The notes under the pieces were generated by a model. That model had not been told where the DNA came from and searched no databases. It was given only the letters and a program-made list of their open reading frames with translations. A stretch of 54,476 nt of DNA, taken from positions 66,711 through 121,186 of the forward strand of contig JARGOP010000002.1 of assembly GCA_029233965.1 (NCBI GenBank), in the 5' to 3' direction. The position numbers and the translations under genes are program-made. This document shows positions 1 to 54,476 of this stretch, piece after piece (the first letter of the stretch is position 1; each line of letters opens with the position of its first letter). The DNA comes from Verrucomicrobiales bacterium. GTDB taxonomy: Bacteria > Verrucomicrobiota > Verrucomicrobiia > Verrucomicrobiales > DEV007.

Positions 1-2
1 AT

Positions 3-779
3 GCAGGAGACTGGGGAAAGGCGCCGATTCCGGACAAGACCCCAATTGAAGAGTGCGTCGACATCGGCGGTTCTATCAGCGCAGGATACGAGACGGACTA
101 CATCTTCTACGGTGCACGTTTTGCTCGCGACAGCGTTTGGACCGACGTGAACTACACGTTCGACAATTTCATCGTTCCAATTAACGTTGGTGCATGGTAC
201 CTCAACGGAATCAACGGTGCAGGCGCAACTGCATACGATGAGCTTGATCTTTACATCGCTGCTGAACTCGGAACCTTCGCTGGTTTTGATGTGAGCCTCG
301 GTTACACACACTTCTTCTTCCCTGAGTCAGGTGCAGGAAGCTACGGTGAGATCGGACTCGACATCAGCCGTTCACTCGGTTTCGTCGATTTCGCTGCTGA
401 AGCTAACTATGCTCTCATCGAAGGACTTGCAGGCGGCGCTCAGAGCGGTGCTTGGTACTATGCTGCTGGCATCGAGAAGACTTTCGGTCTTACTGATTCC
501 ATCAGCCTTGTTCTTGCAACCGGCATCGGATATTCCGACAACTACTTCCAGATCGGTGGATTCCTCGGTAGCGGTAACACAACCGACAGCGGTTGGAACC
601 ACTACTATGTCACTGCATCTCTTCCGATCGAGCTTAACTGCCGCGCAACACTCACTCCTTACATCGGATACTCCGGTGCTCCGGACACATGGGTGGTTGA
701 CGGTTACCAGGGCCTCGGCAACGGAACTTCCCAGTCTGACATCCTCCACGGTGGTGTCAGCCTCAGCGTTTCTTTCTAA
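3..779 (+). CDS. Outer-membrane beta-barrel protein, 5' end outside the window
   Basis: An open frame enters from the left edge without a start codon (first complete codon at 3) and ends at the TAA at 777-779. About 258 residues are visible. The sequence alternates short hydrophobic and aromatic stretches with Gly/Asn/Asp-rich turns, for example the segments beginning GSISAGYETDY and YVTASLPIEL. It finishes with SLSVSF; a terminal Phe preceded by alternating hydrophobic residues is the usual outer-membrane barrel assembly signal. A GTG at 147 could be called as a start, but the coding pattern continues upstream of it, so it is not the real start. A strong terminator follows at 822-857. The gene resembles barrel proteins of unknown function in Verrucomicrobiota; no substrate can be assigned. 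Confidence 0.75.
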   Translation, partial: AGDWGKAPIPDKTPIEECVDIGGSISAGYETDYIFYGARFARDSVWTDVNYTFDNFIVPINVGAWYLNGINGAGATAYDELDLYIAAELGTFAGFDVSLGYTHFFFPESGAGSYGEIGLDISRSLGFVDFAAEANYALIEGLAGGAQSGAWYYAAGIEKTFGLTDSISLVLATGIGYSDNYFQIGGFLGSGNTTDSGWNHYYVTASLPIELNCRATLTPYIGYSGAPDTWVVDGYQGLGNGTSQSDILHGGVSLSVSF

Positions 780-821
780 GTTGCGCTACGAAGGTTAGAA
801 AATTTATTTAAACCTTGGTGT

Positions 822-857
822 AAATCGCCTCCCGTTCGCGGGGGGCGATTTCTTTTT
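822..857 (+). terminator. Rho-independent terminator of the barrel gene
   Basis: AAATCGCC (822-829) pairs with GGCGATTT (844-851). The stem continues inward (one T-G wobble, then CCC with GGG) and is closed by a G-C pair around a TTCG tetraloop at 835-838. The run CTTTTT follows at 852-857. It separates the outer-membrane barrel gene from priA. Confidence 0.9.
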
Positions 858-893
858 GTACACAGATCGCCGATTCTGCCGATTTGAAAGCTG

Positions 894-3134
894 ATGGAGG
901 AAAAGACTGTTCACGTCCTGATCGATGGTGCGACGAGCGATCTCACGTTCAGCTATCTGATTCCTGAGGGACTGGACGTTGCCCCGGGACAGCGGGTTCG
1001 CATTCGACTCCGCAACCGGCCCGCGATCGGAACGGTGACCTCAATTGAAACGATTGACACCGCCAACCTGGGCTATGCCTTGAAGCCCATCGATGGGGTG
1101 GTTGCCGAAGAACCGTTTCTCACGCCCGGACTCATCCAGTTGGCCCGGTGGATTTCCGCCTTCTACCTCGCGCCTGTCGAGACGGTAATTCGGTCGATGT
1201 TGCCAAAGCCTTCACGTGGAGAGCACGAGAAGCGGAAAAAGGAGAAATTCGTTGAACTGACCGCGGCAGGTAAAAATCACGGTAACTCAGGTGAAAAGCT
1301 CACGGCAAAACAGGGAGAGGTTCTGGACCTCCTTCAGGAGAAGGGGGCTCTCAGTCTTGCTGCGCTAACGGGGGAATATGGCCTGTCCCGTTCCTCCATC
1401 AAATCCCTTGAAACCAGGGGGTTTCTCGAAGTCGGGGAGCGAATCGTAAATCGTGATCCTCTCAGGGATGTCGAATACGCAGCCAACAGCGCTCTCGAGC
1501 TGAATGAAGAGCAGCGGGTCGTGCTCGATTCGATTCTCGAAGCCGGAAAGAAAATCGAAGCCGGGGAGCCGGTAAAGCCCATTCTCCTCTATGGAGTCAC
1601 GGGAAGTGGAAAGACGGAGGTCTATCTACAGGCAATTCAGGAAACGATCCGGGAAGGCAAAGGTGCCATCGTTCTCGTCCCGGAAATATCACTCACTCCC
1701 CAGACGGCTGACCGGTTCAAGCAGCGCTTCGCGGATATTCAGGATCAGGTGGCCATCCTTCACAGCAATCTTTCGGAAGGGGAGCGGCACGACGAATGGC
1801 GAAAGGTCCTCGAACAGAAGGCACGCATTGTCATCGGGGCCCGGAGCGCGATCTTTTCCCCTATGCAGAATCTTGGTCTTATCGTCGTCGACGAAGAGCA
1901 CGAGAATTCCTACAAGCAGGATATCATCCCGCGCTATCAGGCAAGGGATATCGCCGTCGTTCGCGCCACGATAGAGAAATGCCCGGTCCTCCTCGCCAGC
2001 GCAACGCCTTCGCTGGAGTCGTGGAATAACACGCTGAACGGAAAATATGATCTCGCGACGATGAGTAAACGCGTTGATGATCAAAAGCTTCCCCTGATTC
2101 GAATCATCGACATGCGACTGGAGTCGAAGAAAGTCCAATCCGGCCCTGCGATTCTCTCCACGAAACTCCGGCAATCGATCGAAGAGCGTCTCGCGGACGG
2201 TGAACAAACGATTCTTTTTCTGAACCGGCGTGGCTTTGCCCGCAATATCCTCTGTCCCGAATGCGGTTATGTGGCCAATTGTCGGCATTGCGCGACGACG
2301 ATGACTCTTCACCGGGGCGATGATCGCCTCATTTGCCATATTTGTGGTTTCTCCCAGCTTCCCCCGACCAGATGCCCGGAATGCAGTTCGCGATCAATCG
2401 TGAATGCAGGATACGGAACGGAACGGGCCGAGGAGATCCTAAACAAGGTCTTCACGGATGCCAGAATTACCCGAATCGACACCGATTCGATGCGGAAAAA
2501 GAATCAGTTGCGCGATACCCTGAACGCTTTCCGTGCCAAAAAGATCGATATCCTTCTCGGAACTCAAATGATCGCGAAAGGCCTCCATTTCCCGAATGTG
2601 ACTCTCGTCGGAATCCTTAATGCTGACGTGGGACTTCACATCCCCGATTTTCGCGCCGGCGAAAGAACCTTCCAGCTCCTGACCCAGGTCGCGGGACGGG
2701 CAGGGCGGGGGGAACTCGAAGGCGAGGTGGTCGTGCAAACCTACACTCCTCACCATCCGTCAATCCAGCACGCGCGACATCATGATTTTGAGGGCTTTGC
2801 GGAGCAGGAGCTGCTCATGCGCAGACAGTTCGGGCACCCCCCGTTTCAGCGAATGGTTCTCGTGACCGTTCGCTCGGTTCATCAGGAACGGGCTGAATTT
2901 TCGCTGAAAACCCTGCACGCCCGTCTCAAACGGGAGCTTCCCGAAGGCATGTCACTCACCGAGCCGCTGCCTTCCCCGCTCGTAAAATCCCACGACCAGT
3001 GGCGATTCCAAATCATCCTCAAAGGGGCAAATCCGCGACGAATGGCAGCGCACATTCGAGAGGTAACGAGAGACCTGACGTTTCCCCCGGATGTCATCGT
3101 GACCTACGACGTGGATCCCTACTCGATGGGATGA
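894..3134 (+). CDS. priA: Primosomal protein N' (PriA replication-restart helicase)
   Basis: PriA is a superfamily 2 DNA helicase that recognises stalled forks and starts primosome reassembly in the cytoplasm. The 746-residue protein is of normal family length. It has an N-terminal 3'-DNA-binding domain (about 1-105), a winged-helix region, Walker A GVTGSGKT at 234-241, a DEEH box at 333-336, and the eight cysteines of the two zinc sites at 454, 457, 463, 466, 481, 484, 494 and 497. Helicase motifs V and VI (GTQMIAKGLHFP, QVAGRAGR) are intact. The ATG at 894 gives the expected N-terminus, although upstream bases show only a weak GAAAG. It has its own transcription start region after the terminator at 857, and yifB follows in the same direction after 68 bases. 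Confidence 0.97.
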   Translation: MEEKTVHVLIDGATSDLTFSYLIPEGLDVAPGQRVRIRLRNRPAIGTVTSIETIDTANLGYALKPIDGVVAEEPFLTPGLIQLARWISAFYLAPVETVIRSMLPKPSRGEHEKRKKEKFVELTAAGKNHGNSGEKLTAKQGEVLDLLQEKGALSLAALTGEYGLSRSSIKSLETRGFLEVGERIVNRDPLRDVEYAANSALELNEEQRVVLDSILEAGKKIEAGEPVKPILLYGVTGSGKTEVYLQAIQETIREGKGAIVLVPEISLTPQTADRFKQRFADIQDQVAILHSNLSEGERHDEWRKVLEQKARIVIGARSAIFSPMQNLGLIVVDEEHENSYKQDIIPRYQARDIAVVRATIEKCPVLLASATPSLESWNNTLNGKYDLATMSKRVDDQKLPLIRIIDMRLESKKVQSGPAILSTKLRQSIEERLADGEQTILFLNRRGFARNILCPECGYVANCRHCATTMTLHRGDDRLICHICGFSQLPPTRCPECSSRSIVNAGYGTERAEEILNKVFTDARITRIDTDSMRKKNQLRDTLNAFRAKKIDILLGTQMIAKGLHFPNVTLVGILNADVGLHIPDFRAGERTFQLLTQVAGRAGRGELEGEVVVQTYTPHHPSIQHARHHDFEGFAEQELLMRRQFGHPPFQRMVLVTVRSVHQERAEFSLKTLHARLKRELPEGMSLTEPLPSPLVKSHDQWRFQIILKGANPRRMAAHIREVTRDLTFPPDVIVTYDVDPYSMG

Positions 3135-3202
3135 TGCTATTTTGAACAGTTTTTTTACTGAAAAGATTTGCAATAGGATGGAAAATTGAGGACTGATGGG
3201 AC

Positions 3203-4756
3203 ATGTCCCTGTCCTGTGTCTATTCAGGTGCCCTTGTCGGAGTCGATGCCGTCGGGGTTGAGATCGAGGTGAACGCCTCTGATTCCGGCAATCTGGACAT
3301 CAAGCTTGTCGGTCTTCCCGACGCGGCGGTTCGTGAAAGTGTTGATCGGGTCACCACCGCGATCAAAAACAGTGGTCTTAGGTGGCCGGCGAAAAAGATT
3401 ACGATCAATCTCGCACCCGCCGATATCAAAAAGGAGGGCCCAAGCTATGATCTCCCCATTGCGATCGGAATGGCATCGCTGGATCAGGAACGGAACGGGA
3501 AACTCACCGAAGCCGCTTTGGAAAAGTGTGCCGTGGTGGGAGAGTTGGCCCTCGATGGGCGTGTCCGTCCCGTCAAAGGAATTCTCTCGCTCGCTCTTCA
3601 GGCAAAACAAGCCGGAAAAAGAGCGATTCTTGTCCCGCAGGAAAACGCGGTCGAAGCCAGTATTGTTGAGGGGATCTTTGTTTATGGAATCGCTTCCCTG
3701 CGGGACGCCTACGATCTCCTCACGGGCAATGGGAACATCAGCCCGCAGAAACTCGACCGGGAGGAATTTTTCAATACGAAGCGGGCCTACCCCGTCGATT
3801 TCGACGAGGTGAAAGGCCAGGCTCATGCGAAACGCGCCCTTGAAGTCGCGATGGCGGGGGGCCACAACCTCCTCATGTTGGGCAGTCCCGGAACGGGGAA
3901 ATCAATGCTCGCGAAGCGACTCGTCACGATTCTTCCTGCGATGATGGAGGAGGAAGCGATTGAAACAACAAAGATCCACAGTGTCGCCGGGTTGGTGGAC
4001 GGAAAACACAGCTTCCTCGCGACGCGCCCCTTTCGTTCTCCACACCACACCATTTCGGATGTGGGCCTCCTTGGAGGAAGCAGCAATCCGACTCCCGGGG
4101 AAGTGAGCCTCGCACACAACGGAATTCTTTTTCTCGATGAGTTGCCCGAATTTCGGCGTTCCACCCTCGAAGTGCTCCGCCAACCGCTTGAGGATGGTCA
4201 CGTCACGATTTCACGCGCCGCCGGGAAATTCACTTTCCCGAGCCGCTTCAGCCTCGTCGCGGCGATGAATCCCTGCCCCTGTGGCTACCTTGGCGATCCA
4301 TCGCGGGAATGTCGTTGCTCGCCGGGGCAGATCGAAAAGTATCGTCAACGGATCAGCGGCCCCCTGCTCGATCGGATCGATCTCCACATCGACGTTCCGG
4401 CGGTGAATTACAAAGAACTGCGATCTGAATCCGGAGGCGAATCCTCCGAAGTGATTCGTGAGCGGGTCGAAGAGGCACGTGCGATTCAGTTAGAGCGGCT
4501 CGTTGTCTTTCCGGGAGTGAACTGCAACGCGGACATGGGCAATCGTCAGGTTTCGAGGTTTTGTCAGCTCGACAAACAGAGTGAACGCACCCTGGAGCAG
4601 GCCATGGAAAGTTTGAACTTCAGTGCCCGCGCTCACGATCGCATCCTGAAGGTGGCGAGGACTCTCGCGGATCTTGAGGGCGCGATGGAAATCAAAGAGG
4701 TCCACGTTCTTGAGGCGATCCAGTATCGGACCCTGGATCGAAATCTTTGGGCTTAG
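3203..4756 (+). CDS. comM: YifB/ComM-family Mg-chelatase-like AAA+ ATPase
   Basis: This 517-residue protein belongs to the YifB family. Its characterised member ComM is a hexameric helicase that promotes branch migration during natural transformation. The N-terminal third (about 1-180) is a Lon-protease-like fold without a protease role. Next comes the Mg-chelatase AAA+ core with Walker [10 protein letters not shown], Walker [11 protein letters not shown] and an arginine-finger region, followed by the C-terminal lid domain. GAGGA at 3189-3193 lies 9 bases before the ATG and supports the start. YifB is common in non-competent bacteria too, so competence should not be inferred from this gene alone; no other competence gene is in the window. 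Confidence 0.93.
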
Positions 4757-4861
4757 TTCAAAAAGAGCGCATAAAGGGGGCTGGAAAGCCGTCTATCCAT
4801 TGTTCCCCTATGGAACGCGGCCTTTCCCCAAGGTGGGACGAACTTCAAACCTCCCCTGATT

Positions 4862-5230
4862 ATGAAGAAACTGATTGCACTGACAGCCGTGATTACGGCC
4901 TCATTTTTCCTCCTCGCTCCGACCTCCGCGGAAGCCGGATCCTACCGGTCCAAGGTGATCGGAAAATGCGGAGGCTGCGGAGGCCATATCCATTCCTTCT
5001 ACCGCCCGGTGCGACTTCCCTGCGGAAATATTCGTTACACCTGGGTGCCCTCTTACCACAGCAATTGCGGACGGGTATCCTCCTATCGATCAATCAGCCG
5101 GTTCCCGTCCAGCTCCTACGTTCGCCGAAGCTATGTGCCGGGAACTCACGGGTTCGTCTCCCGCAGCTTCTATTCCCGCGGACCAGGCATTTCGCTCCGC
5201 TTTGGCAGCAGCCGCGGCTATTGCCGCTGA
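4862..5230 (+). CDS. Small secreted Cys/Arg/Ser-rich protein
   Basis: No family recognised. The 122-residue product has a clear Sec signal peptide: MKK, then a hydrophobic core LIALTAVITASFFLLAP, with likely cleavage after SAEA (residue 25-26). The mature part is basic and rich in Ser, Tyr and Arg. It carries clustered cysteines (CGGCGGH near residues 36-42, then single Cys near 54, 68 and the C-terminus), so disulfides or metal binding are possible. A terminator follows at 5262-5289, so it is probably monocistronic. It is similar in style, but not clearly in sequence, to the Cys-rich secreted protein at 39503-39808. Confidence 0.7.
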   Translation: MKKLIALTAVITASFFLLAPTSAEAGSYRSKVIGKCGGCGGHIHSFYRPVRLPCGNIRYTWVPSYHSNCGRVSSYRSISRFPSSSYVRRSYVPGTHGFVSRSFYSRGPGISLRFGSSRGYCR

Positions 5231-5261
5231 GTTAGCTCCCTCCCTGACCTGTTTTCGAGAG

Positions 5262-5289
5262 AAACGCTCCGCCTGCGCGGGGCGTTTTT
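5262..5289 (+). terminator. Rho-independent terminator
   Basis: AAACGCTCCGC (5262-5272) pairs with GCGGGGCGTTT (5277-5287), with one T-G wobble, around a CTGC loop. The run TTTTT ends at 5289 and is followed by more T-rich sequence. It closes the transcript of the small secreted protein. Confidence 0.88.
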
Positions 5290-5412
5290 CGTTTTCAATG
5301 GTTCCGAAAAGAAATTTGTCGATTCCTTTGCAAAGATTGCTTGCGAAAAGGTGATTTAGAATTTAAGAATGCCCTCCTTCGCGCTGGAACCTCCTCGGTT
5401 TCAGCCCCGGTT

Positions 5413-5494
5413 GCTCGGGTGGCGGAATTGGTAGACGCGCAGGATTAAGGATCCTGTGGGGCGACCCGTGGGGGTTCGATTCCCCCCTCGAGCA
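5413..5494 (+). tRNA. tRNA-Leu, anticodon AAG
   Basis: This is a class II tRNA that folds fully by hand. Acceptor stem: GCTCGGG (5413-5419) with CTCGAGC (5487-5493), discriminator A at 5494, CCA not encoded. D arm: the canonical GGTAGAC at 5430-5436. Anticodon stem: CAGGA (5440-5444) with TCCTG (5452-5456), loop TTAAGGA, so the anticodon at 5447-5449 is AAG. The long variable arm (5457-5469) has a GCGA tetraloop. T stem: GGGGG (5470-5474) with CCCCC (5482-5486), loop TTCGATT. The identity is leucine by overall similarity to bacterial tRNA-Leu(CAG/GAG). An A at position 34 is unusual in bacterial tRNA-Leu (see findings). purU starts 13 bases downstream and may be co-transcribed. Confidence 0.95.
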
Positions 5495-5507
5495 CTTTTA
5501 TACACGG

Positions 5508-6386
5508 ATGACTGTGAGCACGACTTCCACTGATTCACCTTCCGCGATTCTAACGATCTCCTGCGATGACCAACCCGGCATTGTGGCGTCCGTCTCGGAA
5601 TTTCTCTTTCACAACCGCGGAAACATTGTCGATGTCGATCAGCACGTGGATCGCGAGGCCGGCATCTTCTTCATGCGCGTCGAATGGGAGACCAGTGGAT
5701 TTGCAATTCCCCGCGATGAAATTGCTTCCGCGATCGCTCCGCTCGTCGAAAAATTCTCGATGCGTTCGGCTCTCTATTTTTCGGACGTTCGCCCGCGCGC
5801 GGCATTGTTTGTCACGAGGGATAACCATTGCTTCTACGACCTGCTTTCACGTCATGAAAGCGGAGAGCTTCCGATGGACATTCCTCTGATTATCAGCAAT
5901 CGCGAGGACTTAAGGCCGGTCGCGGAACGGTTCGGAATCCCTTTTCATCATTTTCCGATCACGAAAGAGACAAAGCAGGACCAGGAGGCGGCGGAGATTT
6001 CCCTGCTGAACGGGCACAAGGTCGATCTCGTAATTCTGGCTCGCTACATGCAGATCCTGAGCCCGCAAATGACGGAAGCGTTTCCGAACCGGATCATCAA
6101 CATCCATCACTCCTTTCTGCCCGCTTTTCCGGGCGCCCGCCCCTATCACTCGGCGCATAAACGCGGAGTGAAGCTCGTCGGGGCGACCAGCCACTACGTC
6201 ACCGAAGATCTCGACGAAGGCCCTATCATTGCGCAGGGGGTCACACCGGTTTCGCACAAAGACACGGTTCACGATTTTGTCCGCAAAGGACGTGCTCTCG
6301 AGCAAAGTGTTCTCTCTCGCGCCGTCTGGCTGCATCTCAATCGCCGGACCCTTGTTCACGAAAACCGAACCGTCGTCTTCGGGTAA
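5508..6386 (+). CDS. purU: Formyltetrahydrofolate deformylase
   Basis: PurU hydrolyses 10-formyl-tetrahydrofolate to formate and tetrahydrofolate, balancing one-carbon pools and supplying formate for purine synthesis. The 292-residue protein has an N-terminal ACT regulatory domain (about 10-90; the ILTISCDDQPGIVASVSEF motif) and a C-terminal formyltransferase-fold catalytic domain. The catalytic segment NIHHSFLPAFPGARPYHSA and the downstream VTEDLDEGPII are intact. The length is normal for the family. The ATG at 5508 lies 13 bases after the tRNA-Leu gene. hisS follows 53 bases after the stop. Confidence 0.96.
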   Translation: MTVSTTSTDSPSAILTISCDDQPGIVASVSEFLFHNRGNIVDVDQHVDREAGIFFMRVEWETSGFAIPRDEIASAIAPLVEKFSMRSALYFSDVRPRAALFVTRDNHCFYDLLSRHESGELPMDIPLIISNREDLRPVAERFGIPFHHFPITKETKQDQEAAEISLLNGHKVDLVILARYMQILSPQMTEAFPNRIINIHHSFLPAFPGARPYHSAHKRGVKLVGATSHYVTEDLDEGPIIAQGVTPVSHKDTVHDFVRKGRALEQSVLSRAVWLHLNRRTLVHENRTVVFG

Positions 6387-6439
6387 CGGTTTCCGTGTCC
6401 GTTTTCTGGCATTGCCGGAAATTCGAAGTAAGCTCGCGC

Positions 6440-7702
6440 ATGGCTCAAAAATTCCAGACCCTGCCGGGTTTCCGTGATTTCTACCCTGCTGAATGTGCGG
6501 CGAGAAACTACGTCTTCGATACGTGGCGTCGTGTCGCGCGGCGATATGGGTTCGTGGAGTACGAAGGCCCGATCCTGGAACCCACCGACCTCTACCGGAA
6601 AAAGAGCGGGAATGAAATCGTGAATCAGCTCTTCTGTTTTGAGGACAAGGGTGAGCGTGATGTTTCGATGCGCCCTGAGCTGACTCCCACCCTGGCACGG
6701 ATGGCGGCAGCGCGGCAGCGGGATTTCAAGAAGCCGCTCCGCTGGTTCTCGATCGGCCAGTTCTTTCGCTATGAAAAGCACCAGAAAGGTCGGGGGCGGG
6801 AGTTCTACCAGTTCAACTGCGACATTTTGGGAGAAGATTCGATCATCGCCGATGCTGAACTCATGGCGCTGGCAATCGATCTCATGCTGGAACTCGGTTT
6901 CACGGCCAATGATTTCAAAATCCGCATCAGTGATCGTCAGGCCTGGGTGTCCTATGCGATCGATCAGGGCGTTGCCGAAGAGTCACTGACTGACTTCCTC
7001 CAAATTGTCGATAAGATGGAGCGGACCCCGCCGGAGAAGACGGAGGAAAAGCTCCAGCCACTCGGATTGTCGCTTGCCGGGATCGAAGCCTTCATTGAGT
7101 CGGGCGCCGAAGCATCCGACTCGTTGAAAGAGGTGATCACCAATCTTGAGGCTCGCGGGCTCGGAAATTACATTGAAGTCGATCTCGGGATTGTTCGTGG
7201 ACTTGCCTACTACACTGGTCCCGTTTTTGAGATTTTCGATATCGGGAAAGGGATGCGTGCGGTTGCAGGGGGCGGTCGCTACGATCAGTTGATTGGTTTG
7301 ATCGGCGGTGTCGAAATGTCGGCCTGTGGCTTTGCGATGGGTGATATGGTCATCACCGATCTCGTTCGTGAGACCGAAAAGCCGGCAGCACTTTTGGAGG
7401 CAGCAATCGTTTCCGGACAGTCGGTCGATGTGTATGTCGTTGAGGCGGATCCTTCAAAGAAGAGTGCCACTGCACAGGTGGTGCAGTCCCTGCGTTCGGA
7501 TGGCTTCAGCGTTCACTATGCCTTCGCGGACATGAAGGTTGGAAAGCAGTTTCAGACCGCTGAGCAATCCGGAGCGGCCCACGCCGTCGTGGTTGGTTCT
7601 GAGTTTCCGGAGGTTGGGATAAAAGATCTTTCGGACCGCAGCGAGGAAAAGGTCTCTTTTGAGGCGCTGGGAGCGGCGTTAAAGCGCCACAAAGCTTCGT
7701 AA
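6440..7702 (+). CDS. hisS: Histidyl-tRNA synthetase
   Basis: A class II aminoacyl-tRNA synthetase that charges tRNA-His. The frame is open from 6395, but the ATG at 6440 begins the typical HisS N-terminus (MAQKFQTLPGFRDFYP), giving 420 residues, normal for the short bacterial type. Visible motifs are motif 1 around RRYGFVEYEGPILEPTDLY, motif 2 FRYEKHQKGRGREFYQFN, the histidine-specific RGLAYYTG, and a motif 3 region around ACGFAMGD. The last ~95 residues form the anticodon-binding domain. It lies in the same direction as purU and the OmpA-like gene, 75 bases upstream of the latter. Confidence 0.96.
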   Translation: MAQKFQTLPGFRDFYPAECAARNYVFDTWRRVARRYGFVEYEGPILEPTDLYRKKSGNEIVNQLFCFEDKGERDVSMRPELTPTLARMAAARQRDFKKPLRWFSIGQFFRYEKHQKGRGREFYQFNCDILGEDSIIADAELMALAIDLMLELGFTANDFKIRISDRQAWVSYAIDQGVAEESLTDFLQIVDKMERTPPEKTEEKLQPLGLSLAGIEAFIESGAEASDSLKEVITNLEARGLGNYIEVDLGIVRGLAYYTGPVFEIFDIGKGMRAVAGGGRYDQLIGLIGGVEMSACGFAMGDMVITDLVRETEKPAALLEAAIVSGQSVDVYVVEADPSKKSATAQVVQSLRSDGFSVHYAFADMKVGKQFQTAEQSGAAHAVVVGSEFPEVGIKDLSDRSEEKVSFEALGAALKRHKAS

Positions 7703-7777
7703 ATCTCAAGTATTTCCAGTTTAGGTTGGAGAGTAGTCTGCTACACTATCCCTGTCGGTTATCCACCGGACCCAGCC

Positions 7778-9187
7778 ATGACCAAAACGAATGCCATCGT
7801 CTTCTTTTCCATCATTGCGGTGGGACTTCTGATCTCCTACTTCACTCTCGACCGCGTCGCAAAACCGGTCGAAGTTACCGATGAGCCGGTGCCACCGGAA
7901 GTCGCTGAGGTCACCGAGCCGGACCCGCCGGAGCCTGAGGTGGAAAAAACGAAGCCTGCAACTCCTGTTCCGGAGACGAGGGATGCGCCGGTGGAGCCGA
8001 AGGTTACCGAAAAGAAGACCGGGGGATTTGCGACTCCGGAAATGGCCATGAAGGCATTGGTCGGTGTGATCGGAGAAAAAGACTTTGAGGCGTTCACGGA
8101 ACTCGTTGGAGAAGACGCCATTGGCGCATCGATCAAGGATGAAGTGAAAACTCTCATTGAGTCGCCCGCCTCTTCACTGAGCGCGGAGAAACCGTTTTCG
8201 GAAATCTCCAAGTCAGCGACGCTCGTTCGCTGGGCACTGAATTTCGAACCAGCCGGGGAAAGCGTTGCCAAACCTGAGATACCGAACCGACGACAACTCT
8301 ATGCGGATCTTGAGACCGTCGAAAATAAATCAGTGGATTTCAAAAAAATCAGCCTGCCGCTTTTGCCTGACGCTGTCGAGAGTTTGGACTCTCCGCCCCG
8401 GATCACCACCGCAGAAGAGCCGGTTCCGGCGGGACCGGGCGTGCCGGCCGATCTCCCCAATGATCCGCTTACGATCGCGCATACCTTCTCCAGGGCGGTC
8501 ATTGCCCGGGATTTCCGTGTCGCCCGTGCTCTTGCTGATCCTGAAAAAGTCACAGACGAGCGTGTTGCCGCTCTCATGATCGCTGTCGAAGAGGGAGGCT
8601 TTGCCCTGAAGGAGGATCGCCCGCTCGTCGTTACGTTATCGCGCGAGGACATCACCTGGGTACTCACACGGATCACTTCAGGAGAGATGGCGTCGGAGTT
8701 CGCGCTCGAACTCGGACAGGATGGCGGGGATTGGAAAATTGGCGGCCTCACCTTTTCAAAGGTTCTCTCCGCGCTGGCTGATCAGGCCGGCGGTGGCGAT
8801 GTTGCCTATAGCCCGATCGTCGAAGACCCGTCGGGAGGTGACTCCCTCGTGCTCTATTTTGAGTTCGACAGCGCCGGGGTCACTCCTCGCGGGAAGCGTC
8901 AATTAGCGATCATAGCGGATATCCTCAGTCAGGGAGCTGAGCGTGTCATTCGAATCAATGGCCACGCCGATGCGCTGGGAACGGATCAATATAACAAAAG
9001 CCTCAGTGATGGGCGTGCCGAAGCCATTCGGAGAGGGCTCATTGAAATGGGGGTTGCCCCGGCTCAGATCATCACCGAGGCGTTCGGTGAAACGAAGCCG
9101 CGACGTCCGAATTTCAATCCGGACGGGACCGATAATCCGACGGGGCGTTCCCAAAACCGCCGCGCTGAGGTCTATCTCGATTTTTGA
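7778..9187 (+). CDS. OmpA-family envelope protein with N-terminal membrane anchor
   Basis: The 469-residue protein starts with one hydrophobic segment (AIVFFSIIAVGLLISYF, residues 6-22). A Pro/Glu/Val-rich stretch (about 28-75) follows, which could span the periplasm. Next come two alpha/beta segments of unknown family (about 85-360), each starting with a helical TPEMAMKALVGVI- or DPLTIAHTFSRAVI-like stretch. The C-terminal ~110 residues are an OmpA-like peptidoglycan-binding domain: YFEFDSAGVTPRGKRQL, then INGHADALGTDQYN and SQNRRAEVYLDF. The conserved Asp and Arg that bind diaminopimelate in this family are in those segments. The likely role is tethering the cell wall to the inner membrane or sensing; the exact job is unknown. 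Confidence 0.82.
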   Translation: MTKTNAIVFFSIIAVGLLISYFTLDRVAKPVEVTDEPVPPEVAEVTEPDPPEPEVEKTKPATPVPETRDAPVEPKVTEKKTGGFATPEMAMKALVGVIGEKDFEAFTELVGEDAIGASIKDEVKTLIESPASSLSAEKPFSEISKSATLVRWALNFEPAGESVAKPEIPNRRQLYADLETVENKSVDFKKISLPLLPDAVESLDSPPRITTAEEPVPAGPGVPADLPNDPLTIAHTFSRAVIARDFRVARALADPEKVTDERVAALMIAVEEGGFALKEDRPLVVTLSREDITWVLTRITSGEMASEFALELGQDGGDWKIGGLTFSKVLSALADQAGGGDVAYSPIVEDPSGGDSLVLYFEFDSAGVTPRGKRQLAIIADILSQGAERVIRINGHADALGTDQYNKSLSDGRAEAIRRGLIEMGVAPAQIITEAFGETKPRRPNFNPDGTDNPTGRSQNRRAEVYLDF

Positions 9188-9196
9188 CCGGAGTTC

Positions 9197-9227
9197 AACA
9201 GGGTTGGGCCTCTCCCGCAACCCTGTT
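9197..9227. repeat. Inverted repeat, AACAGGGTTG hairpin copy 1
   Basis: AACAGGGTTG (9197-9206) and CAACCCTGTT (9218-9227) are perfect 10-base arms with an 11-base loop, just after the OmpA-like gene. There is no T-run, so it is not a standard terminator. A near-identical pair of arms occurs at 47882-47910, which suggests a dispersed REP-like element or a shared 3'-end hairpin. Confidence 0.65.
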
Positions 9228-9291
9228 AGATCGCGCAGGAAAAGAGGCGCTTTCAGGTATCAAATGTGCCGGGGAATTCTCAGGTTCCATC

Positions 9292-9319
9292 TTGACCTGC
9301 CATCCCGCCAACGTAAGTT
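9292..9319 (+). promoter_or_regulatory. Weak candidate promoter for sucCD
   Basis: TTGACC (9292-9297) is followed after 16 bases by TAAGTT (9314-9319), about 34 bases before the sucC start. The -35 is close to consensus and the -10 is poor, so this is only a candidate. Confidence 0.25.
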
Positions 9320-9352
9320 GCGCCCCTCGCTAACGAGACGCGTCGCTGTTGC

Positions 9353-10534
9353 ATGAATATCCACGAATACCAGGCTAAGGAACTCTTTGAAAAATTTGGC
9401 GTCGCCACCCCGAAGGGGAAGGTCGCCGACACCGCGGAGGAAGCGAGAGCGGCCGCCGCAGAACTGGGCGATGAGATCGTCGTGAAAGCCCAGGTCCATG
9501 CCGGGGGACGCGGTAAAGGCACTTTCAAGAACGGATTTCAGGGCGGTGTTCACGTCGTGAAGAATGCCGATGAAGCCGCCGAGATCGCTTCCAAAATGCT
9601 CGGTCAGGTTCTCGTGACCCACCAGACCGGGGAAGAGGGCAAGCTCGTCAGTAAGGTGATGGTTGCCGATGCGGTCGATATCGAAAAGGAATACTACCTT
9701 GCCATTCTCATGGATCGCGAAAGCCGCTCGCCGGTCATCGTGGCAAGCACCGAAGGTGGTGTGAACATCGAAGATGTCGCCGAGAACACACCGGAAAAAA
9801 TCCACAACGAGGTGATTCACCCGCTTCTCGGACTTCAGCCTTACGAGATCCGAAATCTTTCCGCGAAGCTTGGATTTTCGGGGGATACCGCAAAGCAGTT
9901 TGGAAAGCTCCTCAAATCTCTCTACAATCTCTTCATCTCCTGCGACTGCTCGATGGTGGAAGTCAACCCGCTCGTGGCAACCCCGGACGGTCAGATTCTT
10001 GCGCTCGACGCGAAGTTTGATTTTGACGACAACGCGCTCTATCGCCACCCTGAAATCGCAGAACTCCACGATCCGACCGAGGAGGATCCCCGCGAAGTCG
10101 AGGCGGCTAAATTTGATCTGAACTACATTGGTCTCGACGGGAACATTGCCTGCCTCGTGAATGGTGCCGGACTCGCAATGGCGACGATGGACATCATCAA
10201 GCAAAGCGGTGGTGAGCCGGCGAACTTCCTCGACGTCGGGGGAGGTGCGACTCAGGAGCAGGTCCGAAACGCCTTCAAAATCATCCTCAGTGATCCCAAT
10301 GTGAAAGGAATCCTCGTGAACATTTTCGGTGGCATTATGGATTGTGATGTCATCGCAAAAGGAATCGTCGCCGCCTGTGGTGAAGTTGATCTCAACATTC
10401 CGCTCGTGGTTCGACTCGAAGGAAACAATGTCGAGGCCGGCAAGGCGACTCTCGCCGGTTCCGATGTGGATCTCATCCCGGCGGATACCCTCGCCGATGC
10501 TGCTGCTAAAGCAGTCGCTGCCATCACCGCTTAA
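9353..10534 (+). CDS. sucC: Succinate-CoA ligase, beta subunit
   Basis: SucC is the nucleotide-binding half of succinyl-CoA synthetase, which interconverts succinyl-CoA and succinate with substrate-level phosphorylation in the TCA cycle. The 393-residue protein begins with the hallmark [12 protein letters not shown]. It has the ATP-grasp domain (about 1-235, with the glycine loop HAGGRGKG) and the CoA-ligase C-terminal half ([36 protein letters not shown]). The length is normal. sucD begins 24 bases after the stop, then citrate synthase, giving a TCA block. Confidence 0.97.
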
Positions 10535-10558
10535 TCAGGACACTTACTTTATTTTCTC

Positions 10559-11452
10559 ATGGCTATTCTCGTTGACGAAAACACGAAAATCCTGATTCAG
10601 GGCATCACAGGTTCATTTGGCGGGCGCCACGCCCAACTCAGCCTCGACTACGGCACGAAGCTGGTGGCCGGGGTGACCCCGGGAAAAGGCGGGCAGAGGT
10701 TCGCGGATACGGTTCCCATTTTCGACACTGTTGGCCAGGCCGTTGCGGAGACCGGGGCAACCGTCAGCGCGATCTTTGTTCCCCCGCCTTTCGCCGCCGA
10801 TGCGATTCTCGAAGCGGTCGACGCCGGGGTTGAACTCGTCGTTGCGATCACCGAGGGAATTCCGGTCATGGACATGATGAAAGTTCGCGCCGGCATGCAG
10901 GGAACGAAGACGCGCCTCATCGGACCGAACTGTCCCGGCATCGTCACTCCCGGCACGGGAGAGAGCTCCCACGGCGGATGCCGTATCGGGATTGCCCCCG
11001 GATACATTCACAAGCGCGGTAAAGTTGGCGTTGTTTCCCGCAGTGGCACCCTCACTTACGAAGCGGTTTACCAGCTCACCAGTCTCGGTCTCGGCCAGAG
11101 TACCTGTGTTGGTATTGGTGGAGACCCCATCAACGGTACTTCGCACCTCGACATCATGAAGATGTTCAACGAGGACCCCGAGACCGAGGCGATCATCATG
11201 ATCGGTGAAATTGGCGGAACCGCTGAGGAGGAAGCCGCCGAGTGGGCGAAAGAACACTGCGATAAGCCGATCGCCGGATTCATCGCCGGCGCCACTGCGC
11301 CTCCGGGGCGTCGCATGGGACATGCCGGAGCGATTGTTTCCGGTGGAAAAGGCACCGCCGAGGCGAAGATCGCCGCGATGCGTGATGCCGGGATTGAGGT
11401 CGCGGAAAACCCATCCGATATGGGGGCTGCCCTCGTTCGCGCGATGGGTTGA
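10559..11452 (+). CDS. sucD: Succinate-CoA ligase, alpha subunit
   Basis: SucD binds CoA and carries the phosphohistidine intermediate. The 297-residue protein has the N-terminal CoA-binding Rossmann fold ([16 protein letters not shown]) and the active-site segment [14 protein letters not shown] with the phosphorylated His at residue 255. Compared with typical SucD, a few extra residues (GTGESSHGG) are inserted around positions 132-140, in the loop before the CRIGIAPG motif. It directly follows sucC and precedes citrate synthase by about 70 bases. Confidence 0.97.
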
Positions 11453-11521
11453 GTGAGTTTGGTGAAACAGTGCTCGATTTGAGTTTCAATACGTAGTTTA
11501 AGAGAATTAAAGTAAGCAGTG

Positions 11522-12658
11522 ATGTCGGAAAAACCGGAATACGCAAAGGGGCTCGCAGGAGTCATCGCCAATGAATCATGCCTGAGCGACGTTCAGGGCC
11601 AGGAAGGCATCCTTCGCTATCTCGGTTACAACATCGACGATCTCGTTGAGAACTGCACTTTCGAAGAGGTGATGTATCTCCTCCACCGGCGGAAACTGCC
11701 AACACAGGCAGAACTCGATATTTTCACAAAAAAACTTCGTTCCGAGCGACATCTCCCCCAGGGAGTGATCGATTTCATTCTTGCCGCGCCGAAGGATGCG
11801 CTTCCCATGGAAGTGCTGCGCACCGGGGTGAGCATGCTGGGAATGTACGACAATCGGGGCGATGATCAGAACTATGATCTCAACGAAGAGCGCGCCATTG
11901 CCATTTGTGCGCAAATGCCCCTGATTGTGGCCTACTACCACCGCGCTCGCCAGGGACTCGACCTTCCTTCCGTTCGCGAAGATCTTTCCGAAGCCGCTCA
12001 TTTCCTTTACCTTATCAGCGGCGAGGAGCCCAGTGCAGAGGCTACGAAGACTCTCGACGTCGCCTACATCATTCATGCGGATCACGGCATGAATGCTTCC
12101 ACCTTCAGTTCACGTGTTACGATCGCAACCTTGTCCGACATGTATTCGGCAATCACCTCCGCGATTGGCACGTTAAAAGGGCCCCTTCACGGAGGTGCCA
12201 ACGAGGGCGTTATCCACATGCTTCAGGAGATTGGCAGCCTCGATAAAGTCGATGCCTACGTCGAGGATTGCCTCGCAAATAAGAAGAAGATCATGGGAAT
12301 CGGACACCGCGTCTACCGGGTTCTGGATCCCCGGGCCCCGCATCTTCGCAAGATGGCAATCAAGCTCACTGAGGAGCTGGGTGAGACCAAGTGGATTAAG
12401 ATGTCCGAGCGCATCGCCGAGCTCATGAAGGAGCGAAAGGGTCTCAATGCCAATGTCGATTTCTACTCCGCGACGGTCTATTATTCGCTCGGGATTCCCA
12501 CTGATTTGTTCACTCCGATCTTCGCGATCTCCCGTGCTGCGGGTTGGACCGCTCAGGTTCTGGAGCAACTCGAAGACAACCGTCTCTATCGTCCGCTGAC
12601 TCTCTACACCGGGCCGAAGGAGGATCAGCCGATCACGCCAATCGGAGAGCGCGGATAG
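11522..12658 (+). CDS. gltA: Citrate synthase
   Basis: Condenses oxaloacetate and acetyl-CoA to citrate. I start the gene at ATG 11522 (378 residues); an in-frame GTG at 11519 sits directly before it and cannot be excluded. The catalytic set is present: HGGANEGV (first His), GIGHRVYRVLDPRA (second His) and the Asp near NANVDFYSATVYYSLG. The length matches the short dimeric type rather than the ~430-residue NADH-sensitive type. It follows sucCD on the same strand, so TCA enzymes are grouped here. The next gene is on the opposite strand and converges on it. Confidence 0.95.
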   Translation: MSEKPEYAKGLAGVIANESCLSDVQGQEGILRYLGYNIDDLVENCTFEEVMYLLHRRKLPTQAELDIFTKKLRSERHLPQGVIDFILAAPKDALPMEVLRTGVSMLGMYDNRGDDQNYDLNEERAIAICAQMPLIVAYYHRARQGLDLPSVREDLSEAAHFLYLISGEEPSAEATKTLDVAYIIHADHGMNASTFSSRVTIATLSDMYSAITSAIGTLKGPLHGGANEGVIHMLQEIGSLDKVDAYVEDCLANKKKIMGIGHRVYRVLDPRAPHLRKMAIKLTEELGETKWIKMSERIAELMKERKGLNANVDFYSATVYYSLGIPTDLFTPIFAISRAAGWTAQVLEQLEDNRLYRPLTLYTGPKEDQPITPIGERG

Positions 12659-12703
12659 AATCACGTAAATTGCAAAGTGCTTACTGATTTTTCCCGGAGA
12701 GCA

Positions 12704-14458
12704 TCAGCTGCGCTGTTTCTCGAGGAACTTTCTCCATCCTCCGAGTGAAGTGATGTTCTCACTGCCATCCGGGACCTCGGATTCGCAGATGAATCCAGTG
12801 ACTAATTGACCGCCTGACAGTCTCAATTTTCCGAATCCAAGCGGGCTCGGAATGCCTGCGACAAAGGACCCGAATTGACCGGCGGGAATGGCCCAGCTCT
12901 CGACAGCGATGGAGGCTCCCTTTCCTGCTTCGACGCGGATCAGCCCCGGGCGCGGGGGAAGACCTTGCTCTGCGGGGAGCGCGAGGAGTTGGTAGTCGGC
13001 CGCGGTTGTGCCCTCGCGAAGAAAACGGGCACCACGATCAATGAGTTGGTGATTGAGGGGTAAACCTCTCATGTGGGCACCGCAAACGACGACCTCAATC
13101 CAGTCGGCGGGGAGCTCGGAATGGGAAGCCTCCGTGCCTCCGAAGCGCCCCGCGAGAGCCAGAAGCGCCTGATCCGAAAACGCCGGGGCGACAAGAGTAA
13201 TCCCCCAGGGTACTCCTTTCGTGGCGAGCCTTCCTGCTGGAATCGCACAGGCGCTCAAGTCGAGGAGGTTCATGAAATTGGTGTAATAGCCAAGGTTGGA
13301 ATTCAGCTGGACCGGATCCGCTTCCACCTCTGCGGCGGTGTAGGCCGTTCCCGCGGTGGGCGTGACGATGAGGTCAACCTCATCCATGACGCGATCGGCA
13401 CGACGTTTCAGTTCCTTGAGCCGATACTGAGCGCGGAATCCGTCGACGGCACGGGGGAGGCCACCGCCGCTGATGATCTTGCGGGTAACAGGGTGAAGGG
13501 CCTCAGGCTGGTCAGTGATGAAATCTTCGATCGCAGCGAAACGCTCCGAGACCCAAGGCCCCTCGTAGAGAAGAAGAGCCGCTTCGAGAAAGGCGCTGAA
13601 ATCGATGACAACTTTGGTGCCGCCGATGGATTCCAGTTTAGAGACAGCCTCGGCGAAAAGCGCTTCCGCCCCGGTGTCACCGAAGAACTGAAGCTGGTCG
13701 GCCTGCGGGACCCCGAAGGTGAACTCATTGGGAGGGAACCAGTTCGACTGGACGACGTCGCGCGAGTAGGCATCGCCCTCGTCCGCTTGCGCTGCCACTT
13801 CAAAAACCGCTGAGGCATCTTCCGGAGACTTTGTGAAAATCGAAACACAGTCGAGTGAGCGACAGGCGGGAACGACCCCCTTGCAGGAGAGACGGCCAAA
13901 GGTTGGCTTGAGGCCGATCAGCTCATTCAACCCGGCAGGGATTCTACCCGAGCCGGCCGTATCGGTCCCGAGGGAAAAGGTTACCAAATCGCGGGCCACC
14001 GCGACGGCGGAGCCGGAAGAGGAACCTCCCGGGATGAAATCTTCATTGAAAGGGTTCCTCGGAAAACCATACGGGGAACGCACCCCGACGAGTCCCGTCG
14101 CAAACTGGTCGAGGTTGGTTTTGCCAATCGGGATCGCTCCCGCTTCGATCAGTAAGGCGACAACGGTGGCGTCTTTGTCAGGATTGTAGGTATAGTCTGG
14201 ACAAGCTGCTGTCGTGGGGTTGCCGGCGAGATCGATATTGTCCTTGATCGCAAAAGGGATTCCGAAAAGCGGTTTTGTGGCGGGTGACTCCCCTTCGAGC
14301 GCTGCGAGGATGGATTCCATGCGCGCCCTGGAAGTCAGCGAAATCCAGATGGCTGGATCTTCTTTTTCAACTGCTTCCATCAAGGAGGCAACCAGATCGC
14401 GAGGAATGAGTGTGCCTTCGTTATATTGCTGATGTAGGGAAGAGAGGGAGAGATTCAT
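12704..14458 (-). CDS. atzF: Allophanate hydrolase (AtzF type)
   Basis: Hydrolyses allophanate to two CO2 and two ammonia, the last step of the guanidine/urea carboxylase route. The frame is open further upstream, but that part lies opposite the 3' end of the carboxylase gene. The ATG at 14458 gives a natural N-terminus and 584 residues, close to AtzF length. Residues ~1-430 are an amidase-signature domain with the catalytic Lys in FAIKDNID, Ser in GGSSSGSA and Ser in DTAGSGRIPAG. Residues ~440-584 form the C-terminal allophanate-hydrolase domain (starting EVVVCGAHMRGLPLN). It is the last gene of the island, 92 bases after the carboxylase stop. Confidence 0.94.
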   Translation of the reverse strand: MNLSLSSLHQQYNEGTLIPRDLVASLMEAVEKEDPAIWISLTSRARMESILAALEGESPATKPLFGIPFAIKDNIDLAGNPTTAACPDYTYNPDKDATVVALLIEAGAIPIGKTNLDQFATGLVGVRSPYGFPRNPFNEDFIPGGSSSGSAVAVARDLVTFSLGTDTAGSGRIPAGLNELIGLKPTFGRLSCKGVVPACRSLDCVSIFTKSPEDASAVFEVAAQADEGDAYSRDVVQSNWFPPNEFTFGVPQADQLQFFGDTGAEALFAEAVSKLESIGGTKVVIDFSAFLEAALLLYEGPWVSERFAAIEDFITDQPEALHPVTRKIISGGGLPRAVDGFRAQYRLKELKRRADRVMDEVDLIVTPTAGTAYTAAEVEADPVQLNSNLGYYTNFMNLLDLSACAIPAGRLATKGVPWGITLVAPAFSDQALLALAGRFGGTEASHSELPADWIEVVVCGAHMRGLPLNHQLIDRGARFLREGTTAADYQLLALPAEQGLPPRPGLIRVEAGKGASIAVESWAIPAGQFGSFVAGIPSPLGFGKLRLSGGQLVTGFICESEVPDGSENITSLGGWRKFLEKQRS

Positions 14459-14550
14459 CTTTGGAGAAAATAGATCAGGCGAGAGATAGGCTGCGCCGGG
14501 ATCAGGGAGCGGCGATAGGATATCGCTCCTCCCTGGTAGCTTTCGGCATG

Positions 14551-17500
14551 TCAGGATGGTTTGAGGGCCATGAGAAGTTGTCCGGGTTGAACCGGGTTTC
14601 CCTCTTTCGCAAAAACAGATTCCACGGTGCCGGTCTCTGGAGATGGAATCGAAATCTCCATCTTCATCGCTTCGAGAATAATGACTGAGTCGCCTTCCTG
14701 AACGACATCCCCGGGCTTCACAAGCACTTTCCAGACACTTCCGGCGACGGCTGCCTCCACCGGTTCGCAGCCTTCGGGGAGTTCGCTTTCGGGTGGAGCA
14801 GCAATCTCCTCTGCTGTCTCGACCAGCTTCTTGAAAATGCCGGCGTCTTCCCATCGTTGGCGCTCCTCGCGGAAGGCGTTTTGCTGGGTGCATTGAAAGT
14901 TGGTAATGGACTCAGCCTCGTCGGCAAGGAATTGATTGTAGTCCCTGAGCGAAAAGCTGGTCGTTTCGATCTCCGGATTCCAACGCCCGATCAGAAAATC
15001 AGATCGGAGTTGTTTCAGCTCTTCCCCGGTGACTTCATAGAAACGGATCTGATCAAAGAAGCGAAGGAGCCAGGGTTCCTCTTCGGTGAACGATTCGGTG
15101 ACGTGAAACTTGTTCCACATTTGGACAGTGCGTCCCACGAACTGATATCCTCCCGGACCTTCCATGCCGTAGATGCAGAGATAGGCCCCGCCGATTCCTA
15201 CAGCATTCTCCGGAGTCCAGGTTCGGGCGGGATTGTATTTCGTCGTGACAAGGCGGTGTCGTGGATCCAGCGGTGTCGCGACAGGGGCGCCAAGATAGAC
15301 GTCACCGAGACCCATCACGCAGTAGGCCGCTGAGTAGACGATTTCCTTCACTTCCTCAATCGTGGCGAGGCCATTGACTCGACGAATGAACTCAATGTTG
15401 CTCGGGCACCAGGGAGCGTCGGGATTGACTGACTGCATGTATTTTTGAATCGCCTCCTGCGTGCTGGGATCGTCCCATGACAGGGGAAGATGAACGACTC
15501 GGGCGGGGACCTCGACCGATTCCAGATCCGTAATCGAAGCCTCGGACTGATGTATGTAATCGATCACCTCTGCTTGCGAGAGGCGCCTGCTATCGAAATG
15601 AATCTGCAGCGAGCGGATCCCCGGAGTGAGATCGAGAACCCCTTCGATTTTCTGCTCACGGAACCACTGGTAAACGACATGAGCTTTGAAGCGGAGATTC
15701 AGATCCAGTTTCATGTCCCCGTATTCGACGAGGAGATGACTCTCGCCACTGGGGCGAATCGTGACTCCGGGAAGAGCTTTGATCACCGCAGTTCCGGTTG
15801 GGATCGGCTGGACTGTCGGAAGAGTCGGTTTCGCCGGTGAAATCAGTTTAGCGAGTGAAAAGTCCTGTTCGTCACGGAGAAGTCGAGCTTCTTTGTCAGA
15901 AACGGGATGAAATCGGATCGTGTCGCCGGGATCAACCTGCCCTATTTTCCAAAGGTCCGCTTCGATAATCGTCGCGGGGCAAACGAAGCCGCCAAGGCTG
16001 GGTCCATCCGGCCCGAGAATGACGGGCATGTCCCCCGTGAAATCGATCGACCCGACGGCGTAGGCATTGTCGTGGATGTTGGACGGATGAAGCCCTGCTT
16101 CGCCACCATCTTCCCGGGCCCACGTCGGTTTCGGCCCGATGAGGCGGACGCCGGTTCGTGCCGAATTGTAGTGAACTTTCCAGTCCGTGGTGAAGAGCAT
16201 CTCGATGTCTTCCGTGGTGAAAAACTCCGGACAGCCGTGGGGGCCATAGATCACGGCAATATCCCAATGCGTCGAGTAAGTCGGGATGAGGCCGGGCGGT
16301 GCGATGTTCGATTCGCCTGCCGGTTCCCTGCCGAGGCGAAGAACGTCACCGACGCGAAGGGCCCGACCTCCATGTCCGCCAAACTGACCGAGAGTGAAGG
16401 TGGATTTACTCCCAAGATAGTCGGGAACATCGAGTCCGCCCTTCACGGCAAGATAGGCGCGAACTCCGGGTTCCTTTCCGCTGGTGCCGATTTTCAGGAT
16501 GGAACCTTTCCTCACCGGAAACGGATGTCCGAACGGAACCGGTTCTCCATCCAGCGTCGTCGGGAGCGATGCCCCGACCAGGGCGATCTCAGCGGCACGG
16601 TTGAACTTGAGCGTCGGGCCGGACACCGTGATCTCGAGACCCGCGGTTCCCTCGGCATTGCCGACGAGTCGGTTCGCGATCCGGAACGCAAGGGGATCCA
16701 TGGGGCCTGATGGAGGAATGCCGACTTCCCAGTAGCCGATCCGGCCCGGGTAATCCTGAACCGTCGTTTGGGTCCCCGAAGCGAGCACATCGATCGTCGA
16801 AGGTGTGTACTCGAATCCGGCGAGCACACCCGTGCTCATGGCCCCGGGTTTTGAAAAGACTTCCGATTTCAGAATCTCACGGAGGTATTCCAGATTGGTC
16901 TCGATTCCGGCGATGTTCGTCTTTTCGAGAGCCTCTGACATCGCGGTGACGGCTTCCTCCCGCGACGGAGCCGTCACCATGATCTTGCCGATGAGGGAAT
17001 CATAGTGAGCCGAAATTTCGCTGCCGCTCGAAATCCAGTGATCAACTCGTGCCTCCTCAGGAAAAACGACTTCGGTAAGCAGCCCGGACGAGGGCTGGAA
17101 ATCCTTTGCGGGATCTTCTGCGCAGAGCCGGACTTCCATGGAACAACCCGATTCCGCAAAGGTGTAGTCAATCTCGTCGTCGCCGGCGAGTTTCACCATC
17201 CACTCGACCAGATCGACCCCGGTAACGGATTCCGTGATTCCGTGCTCGACCTGGAGGCGGGTGTTGATTTCAAGGAAGTAGTAGTCCCCCGTATCGGCAT
17301 CGACGAGAAACTCAGCAGTTCCGGCACTGCGGTAGTTCAGGGCCGCCGCCATTTTCGCAGCTCCTTCGAAGAGTTCCGGCGCCTCTTCGCGGGTGAAACC
17401 GGGCGCCGGTGTTTCCTCAACAATCTTCTGATGCCGACGCTGAGCGGAGCAGTCACGGGTTCCTAACGCAACAACATGACCCTTCCCGTCTCCGAAAAGC

Positions 17501-18132
17501 TGGACCTCAACGTGGCGGGCGCGCTGAATGTATTTTTCAAGGAAGACCCCACTGTCGCCGAAGTTCGCCCGGCTCGCGCGCGTGACCCTGTTAAATGCTT
17601 CACCCAACCCTGTTGAATCCTGACAGATCTCCATTCCAATACCGCCACCGCCTGCAGTGCTCTTGAGCATCACGGGGTAGCCAATCGCCTCCGCAGCGGT
17701 GATCGCTTCCCCGACTGAAGTGAGAAGGGCAGTTCCCTCGAGAAGGGGGACGCCGCTGTCCTTGGCGATCTGACGGGCCGTGTGCTTGAGGCCAAACTGG
17801 CGGATCTGTTCTGCGGTCGGTCCGATCCAGGCGATGTCGGCCGCTTCACAGGCCTCCGCGAAGCCGGCATTTTCGGAGAGAAGTCCGTAGCCGGGGTGAA
17901 GGCCGTCGCATCCAGTCGCTACCGCAATTTCGAGAATCCGATCCGTTTTCAGATAGGAGTCAGAAACGGGTGCGGGGCCGAGAAGAAAGGCTTCATCCGC
18001 TTCCGTGACATGGGGTGCGTCCCGGTCCGCTTCGGAGTAAACGGCGACAGAACCGATCCCGAGACGCTTCAAGGTGCAGATGATCCGGCAGGCGATTTCC
18101 CCGCGGTTGGCGATGATAACTTTGGAAAGCAT
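14551..18132 (-). CDS. Biotin-dependent urea/guanidine carboxylase
   Basis: A cytoplasmic biotin enzyme that carboxylates urea or guanidine with ATP and bicarbonate. The 1193-residue protein has all parts in order: biotin carboxylase (about 1-450, starting [14 protein letters not shown], with the glycine-rich ATP loop [11 protein letters not shown]); carboxyltransferase A/B region (about 470-780, starting [13 protein letters not shown]); carboxyltransferase C/D region (about 830-1030); and a C-terminal biotinyl domain with EAMKME and the biotinylated Lys at 1157. The family was long annotated as urea carboxylase, but members next to two DUF1989 genes have been shown to be guanidine carboxylases. 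The two DUF1989 genes lie immediately upstream (12-base gap), so guanidine is the more likely substrate. Confidence 0.93.
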
Positions 18133-18144
18133 GGATCAGAAAGC

Positions 18145-18777
18145 TCAGTCCCAGATGAGAACCTCGACAGGGGTGGGATTGTAGGCGTTGCAGGGATTGT
18201 TGAGCTGCGGGCAGTTAGAGATCAGGGCAATGACGTCCATCTCGGCGACCATCTCTACGTAGCGACCCGGTGCGGAAATCCCGTCGGCAAAGGTGAGCTT
18301 TCCGTCAGGGGTCACGGGAACATTCATGAAGAAGTTGATATTGTTCGTGATATCCCGTTTCCCGAGTCCCCCGCCCCATTCGATGACGCCGCAGAGAAAG
18401 GAATCGCGGCAGGCATGCATGGGTTCTTTATCGGGGGAATAGCGCATCGTGTTCGATTCGCGCGAGCAGGCTCCGCCGACGGTGTCGTGACGACCGCAGG
18501 TGTCGGCCGTGATCGTGAGAAGGGCATTCCCTTCGGTGGACATCAGAGTGGTGCCCGCAGTGAGGTAAAGGGCAGCCTGATTCCGGATTGTAACGTCTGC
18601 GGCATAGCGATCTGCGGGATCCTCCGCGTTGTAGAAAAGAGTGTCAGCGGCCTGGTTTCCTTCGAGGTCGAGGATGCGAAAGGTCTGTCCCTTTCTGATT
18701 CGCCGCATCCAGTGATCGCCGGCTTCGACGACTTTCCGATACGTGGCGGTTTCCGGAGAGTGAGTAGATTCAATCAT
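18145..18777 (-). CDS. cgdB: DUF1989 protein, probable carboxyguanidine deiminase subunit B
   Basis: A 210-residue DUF1989 protein formerly called urea carboxylase-associated protein 2. Known members form a heteromeric carboxyguanidine deiminase with the neighbouring paralogue, turning carboxyguanidine into allophanate and ammonia. Visible family features are the N-terminal [20 protein letters not shown], the Cys/His cluster [16 protein letters not shown], and the C-terminal segment [20 protein letters not shown]. It lies 3 bases after its paralogue and 12 bases before the carboxylase, so tight co-translation is likely. The A/B assignment is by length and order only. Confidence 0.88.
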
Positions 18778-18780
18778 GGC

Positions 18781-19506
18781 TCAGGCGCGCAGGGCGTAGT
18801 AGTCCTCCGTGTTAAGGAACGCTCGTTCGTTCTCAGGGCGTGAAACACGGCAGGGATCATCGGCGGCGACCGGATCGACCGCGAAGACTTCAAGCTTCAC
18901 CGGCTTCGGTGCATAAGAAGGGTTCGGATCGAGCGGGTGCTGACAGGTCGTGAGGACAACGAGGGTGTCCATTTCGAAGCGAAGTTCAACCACGGCACCG
19001 GCCGGCGAGGCACCTTCAACGTAGCTGAGTTTTCCGACTTCGTCGGAGACAACTTTGGAAAAGAGATTCAGATTCGGAACGATGTCTTTCTTTCCAAGAC
19101 CATGTTTCCCTAACTCGATCAGAAAATTCTCCCTCGCATTCCGATAGAAGTCGTTGCGTGCGGTCTGATAGTTTTTCTCGCCGTATTTCTCACGAACCAG
19201 TTTCGCGTCGGTGCATCCACAGACGCTGTCATGCCAGCCTGCGGTGTCTTTGATGATCGAGCAGAAGAGGCGGCCCATGTCGGAGTGGAGGCAATGCCCT
19301 TCGGTGAGTTGGAAGGTGTGCTGACCTTTCAGCGTGTCGGGCATGTTGTAACGCTCGATTGGTTCGTCGGCATTGTAGAGAAGGGTGCTGACATTGGCTC
19401 CACCCTCGAGATCCGTGAGTCGCAGCACTTTGCCGCGACTGATCGTCTGCGACCACATGCCGCCGCCGATGAGTGTTTTCTGATAAATGATTTCGTGATT
19501 TGCCAT
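18781..19506 (-). CDS. cgdA: DUF1989 protein, probable carboxyguanidine deiminase subunit A
   Basis: A 241-residue DUF1989 paralogue of the next gene (formerly urea carboxylase-associated protein 1). It shares the fold and the matching segments [32 protein letters not shown] and [21 protein letters not shown]. The family acts with its partner as carboxyguanidine deiminase between the carboxylase and allophanate hydrolase steps. The ATG at 19506 has no good Shine-Dalgarno. The 84 bases back to the NikR-like gene contain nothing recognisable, so it is probably read through from that gene. Confidence 0.88.
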
Positions 19507-19590
19507 GAGGAAACTGTGGGGACCGGGAGGCCGGGTGGGAAAAGGGAAAGTCAGGAAGTACTTGAGGAGGGCTGAAGCCGGCGTGTCATC

Positions 19591-20070
19591 TTACTTTTTG
19601 CCTTTTGGACGCGATTCCTGACCTGCTTTGTCTTCACCGGGGAAAGGGTGAATGGGCGGAATGAGGAGCGACATCATGACGATGCGACCGGACTTCACTC
19701 CTTTGCAGGTGATCAGTTTGTCGGCGATCATTTTCAAACGACGCGCCGGTCCCTGCACGAGAATCACCTCCATGGTGTGCTCGTCCTCGAGAAGGATATG
19801 CTGAGAGCTGATCACTTCGTCGATGTATTCACGCTCAATCGCCGCGAGCTGGGGAAGGAGTCCGGACTTTGATTCGTCGTAAAAGAGTGTGATGGTCCCC
19901 GCCATCATTTCCGTGCCCCGCTGTTTGTAATGCTCGATGAGACTGGCGTTGATCATCTCCGCCACCGCCTGGGAACGATTCGTGAAACCCCGTGCTTTCA
20001 CGAGATTGTCCAATTCGCAGTACACTGCGTTGGGAAGGGATATGCTGATTCTTTTAACGCCTTTTTCCAA
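19591..20070 (-). CDS. NikR-like ribbon-helix-helix regulator with altered metal site
   Basis: A 159-residue transcription factor. The N-terminus (KGVKRISISLPNAVYCEL, then RGFTNRSQAVAEMI) is a ribbon-helix-helix DNA-binding domain. The C-terminal ~85 residues align with the NikR ACT-like nickel domain (IEREYIDEVISSQHILLE to LITCKGVKSGRIVMM). Against E. coli NikR, only the ligand equivalent to His87 is kept (QHI); the positions of His89 and Cys95 are Leu and Thr, and the His76 region has no His. Start: an upstream TTG at 20088 is possible, but the TTG at 20070 has a perfect AAAGGAGG (20076-20083) 5 bases upstream and is preferred. It sits between the oxygenase part and the guanidine core and is the only regulator in the island. 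Confidence 0.85.
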   Translation of the reverse strand: MEKGVKRISISLPNAVYCELDNLVKARGFTNRSQAVAEMINASLIEHYKQRGTEMMAGTITLFYDESKSGLLPQLAAIEREYIDEVISSQHILLEDEHTMEVILVQGPARRLKMIADKLITCKGVKSGRIVMMSLLIPPIHPFPGEDKAGQESRPKGKK

Positions 20071-20130
20071 AACGGCCTCCTTTGCCAACTACCTGAGCAC
20101 AAGGCGGGCCAACGGGTACTACTTTTTTAT

Positions 20131-20144
20131 CTAATAGTATTACT
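20131..20144. promoter_or_regulatory. Candidate autoregulatory operator upstream of the NikR-like gene
   Basis: CTAATAGTATTACT contains the perfect palindrome TAATA-G-TATTA. On the coding (-) strand it reads AGTAATACTATTAG, sharing AGTAATAC with the site upstream of the transporter operon at 34092-34106. It lies about 60 bases before the preferred start, right beside the stop codon of the SUMF1-fold gene. A role in autoregulation is inferred from the shared motif. Confidence 0.45.
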
Positions 20145-20145
20145 T

Positions 20146-20814
20146 TCAGGCCGGCAGGGTGTTACCGCTTCTCCGAACAAGCCGGAATCCGACATTGTCC
20201 CTCTCGCTGTCATCCGGGATCTCATCGCTCCAGGAACAGCGAAGGAGTCGCGGGAGGTAGTCCCAGGCTCCGCCACGAATCCGGTGACTACCTGTTCTCC
20301 TGCCGGGCTCTTTCGTCCATTCGCAGACATTCCCGATCATGTCGTAAAGACCGAAGGCGTTCGCAGGATAGGAGCCGACGGGTGTCATGCGACCGGAGCC
20401 GACCCTTTCGATCGCCTCATCGTAGAGAAAATTTGCGTCGGACGGGTTGAGGGTGTTTCCACCGGGGAAAACCGTGGCGGTTCCTGCTCTAGCGGCGTGC
20501 TCCCATTCATGAGCCGAGGGGAGGCTCCATCCCTGGTCGCCGGTTTCGCGCCTCAGCCACCCCACAAAGGTCACGGCGTCGATCCAACTGATCCCGTGAG
20601 CGGGGAGGGAGCCGTCGAGTTCCTCAAATCGACCCGGCTCGAACTCGCGCCATTCATGAATCGTCACCGGATGCCGACCTATTTCAAATGGACCCCCAAT
20701 GTCGATCCATTCTCCGATCGGTTCCCCGCCGTTGGCAAATTTGTCATCCAGCGACGCGCCAATCCAGGTCCTGCCACCCGGGACTGTTGCGGTTTCCATC
20801 TCAAGAACAGTCAT
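20146..20814 (-). CDS. SUMF1/FGE-sulfatase-fold protein, lacks FGE cysteines
   Basis: The 222-residue protein is essentially one formylglycine-generating-enzyme (SUMF1) domain: PGGRTWIGASL, the RHPVTIHEWREF strand, ISWIDAVTFVGWL, LPSAHEWEHAARAG, YDMIGNVCEWT and RIRGGAWDYLPRLLRC to NVGFRLVRR. True FGE uses a cysteine pair just after the GGS segment; here those places are Tyr and a gap, so sulfatase activation is unlikely. The fold is also used by EgtB-type mononuclear-iron enzymes and by binding modules. The start ATG overlaps the stop of the CE4-like gene by 4 bases (ATGA), so they are translationally coupled. A paralogue lies at 23914-24657. Function unknown. Confidence 0.85.
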   Translation of the reverse strand: MTVLEMETATVPGGRTWIGASLDDKFANGGEPIGEWIDIGGPFEIGRHPVTIHEWREFEPGRFEELDGSLPAHGISWIDAVTFVGWLRRETGDQGWSLPSAHEWEHAARAGTATVFPGGNTLNPSDANFLYDEAIERVGSGRMTPVGSYPANAFGLYDMIGNVCEWTKEPGRRTGSHRIRGGAWDYLPRLLRCSWSDEIPDDSERDNVGFRLVRRSGNTLPA

Positions 20815-21671
20815 GCGTCAAAATTGATTTCGTTCCTTCGCGAAGCTTCCCCTTTCACCCACTCCGCGATCTGTGAACCGGTCGCGACCCAGGCATCGCC
20901 GGTGTCGATGATGTCGTTGAGAAGTCGCTCCAGCAGTTTCACGCGCGATGGTCGACCGCTCAGCCATGGGTGTAGTGTCAGGACAAAGCAACAGCCATAG
21001 TCTCTCATCGCCACAAACTCGTCCCACCAGAGTCGATACACTTTCTCGCAGTCTTCCGGAATGAATCCCCAGGCGGGGTCGGCGTTGAAGGCAAACTGCT
21101 CCCAGTCTTCGAGCATCCAATGACCGGGAATCTCGACAAGTCCGTTGTCATGGAGAAAAGGGACATCATCCGCCATCATGCTGGCATTGTAGAGAAAGCC
21201 TTCCCGTTTTAGAAGATCCGCAGTCCCCGGATTGATTTCGAACCACGGCGCGCGGTAGCCAACCGGTCTTTGACCGGTCACTGACTCAAGAATGCCAAGG
21301 CTCTTGAGGAGGATCGCTTCCTCCTCCCCGGGGGAGAGGTCGGCCAGTTTTTCGTGAAGGTGACCGTGGGCGCCGACCTCGTGACCGTCGGAAAGAATCG
21401 CCGCTGTCATCTTCGGATGATGCTCAACGATATAGCTGGGAATGAAAAACGTGGCCGGCAGTTCCAGGTGCTTCATGAGACCGAGAAGCCGGGGGACGCC
21501 GACATTCGGGCCATACTCACATTGCGACATGGTCGTCATTCGTGAGGCGAGGGTGAGGTCTTCGGACAGTGCGGTGGTTTCTCCATCGACATCAAAACAG
21601 ACCATGACGGCACATCGCCTGCCGTCGGGCCAGGTGAAGCGGGGTTCCGGTAGGTAGGGGTACTTGGCCAT
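20811..21671 (-). CDS. CE4-family deacetylase-like amidohydrolase
   Basis: A 286-residue member of the polysaccharide-deacetylase (CE4) superfamily. Metal and catalytic motifs are MVCFDVDGET (motif 1), GAHGHLHEKL (motif 2, H-x3-H), GYRAPWFEI (motif 3) and LTLHPWLSGRPSR (motif 5). There is no signal peptide. The segments YGPNVGVPRLLGLMKHLELPATFFIPSY and VEIPGHWMLEDW are like the HpPgdA/cyclic-imide-hydrolase/PuuE branch, whose members often hydrolyse small cyclic amides or ureides rather than polysaccharide. In this island a cytoplasmic amidohydrolase acting on a nitrogen compound fits better than cell-wall deacetylation. This is inference from lineage and context. Confidence 0.85.
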   Translation of the reverse strand: MAKYPYLPEPRFTWPDGRRCAVMVCFDVDGETTALSEDLTLASRMTTMSQCEYGPNVGVPRLLGLMKHLELPATFFIPSYIVEHHPKMTAAILSDGHEVGAHGHLHEKLADLSPGEEEAILLKSLGILESVTGQRPVGYRAPWFEINPGTADLLKREGFLYNASMMADDVPFLHDNGLVEIPGHWMLEDWEQFAFNADPAWGFIPEDCEKVYRLWWDEFVAMRDYGCCFVLTLHPWLSGRPSRVKLLERLLNDIIDTGDAWVATGSQIAEWVKGEASRRNEINFDA

Positions 21672-21778
21672 GGCCGGGAATCAGAATCTAACGACTCACC
21701 GCTGGCTGAGCACCTTCCATCGACCGGGATGGCGGCACCAGTGATGAGAAGGCCTCGTCCGGGGCGGAAAAATAGAAC

Positions 21779-23038
21779 CTACGTCCGGGATCGCTCGATC
21801 ACAGAAGTGAGGTATTTCTGAAAGTGCCAGATCGGTTCTTCAAGATGACTGAGACGGCCGGGCTCATAGGCAGCGGAGCGCATGCCCATCTGAGTCGCCG
21901 TGCAGACCTCCATGTCCTCAAGGTGGAATTTGATCGCGGCTGCCACTTCGCTTTCGAAAACTTTCTCGTAGTCCGGTCTCTCCTTGTTCGACGGATGGAT
22001 GATCATCGTCGTGAGGAGACTGCATGTCTCCGGCCCGGTGGGGAGGAGCCGATACCAGTAGGTACGATCCGGCGCGTTGAAGATGAGGAAGTTCGGGAAG
22101 GCGAGGTAGACCCACCATTCGGTGTAGTCTTCAACGGCCAGGCCGGGGAATGGATTCATGGTTGTCCCGGCGTCACCGGACTTGAGGATCTCCTCTTTCA
22201 TGTCGTCTCTGAGCGGGAGATGCATGATCGAAAAATGTTCGTGCTTCGGTTCAGTCCAGCACCCTTTCGCAGGAAGAAACGGCTCCAGTGTTTCACGGTG
22301 AGCGCCGAGATGGTGATAAGCCTCCATGAAGTTTTCGAGAAGAATTTTCCAGTTGAACTCGCAATCCCAATGCCTGGACCAGACCAGTTCCGCTTCAGAC
22401 CAGTTCCACTTCCCGACGAAATTGTCTTTCAAGTCGGCGAGTGACTCGGCAACAGGCGGGAGATCTTCGTTCAGAGTGACAAAAATAAAGCCTTCCCAGA
22501 TCTCGCTTTTGTATTCGTGAAGGCAGATTTCACTTCGGTCGAAGCCCTCGGCCTCCTGCATCTCGGGAACCCCGACAAGCTTGCCGGTGAGGTCGTAGCT
22601 CCAGAGGTGATAGGGGCAGAGAACAACCCGCTGATTCCCGCTTTCGGGTGCTGAACCGGCAGGCATGACGTCCATGCCACGGTGGCGGCACACCCTCGAG
22701 AGAACGCGTACCTCCCCGTCCTTGCCACGCGAGACAAGCATGGGTTCTCCGCACATGTCGACGCGGAGGTAGTCTCCCGGATTCGGGATCTGGGATTGAT
22801 GCGCAACGGAAATCCATTCTTTACGAAAGATCTCTTTCACTTCGAAATCGAGGAACTCCGGCGAGACGTACGCCCCGGATGGGAATGATTGCGATTTCTC
22901 ACGCGGAAGGGACGCGGACTCAACGATGCTGCGGCAAATTGTCTCAAATTCAGAAAGACTCGCTCCGTTCGGAGGAAAGGTGTAACTCACGTCCGCTGAG
23001 GGAGGATTCGGCACAGGTGGGGTTGCTGTCGTAGTCAT
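21779..23038 (-). CDS. Rieske non-heme iron oxygenase, large subunit (1)
   Basis: A 419-residue ring-hydroxylating-type oxygenase. The Rieske [2Fe-2S] ligands are C117, H119, C141 and H144 (CRHRGMDV, CPYHLW). The mononuclear iron site is H242 and H247 within ENFMEAYHHLGAH plus D375 in HLEDMEVC. The residue bridging the two centres is E239 (E-x2-H-x4-H), as in the choline/glycine betaine/carnitine oxygenase branch, rather than the Asp of aromatic dioxygenases. Such enzymes oxidise N-alkyl or quaternary ammonium substrates using electrons from a separate reductase. It shares clear similarity with the second copy at 28274-29629, and its stop is 107 bases before the CE4-like gene. No reductase or ferredoxin gene is nearby. 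Confidence 0.93.
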   Translation of the reverse strand: MTTTATPPVPNPPSADVSYTFPPNGASLSEFETICRSIVESASLPREKSQSFPSGAYVSPEFLDFEVKEIFRKEWISVAHQSQIPNPGDYLRVDMCGEPMLVSRGKDGEVRVLSRVCRHRGMDVMPAGSAPESGNQRVVLCPYHLWSYDLTGKLVGVPEMQEAEGFDRSEICLHEYKSEIWEGFIFVTLNEDLPPVAESLADLKDNFVGKWNWSEAELVWSRHWDCEFNWKILLENFMEAYHHLGAHRETLEPFLPAKGCWTEPKHEHFSIMHLPLRDDMKEEILKSGDAGTTMNPFPGLAVEDYTEWWVYLAFPNFLIFNAPDRTYWYRLLPTGPETCSLLTTMIIHPSNKERPDYEKVFESEVAAAIKFHLEDMEVCTATQMGMRSAAYEPGRLSHLEEPIWHFQKYLTSVIERSRT

Positions 23039-23051
23039 GAAGTATCAGGGT

Positions 23052-23906
23052 TCAGGTTGAGAAGAGGGACTGAAGTCGATTACGCTGTCTGTGAGCGATC
23101 CAGGTGTTGATTTCCCAGAGATCGCCGACCGGCTTTTGAGTGAAAGGTTCGCAGTGAAGATAGCCGTCGGGACCGAACTCAGGGGTGATGGTGATGTGGT
23201 CGAAACCGCGTTCGATCTGAGATTCCCAGACCTTGTCCCACCAGCTTTCGTGAGCGGCGAGGTCACCAGCGTGTTCCGGAGCGCGTGGATCCGGAACCTG
23301 AGGTCCCTGATTGTATCCGACCCGCGTCTGGAGATGAAAAGCGTGCCTGGCGCAGAGATCGAGAATCTCCGGCTCTTCGTCGAGGACGAGCCTTTCTGCG
23401 ACAACGCAGAAGTGACTGAAGTCGCAGGTCAACTTGAGGTCAGGGACTTCCCTGAGGATGTCACGAGTCGCCCAGGCGCTGTTGAGGTAGCGGCCACGGT
23501 GCGTCTCGGCGGAGATGGAGATTTCGTACTCGGCTTCCAGTTTCGGGATAGCACTGTAGAAAGAGAGGGCTTCAGCAAGGCTCCAGGCATCACTTCCACA
23601 CATCGTGTTGATAAAGAGCGGCCTGGCAGGGAGCGCGTGCTCGATGCCTTCGCGCAGTGAGGCCAAATGTTCGTCCGCTGACCTACCGGGCGAGGGGACG
23701 TAGAATCCGGGAACGGTTGCCGTCGAAATCTCAGCGATGTAGAGCAAATCGTTCTCGGAAAGGCATTGGAGAAATGCCTTCTGATCCGCTTCTTCAGTGG
23801 GGAACGGGGACTCAAATCCCTCGAAATCCGCTTCGGCGCAGAGTCGGGCTGCCTCGGCATAGGTACCCTCATGACCCCAGAACGTTTTGAACAGTGAAAT
23901 CTTCAT
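23052..23906 (-). CDS. Xylose-isomerase-like TIM-barrel protein
   Basis: A 284-residue sugar phosphate isomerase/epimerase-type TIM barrel (AP endonuclease 2 superfamily). The frame is open to 23981, but ATG 23906 (MKISLFKTFWGHEG) is the natural start because it begins with the first barrel strand. Candidate metal ligands are Glu/His/Asp in ISAETHRGRYLN, LKLTCDFSHFCVV and ITPEFGPDGY, in the usual positions at strand ends. Reactions in the family range from isomerases to aldolase-like and dehydratase reactions, so the substrate cannot be named. It lies 13 bases upstream of Rieske oxygenase 1 and 7 bases after the SUMF1-fold gene, so it is clearly in the same operon. Confidence 0.82.
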   Translation of the reverse strand: MKISLFKTFWGHEGTYAEAARLCAEADFEGFESPFPTEEADQKAFLQCLSENDLLYIAEISTATVPGFYVPSPGRSADEHLASLREGIEHALPARPLFINTMCGSDAWSLAEALSFYSAIPKLEAEYEISISAETHRGRYLNSAWATRDILREVPDLKLTCDFSHFCVVAERLVLDEEPEILDLCARHAFHLQTRVGYNQGPQVPDPRAPEHAGDLAAHESWWDKVWESQIERGFDHITITPEFGPDGYLHCEPFTQKPVGDLWEINTWIAHRQRNRLQSLFST

Positions 23907-23913
23907 GAGAAAC

Positions 23914-24657
23914 TCAGTCGAGGTCGATGACAACGCGGAAGCCGAGATTGTCGTAGCGTTCATCGCGGAGCGCCCAGTCACGGGACGAGCAACGCATCGT
24001 GCGGGGGAGTTGGTCCCAGGCTCCGCCTTTGGTAACGTAGCGACGTCCCGGAGTCGCCGATTCCTCGCCGGGGCTTCGTGTCCAGGGACTGGCAGTCCAC
24101 TCGCAAATGTTCCCGCTCATATCGAAGAGGCCAAAAGGATTGGGCGGGTAAGAGCCGATCGGTGTGATATAACCGCGTCCGACCTGGTGGCCCATTTCGT
24201 CGTAAAGATAGTTGGCCTCATTAAGTGAGAGGCGGTTTCGGCCTGATGGAAAGAGAGCATCATTGCCGCCCCGTGCTGCAAATTCCCACTCCGCCTCCGT
24301 GGGGAGCCGACAGCTCCTGCCTGATTGCACGCTGAGCCAATGAGCGTATTCGCAGGCTTCATCCCAGCTGATCCCGGTAACCGGCGAGCAGGAGCCGTTT
24401 GTGCGCGGGGCTTCAGCCCGTCGAAATCTCGCCCACTCACAAACGGTCACGGGAGAACGGCCCATCGCAATCCGATTGATAATTTCAACTTCTTTCCGGG
24501 GGAGTTCAACAGCACTGACATAGCGATCTTCGTCCGAGCCACCCATCAGGAATGTGCCGATGGGCAGCTCAACGAAGCTAAATGGATCGGGCGACGAAAC
24601 ATCCACGCTTCCGACTTCGAGAAGAAAGGCAGTGGTTAATGATGCGGCGACCGGCAT
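23914..24657 (-). CDS. SUMF1/FGE-sulfatase-fold protein, second copy
   Basis: A 247-residue paralogue of the protein at 20146-20814. The SUMF1 domain covers about 25-245: FVELPIGTFLMGG, RSPVTVCEWARF, GISWDEACEYAHWL, LPTEAEWEFAARGG, FDMSGNICEWT and VTKGGAWDQLPRTMRC to NLGFRVV. Again the two cysteines that define formylglycine-generating enzymes are missing after the GGAW segment, so classical sulfatase activation is not expected. The first ~20 residues are mildly hydrophobic but not a clear signal peptide. It lies 21 bases after the lipoprotein binding-protein gene and 7 before the TIM-barrel gene. Having two such genes, each close to Rieske oxygenase 1 and its neighbours, hints at a specific role in this pathway. 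Confidence 0.83.
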   Translation of the reverse strand: MPVAASLTTAFLLEVGSVDVSSPDPFSFVELPIGTFLMGGSDEDRYVSAVELPRKEVEIINRIAMGRSPVTVCEWARFRRAEAPRTNGSCSPVTGISWDEACEYAHWLSVQSGRSCRLPTEAEWEFAARGGNDALFPSGRNRLSLNEANYLYDEMGHQVGRGYITPIGSYPPNPFGLFDMSGNICEWTASPWTRSPGEESATPGRRYVTKGGAWDQLPRTMRCSSRDWALRDERYDNLGFRVVIDLD

Positions 24658-24678
24658 GACGAAGTGAAGCGTTTGAGA

Positions 24679-25887
24679 TTACTGGCCGTAGCCTTTTTCA
24701 ATGAGAGTTTTCATTGGCCCGAGTGCGATGCCGGATTCCATTGGGTGGCTTTCCTTGACCATGCCGAACTTGATCCACCAGTCATTGGTCATCTTCCAGT
24801 GGGTCGCGATGTGTCCGTTCTTTCCGAAAGGAGGGGTGCCCTCCATCAATCCGAGAAACTGAGCAGCGTCGAGGAAGTTGAATGGATAAATCCCCCCGTC
24901 CTCCGAGCTGCCGTCGGCACCGATCACGAGCTCGACATCTTCAACCGGGAACTGCAGTCCTTTGGCAATGATGGCATTGCCTTCGGCAGGATTCTCTTCC
25001 CAGAACTTCACGGCCTCGAAGTATGCCTTTACCGTGAGGGCGGCGACATTTTTCTTCTCCATGAACGACTTGCTCATGTACATCCCGTCAGCAAGAAGGG
25101 CGGTTTCCTTGAAGTAGGGATCCTTTGACGTTGCCGCCACCGTGGCCTCAGGAAGAGCCTTGAGGACGTTACTGCCGAAGGGCTCCCAGAACTCGCCGGC
25201 AGCGACTTTTCCACTGACCATCGCCGCTACCGCGTCATCCATGATCAGGTTCGTGTATTTGACCTGATCGAAGGCAACGCCATTCTCCTCAAGCCAGATG
25301 CCCATGTAAATTTGAGTGAGCCCACCCTCGAGGACCGCAACCTCTTTCCCGATGAGGTCCTTCGCGGACTCGATCCCGGGGGAAAGGATGATTTTATCGG
25401 TTCCGTAGGACGGGTTGGTGTAGGCCACCATCTGAACCGGAACACCCTCTTCCGCGGCAATCGGGCCATACTCGACGGTGGAGGAGGTCACGTCGAGTTG
25501 TCCCGCTGCCATGAGGCCGAAGCTTTCATACGGGTCCTCAATGATCTGGATATCGAGATCAATCTCAGGGACGAGGTTCTTTTCTTTGGCGATGAACCAG
25601 AAACCGTAGCCGGGCCAGGAGAATAGCGACACCTTCACGGTGGCAGGCTCCTTTGCCGGTTTTGCCTCAGCTGCGGGCTTGGGTTCAGGCTTCGGAGCAG
25701 GGGCGGGTTTCGGCTCCGGTTTCGTTTCAGGTTCGGCCGGTGCCGGTTCCGCAGGAGTCTCCGGCGCAGTTTCCTCTGCTACCGGTTCTTCCGGCGGAGC
25801 AGGATCGCCCGAGCAGGAAGTCAGAGCAAAGAGGGCAGCCAGTGATAAAAGGGCACCGGCTCTCATGATGTAGTATATCAGTTTCAT
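24679..25887 (-). CDS. NitT/TauT-type ABC substrate-binding lipoprotein
   Basis: A 402-residue lipoprotein. The frame is open to 26211, but that part lies opposite the permease gene; ATG 25887 starts a signal peptide with lipobox ALTSC (lipid on Cys 23). A Pro/Glu/Lys/Ala-rich linker follows (about 27-75, with PKPEPKP-type repeats). The NMT1/TauA/SsuA-like periplasmic-binding domain comes next (VKVSLFSWPGYGFWFIAKEKNL onward). The WPGYGFW segment parallels WPGWVAW in the first binding protein (33012-34028), so the ligands may be related. It is paired with the permease 26 bases upstream, but no ATPase gene is attached. Confidence 0.88.
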   Translation of the reverse strand: MKLIYYIMRAGALLSLAALFALTSCSGDPAPPEEPVAEETAPETPAEPAPAEPETKPEPKPAPAPKPEPKPAAEAKPAKEPATVKVSLFSWPGYGFWFIAKEKNLVPEIDLDIQIIEDPYESFGLMAAGQLDVTSSTVEYGPIAAEEGVPVQMVAYTNPSYGTDKIILSPGIESAKDLIGKEVAVLEGGLTQIYMGIWLEENGVAFDQVKYTNLIMDDAVAAMVSGKVAAGEFWEPFGSNVLKALPEATVAATSKDPYFKETALLADGMYMSKSFMEKKNVAALTVKAYFEAVKFWEENPAEGNAIIAKGLQFPVEDVELVIGADGSSEDGGIYPFNFLDAAQFLGLMEGTPPFGKNGHIATHWKMTNDWWIKFGMVKESHPMESGIALGPMKTLIEKGYGQ

Positions 25888-25913
25888 ATTCGTTTTAGTT
25901 CGTTGGGTGGTTC

Positions 25914-26765
25914 TTAGTAGAGATAGCGAAAGCAAAGACGGTGAATGAGGCGGAAAAGAAGATCGAAGAGCAGGCCAAGCAGTCCGATCACGAGGATGCC
26001 GGCAAGGATGTCCTCCACCCTGACAAAACGCTTTGCGCGCATCATCATGGCCCCGATCCCGTCGGTCGCGGCGACGATTTCGGCGATGACGAGATAGGTC
26101 CAACTCACCGCGAGCATCTGGCGGGCCGTGTCGAGATAGCTGGGAAGAGCGGATGGCAGAATGACCCGCCAGACGACATTGCCGCGCTTCGCCCCCAGGG
26201 TTCGTGAACACTCCACGATCTCGGTTCGAACCGCCTTGGTGTTGTCCATGAAGAGAGTGACGAGAAACCAGACCACCCCGAGGACGAGAAGGGCGATTTT
26301 CTGACCATCACCGGTGCCGAGCCACATGAGGAGAAGTGGAACAAAGGACGGTGCGGGGAGATAGCGGAAGGGAGAGACAAGCGGATTCAGAAACCCTTCC
26401 GCGACCGGGAATGTCCCCATGACCATCCCCAGGGGAAGAGCAATCGAAAGAGCGATCGCGAAACTGATCAGGATTCGTTTCACGCTCATGAGAACATCGA
26501 CACCAAATCCCTGATTGGCGAAAAGGTTGATCAAGGCGGCCCCCACCTGCGCCGGTCCCGGGAAAAGGGCTTCGGGCGTGAACGAGGCGGCGGCAAGAAA
26601 ATGCCAGCCTAACAGAAAAACCATCCATGCGGATACGGCAAGAGCTACCTGAAGAGGCCGATTGATCGATTTCTTGAATTCAAAGAGCGAAAGAAATCGA
26701 GGCTCCTGCTTAGGCTTCACTTCTACTTGAATCACAGGTGATTTGGCTGTGTTGACTGCTGACAT
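25914..26765 (-). CDS. NitT/TauT-type ABC permease
   Basis: A 283-residue inner-membrane permease of the SsuC/TauC/NrtB type with about six hydrophobic segments, the first at about 35-58 (VALAVSAWMVFLLGWHFLAA). The conserved cytoplasmic EAA-like loop is CSRTLGAKRGNVVWRVILPSALPSYL, which contacts the ATPase. The ATPase encoded at 30618-31517 is the only one in the island, so it may serve both permeases. The first ~25 residues are polar. The preceding 132 bases hold the strong palindrome at 26847-26876, so this gene may begin a separate expression segment. Confidence 0.88.
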   Translation of the reverse strand: MSAVNTAKSPVIQVEVKPKQEPRFLSLFEFKKSINRPLQVALAVSAWMVFLLGWHFLAAASFTPEALFPGPAQVGAALINLFANQGFGVDVLMSVKRILISFAIALSIALPLGMVMGTFPVAEGFLNPLVSPFRYLPAPSFVPLLLMWLGTGDGQKIALLVLGVVWFLVTLFMDNTKAVRTEIVECSRTLGAKRGNVVWRVILPSALPSYLDTARQMLAVSWTYLVIAEIVAATDGIGAMMMRAKRFVRVEDILAGILVIGLLGLLFDLLFRLIHRLCFRYLY

Positions 26766-26846
26766 AAGTGCGTTAACAAATCTCTCCCCGGATGAACTGT
26801 TGATGCATGAGCCATGCCATTAGCATTGTTTATCTATCGATCTGAG

Positions 26847-26876
26847 CCTTTCCGTATCACGAGTGATACGGAAAGG
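26847..26876. promoter_or_regulatory. Perfect 14-base palindrome between the GlnT-like and permease genes
   Basis: CCTTTCCGTATCAC (26847-26860) and GTGATACGGAAAGG (26863-26876) are perfect inverted arms separated by GA. As RNA it would form a stable hairpin, but no T-run follows on either strand, so it is not a classical terminator. The inner GTATCAC/GTGATAC half-sites resemble the GTAATAC half-sites at 34074-34106, so it could be an operator or an intra-operon processing or stability hairpin. Confidence 0.6.
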
Positions 26877-26897
26877 TGTGCATTTGCTGCGAAACGA

Positions 26898-28259
26898 TCA
26901 GAACAACCGTGCATAACGATCGATCTCCCACTGGGAGACGGTTTGGTGATACTGCCGCCATTCCTCAGATTTGTAGGTGATGAATTCATCTCTCAATTCC
27001 TTCCCTAACACTTCAGCAACGAACGGGTCATCGGAGAACTCCTTCACCGCCTCATTGAGGTCACGGGGAAGTTCCTGAATTCCCGCGTCGGCAAGTTGCT
27101 GCGAACTGTATTCGTAGAGGTTTTCCTCCTGAGCCTCGCCCGGGTCGATCCCTTCGCGGATTCCTTCGAGTCCGGCAGCGAGAACGAGCGTTGCCGCGAG
27201 GTAGGGATTGCAGGCCGCATCGGCATTCCGCGACTCCACCCGGCCGCCTCCCATGGGAACGCGGAGCGCATTGGTCCGGTTGTTTTTTCCGTAGCTGTTA
27301 AAGACCGGCGCCCAGCTGTAGTAGGACATAAGACCGCGACGCACGAGTCGCTTGTAGCTGTTCACGGTCGGGGCAAAGGCGGCGCAGATGGCCGGGCCGT
27401 GTTTGAGGACACCTCCGACGAACTGGTAACCCAGTTCGGTAAGGCCGAGGCCGCGTGGATCCTCAGCGGGATCGCACTCGAAAAGGTTGGAGCCGGTTTC
27501 GAGATCGTAGAGCGACATGTTGAAGTGCGCTCCCGATCCGGTCTTGTTCGCGAAGGGTTTCGGCATGAAAGTCGCAAGCAGTCCTTCTTCCGCAGCGTAG
27601 TGCTTGGCCATCATCCGGAAGAAGATGAAGCGGTCACACATCGTGAGGGCATCCGCGTATTTGAAGTCGAACTCGAACTGGGAGTTCGCGTCTTCGTGGT
27701 CGAGGGAGTAAAGATCCCAACCGAGGTCGTTGATCACCGTGGAAACTTTATCAAGCCACTCGTAGCGATCCATGAATCGCTTCACGTCGTAGCAGGCCTT
27801 TTCGAGGTTGTCGTCGTCGTTCGGGATTTCGAGGGTTCCGTCTTCGGTATACTTCACAACAAAGACCTCGCACTCGATCCCGAGATTGAGGCCGTATCCC
27901 ATCTCCGCGGCCTGCCCGAGGACTTTCTTCAGCGCGACCCGGGTATTGATCTCGTAGGGCTCGCCTTTGAAAGTGTTGTCGGCGGGAAAGAAGGCGACTT
28001 CTTTGTTCCAGGGAAGAATCGTGCCGCGTTCCAGGTCCGGCACCGAAGCAATCTCATCATCGTTCGGGCTTTGCCCGAGGCCGTCAAGCGCGTAGCCCGT
28101 GTAGAGTTCCGAACCCAGCGCAAAATGTACAAAGTGATCGATCGGCACGAACTTCCCCTTCGGCACGCCGTGGATATCGACGTAGGCTCCGACACAATAC
28201 TTCACTCCCTGAGCCTTCAGCTCTTCCTGCTTCTGGATTAATTCATCTTTGGTCATCAT
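26898..28259 (-). CDS. GlnT / gamma-glutamylmethylamide synthetase-like ligase
   Basis: A 453-residue glutamine-synthetase-fold enzyme that ATP-dependently joins ammonia or an amine to glutamate. Starts at 28259 or the adjacent ATG at 28256 both fit; upstream in-frame codons do not look coding. Motifs: beta-grasp N-domain ([20 protein letters not shown]), [18 protein letters not shown], the catalytic-domain [22 protein letters not shown], the ATP/glutamate segment [10 protein letters not shown], and [27 protein letters not shown]. The pattern is closer to GlnT/type III and gamma-glutamylmethylamide synthetases of methylamine users than to GlnA (the adenylylation-site region differs). It follows Rieske oxygenase 2 by 14 bases, consistent with capturing ammonium or alkylamine released by oxidation. 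Confidence 0.85.
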
Positions 28260-28273
28260 AAGTTTTTGCTTTG

Positions 28274-29629
28274 TTAGAGTTGTGCCGGAGCGGCGGGTCG
28301 ATCCAGAGTGGGCCAGGTGCCCCGCGCTCTCGCGGCGATGAATCGCTGAATGAGCCAAATCGACATCTCGAGGTGGCTGAGTCGTCCCCGCTGATAGCCG
28401 GAGGTGTAGAGCCCCCGCTGTACGGCCATACAGACCTCCATGTCTTCGAGGTGAAAGTCGATCGCAGCCTGATTGCCCTTTTCTTTCATGGCTTCAAACT
28501 CGGGATGATCGGTGGTGGAAGCAGGAACCAGAATCGTGGTGAGCAACTTGAGTCGATCCGGTCCGAGCGGTTCGATGCGGTACCAGATGAACGAGTCAGG
28601 CGTCGTCACGAAGGTGAAGAGGGGAAAGCCGAGTCCGAGCCCCCACTCATAACGCTCGTTCTCGCTGAGCGCCTCGATGGGAGGAAAGATGTCCCAGCGC
28701 CTCCCCTCTGCTTCCATCGCTTTGATTTCCTCACGAAGAGCCTTTTTCATCGGGAGGTGACACCGGATGTGAGAAGGCTTCTCCTCCTCCGTCCAGGTGT
28801 CCCGCGCCGGCATCATTGGTTGGAGCGTCCTGCTGTGAGCTCCGGCATGGTGATAGGACTCCATGAAGTTCTCCGCGAGGACTTTCCAGTTGAAGGCGCA
28901 GTCCCACTCGTTCGAGGAAATCAGCTTCATCTCCCCGACGTTCCAGGGGGCAATCGACTCGTTCAGGCTGGCATATTTCTCTGCCACGGTTTGCGGCGCC
29001 TTCCCGTCGAGGTTGAGAAAGAGAAAGCCATTCCAGACTTCGGAGCGGAATTCCCGAAGCTTCCAATCATCGCGATCAAACCCCTCGGCTTCGCCCATCT
29101 CGGCGCAGGCTTTGAGCCGGCCGTCGAGTTCGAAGGTCCAGAAGTGATAAGGGCAGAGAAAGAACCGGGTCTTGCCGCAACCGGTTTCCCCGTCCCGAAC
29201 TTCCGCAGGACTGTGCCCATCGTGCCCGAATCCGGGAGGCATGATATCCATGGCACGGTGCGGGCAGACCCGGGATAGGATACGGTATTGCCCCTCCTTG
29301 TCCTTCACGGCAATCATGGGCTCACCGAGAAGATCGAGATTGATGAAATCCCCGTTTTCAGGCAGTTGGGAAAGATGCGCGACAGCATACCAGTCGTTCC
29401 GGAAAAGGTTCTCGATTTCCCATTCAAAGAACTCCCCGCTGGTGTAGGCCTGCGAAGGGAGGGTGGTGCTTTGTGATAAGGGAAGATCGGCGATGCGCTC
29501 GATCTCCTCGAGGATATCGGTTACGGAGAGTTCAGGTTGAGCGTTGGGGATCATTCCCCGGTAGCCCTCTCCGGACGAAGTGGCCGGCAGGCAGGCTTTG
29601 CGTATGTCAGATTCAGTGACGTCTTTCAT
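28274..29629 (-). CDS. Rieske non-heme iron oxygenase, large subunit (2)
   Basis: A 451-residue paralogue of the oxygenase at 21779-23038. Rieske ligands: C122, H124, C159, H162 ([14 protein letters not shown]). There is a longer insert between the two halves (about 132-155, starting [10 protein letters not shown]). Mononuclear iron: H260, H265 and D397; bridging residue E257 ([13 protein letters not shown]). The conserved E-x2-H-x4-H form places both copies with N-alkyl/quaternary-amine oxygenases. It starts at ATG 29629 after a 186-base gap that may carry its own control signals, and is followed closely by the GlnT-like gene. The oxygenase pair may be two alpha subunits of one complex or two steps of one pathway. 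Confidence 0.92.
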
Positions 29630-29773
29630 GGAATCAAAGAAGATAAATTTGATGTTTTGTTAGGGTAACGGTTCGGCGGGGGCGGGGTTGCCTTGCGGGC
29701 GTGCTGTTCAGCAACCGAGAAACACAGAGCAACAGAGCGTGATCCCGAGCTGGTGGAGCAGCTCACTTGCAGG

Positions 29774-29786
29774 AATCGTATTGCGT
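29774..29786. promoter_or_regulatory. Operator-like half-site in the gap before Rieske oxygenase 2
   Basis: AATCGTATTGCGT is close to GATCGTATTACTT at 34096-34108. It lies in the 186-base gap (29630-29815), which also contains a small hairpin (GAGCTG 29747-29752 with CAGCTC 29759-29764). It is a single degenerate match, so only a weak candidate. Confidence 0.25.
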
Positions 29787-29815
29787 GTCGATTTCATCCG
29801 GTGATTCAGAAAGTG

Positions 29816-30598
29816 TCAGGGATGGTAAGGTTGCAGATCACTCCAGTAGGATGCTTCAAGTGGAGGAACCTCCGTTTTCGCCGTTTCAACAAAAGCGGCA
29901 AGAGCATCACCCATTTCGGTAAAAAGCGTTTCGCCTCTTGCCGCGTCGCCCAGGGAGGGGTTTCCGGTGATCCCGTTGAGGCTGGTTTGCGCAACCGGGT
30001 AACTGAAGACCGTGCCCCCGGTTCGGTCGGGGTCATCTTCGACCAGGTCCATCCGCACCGTTTCCGGAGTGAGGTGAAGAAGGAGATCCGTTTCCGCCTT
30101 GTTGGCGTGCAGATCGTCCGCGTCGGAAATGAAGTATTCCCAGATCTTGTCTGAGAGCTGAAAAGTTCCCTTCAAACCGATCTGGAGTCTCCCAAGGAAC
30201 TCGAGCCGAATCTTTTCGATAGCGACTCGCAGCGAGGCATCGTTTCCGAAGTGGCTGTTTACGAGAAGCAGTTTGGACCAACCGGTCGCCACCGCCCAGG
30301 TCGCGATCTCCTGCACCGTGGCAATGAAAGTATCGTGCCGCAGCGAAAACGTCCCCGGCCACTTCGGGGTGTGGCCTGAGGATACGGTATAAGCCAATGA
30401 CGGCAGGATCGGGACACCTGACTTGCCCGAAGCATACCGGCAGACGCTTTCGGCGATTACGGTGTCGCAATTGATCGGTAAATGGGGACCGTGCTGCTCC
30501 GTTGCGCCGATCGGAAGGATCAGAAATCCTCCGCAGCGATCACGAACTTTCGCGACCTCGGGCCACGGCAGTTTTTCCAGTTTGATCGCTGCTTCCAT
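29816..30598 (-). CDS. Creatininase-family amidohydrolase
   Basis: A 260-residue member of the creatininase family, which opens cyclic amides such as creatinine or removes formyl groups. With the ATG at 30598, motif residues fall at E34, H36 and D45 (TEQHGPHLP, NCDT), the same numbers as the metal ligands of Pseudomonas creatininase, which supports this start over the GTG at 30634. The second metal segment reads NSHFGN (His 116) instead of the usual NGHGGN, and the later HAGE-like motif reads HANKAETDLLL. Substrate is uncertain, but a cyclic guanidino or ureido compound would fit the island. It follows the ATPase gene closely (about 19 bases). Confidence 0.85.
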   Translation of the reverse strand: MEAAIKLEKLPWPEVAKVRDRCGGFLILPIGATEQHGPHLPINCDTVIAESVCRYASGKSGVPILPSLAYTVSSGHTPKWPGTFSLRHDTFIATVQEIATWAVATGWSKLLLVNSHFGNDASLRVAIEKIRLEFLGRLQIGLKGTFQLSDKIWEYFISDADDLHANKAETDLLLHLTPETVRMDLVEDDPDRTGGTVFSYPVAQTSLNGITGNPSLGDAARGETLFTEMGDALAAFVETAKTEVPPLEASYWSDLQPYHP

Positions 30599-30617
30599 GA
30601 AATTCTGTTTGTTCTGA

Positions 30618-31517
30618 TCACTCGACGTCGTCACCCTGCTTGGTCATGCGGGGGAACGGAAGGGTGTCCTGACCGCGTTCGCTTTCGGGATGAATGAGCT
30701 GATTGATACGGTGCTTCGTTGCGATAAACTCGGGTTCGATAAATTGATCGAGGCTTCGCGGCCGGGGAACGGGGACCTCGATGATCTCATCGACTTCACC
30801 TGGATTCGCCTTCAGGACGAGGATCCGGTCGGACAGGTAGATCGCCTCATCGAGATCATGGGTGATGAAGAGAATCGTAATGTCGAGATTCTTCCAGATC
30901 TGCAGGAGGTAGCTTTGCATCTGCGCCCGGGTCTGGGCATCGAGGGCGCCGAAAGGCTCATCCATGAGGAGGATCCTGGGGCGGTTTGCAAGGGCGCGGG
31001 CGATGGCGACCCGTTGCTTCATGCCGCCGGAAAGCTGGTGAGGGTAGCTGTTCTCGAACTGCGAGAGCCCCACGAGTTCGATCCATTGTCGCGCATCCGC
31101 TTCCACTCCGGCCTCTTTGTGGCCGGCCATTTTCGGACCAAACATGACGTTCTGCTTTACCGTGAGCCACGGGAATAGTGTGTAGGACTGGAAGACCATG
31201 CCGCGATCAGGGCCGGGACCCGCAACCGGGTTCCCATCCAGAAGAACGGCGCCGGCAGTCTCCGTTTCGAGTCCGGCAAGAATGCGAATGAGCGTTGACT
31301 TTCCGCAGCCCGAGGGGCCAATCACGCACATGAACTCACGGCGGTAGACTTCGAAGTCCACGGACTTCAAGGCGGTGACATCCCCGTTTCTCGAAGGGAA
31401 GATCTTCGTGAGGTCGTCGACGGAGAGAACGACCGGTCGTTGCTTCAACTCCGCGAAGCGCTTGCTCACTTCGGGAGATTGCGTGTGATAATCAATGGTG
31501 TCTGCAGGAGGAATCAT
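30618..31517 (-). CDS. NitT/TauT-type ABC transporter ATPase
   Basis: A 299-residue nucleotide-binding subunit that powers import through the adjacent permease. Motifs: Walker [12 protein letters not shown]-loop [10 protein letters not shown], signature [15 protein letters not shown], Walker [13 protein letters not shown], and switch His in [10 protein letters not shown]. The C-terminal ~45 residues after the core ([23 protein letters not shown]) are typical of the nitrate/taurine subgroup. It starts 20 bases after permease 1. It is the only ATPase in the island and could also energise the second permease/binding-protein pair. Confidence 0.94.
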
Positions 31518-31537
31518 GGTCGGAAAATGTATTCGTG

Positions 31538-32932
31538 TCAGGCGGCATCCGGAGTCGTCTTGCCGCCGAGGAGACGCCGGACGAGGCGGGGAAGGAAGAG
31601 GACCGCTTTCATGATGGGATGGGAGGCGGCTTTCGCGCCGTCCTCGGTGTAGGGGAAAATCACCCCTTTGATCAGTGAAAGAATCTGGTCGGTGAAGAAT
31701 CCGATCAATCCGATGAGGATAATGACAGGGAAGACGAGGTCAAAATTCCGGAAGCGCCCCTGAGTTTCAATGAACTCGGTGAGACCGCTCTTCACACCGA
31801 CCAGTTCAGCGATAACGAGCCACGTCCAGGCCCATCCGAGGAGGATTCGAAGATCGTCGTAAAGGCTCGGCATGATGCCGGGCACGACCACCTTGGAAAG
31901 CAACTGGTGCTGGCTTGCCCCAAGGGTCTGCGCGGCTTCAAGCAAAGGCATGTCGAGTCGCCTCGTCGTGTTCGCCACCACGAGCACGAGCTGGAAGAAG
32001 GTGCCGACGAAGACGAGCGCAATTTTCGGTGCGTCGTTTGCGAGAAAGATTGCGACTAACAAAGTGCTGAAAGTCGGAGCCGGCATGTAGCGGAAGAAGT
32101 CGGTGAACGGTTCCACGAGTCGCGAGAAAAACGGATAGGTTCCGCAAACAACTCCAATAGGAACGCCGATGAGAGCGGCGAGAAGAAAACCGCCGAAGAC
32201 AATTTGAAGGGAGTGCCCGACTCGTTGCAGCATGGAGGGGCGATCGCTCTCGGCGGGGATGCTGAATATTTTAATTCCGGAAGTCAGGACTTTGTCAGGG
32301 GCCGGCAGGTAGTCCGGGTTTGAGGCCTTTCCCTGCGGAACCAGACTGAGAAGCGGGACGGAAACGAAATTGTCCGAATCGTAGTTCGGGGAGACGGCGC
32401 TCATGGCCTTCCAGTTTGCTTCGACGATTTCGATGTTTTCGTCGCTCAGGGACGGTCTTTTCAGTGAGCGCTCGCCGGAGGCGAGTTCGCCCCAGGCATG
32501 ATAGATCGCTTCGTCATCGGTGCTTTGGTCATCGGAAATCCACCCGTTTTGAATGAGAAGCGGGGCAAGGTGTCGGAGGACCTTCTTGTTGGCGCGGCGC
32601 ACCGTGCTTTCGGAAGCACCGGCAAGCGGGTCTTCCGAAGCGAGTTGTGTGTTCAGCTCCGCATTCTGTACCCGGACAGCTTCCTGAAACTCCGGGAAGA
32701 AGCCTTTGCTGAGGCGGTCGCCCGCCACGTAAACCGTCGAGACGTCTTTCCGGTTCGCGGAAAGCTGAAGCTGTATGTCAGGATGCCAGAGAAACGGGAG
32801 GTAGCTCACCGCTGACCAGATCAGGAGCGGAAGGGTGAATGAGACCACGGTGAGGACGGTCGCCCGTTTCGGCGAGAGTTCGCGCCGGACTGCAAACCAG
32901 GGATCACGGGCGTTTTTTCCGGAATCTGACAT
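31538..32932 (-). CDS. ABC permease of the carboxylase-linked transporter, with large insertion
   Basis: A 464-residue permease, far longer than the usual ~260. The start is placed at ATG 32932 ([13 protein letters not shown]); the frame is open slightly further. One membrane segment (about 25-50, [20 protein letters not shown]) is followed by ~185 mostly hydrophilic residues (about 52-235). The normal permease core comes next ([22 protein letters not shown] onward), with the EAA loop [27 protein letters not shown]. The extra domain should face the periplasm and may help dock the binding protein. It lies between the binding-protein and ATPase genes. Confidence 0.9.
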
Positions 32933-33011
32933 TTTAATAAAGGCAAAAAGCGGAGAGGTCGGTAACATCGGGGCCGTAAACGACCCCGACGTTGAACCAA
33001 CTAAGAATCCT

Positions 33012-34028
33012 CTACTCAGCGGCCATTTCCTCGAGCACTTCGAGGGTCAGGCTGGGGTCGAAGTATTTATCGATATCGAGCGCCTTTTCATAGGCTTCGA
33101 ACTCAACGTTGAAATCGTCGGAGATTTTGGTCGATCCGTAGACAGAACCGAGACCTTCGGCCTTTTCCCAGATCGGCTTTACTTCTTCACCGGTGAGAAT
33201 GTAGGTGCCGGCCAGGAATGGCTCATATTCGGCAGGGGAAACAGAGACGCGCGACGCGAGGATCTCGAGAGTTTCGTCGAGATTGTCTTCATCCTTGATG
33301 AAATCGACGATGCGATACCAAACCTTGATGACTTTTTTCCACTCATCACGGCGCTTCTCGAGACTTTCGGGATCGACGAACATAATATCGTAGATGATCC
33401 CCGGAGCATCAGCGGAAGTGAAGATCGGCTTGGATCCGGAAACCAGCTTGAGCGCTTCACCGGAGCTTGGCTGCCAGGCGGAAACCGCGTCGACGGCACC
33501 GGAGGAAAGCACCTGTGGTGTTTCGTTAGTCGGCGTGTTGACGGTAGTGATTTCATCAGGCTCCATGCCGGCCATTTCCATCCCTTTGAGAAGGAGAAGG
33601 TGGGGAACGAAACCCTCTTCAAGTCCAACCTTCATTCCCTTGAGGTCCATGAGGGACTCGATCCCCGGCTTGGCGACGATCATGTCGTTACCGTTTGAGT
33701 AGTCGTTGATAAGGATGCCGACGGAAGGCTTGCCGGTCGCTCCGGTGACGAGAGCATCACCGTTGGTCATGCCCACAGCATCGAGTTGACCGGCTGCATA
33801 GGCATCCATGGAGGCAACGTAGTCATACCACTCGAAGGAGACTTCGACGCCTTCTTCGGCGAACCAGTCTTTTTTGATACCGACCTCCCAGGCAACCCAG
33901 CCCGGCCAGTCACTGTATCCGATTTTAAGCGGCTCTGCCGAAAGGGGAACCGTGAGAAGTGCGCTGCCCGCGAGCATCGCACCGAACGTGAGGCACTTTT
34001 TCCAAGTGCGTGAAACTGATGTGATCAT
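33012..34028 (-). CDS. ABC substrate-binding protein, urea/guanidine carboxylase region type
   Basis: A 338-residue periplasmic binding protein with a Sec signal peptide (about 1-31, ending PLSA). The mature N-terminus [14 protein letters not shown] and the segments [37 protein letters not shown] and [15 protein letters not shown] are characteristic of binding proteins found beside urea/guanidine carboxylases (TIGR03427-like). The ligand is therefore probably guanidine or a related cation, not nitrate or sulfonate. It is the first gene of the island, with operator-like palindromes at 34074-34106 upstream and lgt diverging on the other side. Confidence 0.93.
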
Positions 34029-34073
34029 AATTGGTTCAGTTGGTTTTCTGTTTGCTGATTAACAATTGTCGAA

Positions 34074-34106
34074 TTCGTATTACGAAATTTTAGTGATCGT
34101 ATTACT
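34074..34106 (-). promoter_or_regulatory. Twin operator-like palindromes in the transporter promoter
   Basis: TTCGTATTACGAA (34074-34086) is a perfect 6+1+6 palindrome. AGTGATCGTATTACT (34092-34106) is a near-perfect one with its centre 19 bases away. On the coding (-) strand they contain two direct GTAATACGA copies spaced 22 bases. They overlap a possible promoter on the - strand: TTGTCA (34112-34117) and TAAAAT (34087-34092), spacing 19. The overlap would suit repression by the island's ribbon-helix-helix regulator. The motif recurs at 20131-20144. Confidence 0.55.
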
Positions 34107-34301
34107 TTGATTGACAATGACTTACAAAAGCAGTTCCCGTGCCATCACTGATGGGGCGGGGCTTTTGGACGCTGAAAAGAGACGTGACTGGTTCGTTATC
34201 AGGGTGTCCGGCTCGCAAAAGAATTTTCCAAATTGCCCCTCGATCTCACGATATCGCAGCTTGCTTTCGTGGCCGTGACTCGTTGAATACGGATCGGTAA
34301 T

Positions 34302-35348
34302 ATGTTTATCCCGCTCGCGACCTACGTTCACCATCTCGACCCCTTTGCGATCCAGTTCACGGAGACCTTCGGGATTCGCTGGTATGGTCTCGCTTATGTC
34401 GCCGGCTTCTTTGTCGCGTTTCTTCTTCTTCGCTGGTTTGTGAAGCTGGGGGCTTCCGAACTCAGGGAGGATCAGGTCGGGGATTTCGTCACGATCGTGG
34501 CGTTGCTGGGAACGATGCTGGGAGGCCGCCTCGGCTACATGCTGCTCTACAACTTCGGGGAACTCGCTGCGAACCCGCTCAGCTTTTTCGATTTCCTCGG
34601 CGGGGGCATGTCGAGTCATGGCGGTATCGCCGGGATGTGTATCGTGGCGTGGTTTTATGCGCGGCATCAGAAAATCTCCTGGCTGGGACTGGGAGATAAT
34701 CTTGTCGTGGTCGCCCCTGTCGGTGTTTTCTTAGGGCGACTCGCGAATTTTGTGAATGGAGAGCTTTTCGGCCGGGTGACCAATCATGCCTGGGCGATGA
34801 AGTTTCCGTCCGAGTTGAATGAGGTGGTCGATTCCCCCGGCGGAGGGCGGGACTGGGCTTTCCCGACACCGATGCTTCGGGAGTTGGCGGAAAAAGGGAA
34901 TCAGGCCGTCCCCGGTCTCGTTGATAAATTTGACCACCTCGTTTCATCCGCGACGGCAAGTGGCCAGAGCGCTCACTTTGCAGTGGTCGAATTGATTACC
35001 GAAGCTTCCCGGGAAAATGAGGCCTTCCGCGCGATGCTCGGTGAGATCCTCACGCCGCGTCACCCTTCCCAGCTCTATGAAGCTGCGGTTGAGGGGGTTC
35101 TTCCCTTTGTGGTCCTCCTCCTCATCCGTCTCAAATGGAAAAATCTTTATCACGGGCTTCTCACCGGGATCTTTTTCATCGTGTATGCAGTCGGCCGAAT
35201 CTCGGTCGAGAATTTCCGCGAGCCGGATGCCGGACACATCATGGGCCTGACCCGGGGGCAGTTTTACTCGACCTTCATGATCGGAGTCGGAATCGCCTTC
35301 CTCGTTTTCGCTCTGGTGAGAAAGCGGCGCAATCAGCTGCCGGGATAA
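34302..35348 (+). CDS. lgt: Prolipoprotein diacylglyceryl transferase
   Basis: Lgt is an inner-membrane enzyme that attaches diacylglycerol to the lipobox Cys of preprolipoproteins, the first step of lipoprotein maturation. The 348-residue protein has the family segments [20 protein letters not shown], the signature [14 protein letters not shown], and RHPSQLYEA, plus about seven hydrophobic helices. It is longer than usual because of a ~70-residue insertion (about 170-245) between the signature and RHPSQLYEA. It is divergent from the transporter operon, with a 273-base shared intergenic region. lspA, the next step of the pathway, lies just beyond ileS. Confidence 0.96.
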
Positions 35349-35427
35349 GATCTTTCGGGAAGTTCCTTCCCCTTTGACCCCCGGCATCGCGGGTGCTACT
35401 TTCCGCGCTTTCCCACCTGCATTATTT

Positions 35428-38193
35428 ATGAGCGATCAAGACGGCGCGACGAGCTACAAAGCGACCCTGAATCTTCCGGATACTGAGTTCCCGATGCGGG
35501 GCGATCTCGTGAAGCGCGAGCCTGCGCGACTTGAGTCCTGGGAGAACAGCGATCTCTACGCAAAGATCATCGGGAAGCGCAAGGCGTCCGGGGCGCCGCG
35601 TTTTATTCTCCACGACGGACCTCCCTTTGCAAACGGTGACGTCCACATGGGCACCGCGCTGAACAAAGTACTCAAGGACCTCGTCATGAAGAGCAAGTCG
35701 ATGGCCGGCTATGAGTGCCCCTACATTCCCGGATGGGACTGCCACGGATTGCCGATCGAGTTTAAAGTGGTCAAGGAATCCAAAGGCCTTGAGCCTGCCG
35801 AGATCCGCCGTCGCTCGGAAGCCTTTGCGCGGGAATACATCGACATTCAGCGCAAATCGTTTCGCCGTCTCGGGGTGCTTGGTGATTGGGACAATCCCTA
35901 CCTCACCCTTGCACCGGAGTATGAGGCCGACATCATCCGCGTCTTTGCGACTCTCGTCGACAAGGGGCTCGTGTATCAGTCGAAGAAACCGGTGCAGTGG
36001 AGCTATGGCGCACAGACCGCTCTGGCTGAGGCCGAGGTCGAGTATCAGAACGTCAAAGACATCGCGATCTTTGTGAAATTTCCTCTCGTGACCGGTGACC
36101 ACGCCGGGGATGCCTCGATGGTGATCTGGACGACCACTCCCTGGACACTTCCCGCGAACCTCGGCATCGCTGTTCACCCTCGATTCACCTACCTGAAAGG
36201 TGAGTTCACCCACGCGGAGAAGGGGATCACGGACCGGTTTATCATCGTGAAAGAGCTGGTCGAAGCGTTTGAGGCGAAGACCGGTTTTGCCCCTTCCGGA
36301 GAAATGGAGGAAATCAAAGGGGAGTCGCTCGCCGGAGCGGAGGCCCAACATCCTTTCCTTGATCGAACTTCAAAAGTGATCCTCGCTGAATTTGTCACCA
36401 CCGAAACGGGAACCGGCGCCGTCCACATTGCCCCGGGCCATGGTGCCGATGACTACCTTGCCGGACAGCAGAACGATCTCGGCCTGCTTTCCCCCGTCGA
36501 TGACGAAGGCAATTTCACCGACGAAGTCGGCGTGCCTGAGCTGGTCGGCGAACACGTGCACGAATCGAATATCCCGATCATCAAGATTCTTGCGGGGAAA
36601 GAGGCGCTGGTTGGAAAAGAGAAATACCTCCACAGCTACCCGCACTGCTGGCGTTCGAAGACACCGATTATTTTCCGCTCCGTCCCCCAGTTTTTCATTC
36701 GCATCGATGAACTTCGCGAGACTGCTCTGGGGGAAATCGACCGCGTCGACTGGTTGCCTCACTGGGGGCGCAACCGGATCTACGGAACGGTAGAGTCGCG
36801 TCCCGACTGGTGTATCTCGCGCCAGCGCACCTGGGGAGTGCCGCTTCCGGTTTTCTATCCCCCCGGAGAGGAATTGCCGAACATCGACGCCGATCTGGCG
36901 CGGAAAGTCGCCGACCTGACCGAGAGCGGAGGCACAAATCTCTGGTTCGAGCATGACGATGCCTGGTGGGCGGAAAAGCTGGGACTTCCCGAAGGAACCC
37001 GACGCTGCACCGACACCCTCGATGTCTGGATCGACTCCGGCTCGAGTCATGTCGCGGTGATGGATCGCCATCCCGAACTCAGCTGCCCGGCAGATCTCTA
37101 CCTCGAAGCGACGGACCAGCACCGCGGGTGGTTTCAAAGCTCACTCATGCTCAGTGTCGCGGTGCGTGATGCCGCCCCCTACAAAACGGTGATGACTCAC
37201 GGTTTCGTCGTCGATCAGGACAAGAAGAAAATCTCGAAGTCAGCGGCACAGAAGGCCGGTAAGCCGGTTGATGCCGCCTACTTCTACAATAAATACGGGG
37301 CCGACATTCTCCGCCTCTGGGTCAGCAGCGTCGATTGGCAGAATGAAGTGCCCTTCGGAGAAGATCTCTTCAAGCAAACCGCCGAGCCGTATCGCCGTTT
37401 TCGAAACACGCTCCGGATTCTTCTCGCGAACCTCTATGACTTCGATGCGTCAAAAGACGCCGTCCGTGATGAGGAACTCACTCTCGTGGATCGTTGGATC
37501 ATGGAACGACTCAATGAGGTGATCACCGAATGCGGGGCGGCCTACGAAGCTTTCGAATTCAGAAAAGTGTTCAACACCCTGAACCAGTTCTGCGCCGTCG
37601 ATCTCAGTGCCTTCTACGTCGACATCACGAAGGACCGCATGTATTGCGATGCGCCCGGTTCGACACGTCGACGGGCCACGCAGACGACGATGCATCTCGT
37701 TTTTGAATCCCTCGTGAAGCTCATCGCTCCGATTCTCGCGTTCACGGCCGACGAGGCCTGGGAGTATGCCGGGCATGAGACTTCCGTTCACCTTGAAACC
37801 TTTCCGGCGGCAAAAGAAGCTTTCTCCGGGAAAACGGCGACCGAAGCGGTCGAGCAACTGAGCCGTCTGCGTGATCTCGCCCAGGTGGCGATTGATGCAG
37901 CGGTGAAAGGGGAGGCCTTCAAGAAGCGCGAACGGGCTGCAGTTCAGTTTGTGCTTCCGGTTGATGATCCTGCGCGCTCTGTGCTGGCGGGTGCACCCGA
38001 TGAAGCGCTTGAATTCCTCATGGTTTCGAAATTCACCGTTGAGGATGCCCCGGGCGATGCCGTTGCCACCGTTATCGTGACTGATGAAGAGGAGTGTCCG
38101 CGATGCCGCCGCTCGGTTCCGGTTTCGATGGAGACAGGACTGTGCCAGCGTTGCGATGATGTCATGAGTTCTCAACCCGCCTCCGTCTCATGA
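35428..38193 (+). CDS. ileS: Isoleucyl-tRNA synthetase
   Basis: A class I synthetase that charges tRNA-Ile and edits valine. The ATG at 35428 ([24 protein letters not shown]) gives 921 residues, the normal size for the bacterial type; an open frame extends 18 codons further but lacks family similarity. The HIGH-type motif is [14 protein letters not shown] and the KMSKS-type motif is [10 protein letters not shown]. The CP1 editing domain lies between them ([23 protein letters not shown]). The C-terminus carries a four-Cys zinc site, CPRC and CQRC. Its stop overlaps the lspA start by 4 bases (ATGA), a common ileS-lspA arrangement. Confidence 0.97.
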
Positions 38194-38696
38194 AGCTGCT
38201 TCTCTATCTCACGCTGCCTCTCTACATTCTGGATCAAGTCACGAAGGCCATGATCCTGAAGCGCTTTCCCGAATACCCGTCCCCGGATTTCATCGAAGTG
38301 ATCCCCGGCTTCTTCAACCTGGTGCGGGTCCACAATACCGGGATGGCCTTTGGCATGTTCAACGGGAACCCCCACGCAAACTGGATCTTCGGGGCGATTG
38401 GAGTGCTGGCGATCACGGGGATTGTTACGCTGTGGAGGAAAAACGCTTTTCCGGACAAAATCTCGAAAGTGGCCGCTGCGTTGCTGATTAGCGGGATTCT
38501 TGGAAATTTTACGGATCGGATCCTCCCCGGTCGCGGCTATGTCGTGGACTTTCTCGATTTCCGTCCCCCGTTTTACGGCATGCTTGTCCCGGGTTCCGGT
38601 GGGCATTTCCCTTCCTTCAATGTTGCCGATTCCTGCATTTGCATCGCGGCGGCTCTTTTGATTCTCTCGGCGTTCCGTCAGCCGAAGGAAGCCTAG
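38190..38696 (+). CDS. lspA: Lipoprotein signal peptidase (signal peptidase II)
   Basis: An inner-membrane aspartyl protease that removes the signal peptide of diacylglyceryl-prolipoproteins. The 168-residue protein has four hydrophobic segments and the catalytic pair D120 (GYVVDFLDF) and D147 (FNVADS), with GNFTDRI and NTGMAFG also conserved. The start ATG overlaps the ileS stop by 4 bases, so the two are translationally coupled. With lgt just upstream, the first two lipoprotein-maturation steps flank ileS. Confidence 0.96.
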
Positions 38697-38728
38697 ACAA
38701 ATCGGCTTTCTGATTCGTAACCTGAGGC

Positions 38729-38860
38729 ATGGGAAAGCGGGGATTAATCGGCACGGTGATCGTATTCGCCGTGGGCTTCCTGTTGCTCGGTCTCACCAAG
38801 TGCGGATATGACAAAATTGAAGCGATCAGGGAAGCTGAGGCTGCTGCTGCGGAAAGGTGA
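38729..38860 (+). CDS. Possible 43-residue membrane protein
   Basis: A short frame from ATG 38729 encodes a basic N-terminus (MGKRG), a single hydrophobic helix ([17 protein letters not shown]), then a Cys (LTKC, lipobox-like) and a charged Ala/Glu-rich tail. GAGG at 38724-38727 is too close to the ATG to be a good ribosome site. It lies between lspA and the FKBP gene on the same strand. It could be a tiny lipoprotein or membrane peptide, or chance. Confidence 0.4.
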
Positions 38861-38909
38861 GCGTCTTTTCCCTTTCGTTTGTCTGCTTTCGATGGCAATT
38901 TCCGCGCTC

Positions 38910-39413
38910 ATGAAGCGCCCCCTCATTGCTGCCTTTCTTTCCGCTGCGGTCCTCTCGCTGGTTTCCTGCAAGACCAACGAGCCGGACGTCGAGTCTCCGA
39001 CCGTGCAACCTTCGGATCCGGGAAACCTTCAGTCGGCCGCAGCAACCGGTGCCAGCACCGCACCAGCTCCCTCGGGAATGCAGCGGACCTACTCAGGCTT
39101 GCAGTACCAGGTCCTGAAACCCGGAAGCGGCCCCCGTCCCACGACCTACAACAAGGTCAAGGTTCATTACCATGGCACCTTAACCAACGGGACTGTCTTT
39201 GACAGCAGTGTTCAACGGGGACAGCCCGCGACTTTCGGGGTGACGCAAGTCATTGCCGGCTGGACCGAAGGACTCCAGCTCATGCAGAAAGGGGCGAAAT
39301 ACAAGTTCATCATTCCACCGAACCTTGCCTATGGGGCGCGGGGTGCACCTCCGAAAATCGGACCGAACGAGACGCTCATCTTTGAGGTCGAGCTTCTCGA
39401 TATCCTTTATTGA
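38910..39413 (+). CDS. FKBP-type peptidyl-prolyl isomerase lipoprotein
   Basis: A cis-trans prolyl isomerase acting on envelope proteins. The frame is open from 38808, but ATG 38910 begins a lipoprotein signal ([20 protein letters not shown], lipid on Cys 20). This gives 167 residues: a low-complexity linker (about 24-60) and a complete FKBP domain ([72 protein letters not shown]). An ATG at 38892 would add six residues. Lgt and LspA, encoded upstream, would process it. Confidence 0.9.
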
Positions 39414-39502
39414 TCCTGAACCAGTCAGCAGGCAGATGCGATAAATGATTGCGTCCGGCTTCTGATTATTCTATTTCCATAGGAACCGATCAACTTTTTG
39501 CG

Positions 39503-39808
39503 ATGACACGAACCCTCGTTTTCTCTCTTCTCGGCGCTTTCGCCCTGCAGTTCACCGCGACGACCGCGTCAGCGGGCCGTTTCCGCAAATGCGAATGCGT
39601 TGGCGACTACCAGCCACCCCGCGGCGTCGTGAAATGGTATACGGTGAAAAAGAAGAAAGAATGGGAGCAGCGATACCACTGTCTTCCCTGTGGTCGCAAG
39701 ATTCCCTACAAAGTCCAGGTGATCACCTATGTGGACCGTTATTCCGACGGGACCAAGCGCACCTGGAAATGTGACATCGCAGGTTCCGAGATTACGCTTG
39801 GGAAATAG
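39503..39808 (+). CDS. Small secreted Cys-containing protein
   Basis: No family recognised. A 101-residue product from ATG 39503 with a Sec signal peptide (LVFSLLGAFALQFTATTASA, cleavage after about residue 24). The ~77-residue mature part is basic and contains five Cys in CEC, CLPC and a late single Cys, suggesting disulfides or metal binding. The frame is open upstream to 39449, but the signal peptide supports 39503. A bidirectional terminator at 39841-39869 separates it from rpsT. Confidence 0.65.
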   Translation: MTRTLVFSLLGAFALQFTATTASAGRFRKCECVGDYQPPRGVVKWYTVKKKKEWEQRYHCLPCGRKIPYKVQVITYVDRYSDGTKRTWKCDIAGSEITLGK

Positions 39809-39840
39809 CGGTTCCCTTCGGAAAGCCCTCCGGAGCACAA

Positions 39841-39869
39841 AAAAACCCCGCAACAGCGGGGTTTGATTT
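39841..39869. terminator. Bidirectional terminator between the secreted-protein gene and rpsT
   Basis: AAACCCCGC (39843-39851) and GCGGGGTTT (39856-39864) pair perfectly around AACA. An A-run precedes the stem and a T-rich run follows it, so it can end transcripts arriving from both sides. Confidence 0.88.
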
Positions 39870-39936
39870 GCTCAACAGGATCAGGTCGATGACCTGAAAG
39901 GATCGAGTTGGCGGAATCAGCGGGAACCCACCGGAA

Positions 39937-40200
39937 TCAGGCGGCTTTCGCAATTGAAGCCGCGGCGCGGGCTTTGAGGCGGCTCGCGGTGTTCTTGTGA
40001 AGAGTTCCTTTCTTGGCAGCCTTGTCAGCAGCAGAAGCGAACTTGTCGTAAGCCTCCTGAGCTTTCCTGGCATCCCCGGATTCAACAGCCGCAGCTACTT
40101 CTTTGCGAAGAACCTTAACGCGAGTCTTGAGGATTCGGTTGCGAGCGGTCTCTTTCTTGGTCTTGCGGACACGCTTAAGGGCTGATCTGGTGTTGGCCAT
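39937..40200 (-). CDS. rpsT: 30S ribosomal protein S20
   Basis: An 87-residue basic primary 16S rRNA-binding protein of the small subunit. The N-terminus MANTRSALKRVRKTKKETARN and the later DKAAKKGTLHKNTASRLKARAA are diagnostic. The length is normal. It is transcribed alone on the - strand toward the terminator at 39841-39869. Confidence 0.97.
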   Translation of the reverse strand: MANTRSALKRVRKTKKETARNRILKTRVKVLRKEVAAAVESGDARKAQEAYDKFASAADKAAKKGTLHKNTASRLKARAAASIAKAA

Positions 40201-40347
40201 TTGTTCAGAATGTTTCGGTCAATGAATAGGAGGGCGGAAGATACTCGTTTACCGCGTGCCGTCAAGGGCTATATCATGGGATGGGAACAGGAGGCACGAG
40301 AGCAGAACGGCAGCTGTTGCCTCCCTTCCAAGCGGGGGAGTTAGTCA

Positions 40348-41520
40348 TCAGGGCGTAATAAACGGCCGAAGGTAGTCGAACTGCCCGAAGCCTTCTTCAC
40401 CAACGGCATTGTAGATACAAAGGGTGAGAAACTTAGCCTTTTTCGGGTCCAGCCTGATGATGAGACTGCTCGCATTATCTTCTCCAATGGACTCGAAACG
40501 ACTCGCGAGTGAAATACCGTAGTTTTGTATCTCCACTTCGTCAGAAGGGTCGAGCTCGGCGGCGTGTACGATCAGCTCCTGAACCTGTTCCATTTCCTCA
40601 TTGGAAACGGCTCTGAAGGGACGAACTTTGCGGGGCTGACGTTTTTCCATTGTGGATGGGCTCGAGGAAGAGGGAGTCGAAGTTTCAGCATTGCCTGACC
40701 CGTCGGCAGACACATTCGAAGGAAGTGCAGCTGTCGGATCCGCGATGCTCTGCCCGAGGATCTGCAGCAGGCTGCGCAGCATCTGAACGTTCATGATCAT
40801 GTTGCCGCTCTGTGTTTCCACGTTGATGTAGGGAATTCTCGCTCGTCCGCAATAGACCGAGAGTGATCCATCATCCATCGGAGTCGATGATTGCAGAACC
40901 ACGTTGTAACCTTGGGCCTTAAGTGCTTCAAAGTGGGTATTCGCCGTCACAAGGAAGAAGTTGTCAGGGTCGCGATCAGGATTTATGTGCAGCTCGCCTG
41001 TCGAGTCCGCCTCGCTTCCCCCACTTCGGTAGGAATTGATGGAATATCCCCCGGGCGTGTTGTTGTGGAGCGCGACGACTGTCTTGGCCCTGCTGATGTA
41101 TTGCTTCAGATAGGACCGGCTGAAGGTCTCAACCAAATCCGCATCTCCAGGACGCGGCACGGAGAACCGCCTCAGGTCACGCTCGATACCATCGCGGCTG
41201 AACATACGATTTGGATCGATCGTGACGCTGCTGCGACCGGGTGCGAGATGCAGGCGCCTGTCTCCACCGGCCTGGATGCCGACATACTTGCCGCTGATCT
41301 CGGGGAGATGACCTTTAATCGCAGAGATCCCGGTCTTTTCGTTCGAATGCAGCGAGACGAAGAGGAGACCGCTCTCCCCTCTGCCTCCGGTGAAAATCTC
41401 AAACTCTACTTCCTGCTCTCCCAGCAACAGTATCTCAATCTCAGCTGTTCTGGCGCTGGAGAAAAGAGCAAGGAGCGTGGCTCCAGTAACCAGACTGAGT
41501 TTATGGCCGGAAATCTTCAC
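40348..41520 (-). CDS. Putative secreted M14-like zinc peptidase
   Basis: A 390-residue protein with a signal peptide (about 1-25, ending SARTA). Residues ~27-240 carry a complete M14 carboxypeptidase-like set: HxxE (H58, E61 in LHSNEKTG), DPNR (R105), a third His (H152 in ALHNN) and a candidate catalytic Glu (E235 in IPYINVETQ). The remainder is a Ser/Pro-rich linker (about 265-305) and an alpha/beta C-terminus of unknown family. It starts with GTG at 41520, 20 bases inside the metacaspase gene, so translation is probably coupled. Peptidoglycan or peptide hydrolysis is possible; no close named family is recognised, so this is motif-based inference. Confidence 0.68.
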   Translation of the reverse strand: MKISGHKLSLVTGATLLALFSSARTAEIEILLLGEQEVEFEIFTGGRGESGLLFVSLHSNEKTGISAIKGHLPEISGKYVGIQAGGDRRLHLAPGRSSVTIDPNRMFSRDGIERDLRRFSVPRPGDADLVETFSRSYLKQYISRAKTVVALHNNTPGGYSINSYRSGGSEADSTGELHINPDRDPDNFFLVTANTHFEALKAQGYNVVLQSSTPMDDGSLSVYCGRARIPYINVETQSGNMIMNVQMLRSLLQILGQSIADPTAALPSNVSADGSGNAETSTPSSSSPSTMEKRQPRKVRPFRAVSNEEMEQVQELIVHAAELDPSDEVEIQNYGISLASRFESIGEDNASSLIIRLDPKKAKFLTLCIYNAVGEEGFGQFDYLRPFITP

Positions 41521-42931
41521 GGAGGATAGTAAATTTGTTGTTGTTGCCGCGCTTGAGAGTCAGGGTCTTCTGGCCCTTGTCACTGTAGCCGCCAGAGCTG
41601 TAGGACTGTGTGAAATTGACCTCGACAGTATCGCCGAAGTTCTGGTAGCTGATGTTTGAGACCCCAACGTAGACGGAGTTTCCGCGGCTGAACTTCGATT
41701 GCTTGTCGTTCATCCAGGTGGAGTAGCTCATCGTTTTCGTTCCTGTTCGTGTTGAGTAGTTTCGCCCGACAAATTCTGAGTGATAGAGCTCCCGATAGGC
41801 CGTCATGTTCTGTGACTCCCAGGCAGATTCCCAAATGGCTATGAACTTTCCCAGTTCTTCATCCAGTGAACGCGTCTTTGTATTGTCGATCGTTCCTGAC
41901 TGCCCGGTTGCAGGAGCAGGCGGACTCTCTTTGGAATCCTCCAGCTTTTTCATCAATTCCTGGTTCTGAGCCATCAGGTTCTTGAGCATCTCCTGCATTT
42001 CGGGAGTCATTCCGGAGTTTGACGCGGGATCCGGGATGGATACGGACTCTCCGCCTTCTTTGTTTCGCTTGCTCATCTCAGCGATCATGTCCTCAAAGGC
42101 ATCGCGCATCGTGTCGATCCGCTGCTCCACTTTGGCGAGGTCTCCGCCGTTCTGAGTTCCGTCTCCTTTCACCAGCATGTAATCGTCAATCGTGGCATCA
42201 AGGTAGAGAAACGGGCTTTGGTCGACTCTTCTTTTTACCTCCCTGGACGCAATCCTGAATGCATCGAGGAGCTCCAGTCCCTCCGAGGGGCGTGTGCTCA
42301 GTGCTCTCGCAAGCTCAAGGGTGTAGGGGGAGTTGTCGCCCTGTCCATCGAGGGCGACGGCATTATCGGCGGTGCTGTAGGCAATGATGGTCCCTTCAGC
42401 ACCTTTCATCTTGGCCAGCCCCACGGTGGCGGAGCTGCGGGTTTTCCAGTTGCGGGCGAGGGGATTGTTGCGGCAACAGTCGAGCACGACGACTTTTATC
42501 GACGCGCCGGCCGCTACCATGGTATCGAGCGCCAGATTGGCAGACATGGCTTCGCGCTTCAACTCGTGTTCCTCGCGGAAATCGGCTCCGATCGGGATGA
42601 GATAATTGACATCTTTCGACTGAATTCCGTGCCCGGCGAAAAAAAAGAACGCGAGCGAATTGGGACGAATGCGCTCAGCAAACTTATAGAGCGCGTCATC
42701 CATAGCGCTGATGTCGAGATCTTTTTCCACGATCACCTCGAAGCCCAGTTCATCGAGAGCTTCCGCCATCTTGTCGGCATCGTTGGTGGGATTGGCCAGC
42801 TCGAGGTTGCCTCCGTATTTCGAATTTCCGATAACCAGGGCGATTCGATTTCGCGCTTCAGCGATCTCGATCGCAGCCAGGGAAAGAAACAGGCCGACGA
42901 TGACTGCAAATGACGAACAAGCGTTTTTCAT
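41501..42931 (-). CDS. Secreted metacaspase-like protease (peptidase C14) with NTF2-like C-terminus
   Basis: A 476-residue protein. An N-terminal hydrophobic segment/signal (about 6-26) is followed by a caspase domain (about 27-255) starting RIALVIGNSKYG, with catalytic H101 (FFAGHGIQ) and C153 (LDCCRNNP). A helical, probably coiled-coil stretch (about 262-340) and a Pro-rich linker follow. The last ~115 residues are NTF2/Cds6-like (FIAIWESAWESQNMTAYRELY to KFTILREDF), a fold often found in envelope proteins. Bacterial metacaspases usually cut after Arg or Lys. The signal suggests activity outside the cytoplasm. It overlaps the M14-like gene by 20 bases. Confidence 0.88.
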   Translation of the reverse strand: MKNACSSFAVIVGLFLSLAAIEIAEARNRIALVIGNSKYGGNLELANPTNDADKMAEALDELGFEVIVEKDLDISAMDDALYKFAERIRPNSLAFFFFAGHGIQSKDVNYLIPIGADFREEHELKREAMSANLALDTMVAAGASIKVVVLDCCRNNPLARNWKTRSSATVGLAKMKGAEGTIIAYSTADNAVALDGQGDNSPYTLELARALSTRPSEGLELLDAFRIASREVKRRVDQSPFLYLDATIDDYMLVKGDGTQNGGDLAKVEQRIDTMRDAFEDMIAEMSKRNKEGGESVSIPDPASNSGMTPEMQEMLKNLMAQNQELMKKLEDSKESPPAPATGQSGTIDNTKTRSLDEELGKFIAIWESAWESQNMTAYRELYHSEFVGRNYSTRTGTKTMSYSTWMNDKQSKFSRGNSVYVGVSNISYQNFGDTVEVNFTQSYSSGGYSDKGQKTLTLKRGNNNKFTILREDFRP

Positions 42932-43194
42932 AAGGGAAGCTCAGAAAGTGACGACTTTCGAGGGTAATTTAAACAGTGAGCAGGATTCAAGCCTGAAGTC
43001 GCTGAAATTCCACCGCCCCTCCTTAGCTTTTGGACTGCACGTCAGGGGTCGGATGACGACGTTTGAGACGGTAGCGAGATGCCACCAATCGGCTACATGA
43101 TGGCGTCGGAAGACTCCTAATTCTCTTCTGGCGGATCCTATCCGCAGTCCTATATTGGAACGAAAATTGGTTTTCACCCTCCTCCCAGCCCTTC

Positions 43195-44169
43195 ATGACA
43201 ACACCAGTTTCAGCGAAAACTCCGAGTCGTGGTTTTGTCCTGACCGTTGTTGCGGCTTTGGTTGTTCACTTGGGACTTCCGGTCACAGAATGGTCCTGCC
43301 ACGCTCAGGCTCAGGAAATTCCTGACGAGCTCCTTGAGGATGAGCATGTTCGTGAAGAATTCGGCGTGAACAAATTCACGACTCCCTCGATCAAGAAGAT
43401 CTTCGAGGATCTTCAAAAGCTTCGTCCTCTGCCATATGATGAGTTGAAGCGGACGATGCCTGAAGCGACTCCAACCGATCGCACCCAGCTCGCGATTACG
43501 GTTGGCCTGCTCCTTGCCGATGGATTCTTTGCGGTCGAGGCAGAGCAGTTTTTTGACCTGGAACCAGTGGGGCGGTCACTGCTTAAACACGCGACCAGCC
43601 TCGGCTCAGGGACCCGCATCTCCAGTCACATGAAAAGCATGCTGGAGAAAGGAGCTCTGAGCGACTGGGAGGAACTGAAAAACGAACTGTCCCGCACCCA
43701 GAAAGATGTCGAAAAAGAGATGGTTCTGATTCGTGACGTCGATGCTGCCAACCTCGTCAGCCTTGGCGGATGGCTTCGGGCTTTCGAGATCGGCACAGCA
43801 GCATCTCTCAATCCTTACGATCCAGCGAAAGCATCAACGCTCGCCCGTCCTGACATCGTTGAGTATTTCGTGCTGAATCTTGAAACGCTTGAGCCGCGGA
43901 TTCAGGAAAATGAAATGGTGAAAAAGATTCGTGAAGCTCTTGTGGATATTCAGAAGAGGACCACGCTTCCCGAGCAGGAGATCCTCAGTGAAACGGAAGT
44001 GCAGGAGTTGCGGGTCATCGTCGAAGATCTCGTGGACATGGCCTATGGTTCCGAACGTCTTATCGAGATGACCGATGCCGGCAGTAAGAAGGAAGTGCCC
44101 GGTGATTCTCCCACGACGACAACTCCGGCTGCGACAGGCGGCGTGATTTCCGGTGAGGTTCCGGAGTAA
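43195..44169 (+). CDS. Secreted or anchored protein of unknown function
   Basis: I do not recognise the family. The 324-residue product has an N-terminal hydrophobic segment (FVLTVVAALVVHLGLPVTEW, about 14-33) and probable cleavage near HAQAQ (about 37-42). The rest is mostly alpha-helical and acidic, ending in a Thr/Pro/Gly-rich tail (about 298-324). There are no catalytic motifs. It is divergent from the metacaspase gene across a 263-base gap, so the two could share regulation. Confidence 0.7.
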   Translation: MTTPVSAKTPSRGFVLTVVAALVVHLGLPVTEWSCHAQAQEIPDELLEDEHVREEFGVNKFTTPSIKKIFEDLQKLRPLPYDELKRTMPEATPTDRTQLAITVGLLLADGFFAVEAEQFFDLEPVGRSLLKHATSLGSGTRISSHMKSMLEKGALSDWEELKNELSRTQKDVEKEMVLIRDVDAANLVSLGGWLRAFEIGTAASLNPYDPAKASTLARPDIVEYFVLNLETLEPRIQENEMVKKIREALVDIQKRTTLPEQEILSETEVQELRVIVEDLVDMAYGSERLIEMTDAGSKKEVPGDSPTTTTPAATGGVISGEVPE

Positions 44170-44311
44170 CGGCCCGCCGCCCGGCGTAATGCCGCTCTTT
44201 TTCCTGATCCGCGTCCCGTTTCAGGAGGATGGAAAAGCCGCTACCTGAGTGGCTGCGAATGCTGGCGAGCCCGGGGGCGCTTACGCTCAAATCTGCGGGC
44301 CTGTAAACCAC

Positions 44312-45025
44312 TCACCGCTCAAGATGACCTTCCGCCTCAAGGGCCTCCATGATCTTCAGGGCCGCATAGGCATCATTCGCCGCATAGAGCAATTGCGCTG
44401 ACCGGAGTTCGGACTCGGCCCAGTTACTCGTCGTGATCGATTTCGATTTCTTGAACCCCTGCTTGAGCAAAGCACCCATCGCACCGCGGACGCCGATCTG
44501 TCCCCGGTAGCCAAGCTTCCGAAAGATCTGATCGAGATCGAGAACATGGTTCAGGGCAATTCCGAGACGGCTCCGGATCTGTCCGTGGTCGTTCTTCAAC
44601 CCGAATCCCACCTTGAGGATTTCCTTCGATTCGATGAGATCAGCAACGACTTTCTCGCACTCACTCCGATGAAGCTGAAAAATATACGCTTTATCAGCAA
44701 GCGCGAACTGCACGACATGAGGGCCGTCACTCTTTTGACCGACGCGGAAGGTCGGCCTTGCCTCGGTATCAAATCCGCCCAGTCCCGCCGCGAAAATTTC
44801 TTCCGCAGCGCGTTCACACTCGGCCCGGGTCGCAGGCACGTGGATCCGGTCGAGAGGGAGCCCCGCAAAGGGAGGCAGGGCGGCCGTCTCCGCTTTCGTC
44901 GGGGCGACCGGCCAGTCCTGCTTCGCCGCCTTCTCCCGATCACCTGACCCCGCGCTGCCGCCACGGGTATTGGGTGACGACGAGACCGGGCGTCGGCGAT
45001 GGCTTCGGGGTTGCGGTTTATTCAT
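44312..45025 (-). CDS. DEDD-type 3'-5' exonuclease
   Basis: A 237-residue ribonuclease D-like/DnaQ-fold exonuclease. Catalytic motifs: ExoI GGFDTEARP (D86, E88), ExoII FGLKNDHGQI and ExoIII YAANDAYAALKI (a DEDDy type). The start is ATG 45025 (MNKPQPRSHRRR); upstream in-frame codons look non-coding. The first ~45 residues are basic and low-complexity. There is no HRDC domain, so it is not full-length RNase D. The substrate, RNA or DNA, cannot be told from sequence. Confidence 0.88.
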   Translation of the reverse strand: MNKPQPRSHRRRPVSSSPNTRGGSAGSGDREKAAKQDWPVAPTKAETAALPPFAGLPLDRIHVPATRAECERAAEEIFAAGLGGFDTEARPTFRVGQKSDGPHVVQFALADKAYIFQLHRSECEKVVADLIESKEILKVGFGLKNDHGQIRSRLGIALNHVLDLDQIFRKLGYRGQIGVRGAMGALLKQGFKKSKSITTSNWAESELRSAQLLYAANDAYAALKIMEALEAEGHLER

Positions 45026-45180
45026 TGAGTGGCTGCTGCCCCGCAGTTTGGAGGAATTTAGATCACTCTGCAAACATTCCGTCGGTGACATCAACCCGCT
45101 GACGAACTGGCCATTGCAGACCATCGCCGCCCTCCGAAAGCTTCCGCTACGTCTTCGCTTCCTCGAAACCTCTCCGCACC

Positions 45181-45459
45181 GGAAGATGCCAACCTTCCGA
45201 CCGCATTGCCCCCGCGAATCACGCCCATTTCGGAACGGTGGCCCGTTCCGCTACCCTTCCTGTCGCGGAAGATGCCAACCTTCCGAACGCGTTGCCACCG
45301 CGAACCACGCCCATTTCGGAACGGTGGCCCGTTCCGCTACCCTTCCTGTCGCGGAAGATGCCAACCTTCCGAACGCGTTGCCACCGCGAACCACGCCCAT
45401 TTCGGAACGGTGGCCCGTTCCGCTACCCTTCCTGTCGCGGAAGGTGCCAACCTTCCGAA
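45181..45459. repeat. 86-base tandem repeat, three full copies plus a fragment
   Basis: Copies start at 45181, 45267 and 45353, with a 21-base remnant from 45439 to 45459. Copies 2 and 3 are identical; copy 1 differs at four positions. Each unit contains two hairpins: GGAAG/CTTCC arms, and CGGAACGG-TGGC-CCGTTCCG (45231-45250 in copy 1). The unit is not a multiple of three, so the long frames crossing it are artefacts. It fills most of the 456-base gap between the exonuclease and M48 genes, which otherwise shows nothing. Confidence 0.95.
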
Positions 45460-45481
45460 TTCGGAGCCTATCCGCAGGTAA

Positions 45482-46210
45482 TCACCGCTCACGCTCCAAC
45501 CTCGCAATCCGCTCTTCAGGGGCGGGGTGAGAAGACAGGTATTCACCGAGTACCTCCGGATTTGTGCCCAGTCGTTCGATTCTTCGGAGAAAAGAAATCG
45601 CTTCCCCGGGATCATAGCCTGCCGCGCTCATGAGACCGATTCCATCCTGATCGGCTTCGAATTCGAAATTCTTCGAGTGAGCGCTCCGGAGCATCGGCAG
45701 GCCCTGCGACCGCACCCAGCCGGAGAGAATCCCCGCCCGTCCCGCCGCAAAAGAAGCAGCCCGTAGTGCCGATTGCTGGATCATGCGATCCCAGGTATGA
45801 CGGCGGATGACATGAGCCGTTTCGTGGGCAATCACAAAGGCTACTTCGTCGACACTCCCTTCACAAAAATCGACGAGAGACCGGCTTACGAAGAGATACC
45901 CTCCCGGCAGGCCGATCGTGCCCGGGAAATCACTCTGCATCAGTTCGCAACGATACGTAAAACCCGGTTGGTCGACACAGGGTTCGAGACGGTGACAGAT
46001 CCCCCGGATCCAGTTCAGCAGTTCCGGCTCGTCGAGAATTTTCGTGGCAAGACGGAGCTCCGCCGCAAGCGTTTCTCCAAGGTCGCGTTCCGCGTCGATC
46101 GCTTCCTGCTCCGTTCCGGTGAGCCCCTCCCAAATCCACTTGCTCTTGCGATAGGTCGGCACCGCCGCGCGCCCCAGCTTACGTCCTAAATCTTCGAAGA
46201 AGCTGCTCAT
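45482..46210 (-). CDS. M48-family metalloprotease
   Basis: A 242-residue zinc protease (starting at ATG 46210, MSSFFEDLGRKLG; a GTG at 46234 is an alternative). The active-site HETAH is at 129-133 with a third-ligand Glu in EFEADQDGIGLM. The C-terminal SSHPAPEERIARLE is typical of BepA/LoiP/YggG-like proteins. No signal peptide or membrane helix is clear, unlike most BepA homologues, so it may be cytoplasmic or the N-terminus may be wrongly placed. Its stop lies 22 bases from the tandem-repeat array. Confidence 0.87.
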   Translation of the reverse strand: MSSFFEDLGRKLGRAAVPTYRKSKWIWEGLTGTEQEAIDAERDLGETLAAELRLATKILDEPELLNWIRGICHRLEPCVDQPGFTYRCELMQSDFPGTIGLPGGYLFVSRSLVDFCEGSVDEVAFVIAHETAHVIRRHTWDRMIQQSALRAASFAAGRAGILSGWVRSQGLPMLRSAHSKNFEFEADQDGIGLMSAAGYDPGEAISFLRRIERLGTNPEVLGEYLSSHPAPEERIARLERER

Positions 46211-46320
46211 GTCATGGTTGTTCCCGCGCCGCACCCGGGTCGGCGGCTTTTTTCATCGTGACGGAAAGTGGAGCAGAATACAATGACGCTCTTTGGGGTG
46301 AGAGGAAAGCCTCTCCGCTC

Positions 46321-47082
46321 CTAACCCTTACGCGCCTTCATCCCCAACCACCGGTTCCTCTCTTCGCGATCCATTTTTTCAATCGCGTAGCGGAGCATCA
46401 CCCGCGGCATCACCGCCGCATGTTCCTGCAGAAAAACGCGCAGGAGCTCGAGATCCCGTTTCCCGGCCTCCCGCAGCATCCAACCGACCGCCTTTTGAAT
46501 CAAATCATGCGGGTGTCCGATGAAACTCTCCGCGAGCCAGAGAATCTCTGAAAATTCCGAGCGCCGGATCAGCGGAAAACACGCGACCACCGCGACCCGC
46601 TGCCGCCACCAGTCCGTCGATGCCGCGAGCGGCTCGAGGGACGCGAGACGCTCCCCGCGCGGGCGGCCCACGAGCCACTCACCGAGAATCTTATGGGCGG
46701 AAACGTCGACGAGATCCCAGTAATTCACGCCGTCGAGGTGGGCGAGATAGAAGTCCTTCAGCTCCGTCCTTTCGCTGTCGCTCCGCGACCTGGTGAAGCG
46801 GTTCACGAGGATGATCAGGGCGGTCAATCGATACTCGTGCGTCGTTTCCGCGAGGAGCAGCTCCAGCTCCTTCAAAGGAAGGTCATGAAAGGAACGCGCC
46901 ACCTCGCGCTGCAGAGGAACCGTCACTCCGAGGAAGAGATCGCCCTCACTACGGTTCTCCGGATCGCTCTTGAAGAAACGCGGAAAAAACTCCGCCTTCT
47001 CCCGGTTCGAGAGCTTGCGCAAACTGTCCCGAACCCCCGCGGCTGAGGGTGCTTTCTTTTCCACGCCTGTCTTCCGATTCAT
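46321..47082 (-). CDS. AlkD-like DNA alkylation repair protein
   Basis: A 253-residue ARM/HEAT-repeat DNA glycosylase of the AlkC/AlkD family, which excises bulky or cationic alkylpurines without base flipping. Family features: LGVTVPLQREVAR, the NYWDLVDVSA segment holding the catalytic Asp, and HDLIQKAVGWMLREAGKRD. It is of normal length, from ATG 47082. It lies on the same strand as the M48 gene with an 110-base gap. Confidence 0.92.
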   Translation of the reverse strand: MNRKTGVEKKAPSAAGVRDSLRKLSNREKAEFFPRFFKSDPENRSEGDLFLGVTVPLQREVARSFHDLPLKELELLLAETTHEYRLTALIILVNRFTRSRSDSERTELKDFYLAHLDGVNYWDLVDVSAHKILGEWLVGRPRGERLASLEPLAASTDWWRQRVAVVACFPLIRRSEFSEILWLAESFIGHPHDLIQKAVGWMLREAGKRDLELLRVFLQEHAAVMPRVMLRYAIEKMDREERNRWLGMKARKG

Positions 47083-47309
47083 CCCCCCACTGTGCCCAGG
47101 AACCGCCGCCGAGTCTTTCTCTTTTTCCTAATCCGTTTCTATCGCTCGCCGCCGCCCTCTCCACTCGACGAGGTGGCGCGCTAAACACAGAAATTCGCTG
47201 GCCCAAACCCCGCGCGAATAGTATGTCAGGGCGCGTCGGCCTCCCGGCCCTCGTCCGCGACCCGCCTTGACCGGTCCCTTTTTCCCTCGACTTCACTGAA
47301 TCAACCACC

Positions 47310-47789
47310 ATGGCATCCGAACCCTTTCTTGACCTCGCAACTCTGAACCTGAACGACGTGGCCGTTTCCAAAGAAGAGATTTTTAAGGTCAATCCGCAGC
47401 GCGACGAGTTCGAGCAGCTGGACCGAATCATCTTGATCGACCTCGAAGCCGGCATGGCTGTCGGGATCAAGACGCAGACTCCCGAAGAATTCTGGACCCG
47501 GGGACACATTCCCGGCCGCCCCCTCATGCCCGGGGTTCTCATGATCGAAATGGCCGCCCAGATCAGTTCTGTCATTTATCACCTGAAGTTCGAGACCGGC
47601 GGGAAAAAGTTCTTCGGCTTCGGCGGGGTGAACAACGTGAAGTTCCGTGGCAGCGTCGAACCGCGGGATGATCTCATCATGGTCGTGAGAGCGAAAGCTC
47701 TGCGATCAAGAATGGCGATCTTCGAGGCCCAGGGCTTTGTCGACGGGAAGATGGTATTTGAAGGGGAAGTGACCGGGCTGGTGCTTTGA
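47310..47789 (+). CDS. FabZ-like 3-hydroxyacyl-ACP dehydratase
   Basis: A 159-residue single hot-dog-fold protein with the FabZ active-site segment RGHIPGRPLMPGVLMIEMAAQ: His 66 and Glu 80 are the catalytic pair. The segment VNNVKFRGSVEPRDDL also matches. It is slightly longer at the N-terminus than typical FabZ, and no lpx or fab genes are next to it, so it may be an accessory paralogue for another acyl chain rather than the housekeeping FabZ. Confidence 0.88.
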   Translation: MASEPFLDLATLNLNDVAVSKEEIFKVNPQRDEFEQLDRIILIDLEAGMAVGIKTQTPEEFWTRGHIPGRPLMPGVLMIEMAAQISSVIYHLKFETGGKKFFGFGGVNNVKFRGSVEPRDDLIMVVRAKALRSRMAIFEAQGFVDGKMVFEGEVTGLVL

Positions 47790-47881
47790 TCACAGAGTGG
47801 ATCAAGAGCGGGAGATGCCGGACTACCTGACCCGCCGTTCCCGTGCCGGGGTGGTGCTGTCATCAACTTCCGACGGGAGGA

Positions 47882-47910
47882 ACAGGGTTGAATCATCGTC
47901 TCAACCCTGT
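47882..47910. repeat. Inverted repeat, AACAGGGTTG hairpin copy 2
   Basis: ACAGGGTTGA (47882-47891) and TCAACCCTGT (47901-47910) are perfect 10-base arms with a 9-base loop. They lie in the 313-base gap (47790-48102) between convergent genes, which otherwise shows no gene. The core arms match copy 1 at 9197-9227. No T-run follows. Confidence 0.65.
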
Positions 47911-48102
47911 CTACTCATTGCCCGGGAGCGACGGGCGCCCGGTTCCGCGCTCGGGGGGGATTGAGCGAGATCGTCCCGCGACGGCCGTCTTCCAGACGGA
48001 GGATGAGGGAGCGGAATTCGCCAAAGTTCCGACGGGAACAGGGAGGGAGACGACTCACCTGAAAAACGTGCCTTTCCCGGCGGCCCTCTTCGACAAGACG
48101 TC

Positions 48103-49311
48103 TTAACCCCACAGGGAATTGCAGGATGCTGCGAGGACAGCCCGATTAGGAGGGCCGTGGGAGTCGATATTGTTATGGGAAAAGTTTCCTCCGGTGTAGA
48201 AGAGCCACCAGCGCCCGTCCCGTTGCACCAGATTGTGAGGAGCGTGCAGCATGTAGGAGGCGAGGCCGTCGCCCGGCTTTTGTCGGGGAATCCACGGTTG
48301 GCGATGAGGCCGCTCCCAGGTGATGCCATCGCTGGAGAAACAGGGTTCCAGATCGATGGTCTGACTGTCGAGGCGATAGCTCCCGAGGAGGCCGACGCGG
48401 CCTTTGTCCGTGTAGGTCACCGAGAGGTAGTAAAATTGTTGATCCATCGGATCATTCGAATCCGGCGACATGATCCGCTGTCGATTTCCCCAGTTGAGGC
48501 CGTCCGGACTGGTGTAGCGATCGATGACCCGCAGGAAACCTTTGAGATTGTCCTGCGGAGCATATCGGGGATCGTCCTCGCCCACTTCAGCGAGAGCGAC
48601 GGAATACATCTCGAAGCTGCCATCTGCGAGCTGATAGACATTGGTCGCATCGTTCGAAATCAGGTCCGCCGGCGCGAGCGGTTCGCCCGCCCCGGGTTTC
48701 GCGACCCTCGAGGCATAACGATTCAATCCCGCCGCCGCCGCCGCGGCCCCGCCCACAGCGCGATCGCCCGGATGATAAAGACAGGGAGTCGCCGCGTTCA
48801 CTACCTGAAAACGTTTCGCCGATTCATCAGTACTGTCCGCTGCCAGATACCGGACCAATCCCTCGCCATGCGCCCAGAAATAGAGTCGCGTGAGACCGTT
48901 CTGCAGTCGGATCGTCACCACCTGAACGGGATGCGCTCCTTCGGGGATCCCCCCAATGGCCAGTTCGGCATTTCGATCGGCTTCACCCGCGCTGCAAACG
49001 GCAGACAGAAAACGCCACTCACCCCCGACACGACCTTCGTGAAACCCGATGTTCTTGAACCCTGTCTCAGGCACTGAAATCCCGCTCCATATTCTCCATT
49101 GATCATCGGGGAGGGTCTCGACCGTGCTCGTGAAATTCTGAACCCAGCCGCCGGCCGGTTCACCTCGATGGCGAAACTGTTCCCCGTGCAGGGTCCATGC
49201 TTCCTGAGGAGCAAAACGGAGTGCCCCGGTTTCCGCCTTTGCCTGCGTCGCGAAGCCCACAGAGGCCACTCCTGCTTCTTTCAAAAAATGGCGTCGTGTC
49301 TTTTGTTTCAT
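48103..49311 (-). CDS. Secreted beta-propeller protein, glycosidase-like
   Basis: A 402-residue protein with a Tat-like signal (RRHFLKEAGVASVGF, twin Arg at 5-6, cleavage near AKAE). The mature part looks like a five-bladed beta-propeller of the GH43/sialidase-like type: repeated Trp/Gly/Asp-rich blades such as SPDGLNWGNRQRIMSPDSNDPMDQQFYYLSV-like segments, and SSDGITWERP and RWWLFYTGGN. Catalytic acids cannot be assigned with confidence. It may act on or bind carbohydrate in the periplasm. It ends near the 47.9 kb hairpin. The 294 bases beyond its start (49312-49605) show no gene. Confidence 0.72.
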   Translation of the reverse strand: MKQKTRRHFLKEAGVASVGFATQAKAETGALRFAPQEAWTLHGEQFRHRGEPAGGWVQNFTSTVETLPDDQWRIWSGISVPETGFKNIGFHEGRVGGEWRFLSAVCSAGEADRNAELAIGGIPEGAHPVQVVTIRLQNGLTRLYFWAHGEGLVRYLAADSTDESAKRFQVVNAATPCLYHPGDRAVGGAAAAAAGLNRYASRVAKPGAGEPLAPADLISNDATNVYQLADGSFEMYSVALAEVGEDDPRYAPQDNLKGFLRVIDRYTSPDGLNWGNRQRIMSPDSNDPMDQQFYYLSVTYTDKGRVGLLGSYRLDSQTIDLEPCFSSDGITWERPHRQPWIPRQKPGDGLASYMLHAPHNLVQRDGRWWLFYTGGNFSHNNIDSHGPPNRAVLAASCNSLWG

Positions 49312-49648
49312 GGGCGGTCGAACCGGGGTTGCAGATCAAGGCCTGCCAAGAGCAGCTTCGAACGCAAGTCAACACCTGTGCCGCTTTCAGGAAAAGCTCA
49401 CATCTCCCTTCATCATGCCCGCCGGGAAAGAAATCTATCCCACGCAAATTCGCGGGTGAGATATGAGTGGATGGAATGAAGAGGTTTTCGAAGGTCCGCA
49501 GTGGCAATTAGCAAAATTCCCGATGCTCACTCCGCCTCCCGGAAAGGTCCTTTCTAAAATCCCCGTGATCTGTCAAACTCAGATTCTCCCCGCAACAGGA
49601 TTCCCATGAGAGACCTCATCCCTTTCACCCGCCTCCTCACGCTGCTCT

Positions 49649-49882
49649 TCAGCCTCCTGATCGAGAATGCCCAACAGATCTTTGAAGTCGGAGTTCATCT
49701 TCTGTTTTTCCTTTTACGGTCACCCAATAATCACGAGCCAATTCCCACGCCGCAGCGAGCCGTTCCTCAGGGGAACGACTTTGCCAATCCAGAATCTGCT
49801 GCCGGCGCAACGCATCAAAGCTGTCGAATTTTCTCACCGACCAGTTCTTTCGCTGCTCCGCTCTCTCTTTCAGGGAACTCAT
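49649..49882 (-). CDS. Small helical protein of unknown function
   Basis: A 77-residue frame from ATG 49882. It is highly charged and helical (SLKERAEQRKNWSVRKF, then LDWQSRSPEERLAAAWELARDYW). The 'SPEERL-A-WEL' pattern resembles small proteins found near toxin-antitoxin or nucleotidyltransferase genes, but no such partner is adjacent. A + strand frame (49606-49887) overlaps it and looks less protein-like. Confidence 0.5.
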   Translation of the reverse strand: MSSLKERAEQRKNWSVRKFDSFDALRRQQILDWQSRSPEERLAAAWELARDYWVTVKGKTEDELRLQRSVGHSRSGG

Positions 49883-50055
49883 CTTGAGGCAGGTTACCAG
49901 AGAAATTCAGCAACCGCCAGAGCGAAGCGATGTGTTCCTCTTTTGCGTGTTAGCCGGAACGACTGAGTAGAATTCTTCACATGATCCCATTTTCTTTTTC
50001 CTACTCCTTTTCCTTTTCACCGCACAGGCATCGAACGGCCGAAGAGGAATCGGAG

Positions 50056-50475
50056 TCAGGCCTCACAGAGGCCGGCTACATTCTTCAGCTCCTCCATGAG
50101 CCCTTCCCGGTCGGCAGGGGAAACGAGATGGTATTTTCCATCCTTCATCTGAATCTTGACCCGCTTCACCGACGGCGCCGGGGCGCTGAGCGGATTTGAG
50201 GAGGGAGTCACCGCCTCAATCCGGTCGATCGGAACGCGGTAGCGAATCAACCCGGACCGAATCAGTAGAGTCGATTCGTCGATGACGTAGTGGCAGGGGA
50301 AGAGGACGAGACCAAAGAGGATCCCGTCGAAGATCCCGGCTCCGATGAGGACGAGCGCCGCCTCAGGCTCACTCTGCCACCAAAACGCTCCCCAGAGGAT
50401 GAGCCCGAGAGAGGAACCAATCAAAATCGGCCAGAGCCACCAATCGATTTTGGCAGGATAGGTTTTCGATTTCAT
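50056..50475 (-). CDS. Membrane protein with bacterial PH domain
   Basis: A 139-residue protein. It has two hydrophobic helices (about 13-32 LWPILIGSSLGLILWGAFWW and 40-60 LVLIGAGIFDGILFGLVLFP) followed by a bacterial PH-like domain (CHYVIDESTLLIRSGLIRYRVPIDRIEAVTPSSNPLSAPAPSVKRV), as in the PF06713 family. The role is unknown; such proteins sit in the inner membrane with a cytoplasmic beta domain. It is convergent with nothing and stands alone between small genes. Confidence 0.8.
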   Translation of the reverse strand: MKSKTYPAKIDWWLWPILIGSSLGLILWGAFWWQSEPEAALVLIGAGIFDGILFGLVLFPCHYVIDESTLLIRSGLIRYRVPIDRIEAVTPSSNPLSAPAPSVKRVKIQMKDGKYHLVSPADREGLMEELKNVAGLCEA

Positions 50476-50583
50476 GGTGCTGAAATGGAACAGAGTTATA
50501 TCAAAGACTTTACCCTCCCGAATCCCGGATTTCAGGTCGCCAATGAACGGGGTCGTGGTTTCGGATCCCGGGACCCGGTTCCT

Positions 50584-52170
50584 TTATTCCCCGTCCTTTT
50601 TCTTCAGTGTCTCAACGAGATATGCCAGGACCGTTTCATGCTTCGCTCCTTCGACTCCGGGATAGAAGAGCTCGCAGGCGACGCCGTTGGCTTCGCAGTG
50701 TTCCTGCAGTTTGACGCCGAAGTTGGAAGTGTGCGTCGGATCCTTCTGCTCCTCTCCGAGCGCCGGTGGACTCGTGTAGTAGAGATAGACCGGCGGGTCA
50801 TCGCTGCTGACGAGGGCGTAGGGCGAATATTCAGCGATCCAGGGGAGGATCGTGTCGCGCTTGCTATAGAATTCCTCGAAGTTGCCGAGTCCGAAGGCGT
50901 GACCGCCGTAGCGGCTGTTCGGCGTCCAGTCTCTCATTTGTTTGGGGTCTAGGGTCGTCTGCGCTCCGGAGACGGCCGCACAGAAAAGACGCGTCGATTC
51001 GCGGGCGACAGGATCATCGCTGTCAGGATCCGCCATCTCCGGGTGAAAGGCGATCCAGAGCGAAGAGCAGGCTCCGGCGGACCCACCCGAGGCACCGATC
51101 CGCTCTTTATCGATGTTCCATTCGCCCGCTTTGCTGCGGACGAACTGAAGGGCGCGGGCCGCATCGTGCAGCGGGGCTTTCACCGGGGGAACGACGCCCT
51201 CAGCGTTGGCTTCGGCAATGAAGCGATACTCGACCGAAGCGACCGAGATTCCCTCCTTCAATAACTCAGGAAGCATCCCGCTGAGACCGCTCAGTCTTCC
51301 GCCGGCATTCCATCCCCCGCCGTGAATAAACAAAAGGAGCGGAGTCGGCGTTGCGGATTCCGCCTGCCAGAAGTGGAGCTTCTGCTTGAGATGAGGACCG
51401 TAGGCAACATCGAAGCCGGTCGGTTCGGGAAGCTTCGGATTGTCGGCGACAAACTTCTCCGCTTCGGCTTTTCCGATCTCGCGGACGAAGATATTTCTCC
51501 ACCGGATTTCCCCGCCATGCGTCTGCAGCATGACAGGGCCGGTCGCGGGCAGCGGCAGCTCGCGGTTCCAGAAGTTTTCCATGACCGCCCCTTCGACGAC
51601 AGCCTGATTGTTCAGAGAGACCCAGGTCCGCGCTCCGATTTGCCGAATGTGAATTTTGTTCCACTGACCAAAGGGCTTGTCGGCGATGCGCAGAGGATCA
51701 CGGCCGAGGGTATCGGGAGTGTTGTTGAACAAACCGCCCGATCCCAGGTGCGGACGGCGCGTTGGTTTCTCCGGATCGAAGGCCTGATTCTTATCCCAGA
51801 TCTGAACCTGCGGAGTGCCGCGCAGGTAAATCCCGCTGTCGGCTCCGGCGACGGTTTTGTATTCGAGGGTGAACTCGATGTCGCCGAGGTCCTCGTCGGT
51901 CGTGGCGTAGGGCCCGTGACCGTCGTTGACGAGCTCGCCGTTCTCGACCCGCCAATGATCGGCGAACTCGTCCCGCATTTTCTTCAACGCCGCCTCTTTC
52001 TTTTCGCCCTCGAGCTTGGCGACGGAGTGAGGGTTCAATCCATACCAACCGGAGAGGTCTTTGCCGTTGAAGAGGGCACGGAAACCTTCCGGTGGCGTGA
52101 CCTCCTCCGCCTCGAGGGGCAACGAGATCGCAGCGAGCAGCAGGGCGGAAATGGCGGGGAAAACTTTCAT
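50584..52170 (-). CDS. Secreted fusion: 3-keto-disaccharide hydrolase domain plus alpha/beta-hydrolase
   Basis: A 528-residue protein with a Sec signal (MKVFPAISALLLAAISLPLEA). Residues ~25-235 are a DUF1080/3-keto-disaccharide hydrolase concanavalin-like domain (FRALFNGKDLSGWYG, WRVENGELV, DSGIYLRGTPQVQIWD, WNKIHIRQIG). Residues ~262-528 are an esterase/lipase-type alpha/beta-hydrolase with HGGGW at 283-287, nucleophile S364 in GGSAG, and likely D458 and H511. The frame is open beyond ATG 52170 but without coding character. It lies 95 bases downstream of the FAD oxidoreductase gene, suggesting joint processing of acylated or oxidised sugars. Confidence 0.87.
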   Translation of the reverse strand: MKVFPAISALLLAAISLPLEAEEVTPPEGFRALFNGKDLSGWYGLNPHSVAKLEGEKKEAALKKMRDEFADHWRVENGELVNDGHGPYATTDEDLGDIEFTLEYKTVAGADSGIYLRGTPQVQIWDKNQAFDPEKPTRRPHLGSGGLFNNTPDTLGRDPLRIADKPFGQWNKIHIRQIGARTWVSLNNQAVVEGAVMENFWNRELPLPATGPVMLQTHGGEIRWRNIFVREIGKAEAEKFVADNPKLPEPTGFDVAYGPHLKQKLHFWQAESATPTPLLLFIHGGGWNAGGRLSGLSGMLPELLKEGISVASVEYRFIAEANAEGVVPPVKAPLHDAARALQFVRSKAGEWNIDKERIGASGGSAGACSSLWIAFHPEMADPDSDDPVARESTRLFCAAVSGAQTTLDPKQMRDWTPNSRYGGHAFGLGNFEEFYSKRDTILPWIAEYSPYALVSSDDPPVYLYYTSPPALGEEQKDPTHTSNFGVKLQEHCEANGVACELFYPGVEGAKHETVLAYLVETLKKKDGE

Positions 52171-52265
52171 GGTAGGGCCGTGATTCTCGCAGGTGAGAGA
52201 GAATGCAAAAGCCTCAAGCGATCCGCGATGGCGCGGGTGTTGGGCGGTCGCTTCAGCACGCTCCC

Positions 52266-54353
52266 TCACTCCGTCATCGGCAACCAGCGAACCGCATCGA
52301 TGACGACATAGCCGTCCACGTCGTGATTGGAAATGACCACCTTCCCCGACTTCTCAAACGGGAAGGTCCCCACGGATGTGAACAACCGGCCCACCTTCGG
52401 CGCTTCGCGTTGATTCAACTTCACGTCGTGATTTCCTCCGGCATGGGTGATACGCACCGGAACGTTGGTCGCGCGGTTTCCATTGACGCCGTAGGCGACC
52501 TGAACCTCGTATTTCCCCGGCTTTGGCAATTCCGCCAGAAAGGTGGCCGACGAATTTCCATCCGTTGTCCCACCGTCATGATAGTAACCCTGATGAATTC
52601 CCTTTCGCAAACTCGAAGGCGACCACGGACCTTCGAGCCTGGCTTCGGAATCATCCACGACAATGCCCTCGAGGGAACTGATCGTCGTGTAGTTTGCCGC
52701 CGCTTGTGGGGGCGCCGTGTACTCAAGGATCTGCCCATCTTCCGCGAGCCTCGTTTGCAGTTGCTTGTATTCCACTTCCTGAATCGGGATCCCCTCGTCA
52801 ATCGCGAGGCTCGCCGCCGTGGCCGCGGACTGGGCGAGGACCATGAAAACCGGCTCCATGCGGATCGAACCGAAGGCAATGTGAGTGGCGGATAAACAAA
52901 CCGGCACGAGGAGGTTTTCGCACTCGGATTGCTTCGGAATGATCGAATCATAGCTGATCGGATAAGGCGGAAAACCACCGACCTGCACGTCGCCCTCATT
53001 TTTGGCGAAACCCTCCGCCGTGACATAGCGCTGGGTGTTGTGAGAATCCATCGTGTAGGCTCCCATCCCGACACTGTCGGAAACCGTTTCCTTCTGCTGA
53101 CAGTGATTCTGCGTCATCACAAAATCGCTCACCATGCGGCGGGCCTCACGGACATAGAGTTGCTGCTGCCAGCCGTTGCCCTCGGTGAACTCATCCTTAC
53201 ACATCCCCCATTTGGCGATCTCGCTTCGGATCGCTTCCGGCACCCGGGGATGATTCGCGAGGGTCCACATCAACCCCTGCTGGTAGAGAAGGTGGCGCTT
53301 CGCGATTTCCTCCCGTTCGGCGTAGCTGGCGTCCGGGTAGTCATAATTCTGCCCGATAAAATCGGTCGAAAATCCCGTTCGGTTGTTCGTATCCGTTTTC
53401 CGGTTCGGCATCGACGAATTGATCCATGGCATTCCTTTTTCTCCCGCTTCAAAATTCCGCAGGAGCAACTCGAACCATTCTTCGTCGTAGCCTTCCGGTT
53501 GGTGAAACGGAATCCGGTTTTCCGGATGATCGGTGAGACACATCCGGTAGCAGTAAGCCTGGACCCGATGATCGGCCCCGCCTTCCTCACCCGGACCGTC
53601 AGGATCGAGAAACGGCAGCAACCCGCTCTGAGGATTCCCTTTTTCCCGATAGGGATCGACGCCTCTCACGAAATTGTGATGGCGATCCATCTTCGTTTGC
53701 ACCCCGTTCAGCGTCTCGCCGTAGTGAGCATTCGCCTCCCGTCCGACCGTGTAGCTCACCCCGGCCGCCGCCAGTAAATCCCCTTCGTAGGTGGCATCGA
53801 TGAACATCTTCCCCGCAAAGGTGCGTCCTGACTCCATCGTGATTTCCACGATTTTTGAATCCACCACCTTCACCCCGGACTCGCGATTGAGTCGTTCTTC
53901 GAAAACGATTTTTAATCCCGTTTCCGCGATCCACGCCCGATAGACTGCCAGAGCCGCCGAGGGTTCAAAGGTCCACATCGTCGCTTCGCCCTGAGCCGTC
54001 CTCGTTTGCCCCGAATCTCTGTATTCCTCCCGCTTCTCCCATTTCCAGGCATCATCTTTTGCATAATGGGCGGAAATTCGTTCGTAAAACTCCCGGGAGA
54101 GCCCCCCGATGACCTGCTTGTTTCCAATGTCCGTTTGCCCGAGCCCTCCCGTCGTGAGGCCGCCTTCGCGATCCGTTGGCTCGATCACCACGACCGTTTT
54201 CCCCATCTTCTTTGCCTGAATTCCGGCCACAATCCCGGCGCTCGTCCCCCCGTAGACAACGATATCAAACGATTCCGTTTCCGCCGCCCTTCCATGGGAA
54301 AGGAAAGAGGCAAAAACTAACAGAAGCACAAAACGGTTTAAGGGGGTTATCAT
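52266..54353 (-). CDS. Secreted FAD-dependent oxidoreductase with golvesin-like C-terminal domain
   Basis: A 695-residue protein. A signal peptide (about 1-23, ending HGRA) is followed by an FAD-dependent oxidoreductase domain (about 28-545) with the dinucleotide fold VVYGGTSAGIVAG, the acidic strand end VVIEPTDREGG, GGLTTGGLG and IDATYEGDLLAAAG. The last ~135 residues (VVDDSEARLEGPW onward) are a golvesin/xanthan-lyase-like beta domain, often carbohydrate-associated. Such proteins are abundant in Verrucomicrobiota and Planctomycetota and are usually assumed to oxidise sugars. It is the last gene of the window, and the 123 bases beyond its start show nothing. It is probably co-transcribed with the DUF1080/esterase gene. 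Confidence 0.85.
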   Translation of the reverse strand: MITPLNRFVLLLVFASFLSHGRAAETESFDIVVYGGTSAGIVAGIQAKKMGKTVVVIEPTDREGGLTTGGLGQTDIGNKQVIGGLSREFYERISAHYAKDDAWKWEKREEYRDSGQTRTAQGEATMWTFEPSAALAVYRAWIAETGLKIVFEERLNRESGVKVVDSKIVEITMESGRTFAGKMFIDATYEGDLLAAAGVSYTVGREANAHYGETLNGVQTKMDRHHNFVRGVDPYREKGNPQSGLLPFLDPDGPGEEGGADHRVQAYCYRMCLTDHPENRIPFHQPEGYDEEWFELLLRNFEAGEKGMPWINSSMPNRKTDTNNRTGFSTDFIGQNYDYPDASYAEREEIAKRHLLYQQGLMWTLANHPRVPEAIRSEIAKWGMCKDEFTEGNGWQQQLYVREARRMVSDFVMTQNHCQQKETVSDSVGMGAYTMDSHNTQRYVTAEGFAKNEGDVQVGGFPPYPISYDSIIPKQSECENLLVPVCLSATHIAFGSIRMEPVFMVLAQSAATAASLAIDEGIPIQEVEYKQLQTRLAEDGQILEYTAPPQAAANYTTISSLEGIVVDDSEARLEGPWSPSSLRKGIHQGYYHDGGTTDGNSSATFLAELPKPGKYEVQVAYGVNGNRATNVPVRITHAGGNHDVKLNQREAPKVGRLFTSVGTFPFEKSGKVVISNHDVDGYVVIDAVRWLPMTE

Positions 54354-54476
54354 TGCCAGTCATAGTAGCCTTGGAGCACCGGGTTTCCACTTCACGATCG
54401 CGCAGGTGGGCCGTCCCAATCCGGTGTGGCTTCAGAGCGGGGCACAGAAGGTCTGTCCCTCTATAGACCTGATCTT

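Follow-up and report, generated by a model that had tools for sequence, protein, structure and literature searches.

The sequence analyzed here (hereafter the window) is a 54,476-nt stretch of a Verrucomicrobiales bacterium genome (GCA_029233965.1, contig JARGOP010000002.1, 66,711-121,186). Open reading frames and profile matches define an island of 18 minus-strand genes (g1-g18) running from 34028 to 12704, with -17 to +186 bases between neighboring genes. The original prediction had counted 16 genes on one strand with short gaps and overlaps; strand, spacing and every gene that it named were confirmed within 34028-12704, while the count rises to 18 and includes the NikR-family regulator g14, which had been omitted. 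Start codons of four genes were moved from that of the longest open reading frame by reading the translations (g6 to 28259 or 28256, g8 to 25887, g10 to 23906 and g18 to 14458). The genes and candidate regulatory sites are the following.

34077..34105, no strand: candidate g14 operator before g1, GTATTAC-N15-GTATTAC, 1 mismatch, 49 bases ahead of g1
g1, 33012..34028, minus strand: NMT1-type binding protein of the guanidine-operon transporter (Pfam NMT1)
g2, 31538..32968, minus strand: permease of 476 aa with an extra segment ahead of the permease domain (Pfam BPD_transp_1, residues 268-431)
g3, 30618..31517, minus strand: ABC ATPase (Pfam ABC_tran)
g4, 29816..30634, minus strand: creatininase-family amidohydrolase (Pfam PF02633, E 8e-57)
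g5, 28274..29629, minus strand: Rieske oxygenase A (Pfam Rieske and Ring_hydroxyl_A)
g6, 26898..28259, minus strand: type III GS / gamma-glutamylmethylamide-synthetase (GMAS)-like ligase (TIGR03105, over cut-off)
g7, 25914..26765, minus strand: permease of the second transporter (Pfam BPD_transp_1)
g8, 24679..25887, minus strand: NMT1-type binding lipoprotein of the second transporter (Pfam NMT1)
g9, 23914..24657, minus strand: SUMF1/FGE-fold protein (Pfam FGE-sulfatase, E 1e-44)
g10, 23052..23906, minus strand: xylose-isomerase-like TIM barrel, proposed to carry out release once the substrate is oxidized
g11, 21779..23038, minus strand: Rieske oxygenase B (Pfam Rieske and Ring_hydroxyl_A)
g12, 20811..21671, minus strand: CE4 / PuuE-like amidohydrolase (Pfam Polysacc_deac_1)
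g13, 20146..20814, minus strand: second SUMF1/FGE-fold protein (Pfam FGE-sulfatase, E 1e-32)
20116-20143 and 20137-20165, no strand: two overlapping candidate g14 operators before g14, 2 mismatches each, 28 and 49 bases ahead of the start
g14, 19591..20088, minus strand: NikR-fold regulator without most nickel ligands (Pfam NikR_C, E 3e-23)
g15, 18781..19506, minus strand: DUF1989 subunit (UAAP1, carboxyguanidine deiminase subunit; TIGR03425, over cut-off)
g16, 18145..18777, minus strand: DUF1989 subunit (UAAP2; TIGR03424, over cut-off)
g17, 14551..18132, minus strand: predicted guanidine carboxylase, named urea carboxylase by TIGR02712 (1789 bits)
g18, 12704..14458, minus strand: allophanate hydrolase (TIGR02713 and PRK08186, over cut-off; Pfam AH_C)

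The ends of the island, g1-g3 and g15-g18, are one canonical guanidine operon, and its middle is an insertion comprising the creatininase-family protein, two Rieske oxygenases, the GMAS-like ligase, the second transporter, the SUMF1-fold proteins, the barrel and the CE4 protein. Judged by gene content and gaps, both DUF1989 subunits, the allophanate hydrolase and the ABC importer all belong to the predicted operon. The importer matches that of a Paraburkholderia guanidine operon (binding protein g1 at 54%, permease g2 at 52%, ATPase g3 at 66%), and the best NCBIfam match of g1, TIGR03427, scores 156.8 bits, under its cut-off of 333.9. Asp697 of g17 aligns opposite the residue of K. lactis urea amidolyase that we take to be N1330, a number that agrees with the 5i8i numbering in the alignment, and the relatives have Asp here too, in all 60 carboxylase frames that extend over the site. 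Where Asp replaces Asn at this site, the carboxylase is of the guanidine type, according to excerpts of a review (PMC12186494). By this marker g17 is a guanidine carboxylase, predicted to prefer guanidine over urea. The marker in g17 and its relatives bears out the earlier assignment of the last four genes to a guanidine core; urea, which had been offered as a possible end product of the upstream genes, is unlikely because the carboxylase is guanidine-type.

Among the inserted genes, g5 carries the motifs CxH...CxxH and ExYHHxxxH by reading, and a bridging Glu precedes the YH motif in both oxygenases (ESYHH in g5, EAYHH in g11, position matched by eye); in CntA, of the group V (quaternary ammonium) Rieske oxygenases, the bridging Glu is E205 (PMC10952381, in excerpt). 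By motif reading, neither g5 nor g11 has the CxxC pair next to the iron that excerpts of the same source give for some group V members, CntA and Stc2. The best PDB matches of g11 are 3vca, 4qup (a ‘demethylase’) and carnitine monooxygenase, with E about 1e-31. We found no dedicated Rieske reductase, the only FAD_binding_6 match in the genome being a desaturase-ferredoxin-reductase fusion. Among solved structures, GMAS is the nearest to the ligase g6, with glutamate--methylamine ligase 9qur as its top PDB match (387.5 bits), and g12 matches 3rxz at E 3e-70 and PuuE allantoinase at E 1e-18. From its corrected start, g8 has an N terminus that looks lipobox-like by eye; in relatives g7 usually adjoins g8, with g10 nearby. 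g9 lies far under the NCBIfam cut-offs, with PvdO nearest. In the plasmid collection, no relative of g6 exceeds 42.5% at E<=1e-100 (28 records) and all relatives of g11 are below 60% (941 records). The homarine and auxin (iad) operons, suggested as models for the middle module by the combination of Rieske, transporter and MarR genes, were set aside: a literature search for homarine brought up no paper on a homarine operon, and the B-III binding proteins and FMN reductase named in excerpts on the iad operon have no counterpart in the island.

The barrel g10 has no Pfam match at 0.001, and at E<=1 a single chance-looking one. Its AlphaFold model (pLDDT 90) superposes on L-xylulose-5-P 3-epimerase (VIA Z 19.0, 3.7 A over 251 residues), which identifies g10 at the level of the predicted fold as a xylose-isomerase-like (AP endonuclease 2) TIM barrel, as had been guessed from the sequence. 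PF01261 matches two relatives of g10, not g10 itself, and residues E134, D162, H191 and E243 are invariant in 22 sequences. MgdH and MgdL are a 2OG/Fe(II) methylguanidine hydroxylase and a release enzyme encoded in a guanidine carboxylase operon of Vreelandella boliviensis (PMC12508155, in excerpt). We rejected g10 as MgdL itself: a D-x-R motif marks the MgdL-like proteins (D49/R51 in L175), which do not match the window, while g10 is a barrel. The two MgdL-like proteins scanned belong to no Pfam family, tblastn of MgdH- or MgdL-like queries against the window (E<=0.01) gave no match, and Pfam places none of the 18 island genes in the 2OG-oxygenase family.

In Pseudomonadota the barrel family (E<=1e-25) occurs in nine of 398 genomes, all nine with the core, compared with 33 of the remaining 389 (Fisher 7e-10; 7e-9 if the centre genome, picked because it carries the barrel, is left out; genomes treated as independent), and the co-occurrence holds even where the two are unlinked. 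The 42 core genomes in this count are those over the TIGR03425 cut-off, among 110 with any match. In Verrucomicrobiota, at the same threshold, the core is present in only eight of the 14 genomes with the barrel; the six without it have barrel matches of 31-40%, as do four of the eight with it. One Paraburkholderia operon has the barrel beside a 2OG oxygenase within a full guanidine operon, and in G058, the genome to which the Haliea salexigens locus L053 belongs, the barrel, second transporter and GMAS adjoin the core. Barrel relatives adjoin MgdH-like oxygenases where other operons have MgdL-like proteins: of 16 such oxygenases, nine are near a barrel gene, six are beside an MgdL-like protein and one (L174) is at a stretch end, the nine neighborhoods having come from searching with the barrel and one of them (L103) having a frame in between. 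No MgdH-like gene has a barrel neighbor in the 42 core loci, and the Paraburkholderia operon is the one case of a barrel-for-MgdL swap inside a core operon. One genome (G415) has both a barrel-MgdH and an MgdL-MgdH pair; therefore barrel and MgdL may serve different substrates. Of ten plasmid records with a barrel relative, four were opened, of which one has the core and three an MgdH-like oxygenase beside the barrel; the Runella plasmid relative (33%) has neither.

Relatives of the island form a graded series from the plain operon (L123, L208, L210, L211, L213), through the operon with creatininase and GMAS (L207, L209, L179) and that with Rieske and barrel genes added (L120, L204, L205), to the full island (the window, L032, L033). 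The arrangement recurs in relatives. Among 23 loci around g11 relatives, in six (L032, L033, L035, L036, L037, L046) a same-strand core follows downstream, and in the other 17 the core is not within the fetched stretch, several stretches stopping at a contig end. All 19 Verrucomicrobia records among these loci carry a MAG label, and the operon with extra enzymes built in seems to belong to mostly uncultured bacteria. In two phyla the creatininase-GMAS pair recurs with the guanidine transporter on one side and the core on the other, and in L142 it adjoins MgdL-MgdH in one guanidine operon. GMAS relatives (E<=1e-150) occur in eight of 398 Pseudomonadota genomes, seven of them with the core; one genome (G419) has creatininase, GMAS, transporter and NikR and no UAAP1 match. 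Elsewhere the parts are also found apart. Barrel, desaturase-like protein and second transporter occur with no core in the stretch in L101, L102, L109 and L111 (GMAS in three of the four), barrel and MgdH-like genes lie away from the core in L103-L108, and in L206 barrel and Rieske genes lie apart from the core, which the genome also has. Within the window's own genus, where Rieske matches of 25-26% identity (G005 and the second of G025) were scored as absent and a partial UAAP1 match under cut-off (G019) as present, the core shares a contig with the Rieske B part in G015, at a distance of about 189 kb, and with the Rieske A part in G030, some 40 kb away. Feeder module and guanidine core can therefore be inherited separately, a pattern named beforehand as one that would count against a joint island.

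g14 has a NikR_C domain above the Pfam cut-off and RHH_1 at 20.2, just under 20.5, and solved NikR chains align to it across both domains. Against the NCBIfam NikR families it scores 108.0 for PRK04460 (cut-off 105), 70.3 for PRK02967 (83) and 63.2 for TIGR02793 (175). The nickel ligands of E. coli NikR, presumably H76, H87, H89 and C95 in a numbering that fits the alignment, align to R, H, L and T, so that three of the four are replaced, and none of 32 g14 relatives has all four (one position is unaligned in L208). On these residues we rejected a true nickel regulator, despite the one NCBIfam cut-off passed. What g14 has in common with NikR is the fold, NikR_C, that one cut-off and a dyad of NikR-like geometry (the E. 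coli NikR operator is GTATGA-N16-TCATAC); it differs in the replaced ligands and in the location of its gene in guanidine operons. Of the 37 stretches from NikR-bearing genomes, 30 have the dyad GTATTAC-N14/15-GTAATAC near a key start, meaning -60 to 350 bases from that of SBP1, NikR, UAAP1 or SBP2; none of 29 others does. By matches, 51 of 64 are near a start in the 37 stretches and 0 of 20 in the 29; the consensus comes partly from the same loci, so the test lies in comparing these counts with those of the 29 others and of control spacings (11-13 and 16-18). Several of the 37 stretches share a genome and four (L112, L114, L119, L125) have the transporter without a NikR-like gene; the seven without a dyad near a start are L046, L112, L127, L204, L211, L212 and L213.

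Riboswitch control of guanidine carboxylase operons is frequent, not universal. Among the Pseudomonadota core genomes, 36 have no NikR-like gene at the core (called by a BLAST match to g14 no more than about 10 kb from UAAP1), and the guanidine-I riboswitch was found in 35 of these; it was found in none of the six that have one. For this count, 27 of the 42 loci were scanned with all Rfam on a 20 kb stretch and the rest with RF00442 on the genome, a search that in large genomes scored part of the first-look candidates and is not exhaustive for absence there, while all six NikR-bearing core stretches were scanned directly. No guanidine riboswitch was detected in the window, including a low-threshold scan of 12500-35400, or in 12 of the 13 NikR-bearing stretches scanned. 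Another genome (G428) has a riboswitch at the core and a NikR-like gene and creatininase-GMAS elsewhere. In relatives, guanidine-I and -II riboswitches (RF00442, RF01068) are found at the regulatory site of these operons, and the protein switch g14 seems to control the operon where relatives use an RNA switch. In the literature searches, which do not extend to subscription papers or preprints, no listed title or abstract reports NikR-type control of guanidine operons or a Rieske arm built into one.

Two known systems resemble parts of the island. With the mgdH/mgdL operon, as described in excerpts of PMC12508155, it has in common an oxygenase and a release candidate in a guanidine carboxylase operon with an ABC transporter, and relatives of g10 occur near MgdH-like oxygenases in other bacteria; the island differs in using Rieske oxygenases and a TIM barrel as release candidate, in its additional second transporter, creatininase, GMAS, CE4 and SUMF1-fold genes, and in that no riboswitch was found. 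The aniline and 1-naphthylamine dioxygenase systems AtdA and NpaA likewise cluster a GS-like gamma-glutamyl ligase, an amide hydrolase and a Rieske oxygenase; theirs is a two-component oxygenase with a reductase and a GAT-like hydrolase (PMC11335346, in excerpt), whereas the island has a creatininase-like candidate hydrolase, no reductase in the cluster and a tie to guanidine.

We consider it moderately probable that the island is a guanidine-utilization operon whose transporter and core are split by an inserted feeder for N-substituted guanidines, under the control of g14. From known pathways, g17 would carboxylate guanidine, g15/g16 would deiminate the carboxylated product to allophanate and g18 would hydrolyze allophanate to ammonia and CO2. 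Upstream, g7/g8, perhaps sharing the ATPase g3, may import an N-substituted guanidino compound; g5 and/or g11 would hydroxylate the carbon adjoining a guanidine nitrogen, and g10 would break the unusually stable hemiaminal into guanidine and an aldehyde, a role like that of MgdL and one with precedent, by other enzymes, in MgdH/MgdL (PMC12508155, in excerpt). Most likely, g6 and g4 would work as a pair around the oxidation, one putting a gamma-glutamyl group onto an amine or guanidine nitrogen and the other taking it off; aniline degradation has such a pair for Rieske enzymes, gamma-glutamylanilide synthase and its hydrolase (excerpts of PMC11335346). g14 may act as repressor at the NikR-type dyads ahead of g1 and of its own gene, taking the place of guanidine riboswitches, through a predicted binding of dyad and ligand. 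This account builds on direct observations of gene content, the Asp marker, conserved order, co-occurrence, the dyad and riboswitch absence. A feeder freeing guanidine from N-substituted guanidines is a reasonable reading of the sequences because the core is guanidine-type and the inserted genes are tied to guanidine by order and co-occurrence in two phyla. The upstream funnel first proposed gains independent support from the presence of the core in all nine barrel-bearing Pseudomonadota genomes and from the barrel relatives beside MgdH-like oxygenases.

The main competitor, which we consider unlikely, is that two independent nitrogen-scavenging routes lie in one operon for the sole reason that each yields ammonia, the middle acting on a non-guanidine amine or betaine and the ends on guanidine. 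It would account for the module's own transporter, the MarR gene in ten of the 23 relative loci, the occurrence of the module apart from the core, the carnitine monooxygenase and demethylase among the matches of g11, and unlinked copies without guanidine-I riboswitches nearby (none near unlinked barrel clusters in 12 barrel genomes, except in G058, where the core adjoins). It fits poorly with the co-occurrence of barrel and core in nine of nine genomes even when unlinked, with barrel and MgdH-like genes inside a guanidine operon, with the position of creatininase and GMAS, in two phyla, between the transporter and the core of guanidine operons, and with Rieske enzymes that lack the CxxC pair of CntA and Stc2.

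Rather unlikely is a role of the GMAS-like ligase in capturing methylamine or alkylamine split off a methylated guanidine or creatinine-like compound, with no tagging of the substrate. The affinity of g6 to glutamate--methylamine ligase agrees with it, as does the creatininase-GMAS pair without a visible oxygenase beside it in L207, L209, L179 and L223, but oxidative demethylation gives formaldehyde, not methylamine, and no downstream enzyme for gamma-glutamylmethylamide was recognized among the 18 genes. That the island degrades creatinine, g4 being a true creatininase and the core removing the resulting urea, is very improbable. g4 is in the creatininase family and matches PDB creatininases at E 1e-18, yet its 111.3 bits against TIGR04448 fall below the NCBIfam creatininase cut-off of 235, no island gene has a creatinase-type (peptidase M24) Pfam match, and the carboxylase has the guanidine-type Asp; the creatinine-like substrate of the original prediction had the family name as its sole basis. 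Creatinase is of the peptidase M24 type.

Beyond the feeder operon that we favor, a wider reading is tentative and, in our estimate, somewhat unlikely: a glutamylate-oxidize-release pathway for N-substituted guanidines, in which the barrel would be a second, unrelated kind of hemiaminal lyase, pairing with Rieske, 2OG-Fe or desaturase-type oxygenases, and the NikR-fold repressor would have swapped nickel for guanidine or a guanidino compound and replaced the riboswitches. Neither a barrel-type lyase nor a NikR-fold guanidine repressor appeared in the literature searched.

Guanidine acts widely as a regulatory ligand, and little is known of where it comes from in nature (PMC12186494, PMC12508155, in excerpt). 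An operon that trims larger guanidino compounds would point to such sources. A protein regulator with a predicted operator and a near either-or pattern with the riboswitch would let direct binding address how bacteria that lack the riboswitch sense guanidine, and the barrel family offers a way to ask whether a second kind of release enzyme has evolved.

The window's host genome (4.83 Mb in 151 contigs) belongs to the phylum Verrucomicrobiota, with Verrucomicrobiales/Akkermansiaceae metagenome assemblies as the nearest named relatives of its gene g11. Between positions 34028 and 12704, 18 genes follow one another on the minus strand with intergenic gaps of at most 186 bases, which bears out the observation of a one-strand island. 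The original prediction had named the listed genes correctly, but counted 16 instead of 18 and left out the NikR-fold regulator g14.

Genes of the island, in order from 34028 down to 12704
g1-g3, minus strand, transporter
g4, minus strand, creatininase-family protein
g5, minus strand, Rieske protein (Rieske A)
g6, minus strand, GMAS-like ligase
g7-g8, minus strand, second permease and binding lipoprotein
g9, minus strand, SUMF1-fold protein
g10, minus strand, xylose-isomerase-like TIM barrel (the barrel)
g11, minus strand, Rieske protein (Rieske B)
g12, minus strand, CE4 protein
g13, minus strand, SUMF1-fold protein
g14, minus strand, NikR-fold protein
g15-g16, minus strand, DUF1989 pair (UAAP1 and UAAP2)
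g17, minus strand, carboxylase
g18, minus strand, allophanate hydrolase

Judged by sequence, the two ends of the island together make up a single predicted guanidine operon. The products of g1, g2 and g3 are 54, 52 and 66% identical to a transporter encoded on a Paraburkholderia plasmid, in an operon together with UAAP1, UAAP2, carboxylase and allophanate hydrolase, the core represented here by g15-g18. Although its family name is urea carboxylase, g17 has Asp opposite K. lactis N1330, a mark of guanidine carboxylases according to a review (PMC12186494), and the same Asp is present in all 60 of the relatives' carboxylase frames covering that position. In the permease g2 (31538-32968), which is 476 residues long, the permease domain is confined to 268-431; compared with its Paraburkholderia counterpart, a frame of about 340 residues, it has an additional segment following the first hydrophobic stretch. 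In locus L123, from genome G016 of the window's genus, the order is transporter-UAAP1-UAAP2-carboxylase-hydrolase with no module genes in between. Next to this plain order, the window's middle genes resemble an insert placed within a guanidine operon of known type.

The joining of module and core described in the original prediction recurs in relatives as a graded series leading to the full island, but it is not kept everywhere. The plain operon is found in L123, L208, L210, L211 and L213; creatininase-family and GMAS-like genes are added in L207 and L209 (Verrucomicrobiota) and L179 (Pseudomonadota); Rieske, barrel and SUMF1-fold genes are further present in L204, L205 and L120; and the full form is seen in the window, L032 and L033. 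On the other side, core and Rieske B are separated by about 189 kb of one contig in G015, and core and Rieske A by about 40 kb in G030; the core lies about 9 kb farther along in L112 and L113 and on different contigs in some other relatives. Relatives also have genes that are absent from the window: a MarR regulator, present in 10 of 23 loci, along with a further GS-like gene, a short-chain dehydrogenase and a CMD-family protein. Within the window's genus, a g5/g11-type Rieske gene is present in 15 of the 33 genomes; all 15 also contain UAAP1, as do 3 of the 18 others.

Among 398 Pseudomonadota genomes, sampled with Candidatus Litorirhabdus as the centre, the barrel family was found in nine and UAAP1 over the cut-off in 42, with all nine among the 42. 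Leaving out the centre genome, eight of eight barrel genomes have UAAP1. This co-occurrence is independent support from another phylum for the link between feeder and core. The barrel adjoins a 2OG oxygenase within the guanidine operon of Paraburkholderia, and the core of Haliea salexigens (G058) is adjoined by a barrel, a desaturase-like protein, a second transporter and GMAS. In Verrucomicrobiota, the core is present in 8 of 14 barrel genomes versus 27 of 274 others, where weak barrel matches (31-40% identity) make up all six misses and four of the eight core-bearing genomes.

In Vreelandella, methylguanidine is hydroxylated by MgdH, a 2OG oxygenase, and the stable hemiaminal that results is split by MgdL with D49 and R51 (PMC12508155). 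Locus L175 combines a carboxylase and a 2OG oxygenase with a 229-residue frame that has D49 and R51 exactly at the MgdL positions when counted by eye from Met. Of 16 MgdH-like genes, six stand beside an MgdL-like protein, one (L174) is at a stretch end, and nine are near a barrel, a count that carries search bias as these neighbourhoods were found via the barrel. Across the 42 core loci, the partner of the MgdH-like gene is MgdL-like in six and none was seen in one; only in Paraburkholderia does the barrel take MgdL's place within a core operon. That it can occupy this place suggests a similar job, and the presence in G415 of both a barrel-MgdH and an MgdL-MgdH pair indicates that the substrates of barrel and MgdL may differ. 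The oxygenases found with the barrel family are of the 2OG-Fe type, the desaturase type and, in the window's group, the Rieske type, as would be expected if the barrel were a release enzyme acting after different oxidations. Barrel-MgdH pairs outside guanidine cores (L086, L087 and L104) are accompanied by transporters of the amino-acid type, class II aldolases and 2-hydroxyacid dehydrogenases, a setting that hints at a guanidino acid from which a small oxo acid would be formed. Longer MgdL-like frames (about 350-370 residues, stop-to-stop) lie alongside MgdH-like genes in L149, L154, L156 and L162; that of L154, the one scanned, matched no Pfam family.

The motifs for the iron-sulfur cluster and for iron binding are present in both g5 and g11, as is a bridging Glu like that of CntA; the CxxC pair of CntA and Stc2 (PMC10952381) is missing from both. 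No reductase for them was found within the island. The only FAD_binding_6 match in the window's genome is a desaturase-ferredoxin-reductase fusion elsewhere (L228, contig C51), which is 712 residues long or more and combines fatty-acid desaturase, Rieske ferredoxin and FAD/NAD reductase domains.

The regulator g14 has a NikR fold and narrowly exceeds one NCBIfam NikR cut-off. At the positions of the NikR nickel ligands H76, H87, H89 and C95 it has R, H, L and T, and none of 32 NikR-like relatives near these operons has all four ligands together. Of the 42 Pseudomonadota core genomes, 36 have no NikR-like gene at the core, and a guanidine-I riboswitch was found in 35 of these (the exception being L142 in G167); it was found in none of the six that do have one there, among which L179 has a guanidine-II riboswitch. 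Searches found no guanidine riboswitch in the window or in six NikR-bearing Verrucomicrobiota stretches, and neither riboswitch nor NikR was detected in L123. Of 37 stretches from genomes that bear NikR, 30 have a dyad, GTATTAC-N14/15-GTAATAC, ahead of a transporter, NikR-like, UAAP1 or second binding-protein gene; none of 29 other stretches does, and there is no excess at other spacings. The window has one copy 49 bases ahead of g1 (34077-34105) and two ahead of g14 (20116-20165), which fits g14 being a putative repressor at both promoters in place of a riboswitch. Riboswitch and NikR-like gene can coexist in one genome: in G428 the core has a riboswitch, and a NikR-like gene accompanies the creatininase-GMAS pair at another place.

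Gene order and the co-occurrence in a second phylum support, in kind, the original interpretation of the module as a feeder for the guanidine core. We consider a guanidine operon with an inserted feeder module somewhat probable as the main explanation; our confidence is lowered a little because module and core are separated in some genomes of the genus and because the barrel-MgdH count carries search bias. That a guanidine operon can have an oxidative arm is already published; the Rieske/barrel/GMAS/creatininase version and NikR-type control of guanidine operons were not described in the literature searched.

The closest solved structure to g6 is glutamate--methylamine ligase (387.5 bits), and methylamine capture by g6 is the main rival to a tagging role. 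The protein shares 67-81% identity with GMAS-like proteins from other families and another phylum that are accompanied by a creatininase-family gene; with the Halieaceae type the identity is 52-55%, and with plasmid relatives no more than 42.5%. Wherever a relative of at least 67% occurs in the fetched stretches, that stretch also contains a creatininase-family gene; close relatives (E<=1e-150) occur in 8 of the 398 Pseudomonadota genomes, seven of them with the core; and in L142 the pair adjoins MgdL-MgdH. The degradation of aniline and naphthylamine combines a GS-like ligase with a hydrolase and a Rieske enzyme (PMC11335346). On these gene contexts and this precedent, we favour a gamma-glutamyl tag that g6 would put on and g4 would take off. 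Locus L223 has an operon of transporter, creatininase-GMAS pair and NikR with a perfect dyad, in a genome without any UAAP1 match, and represents a minimal unit for finding out what the pair does.
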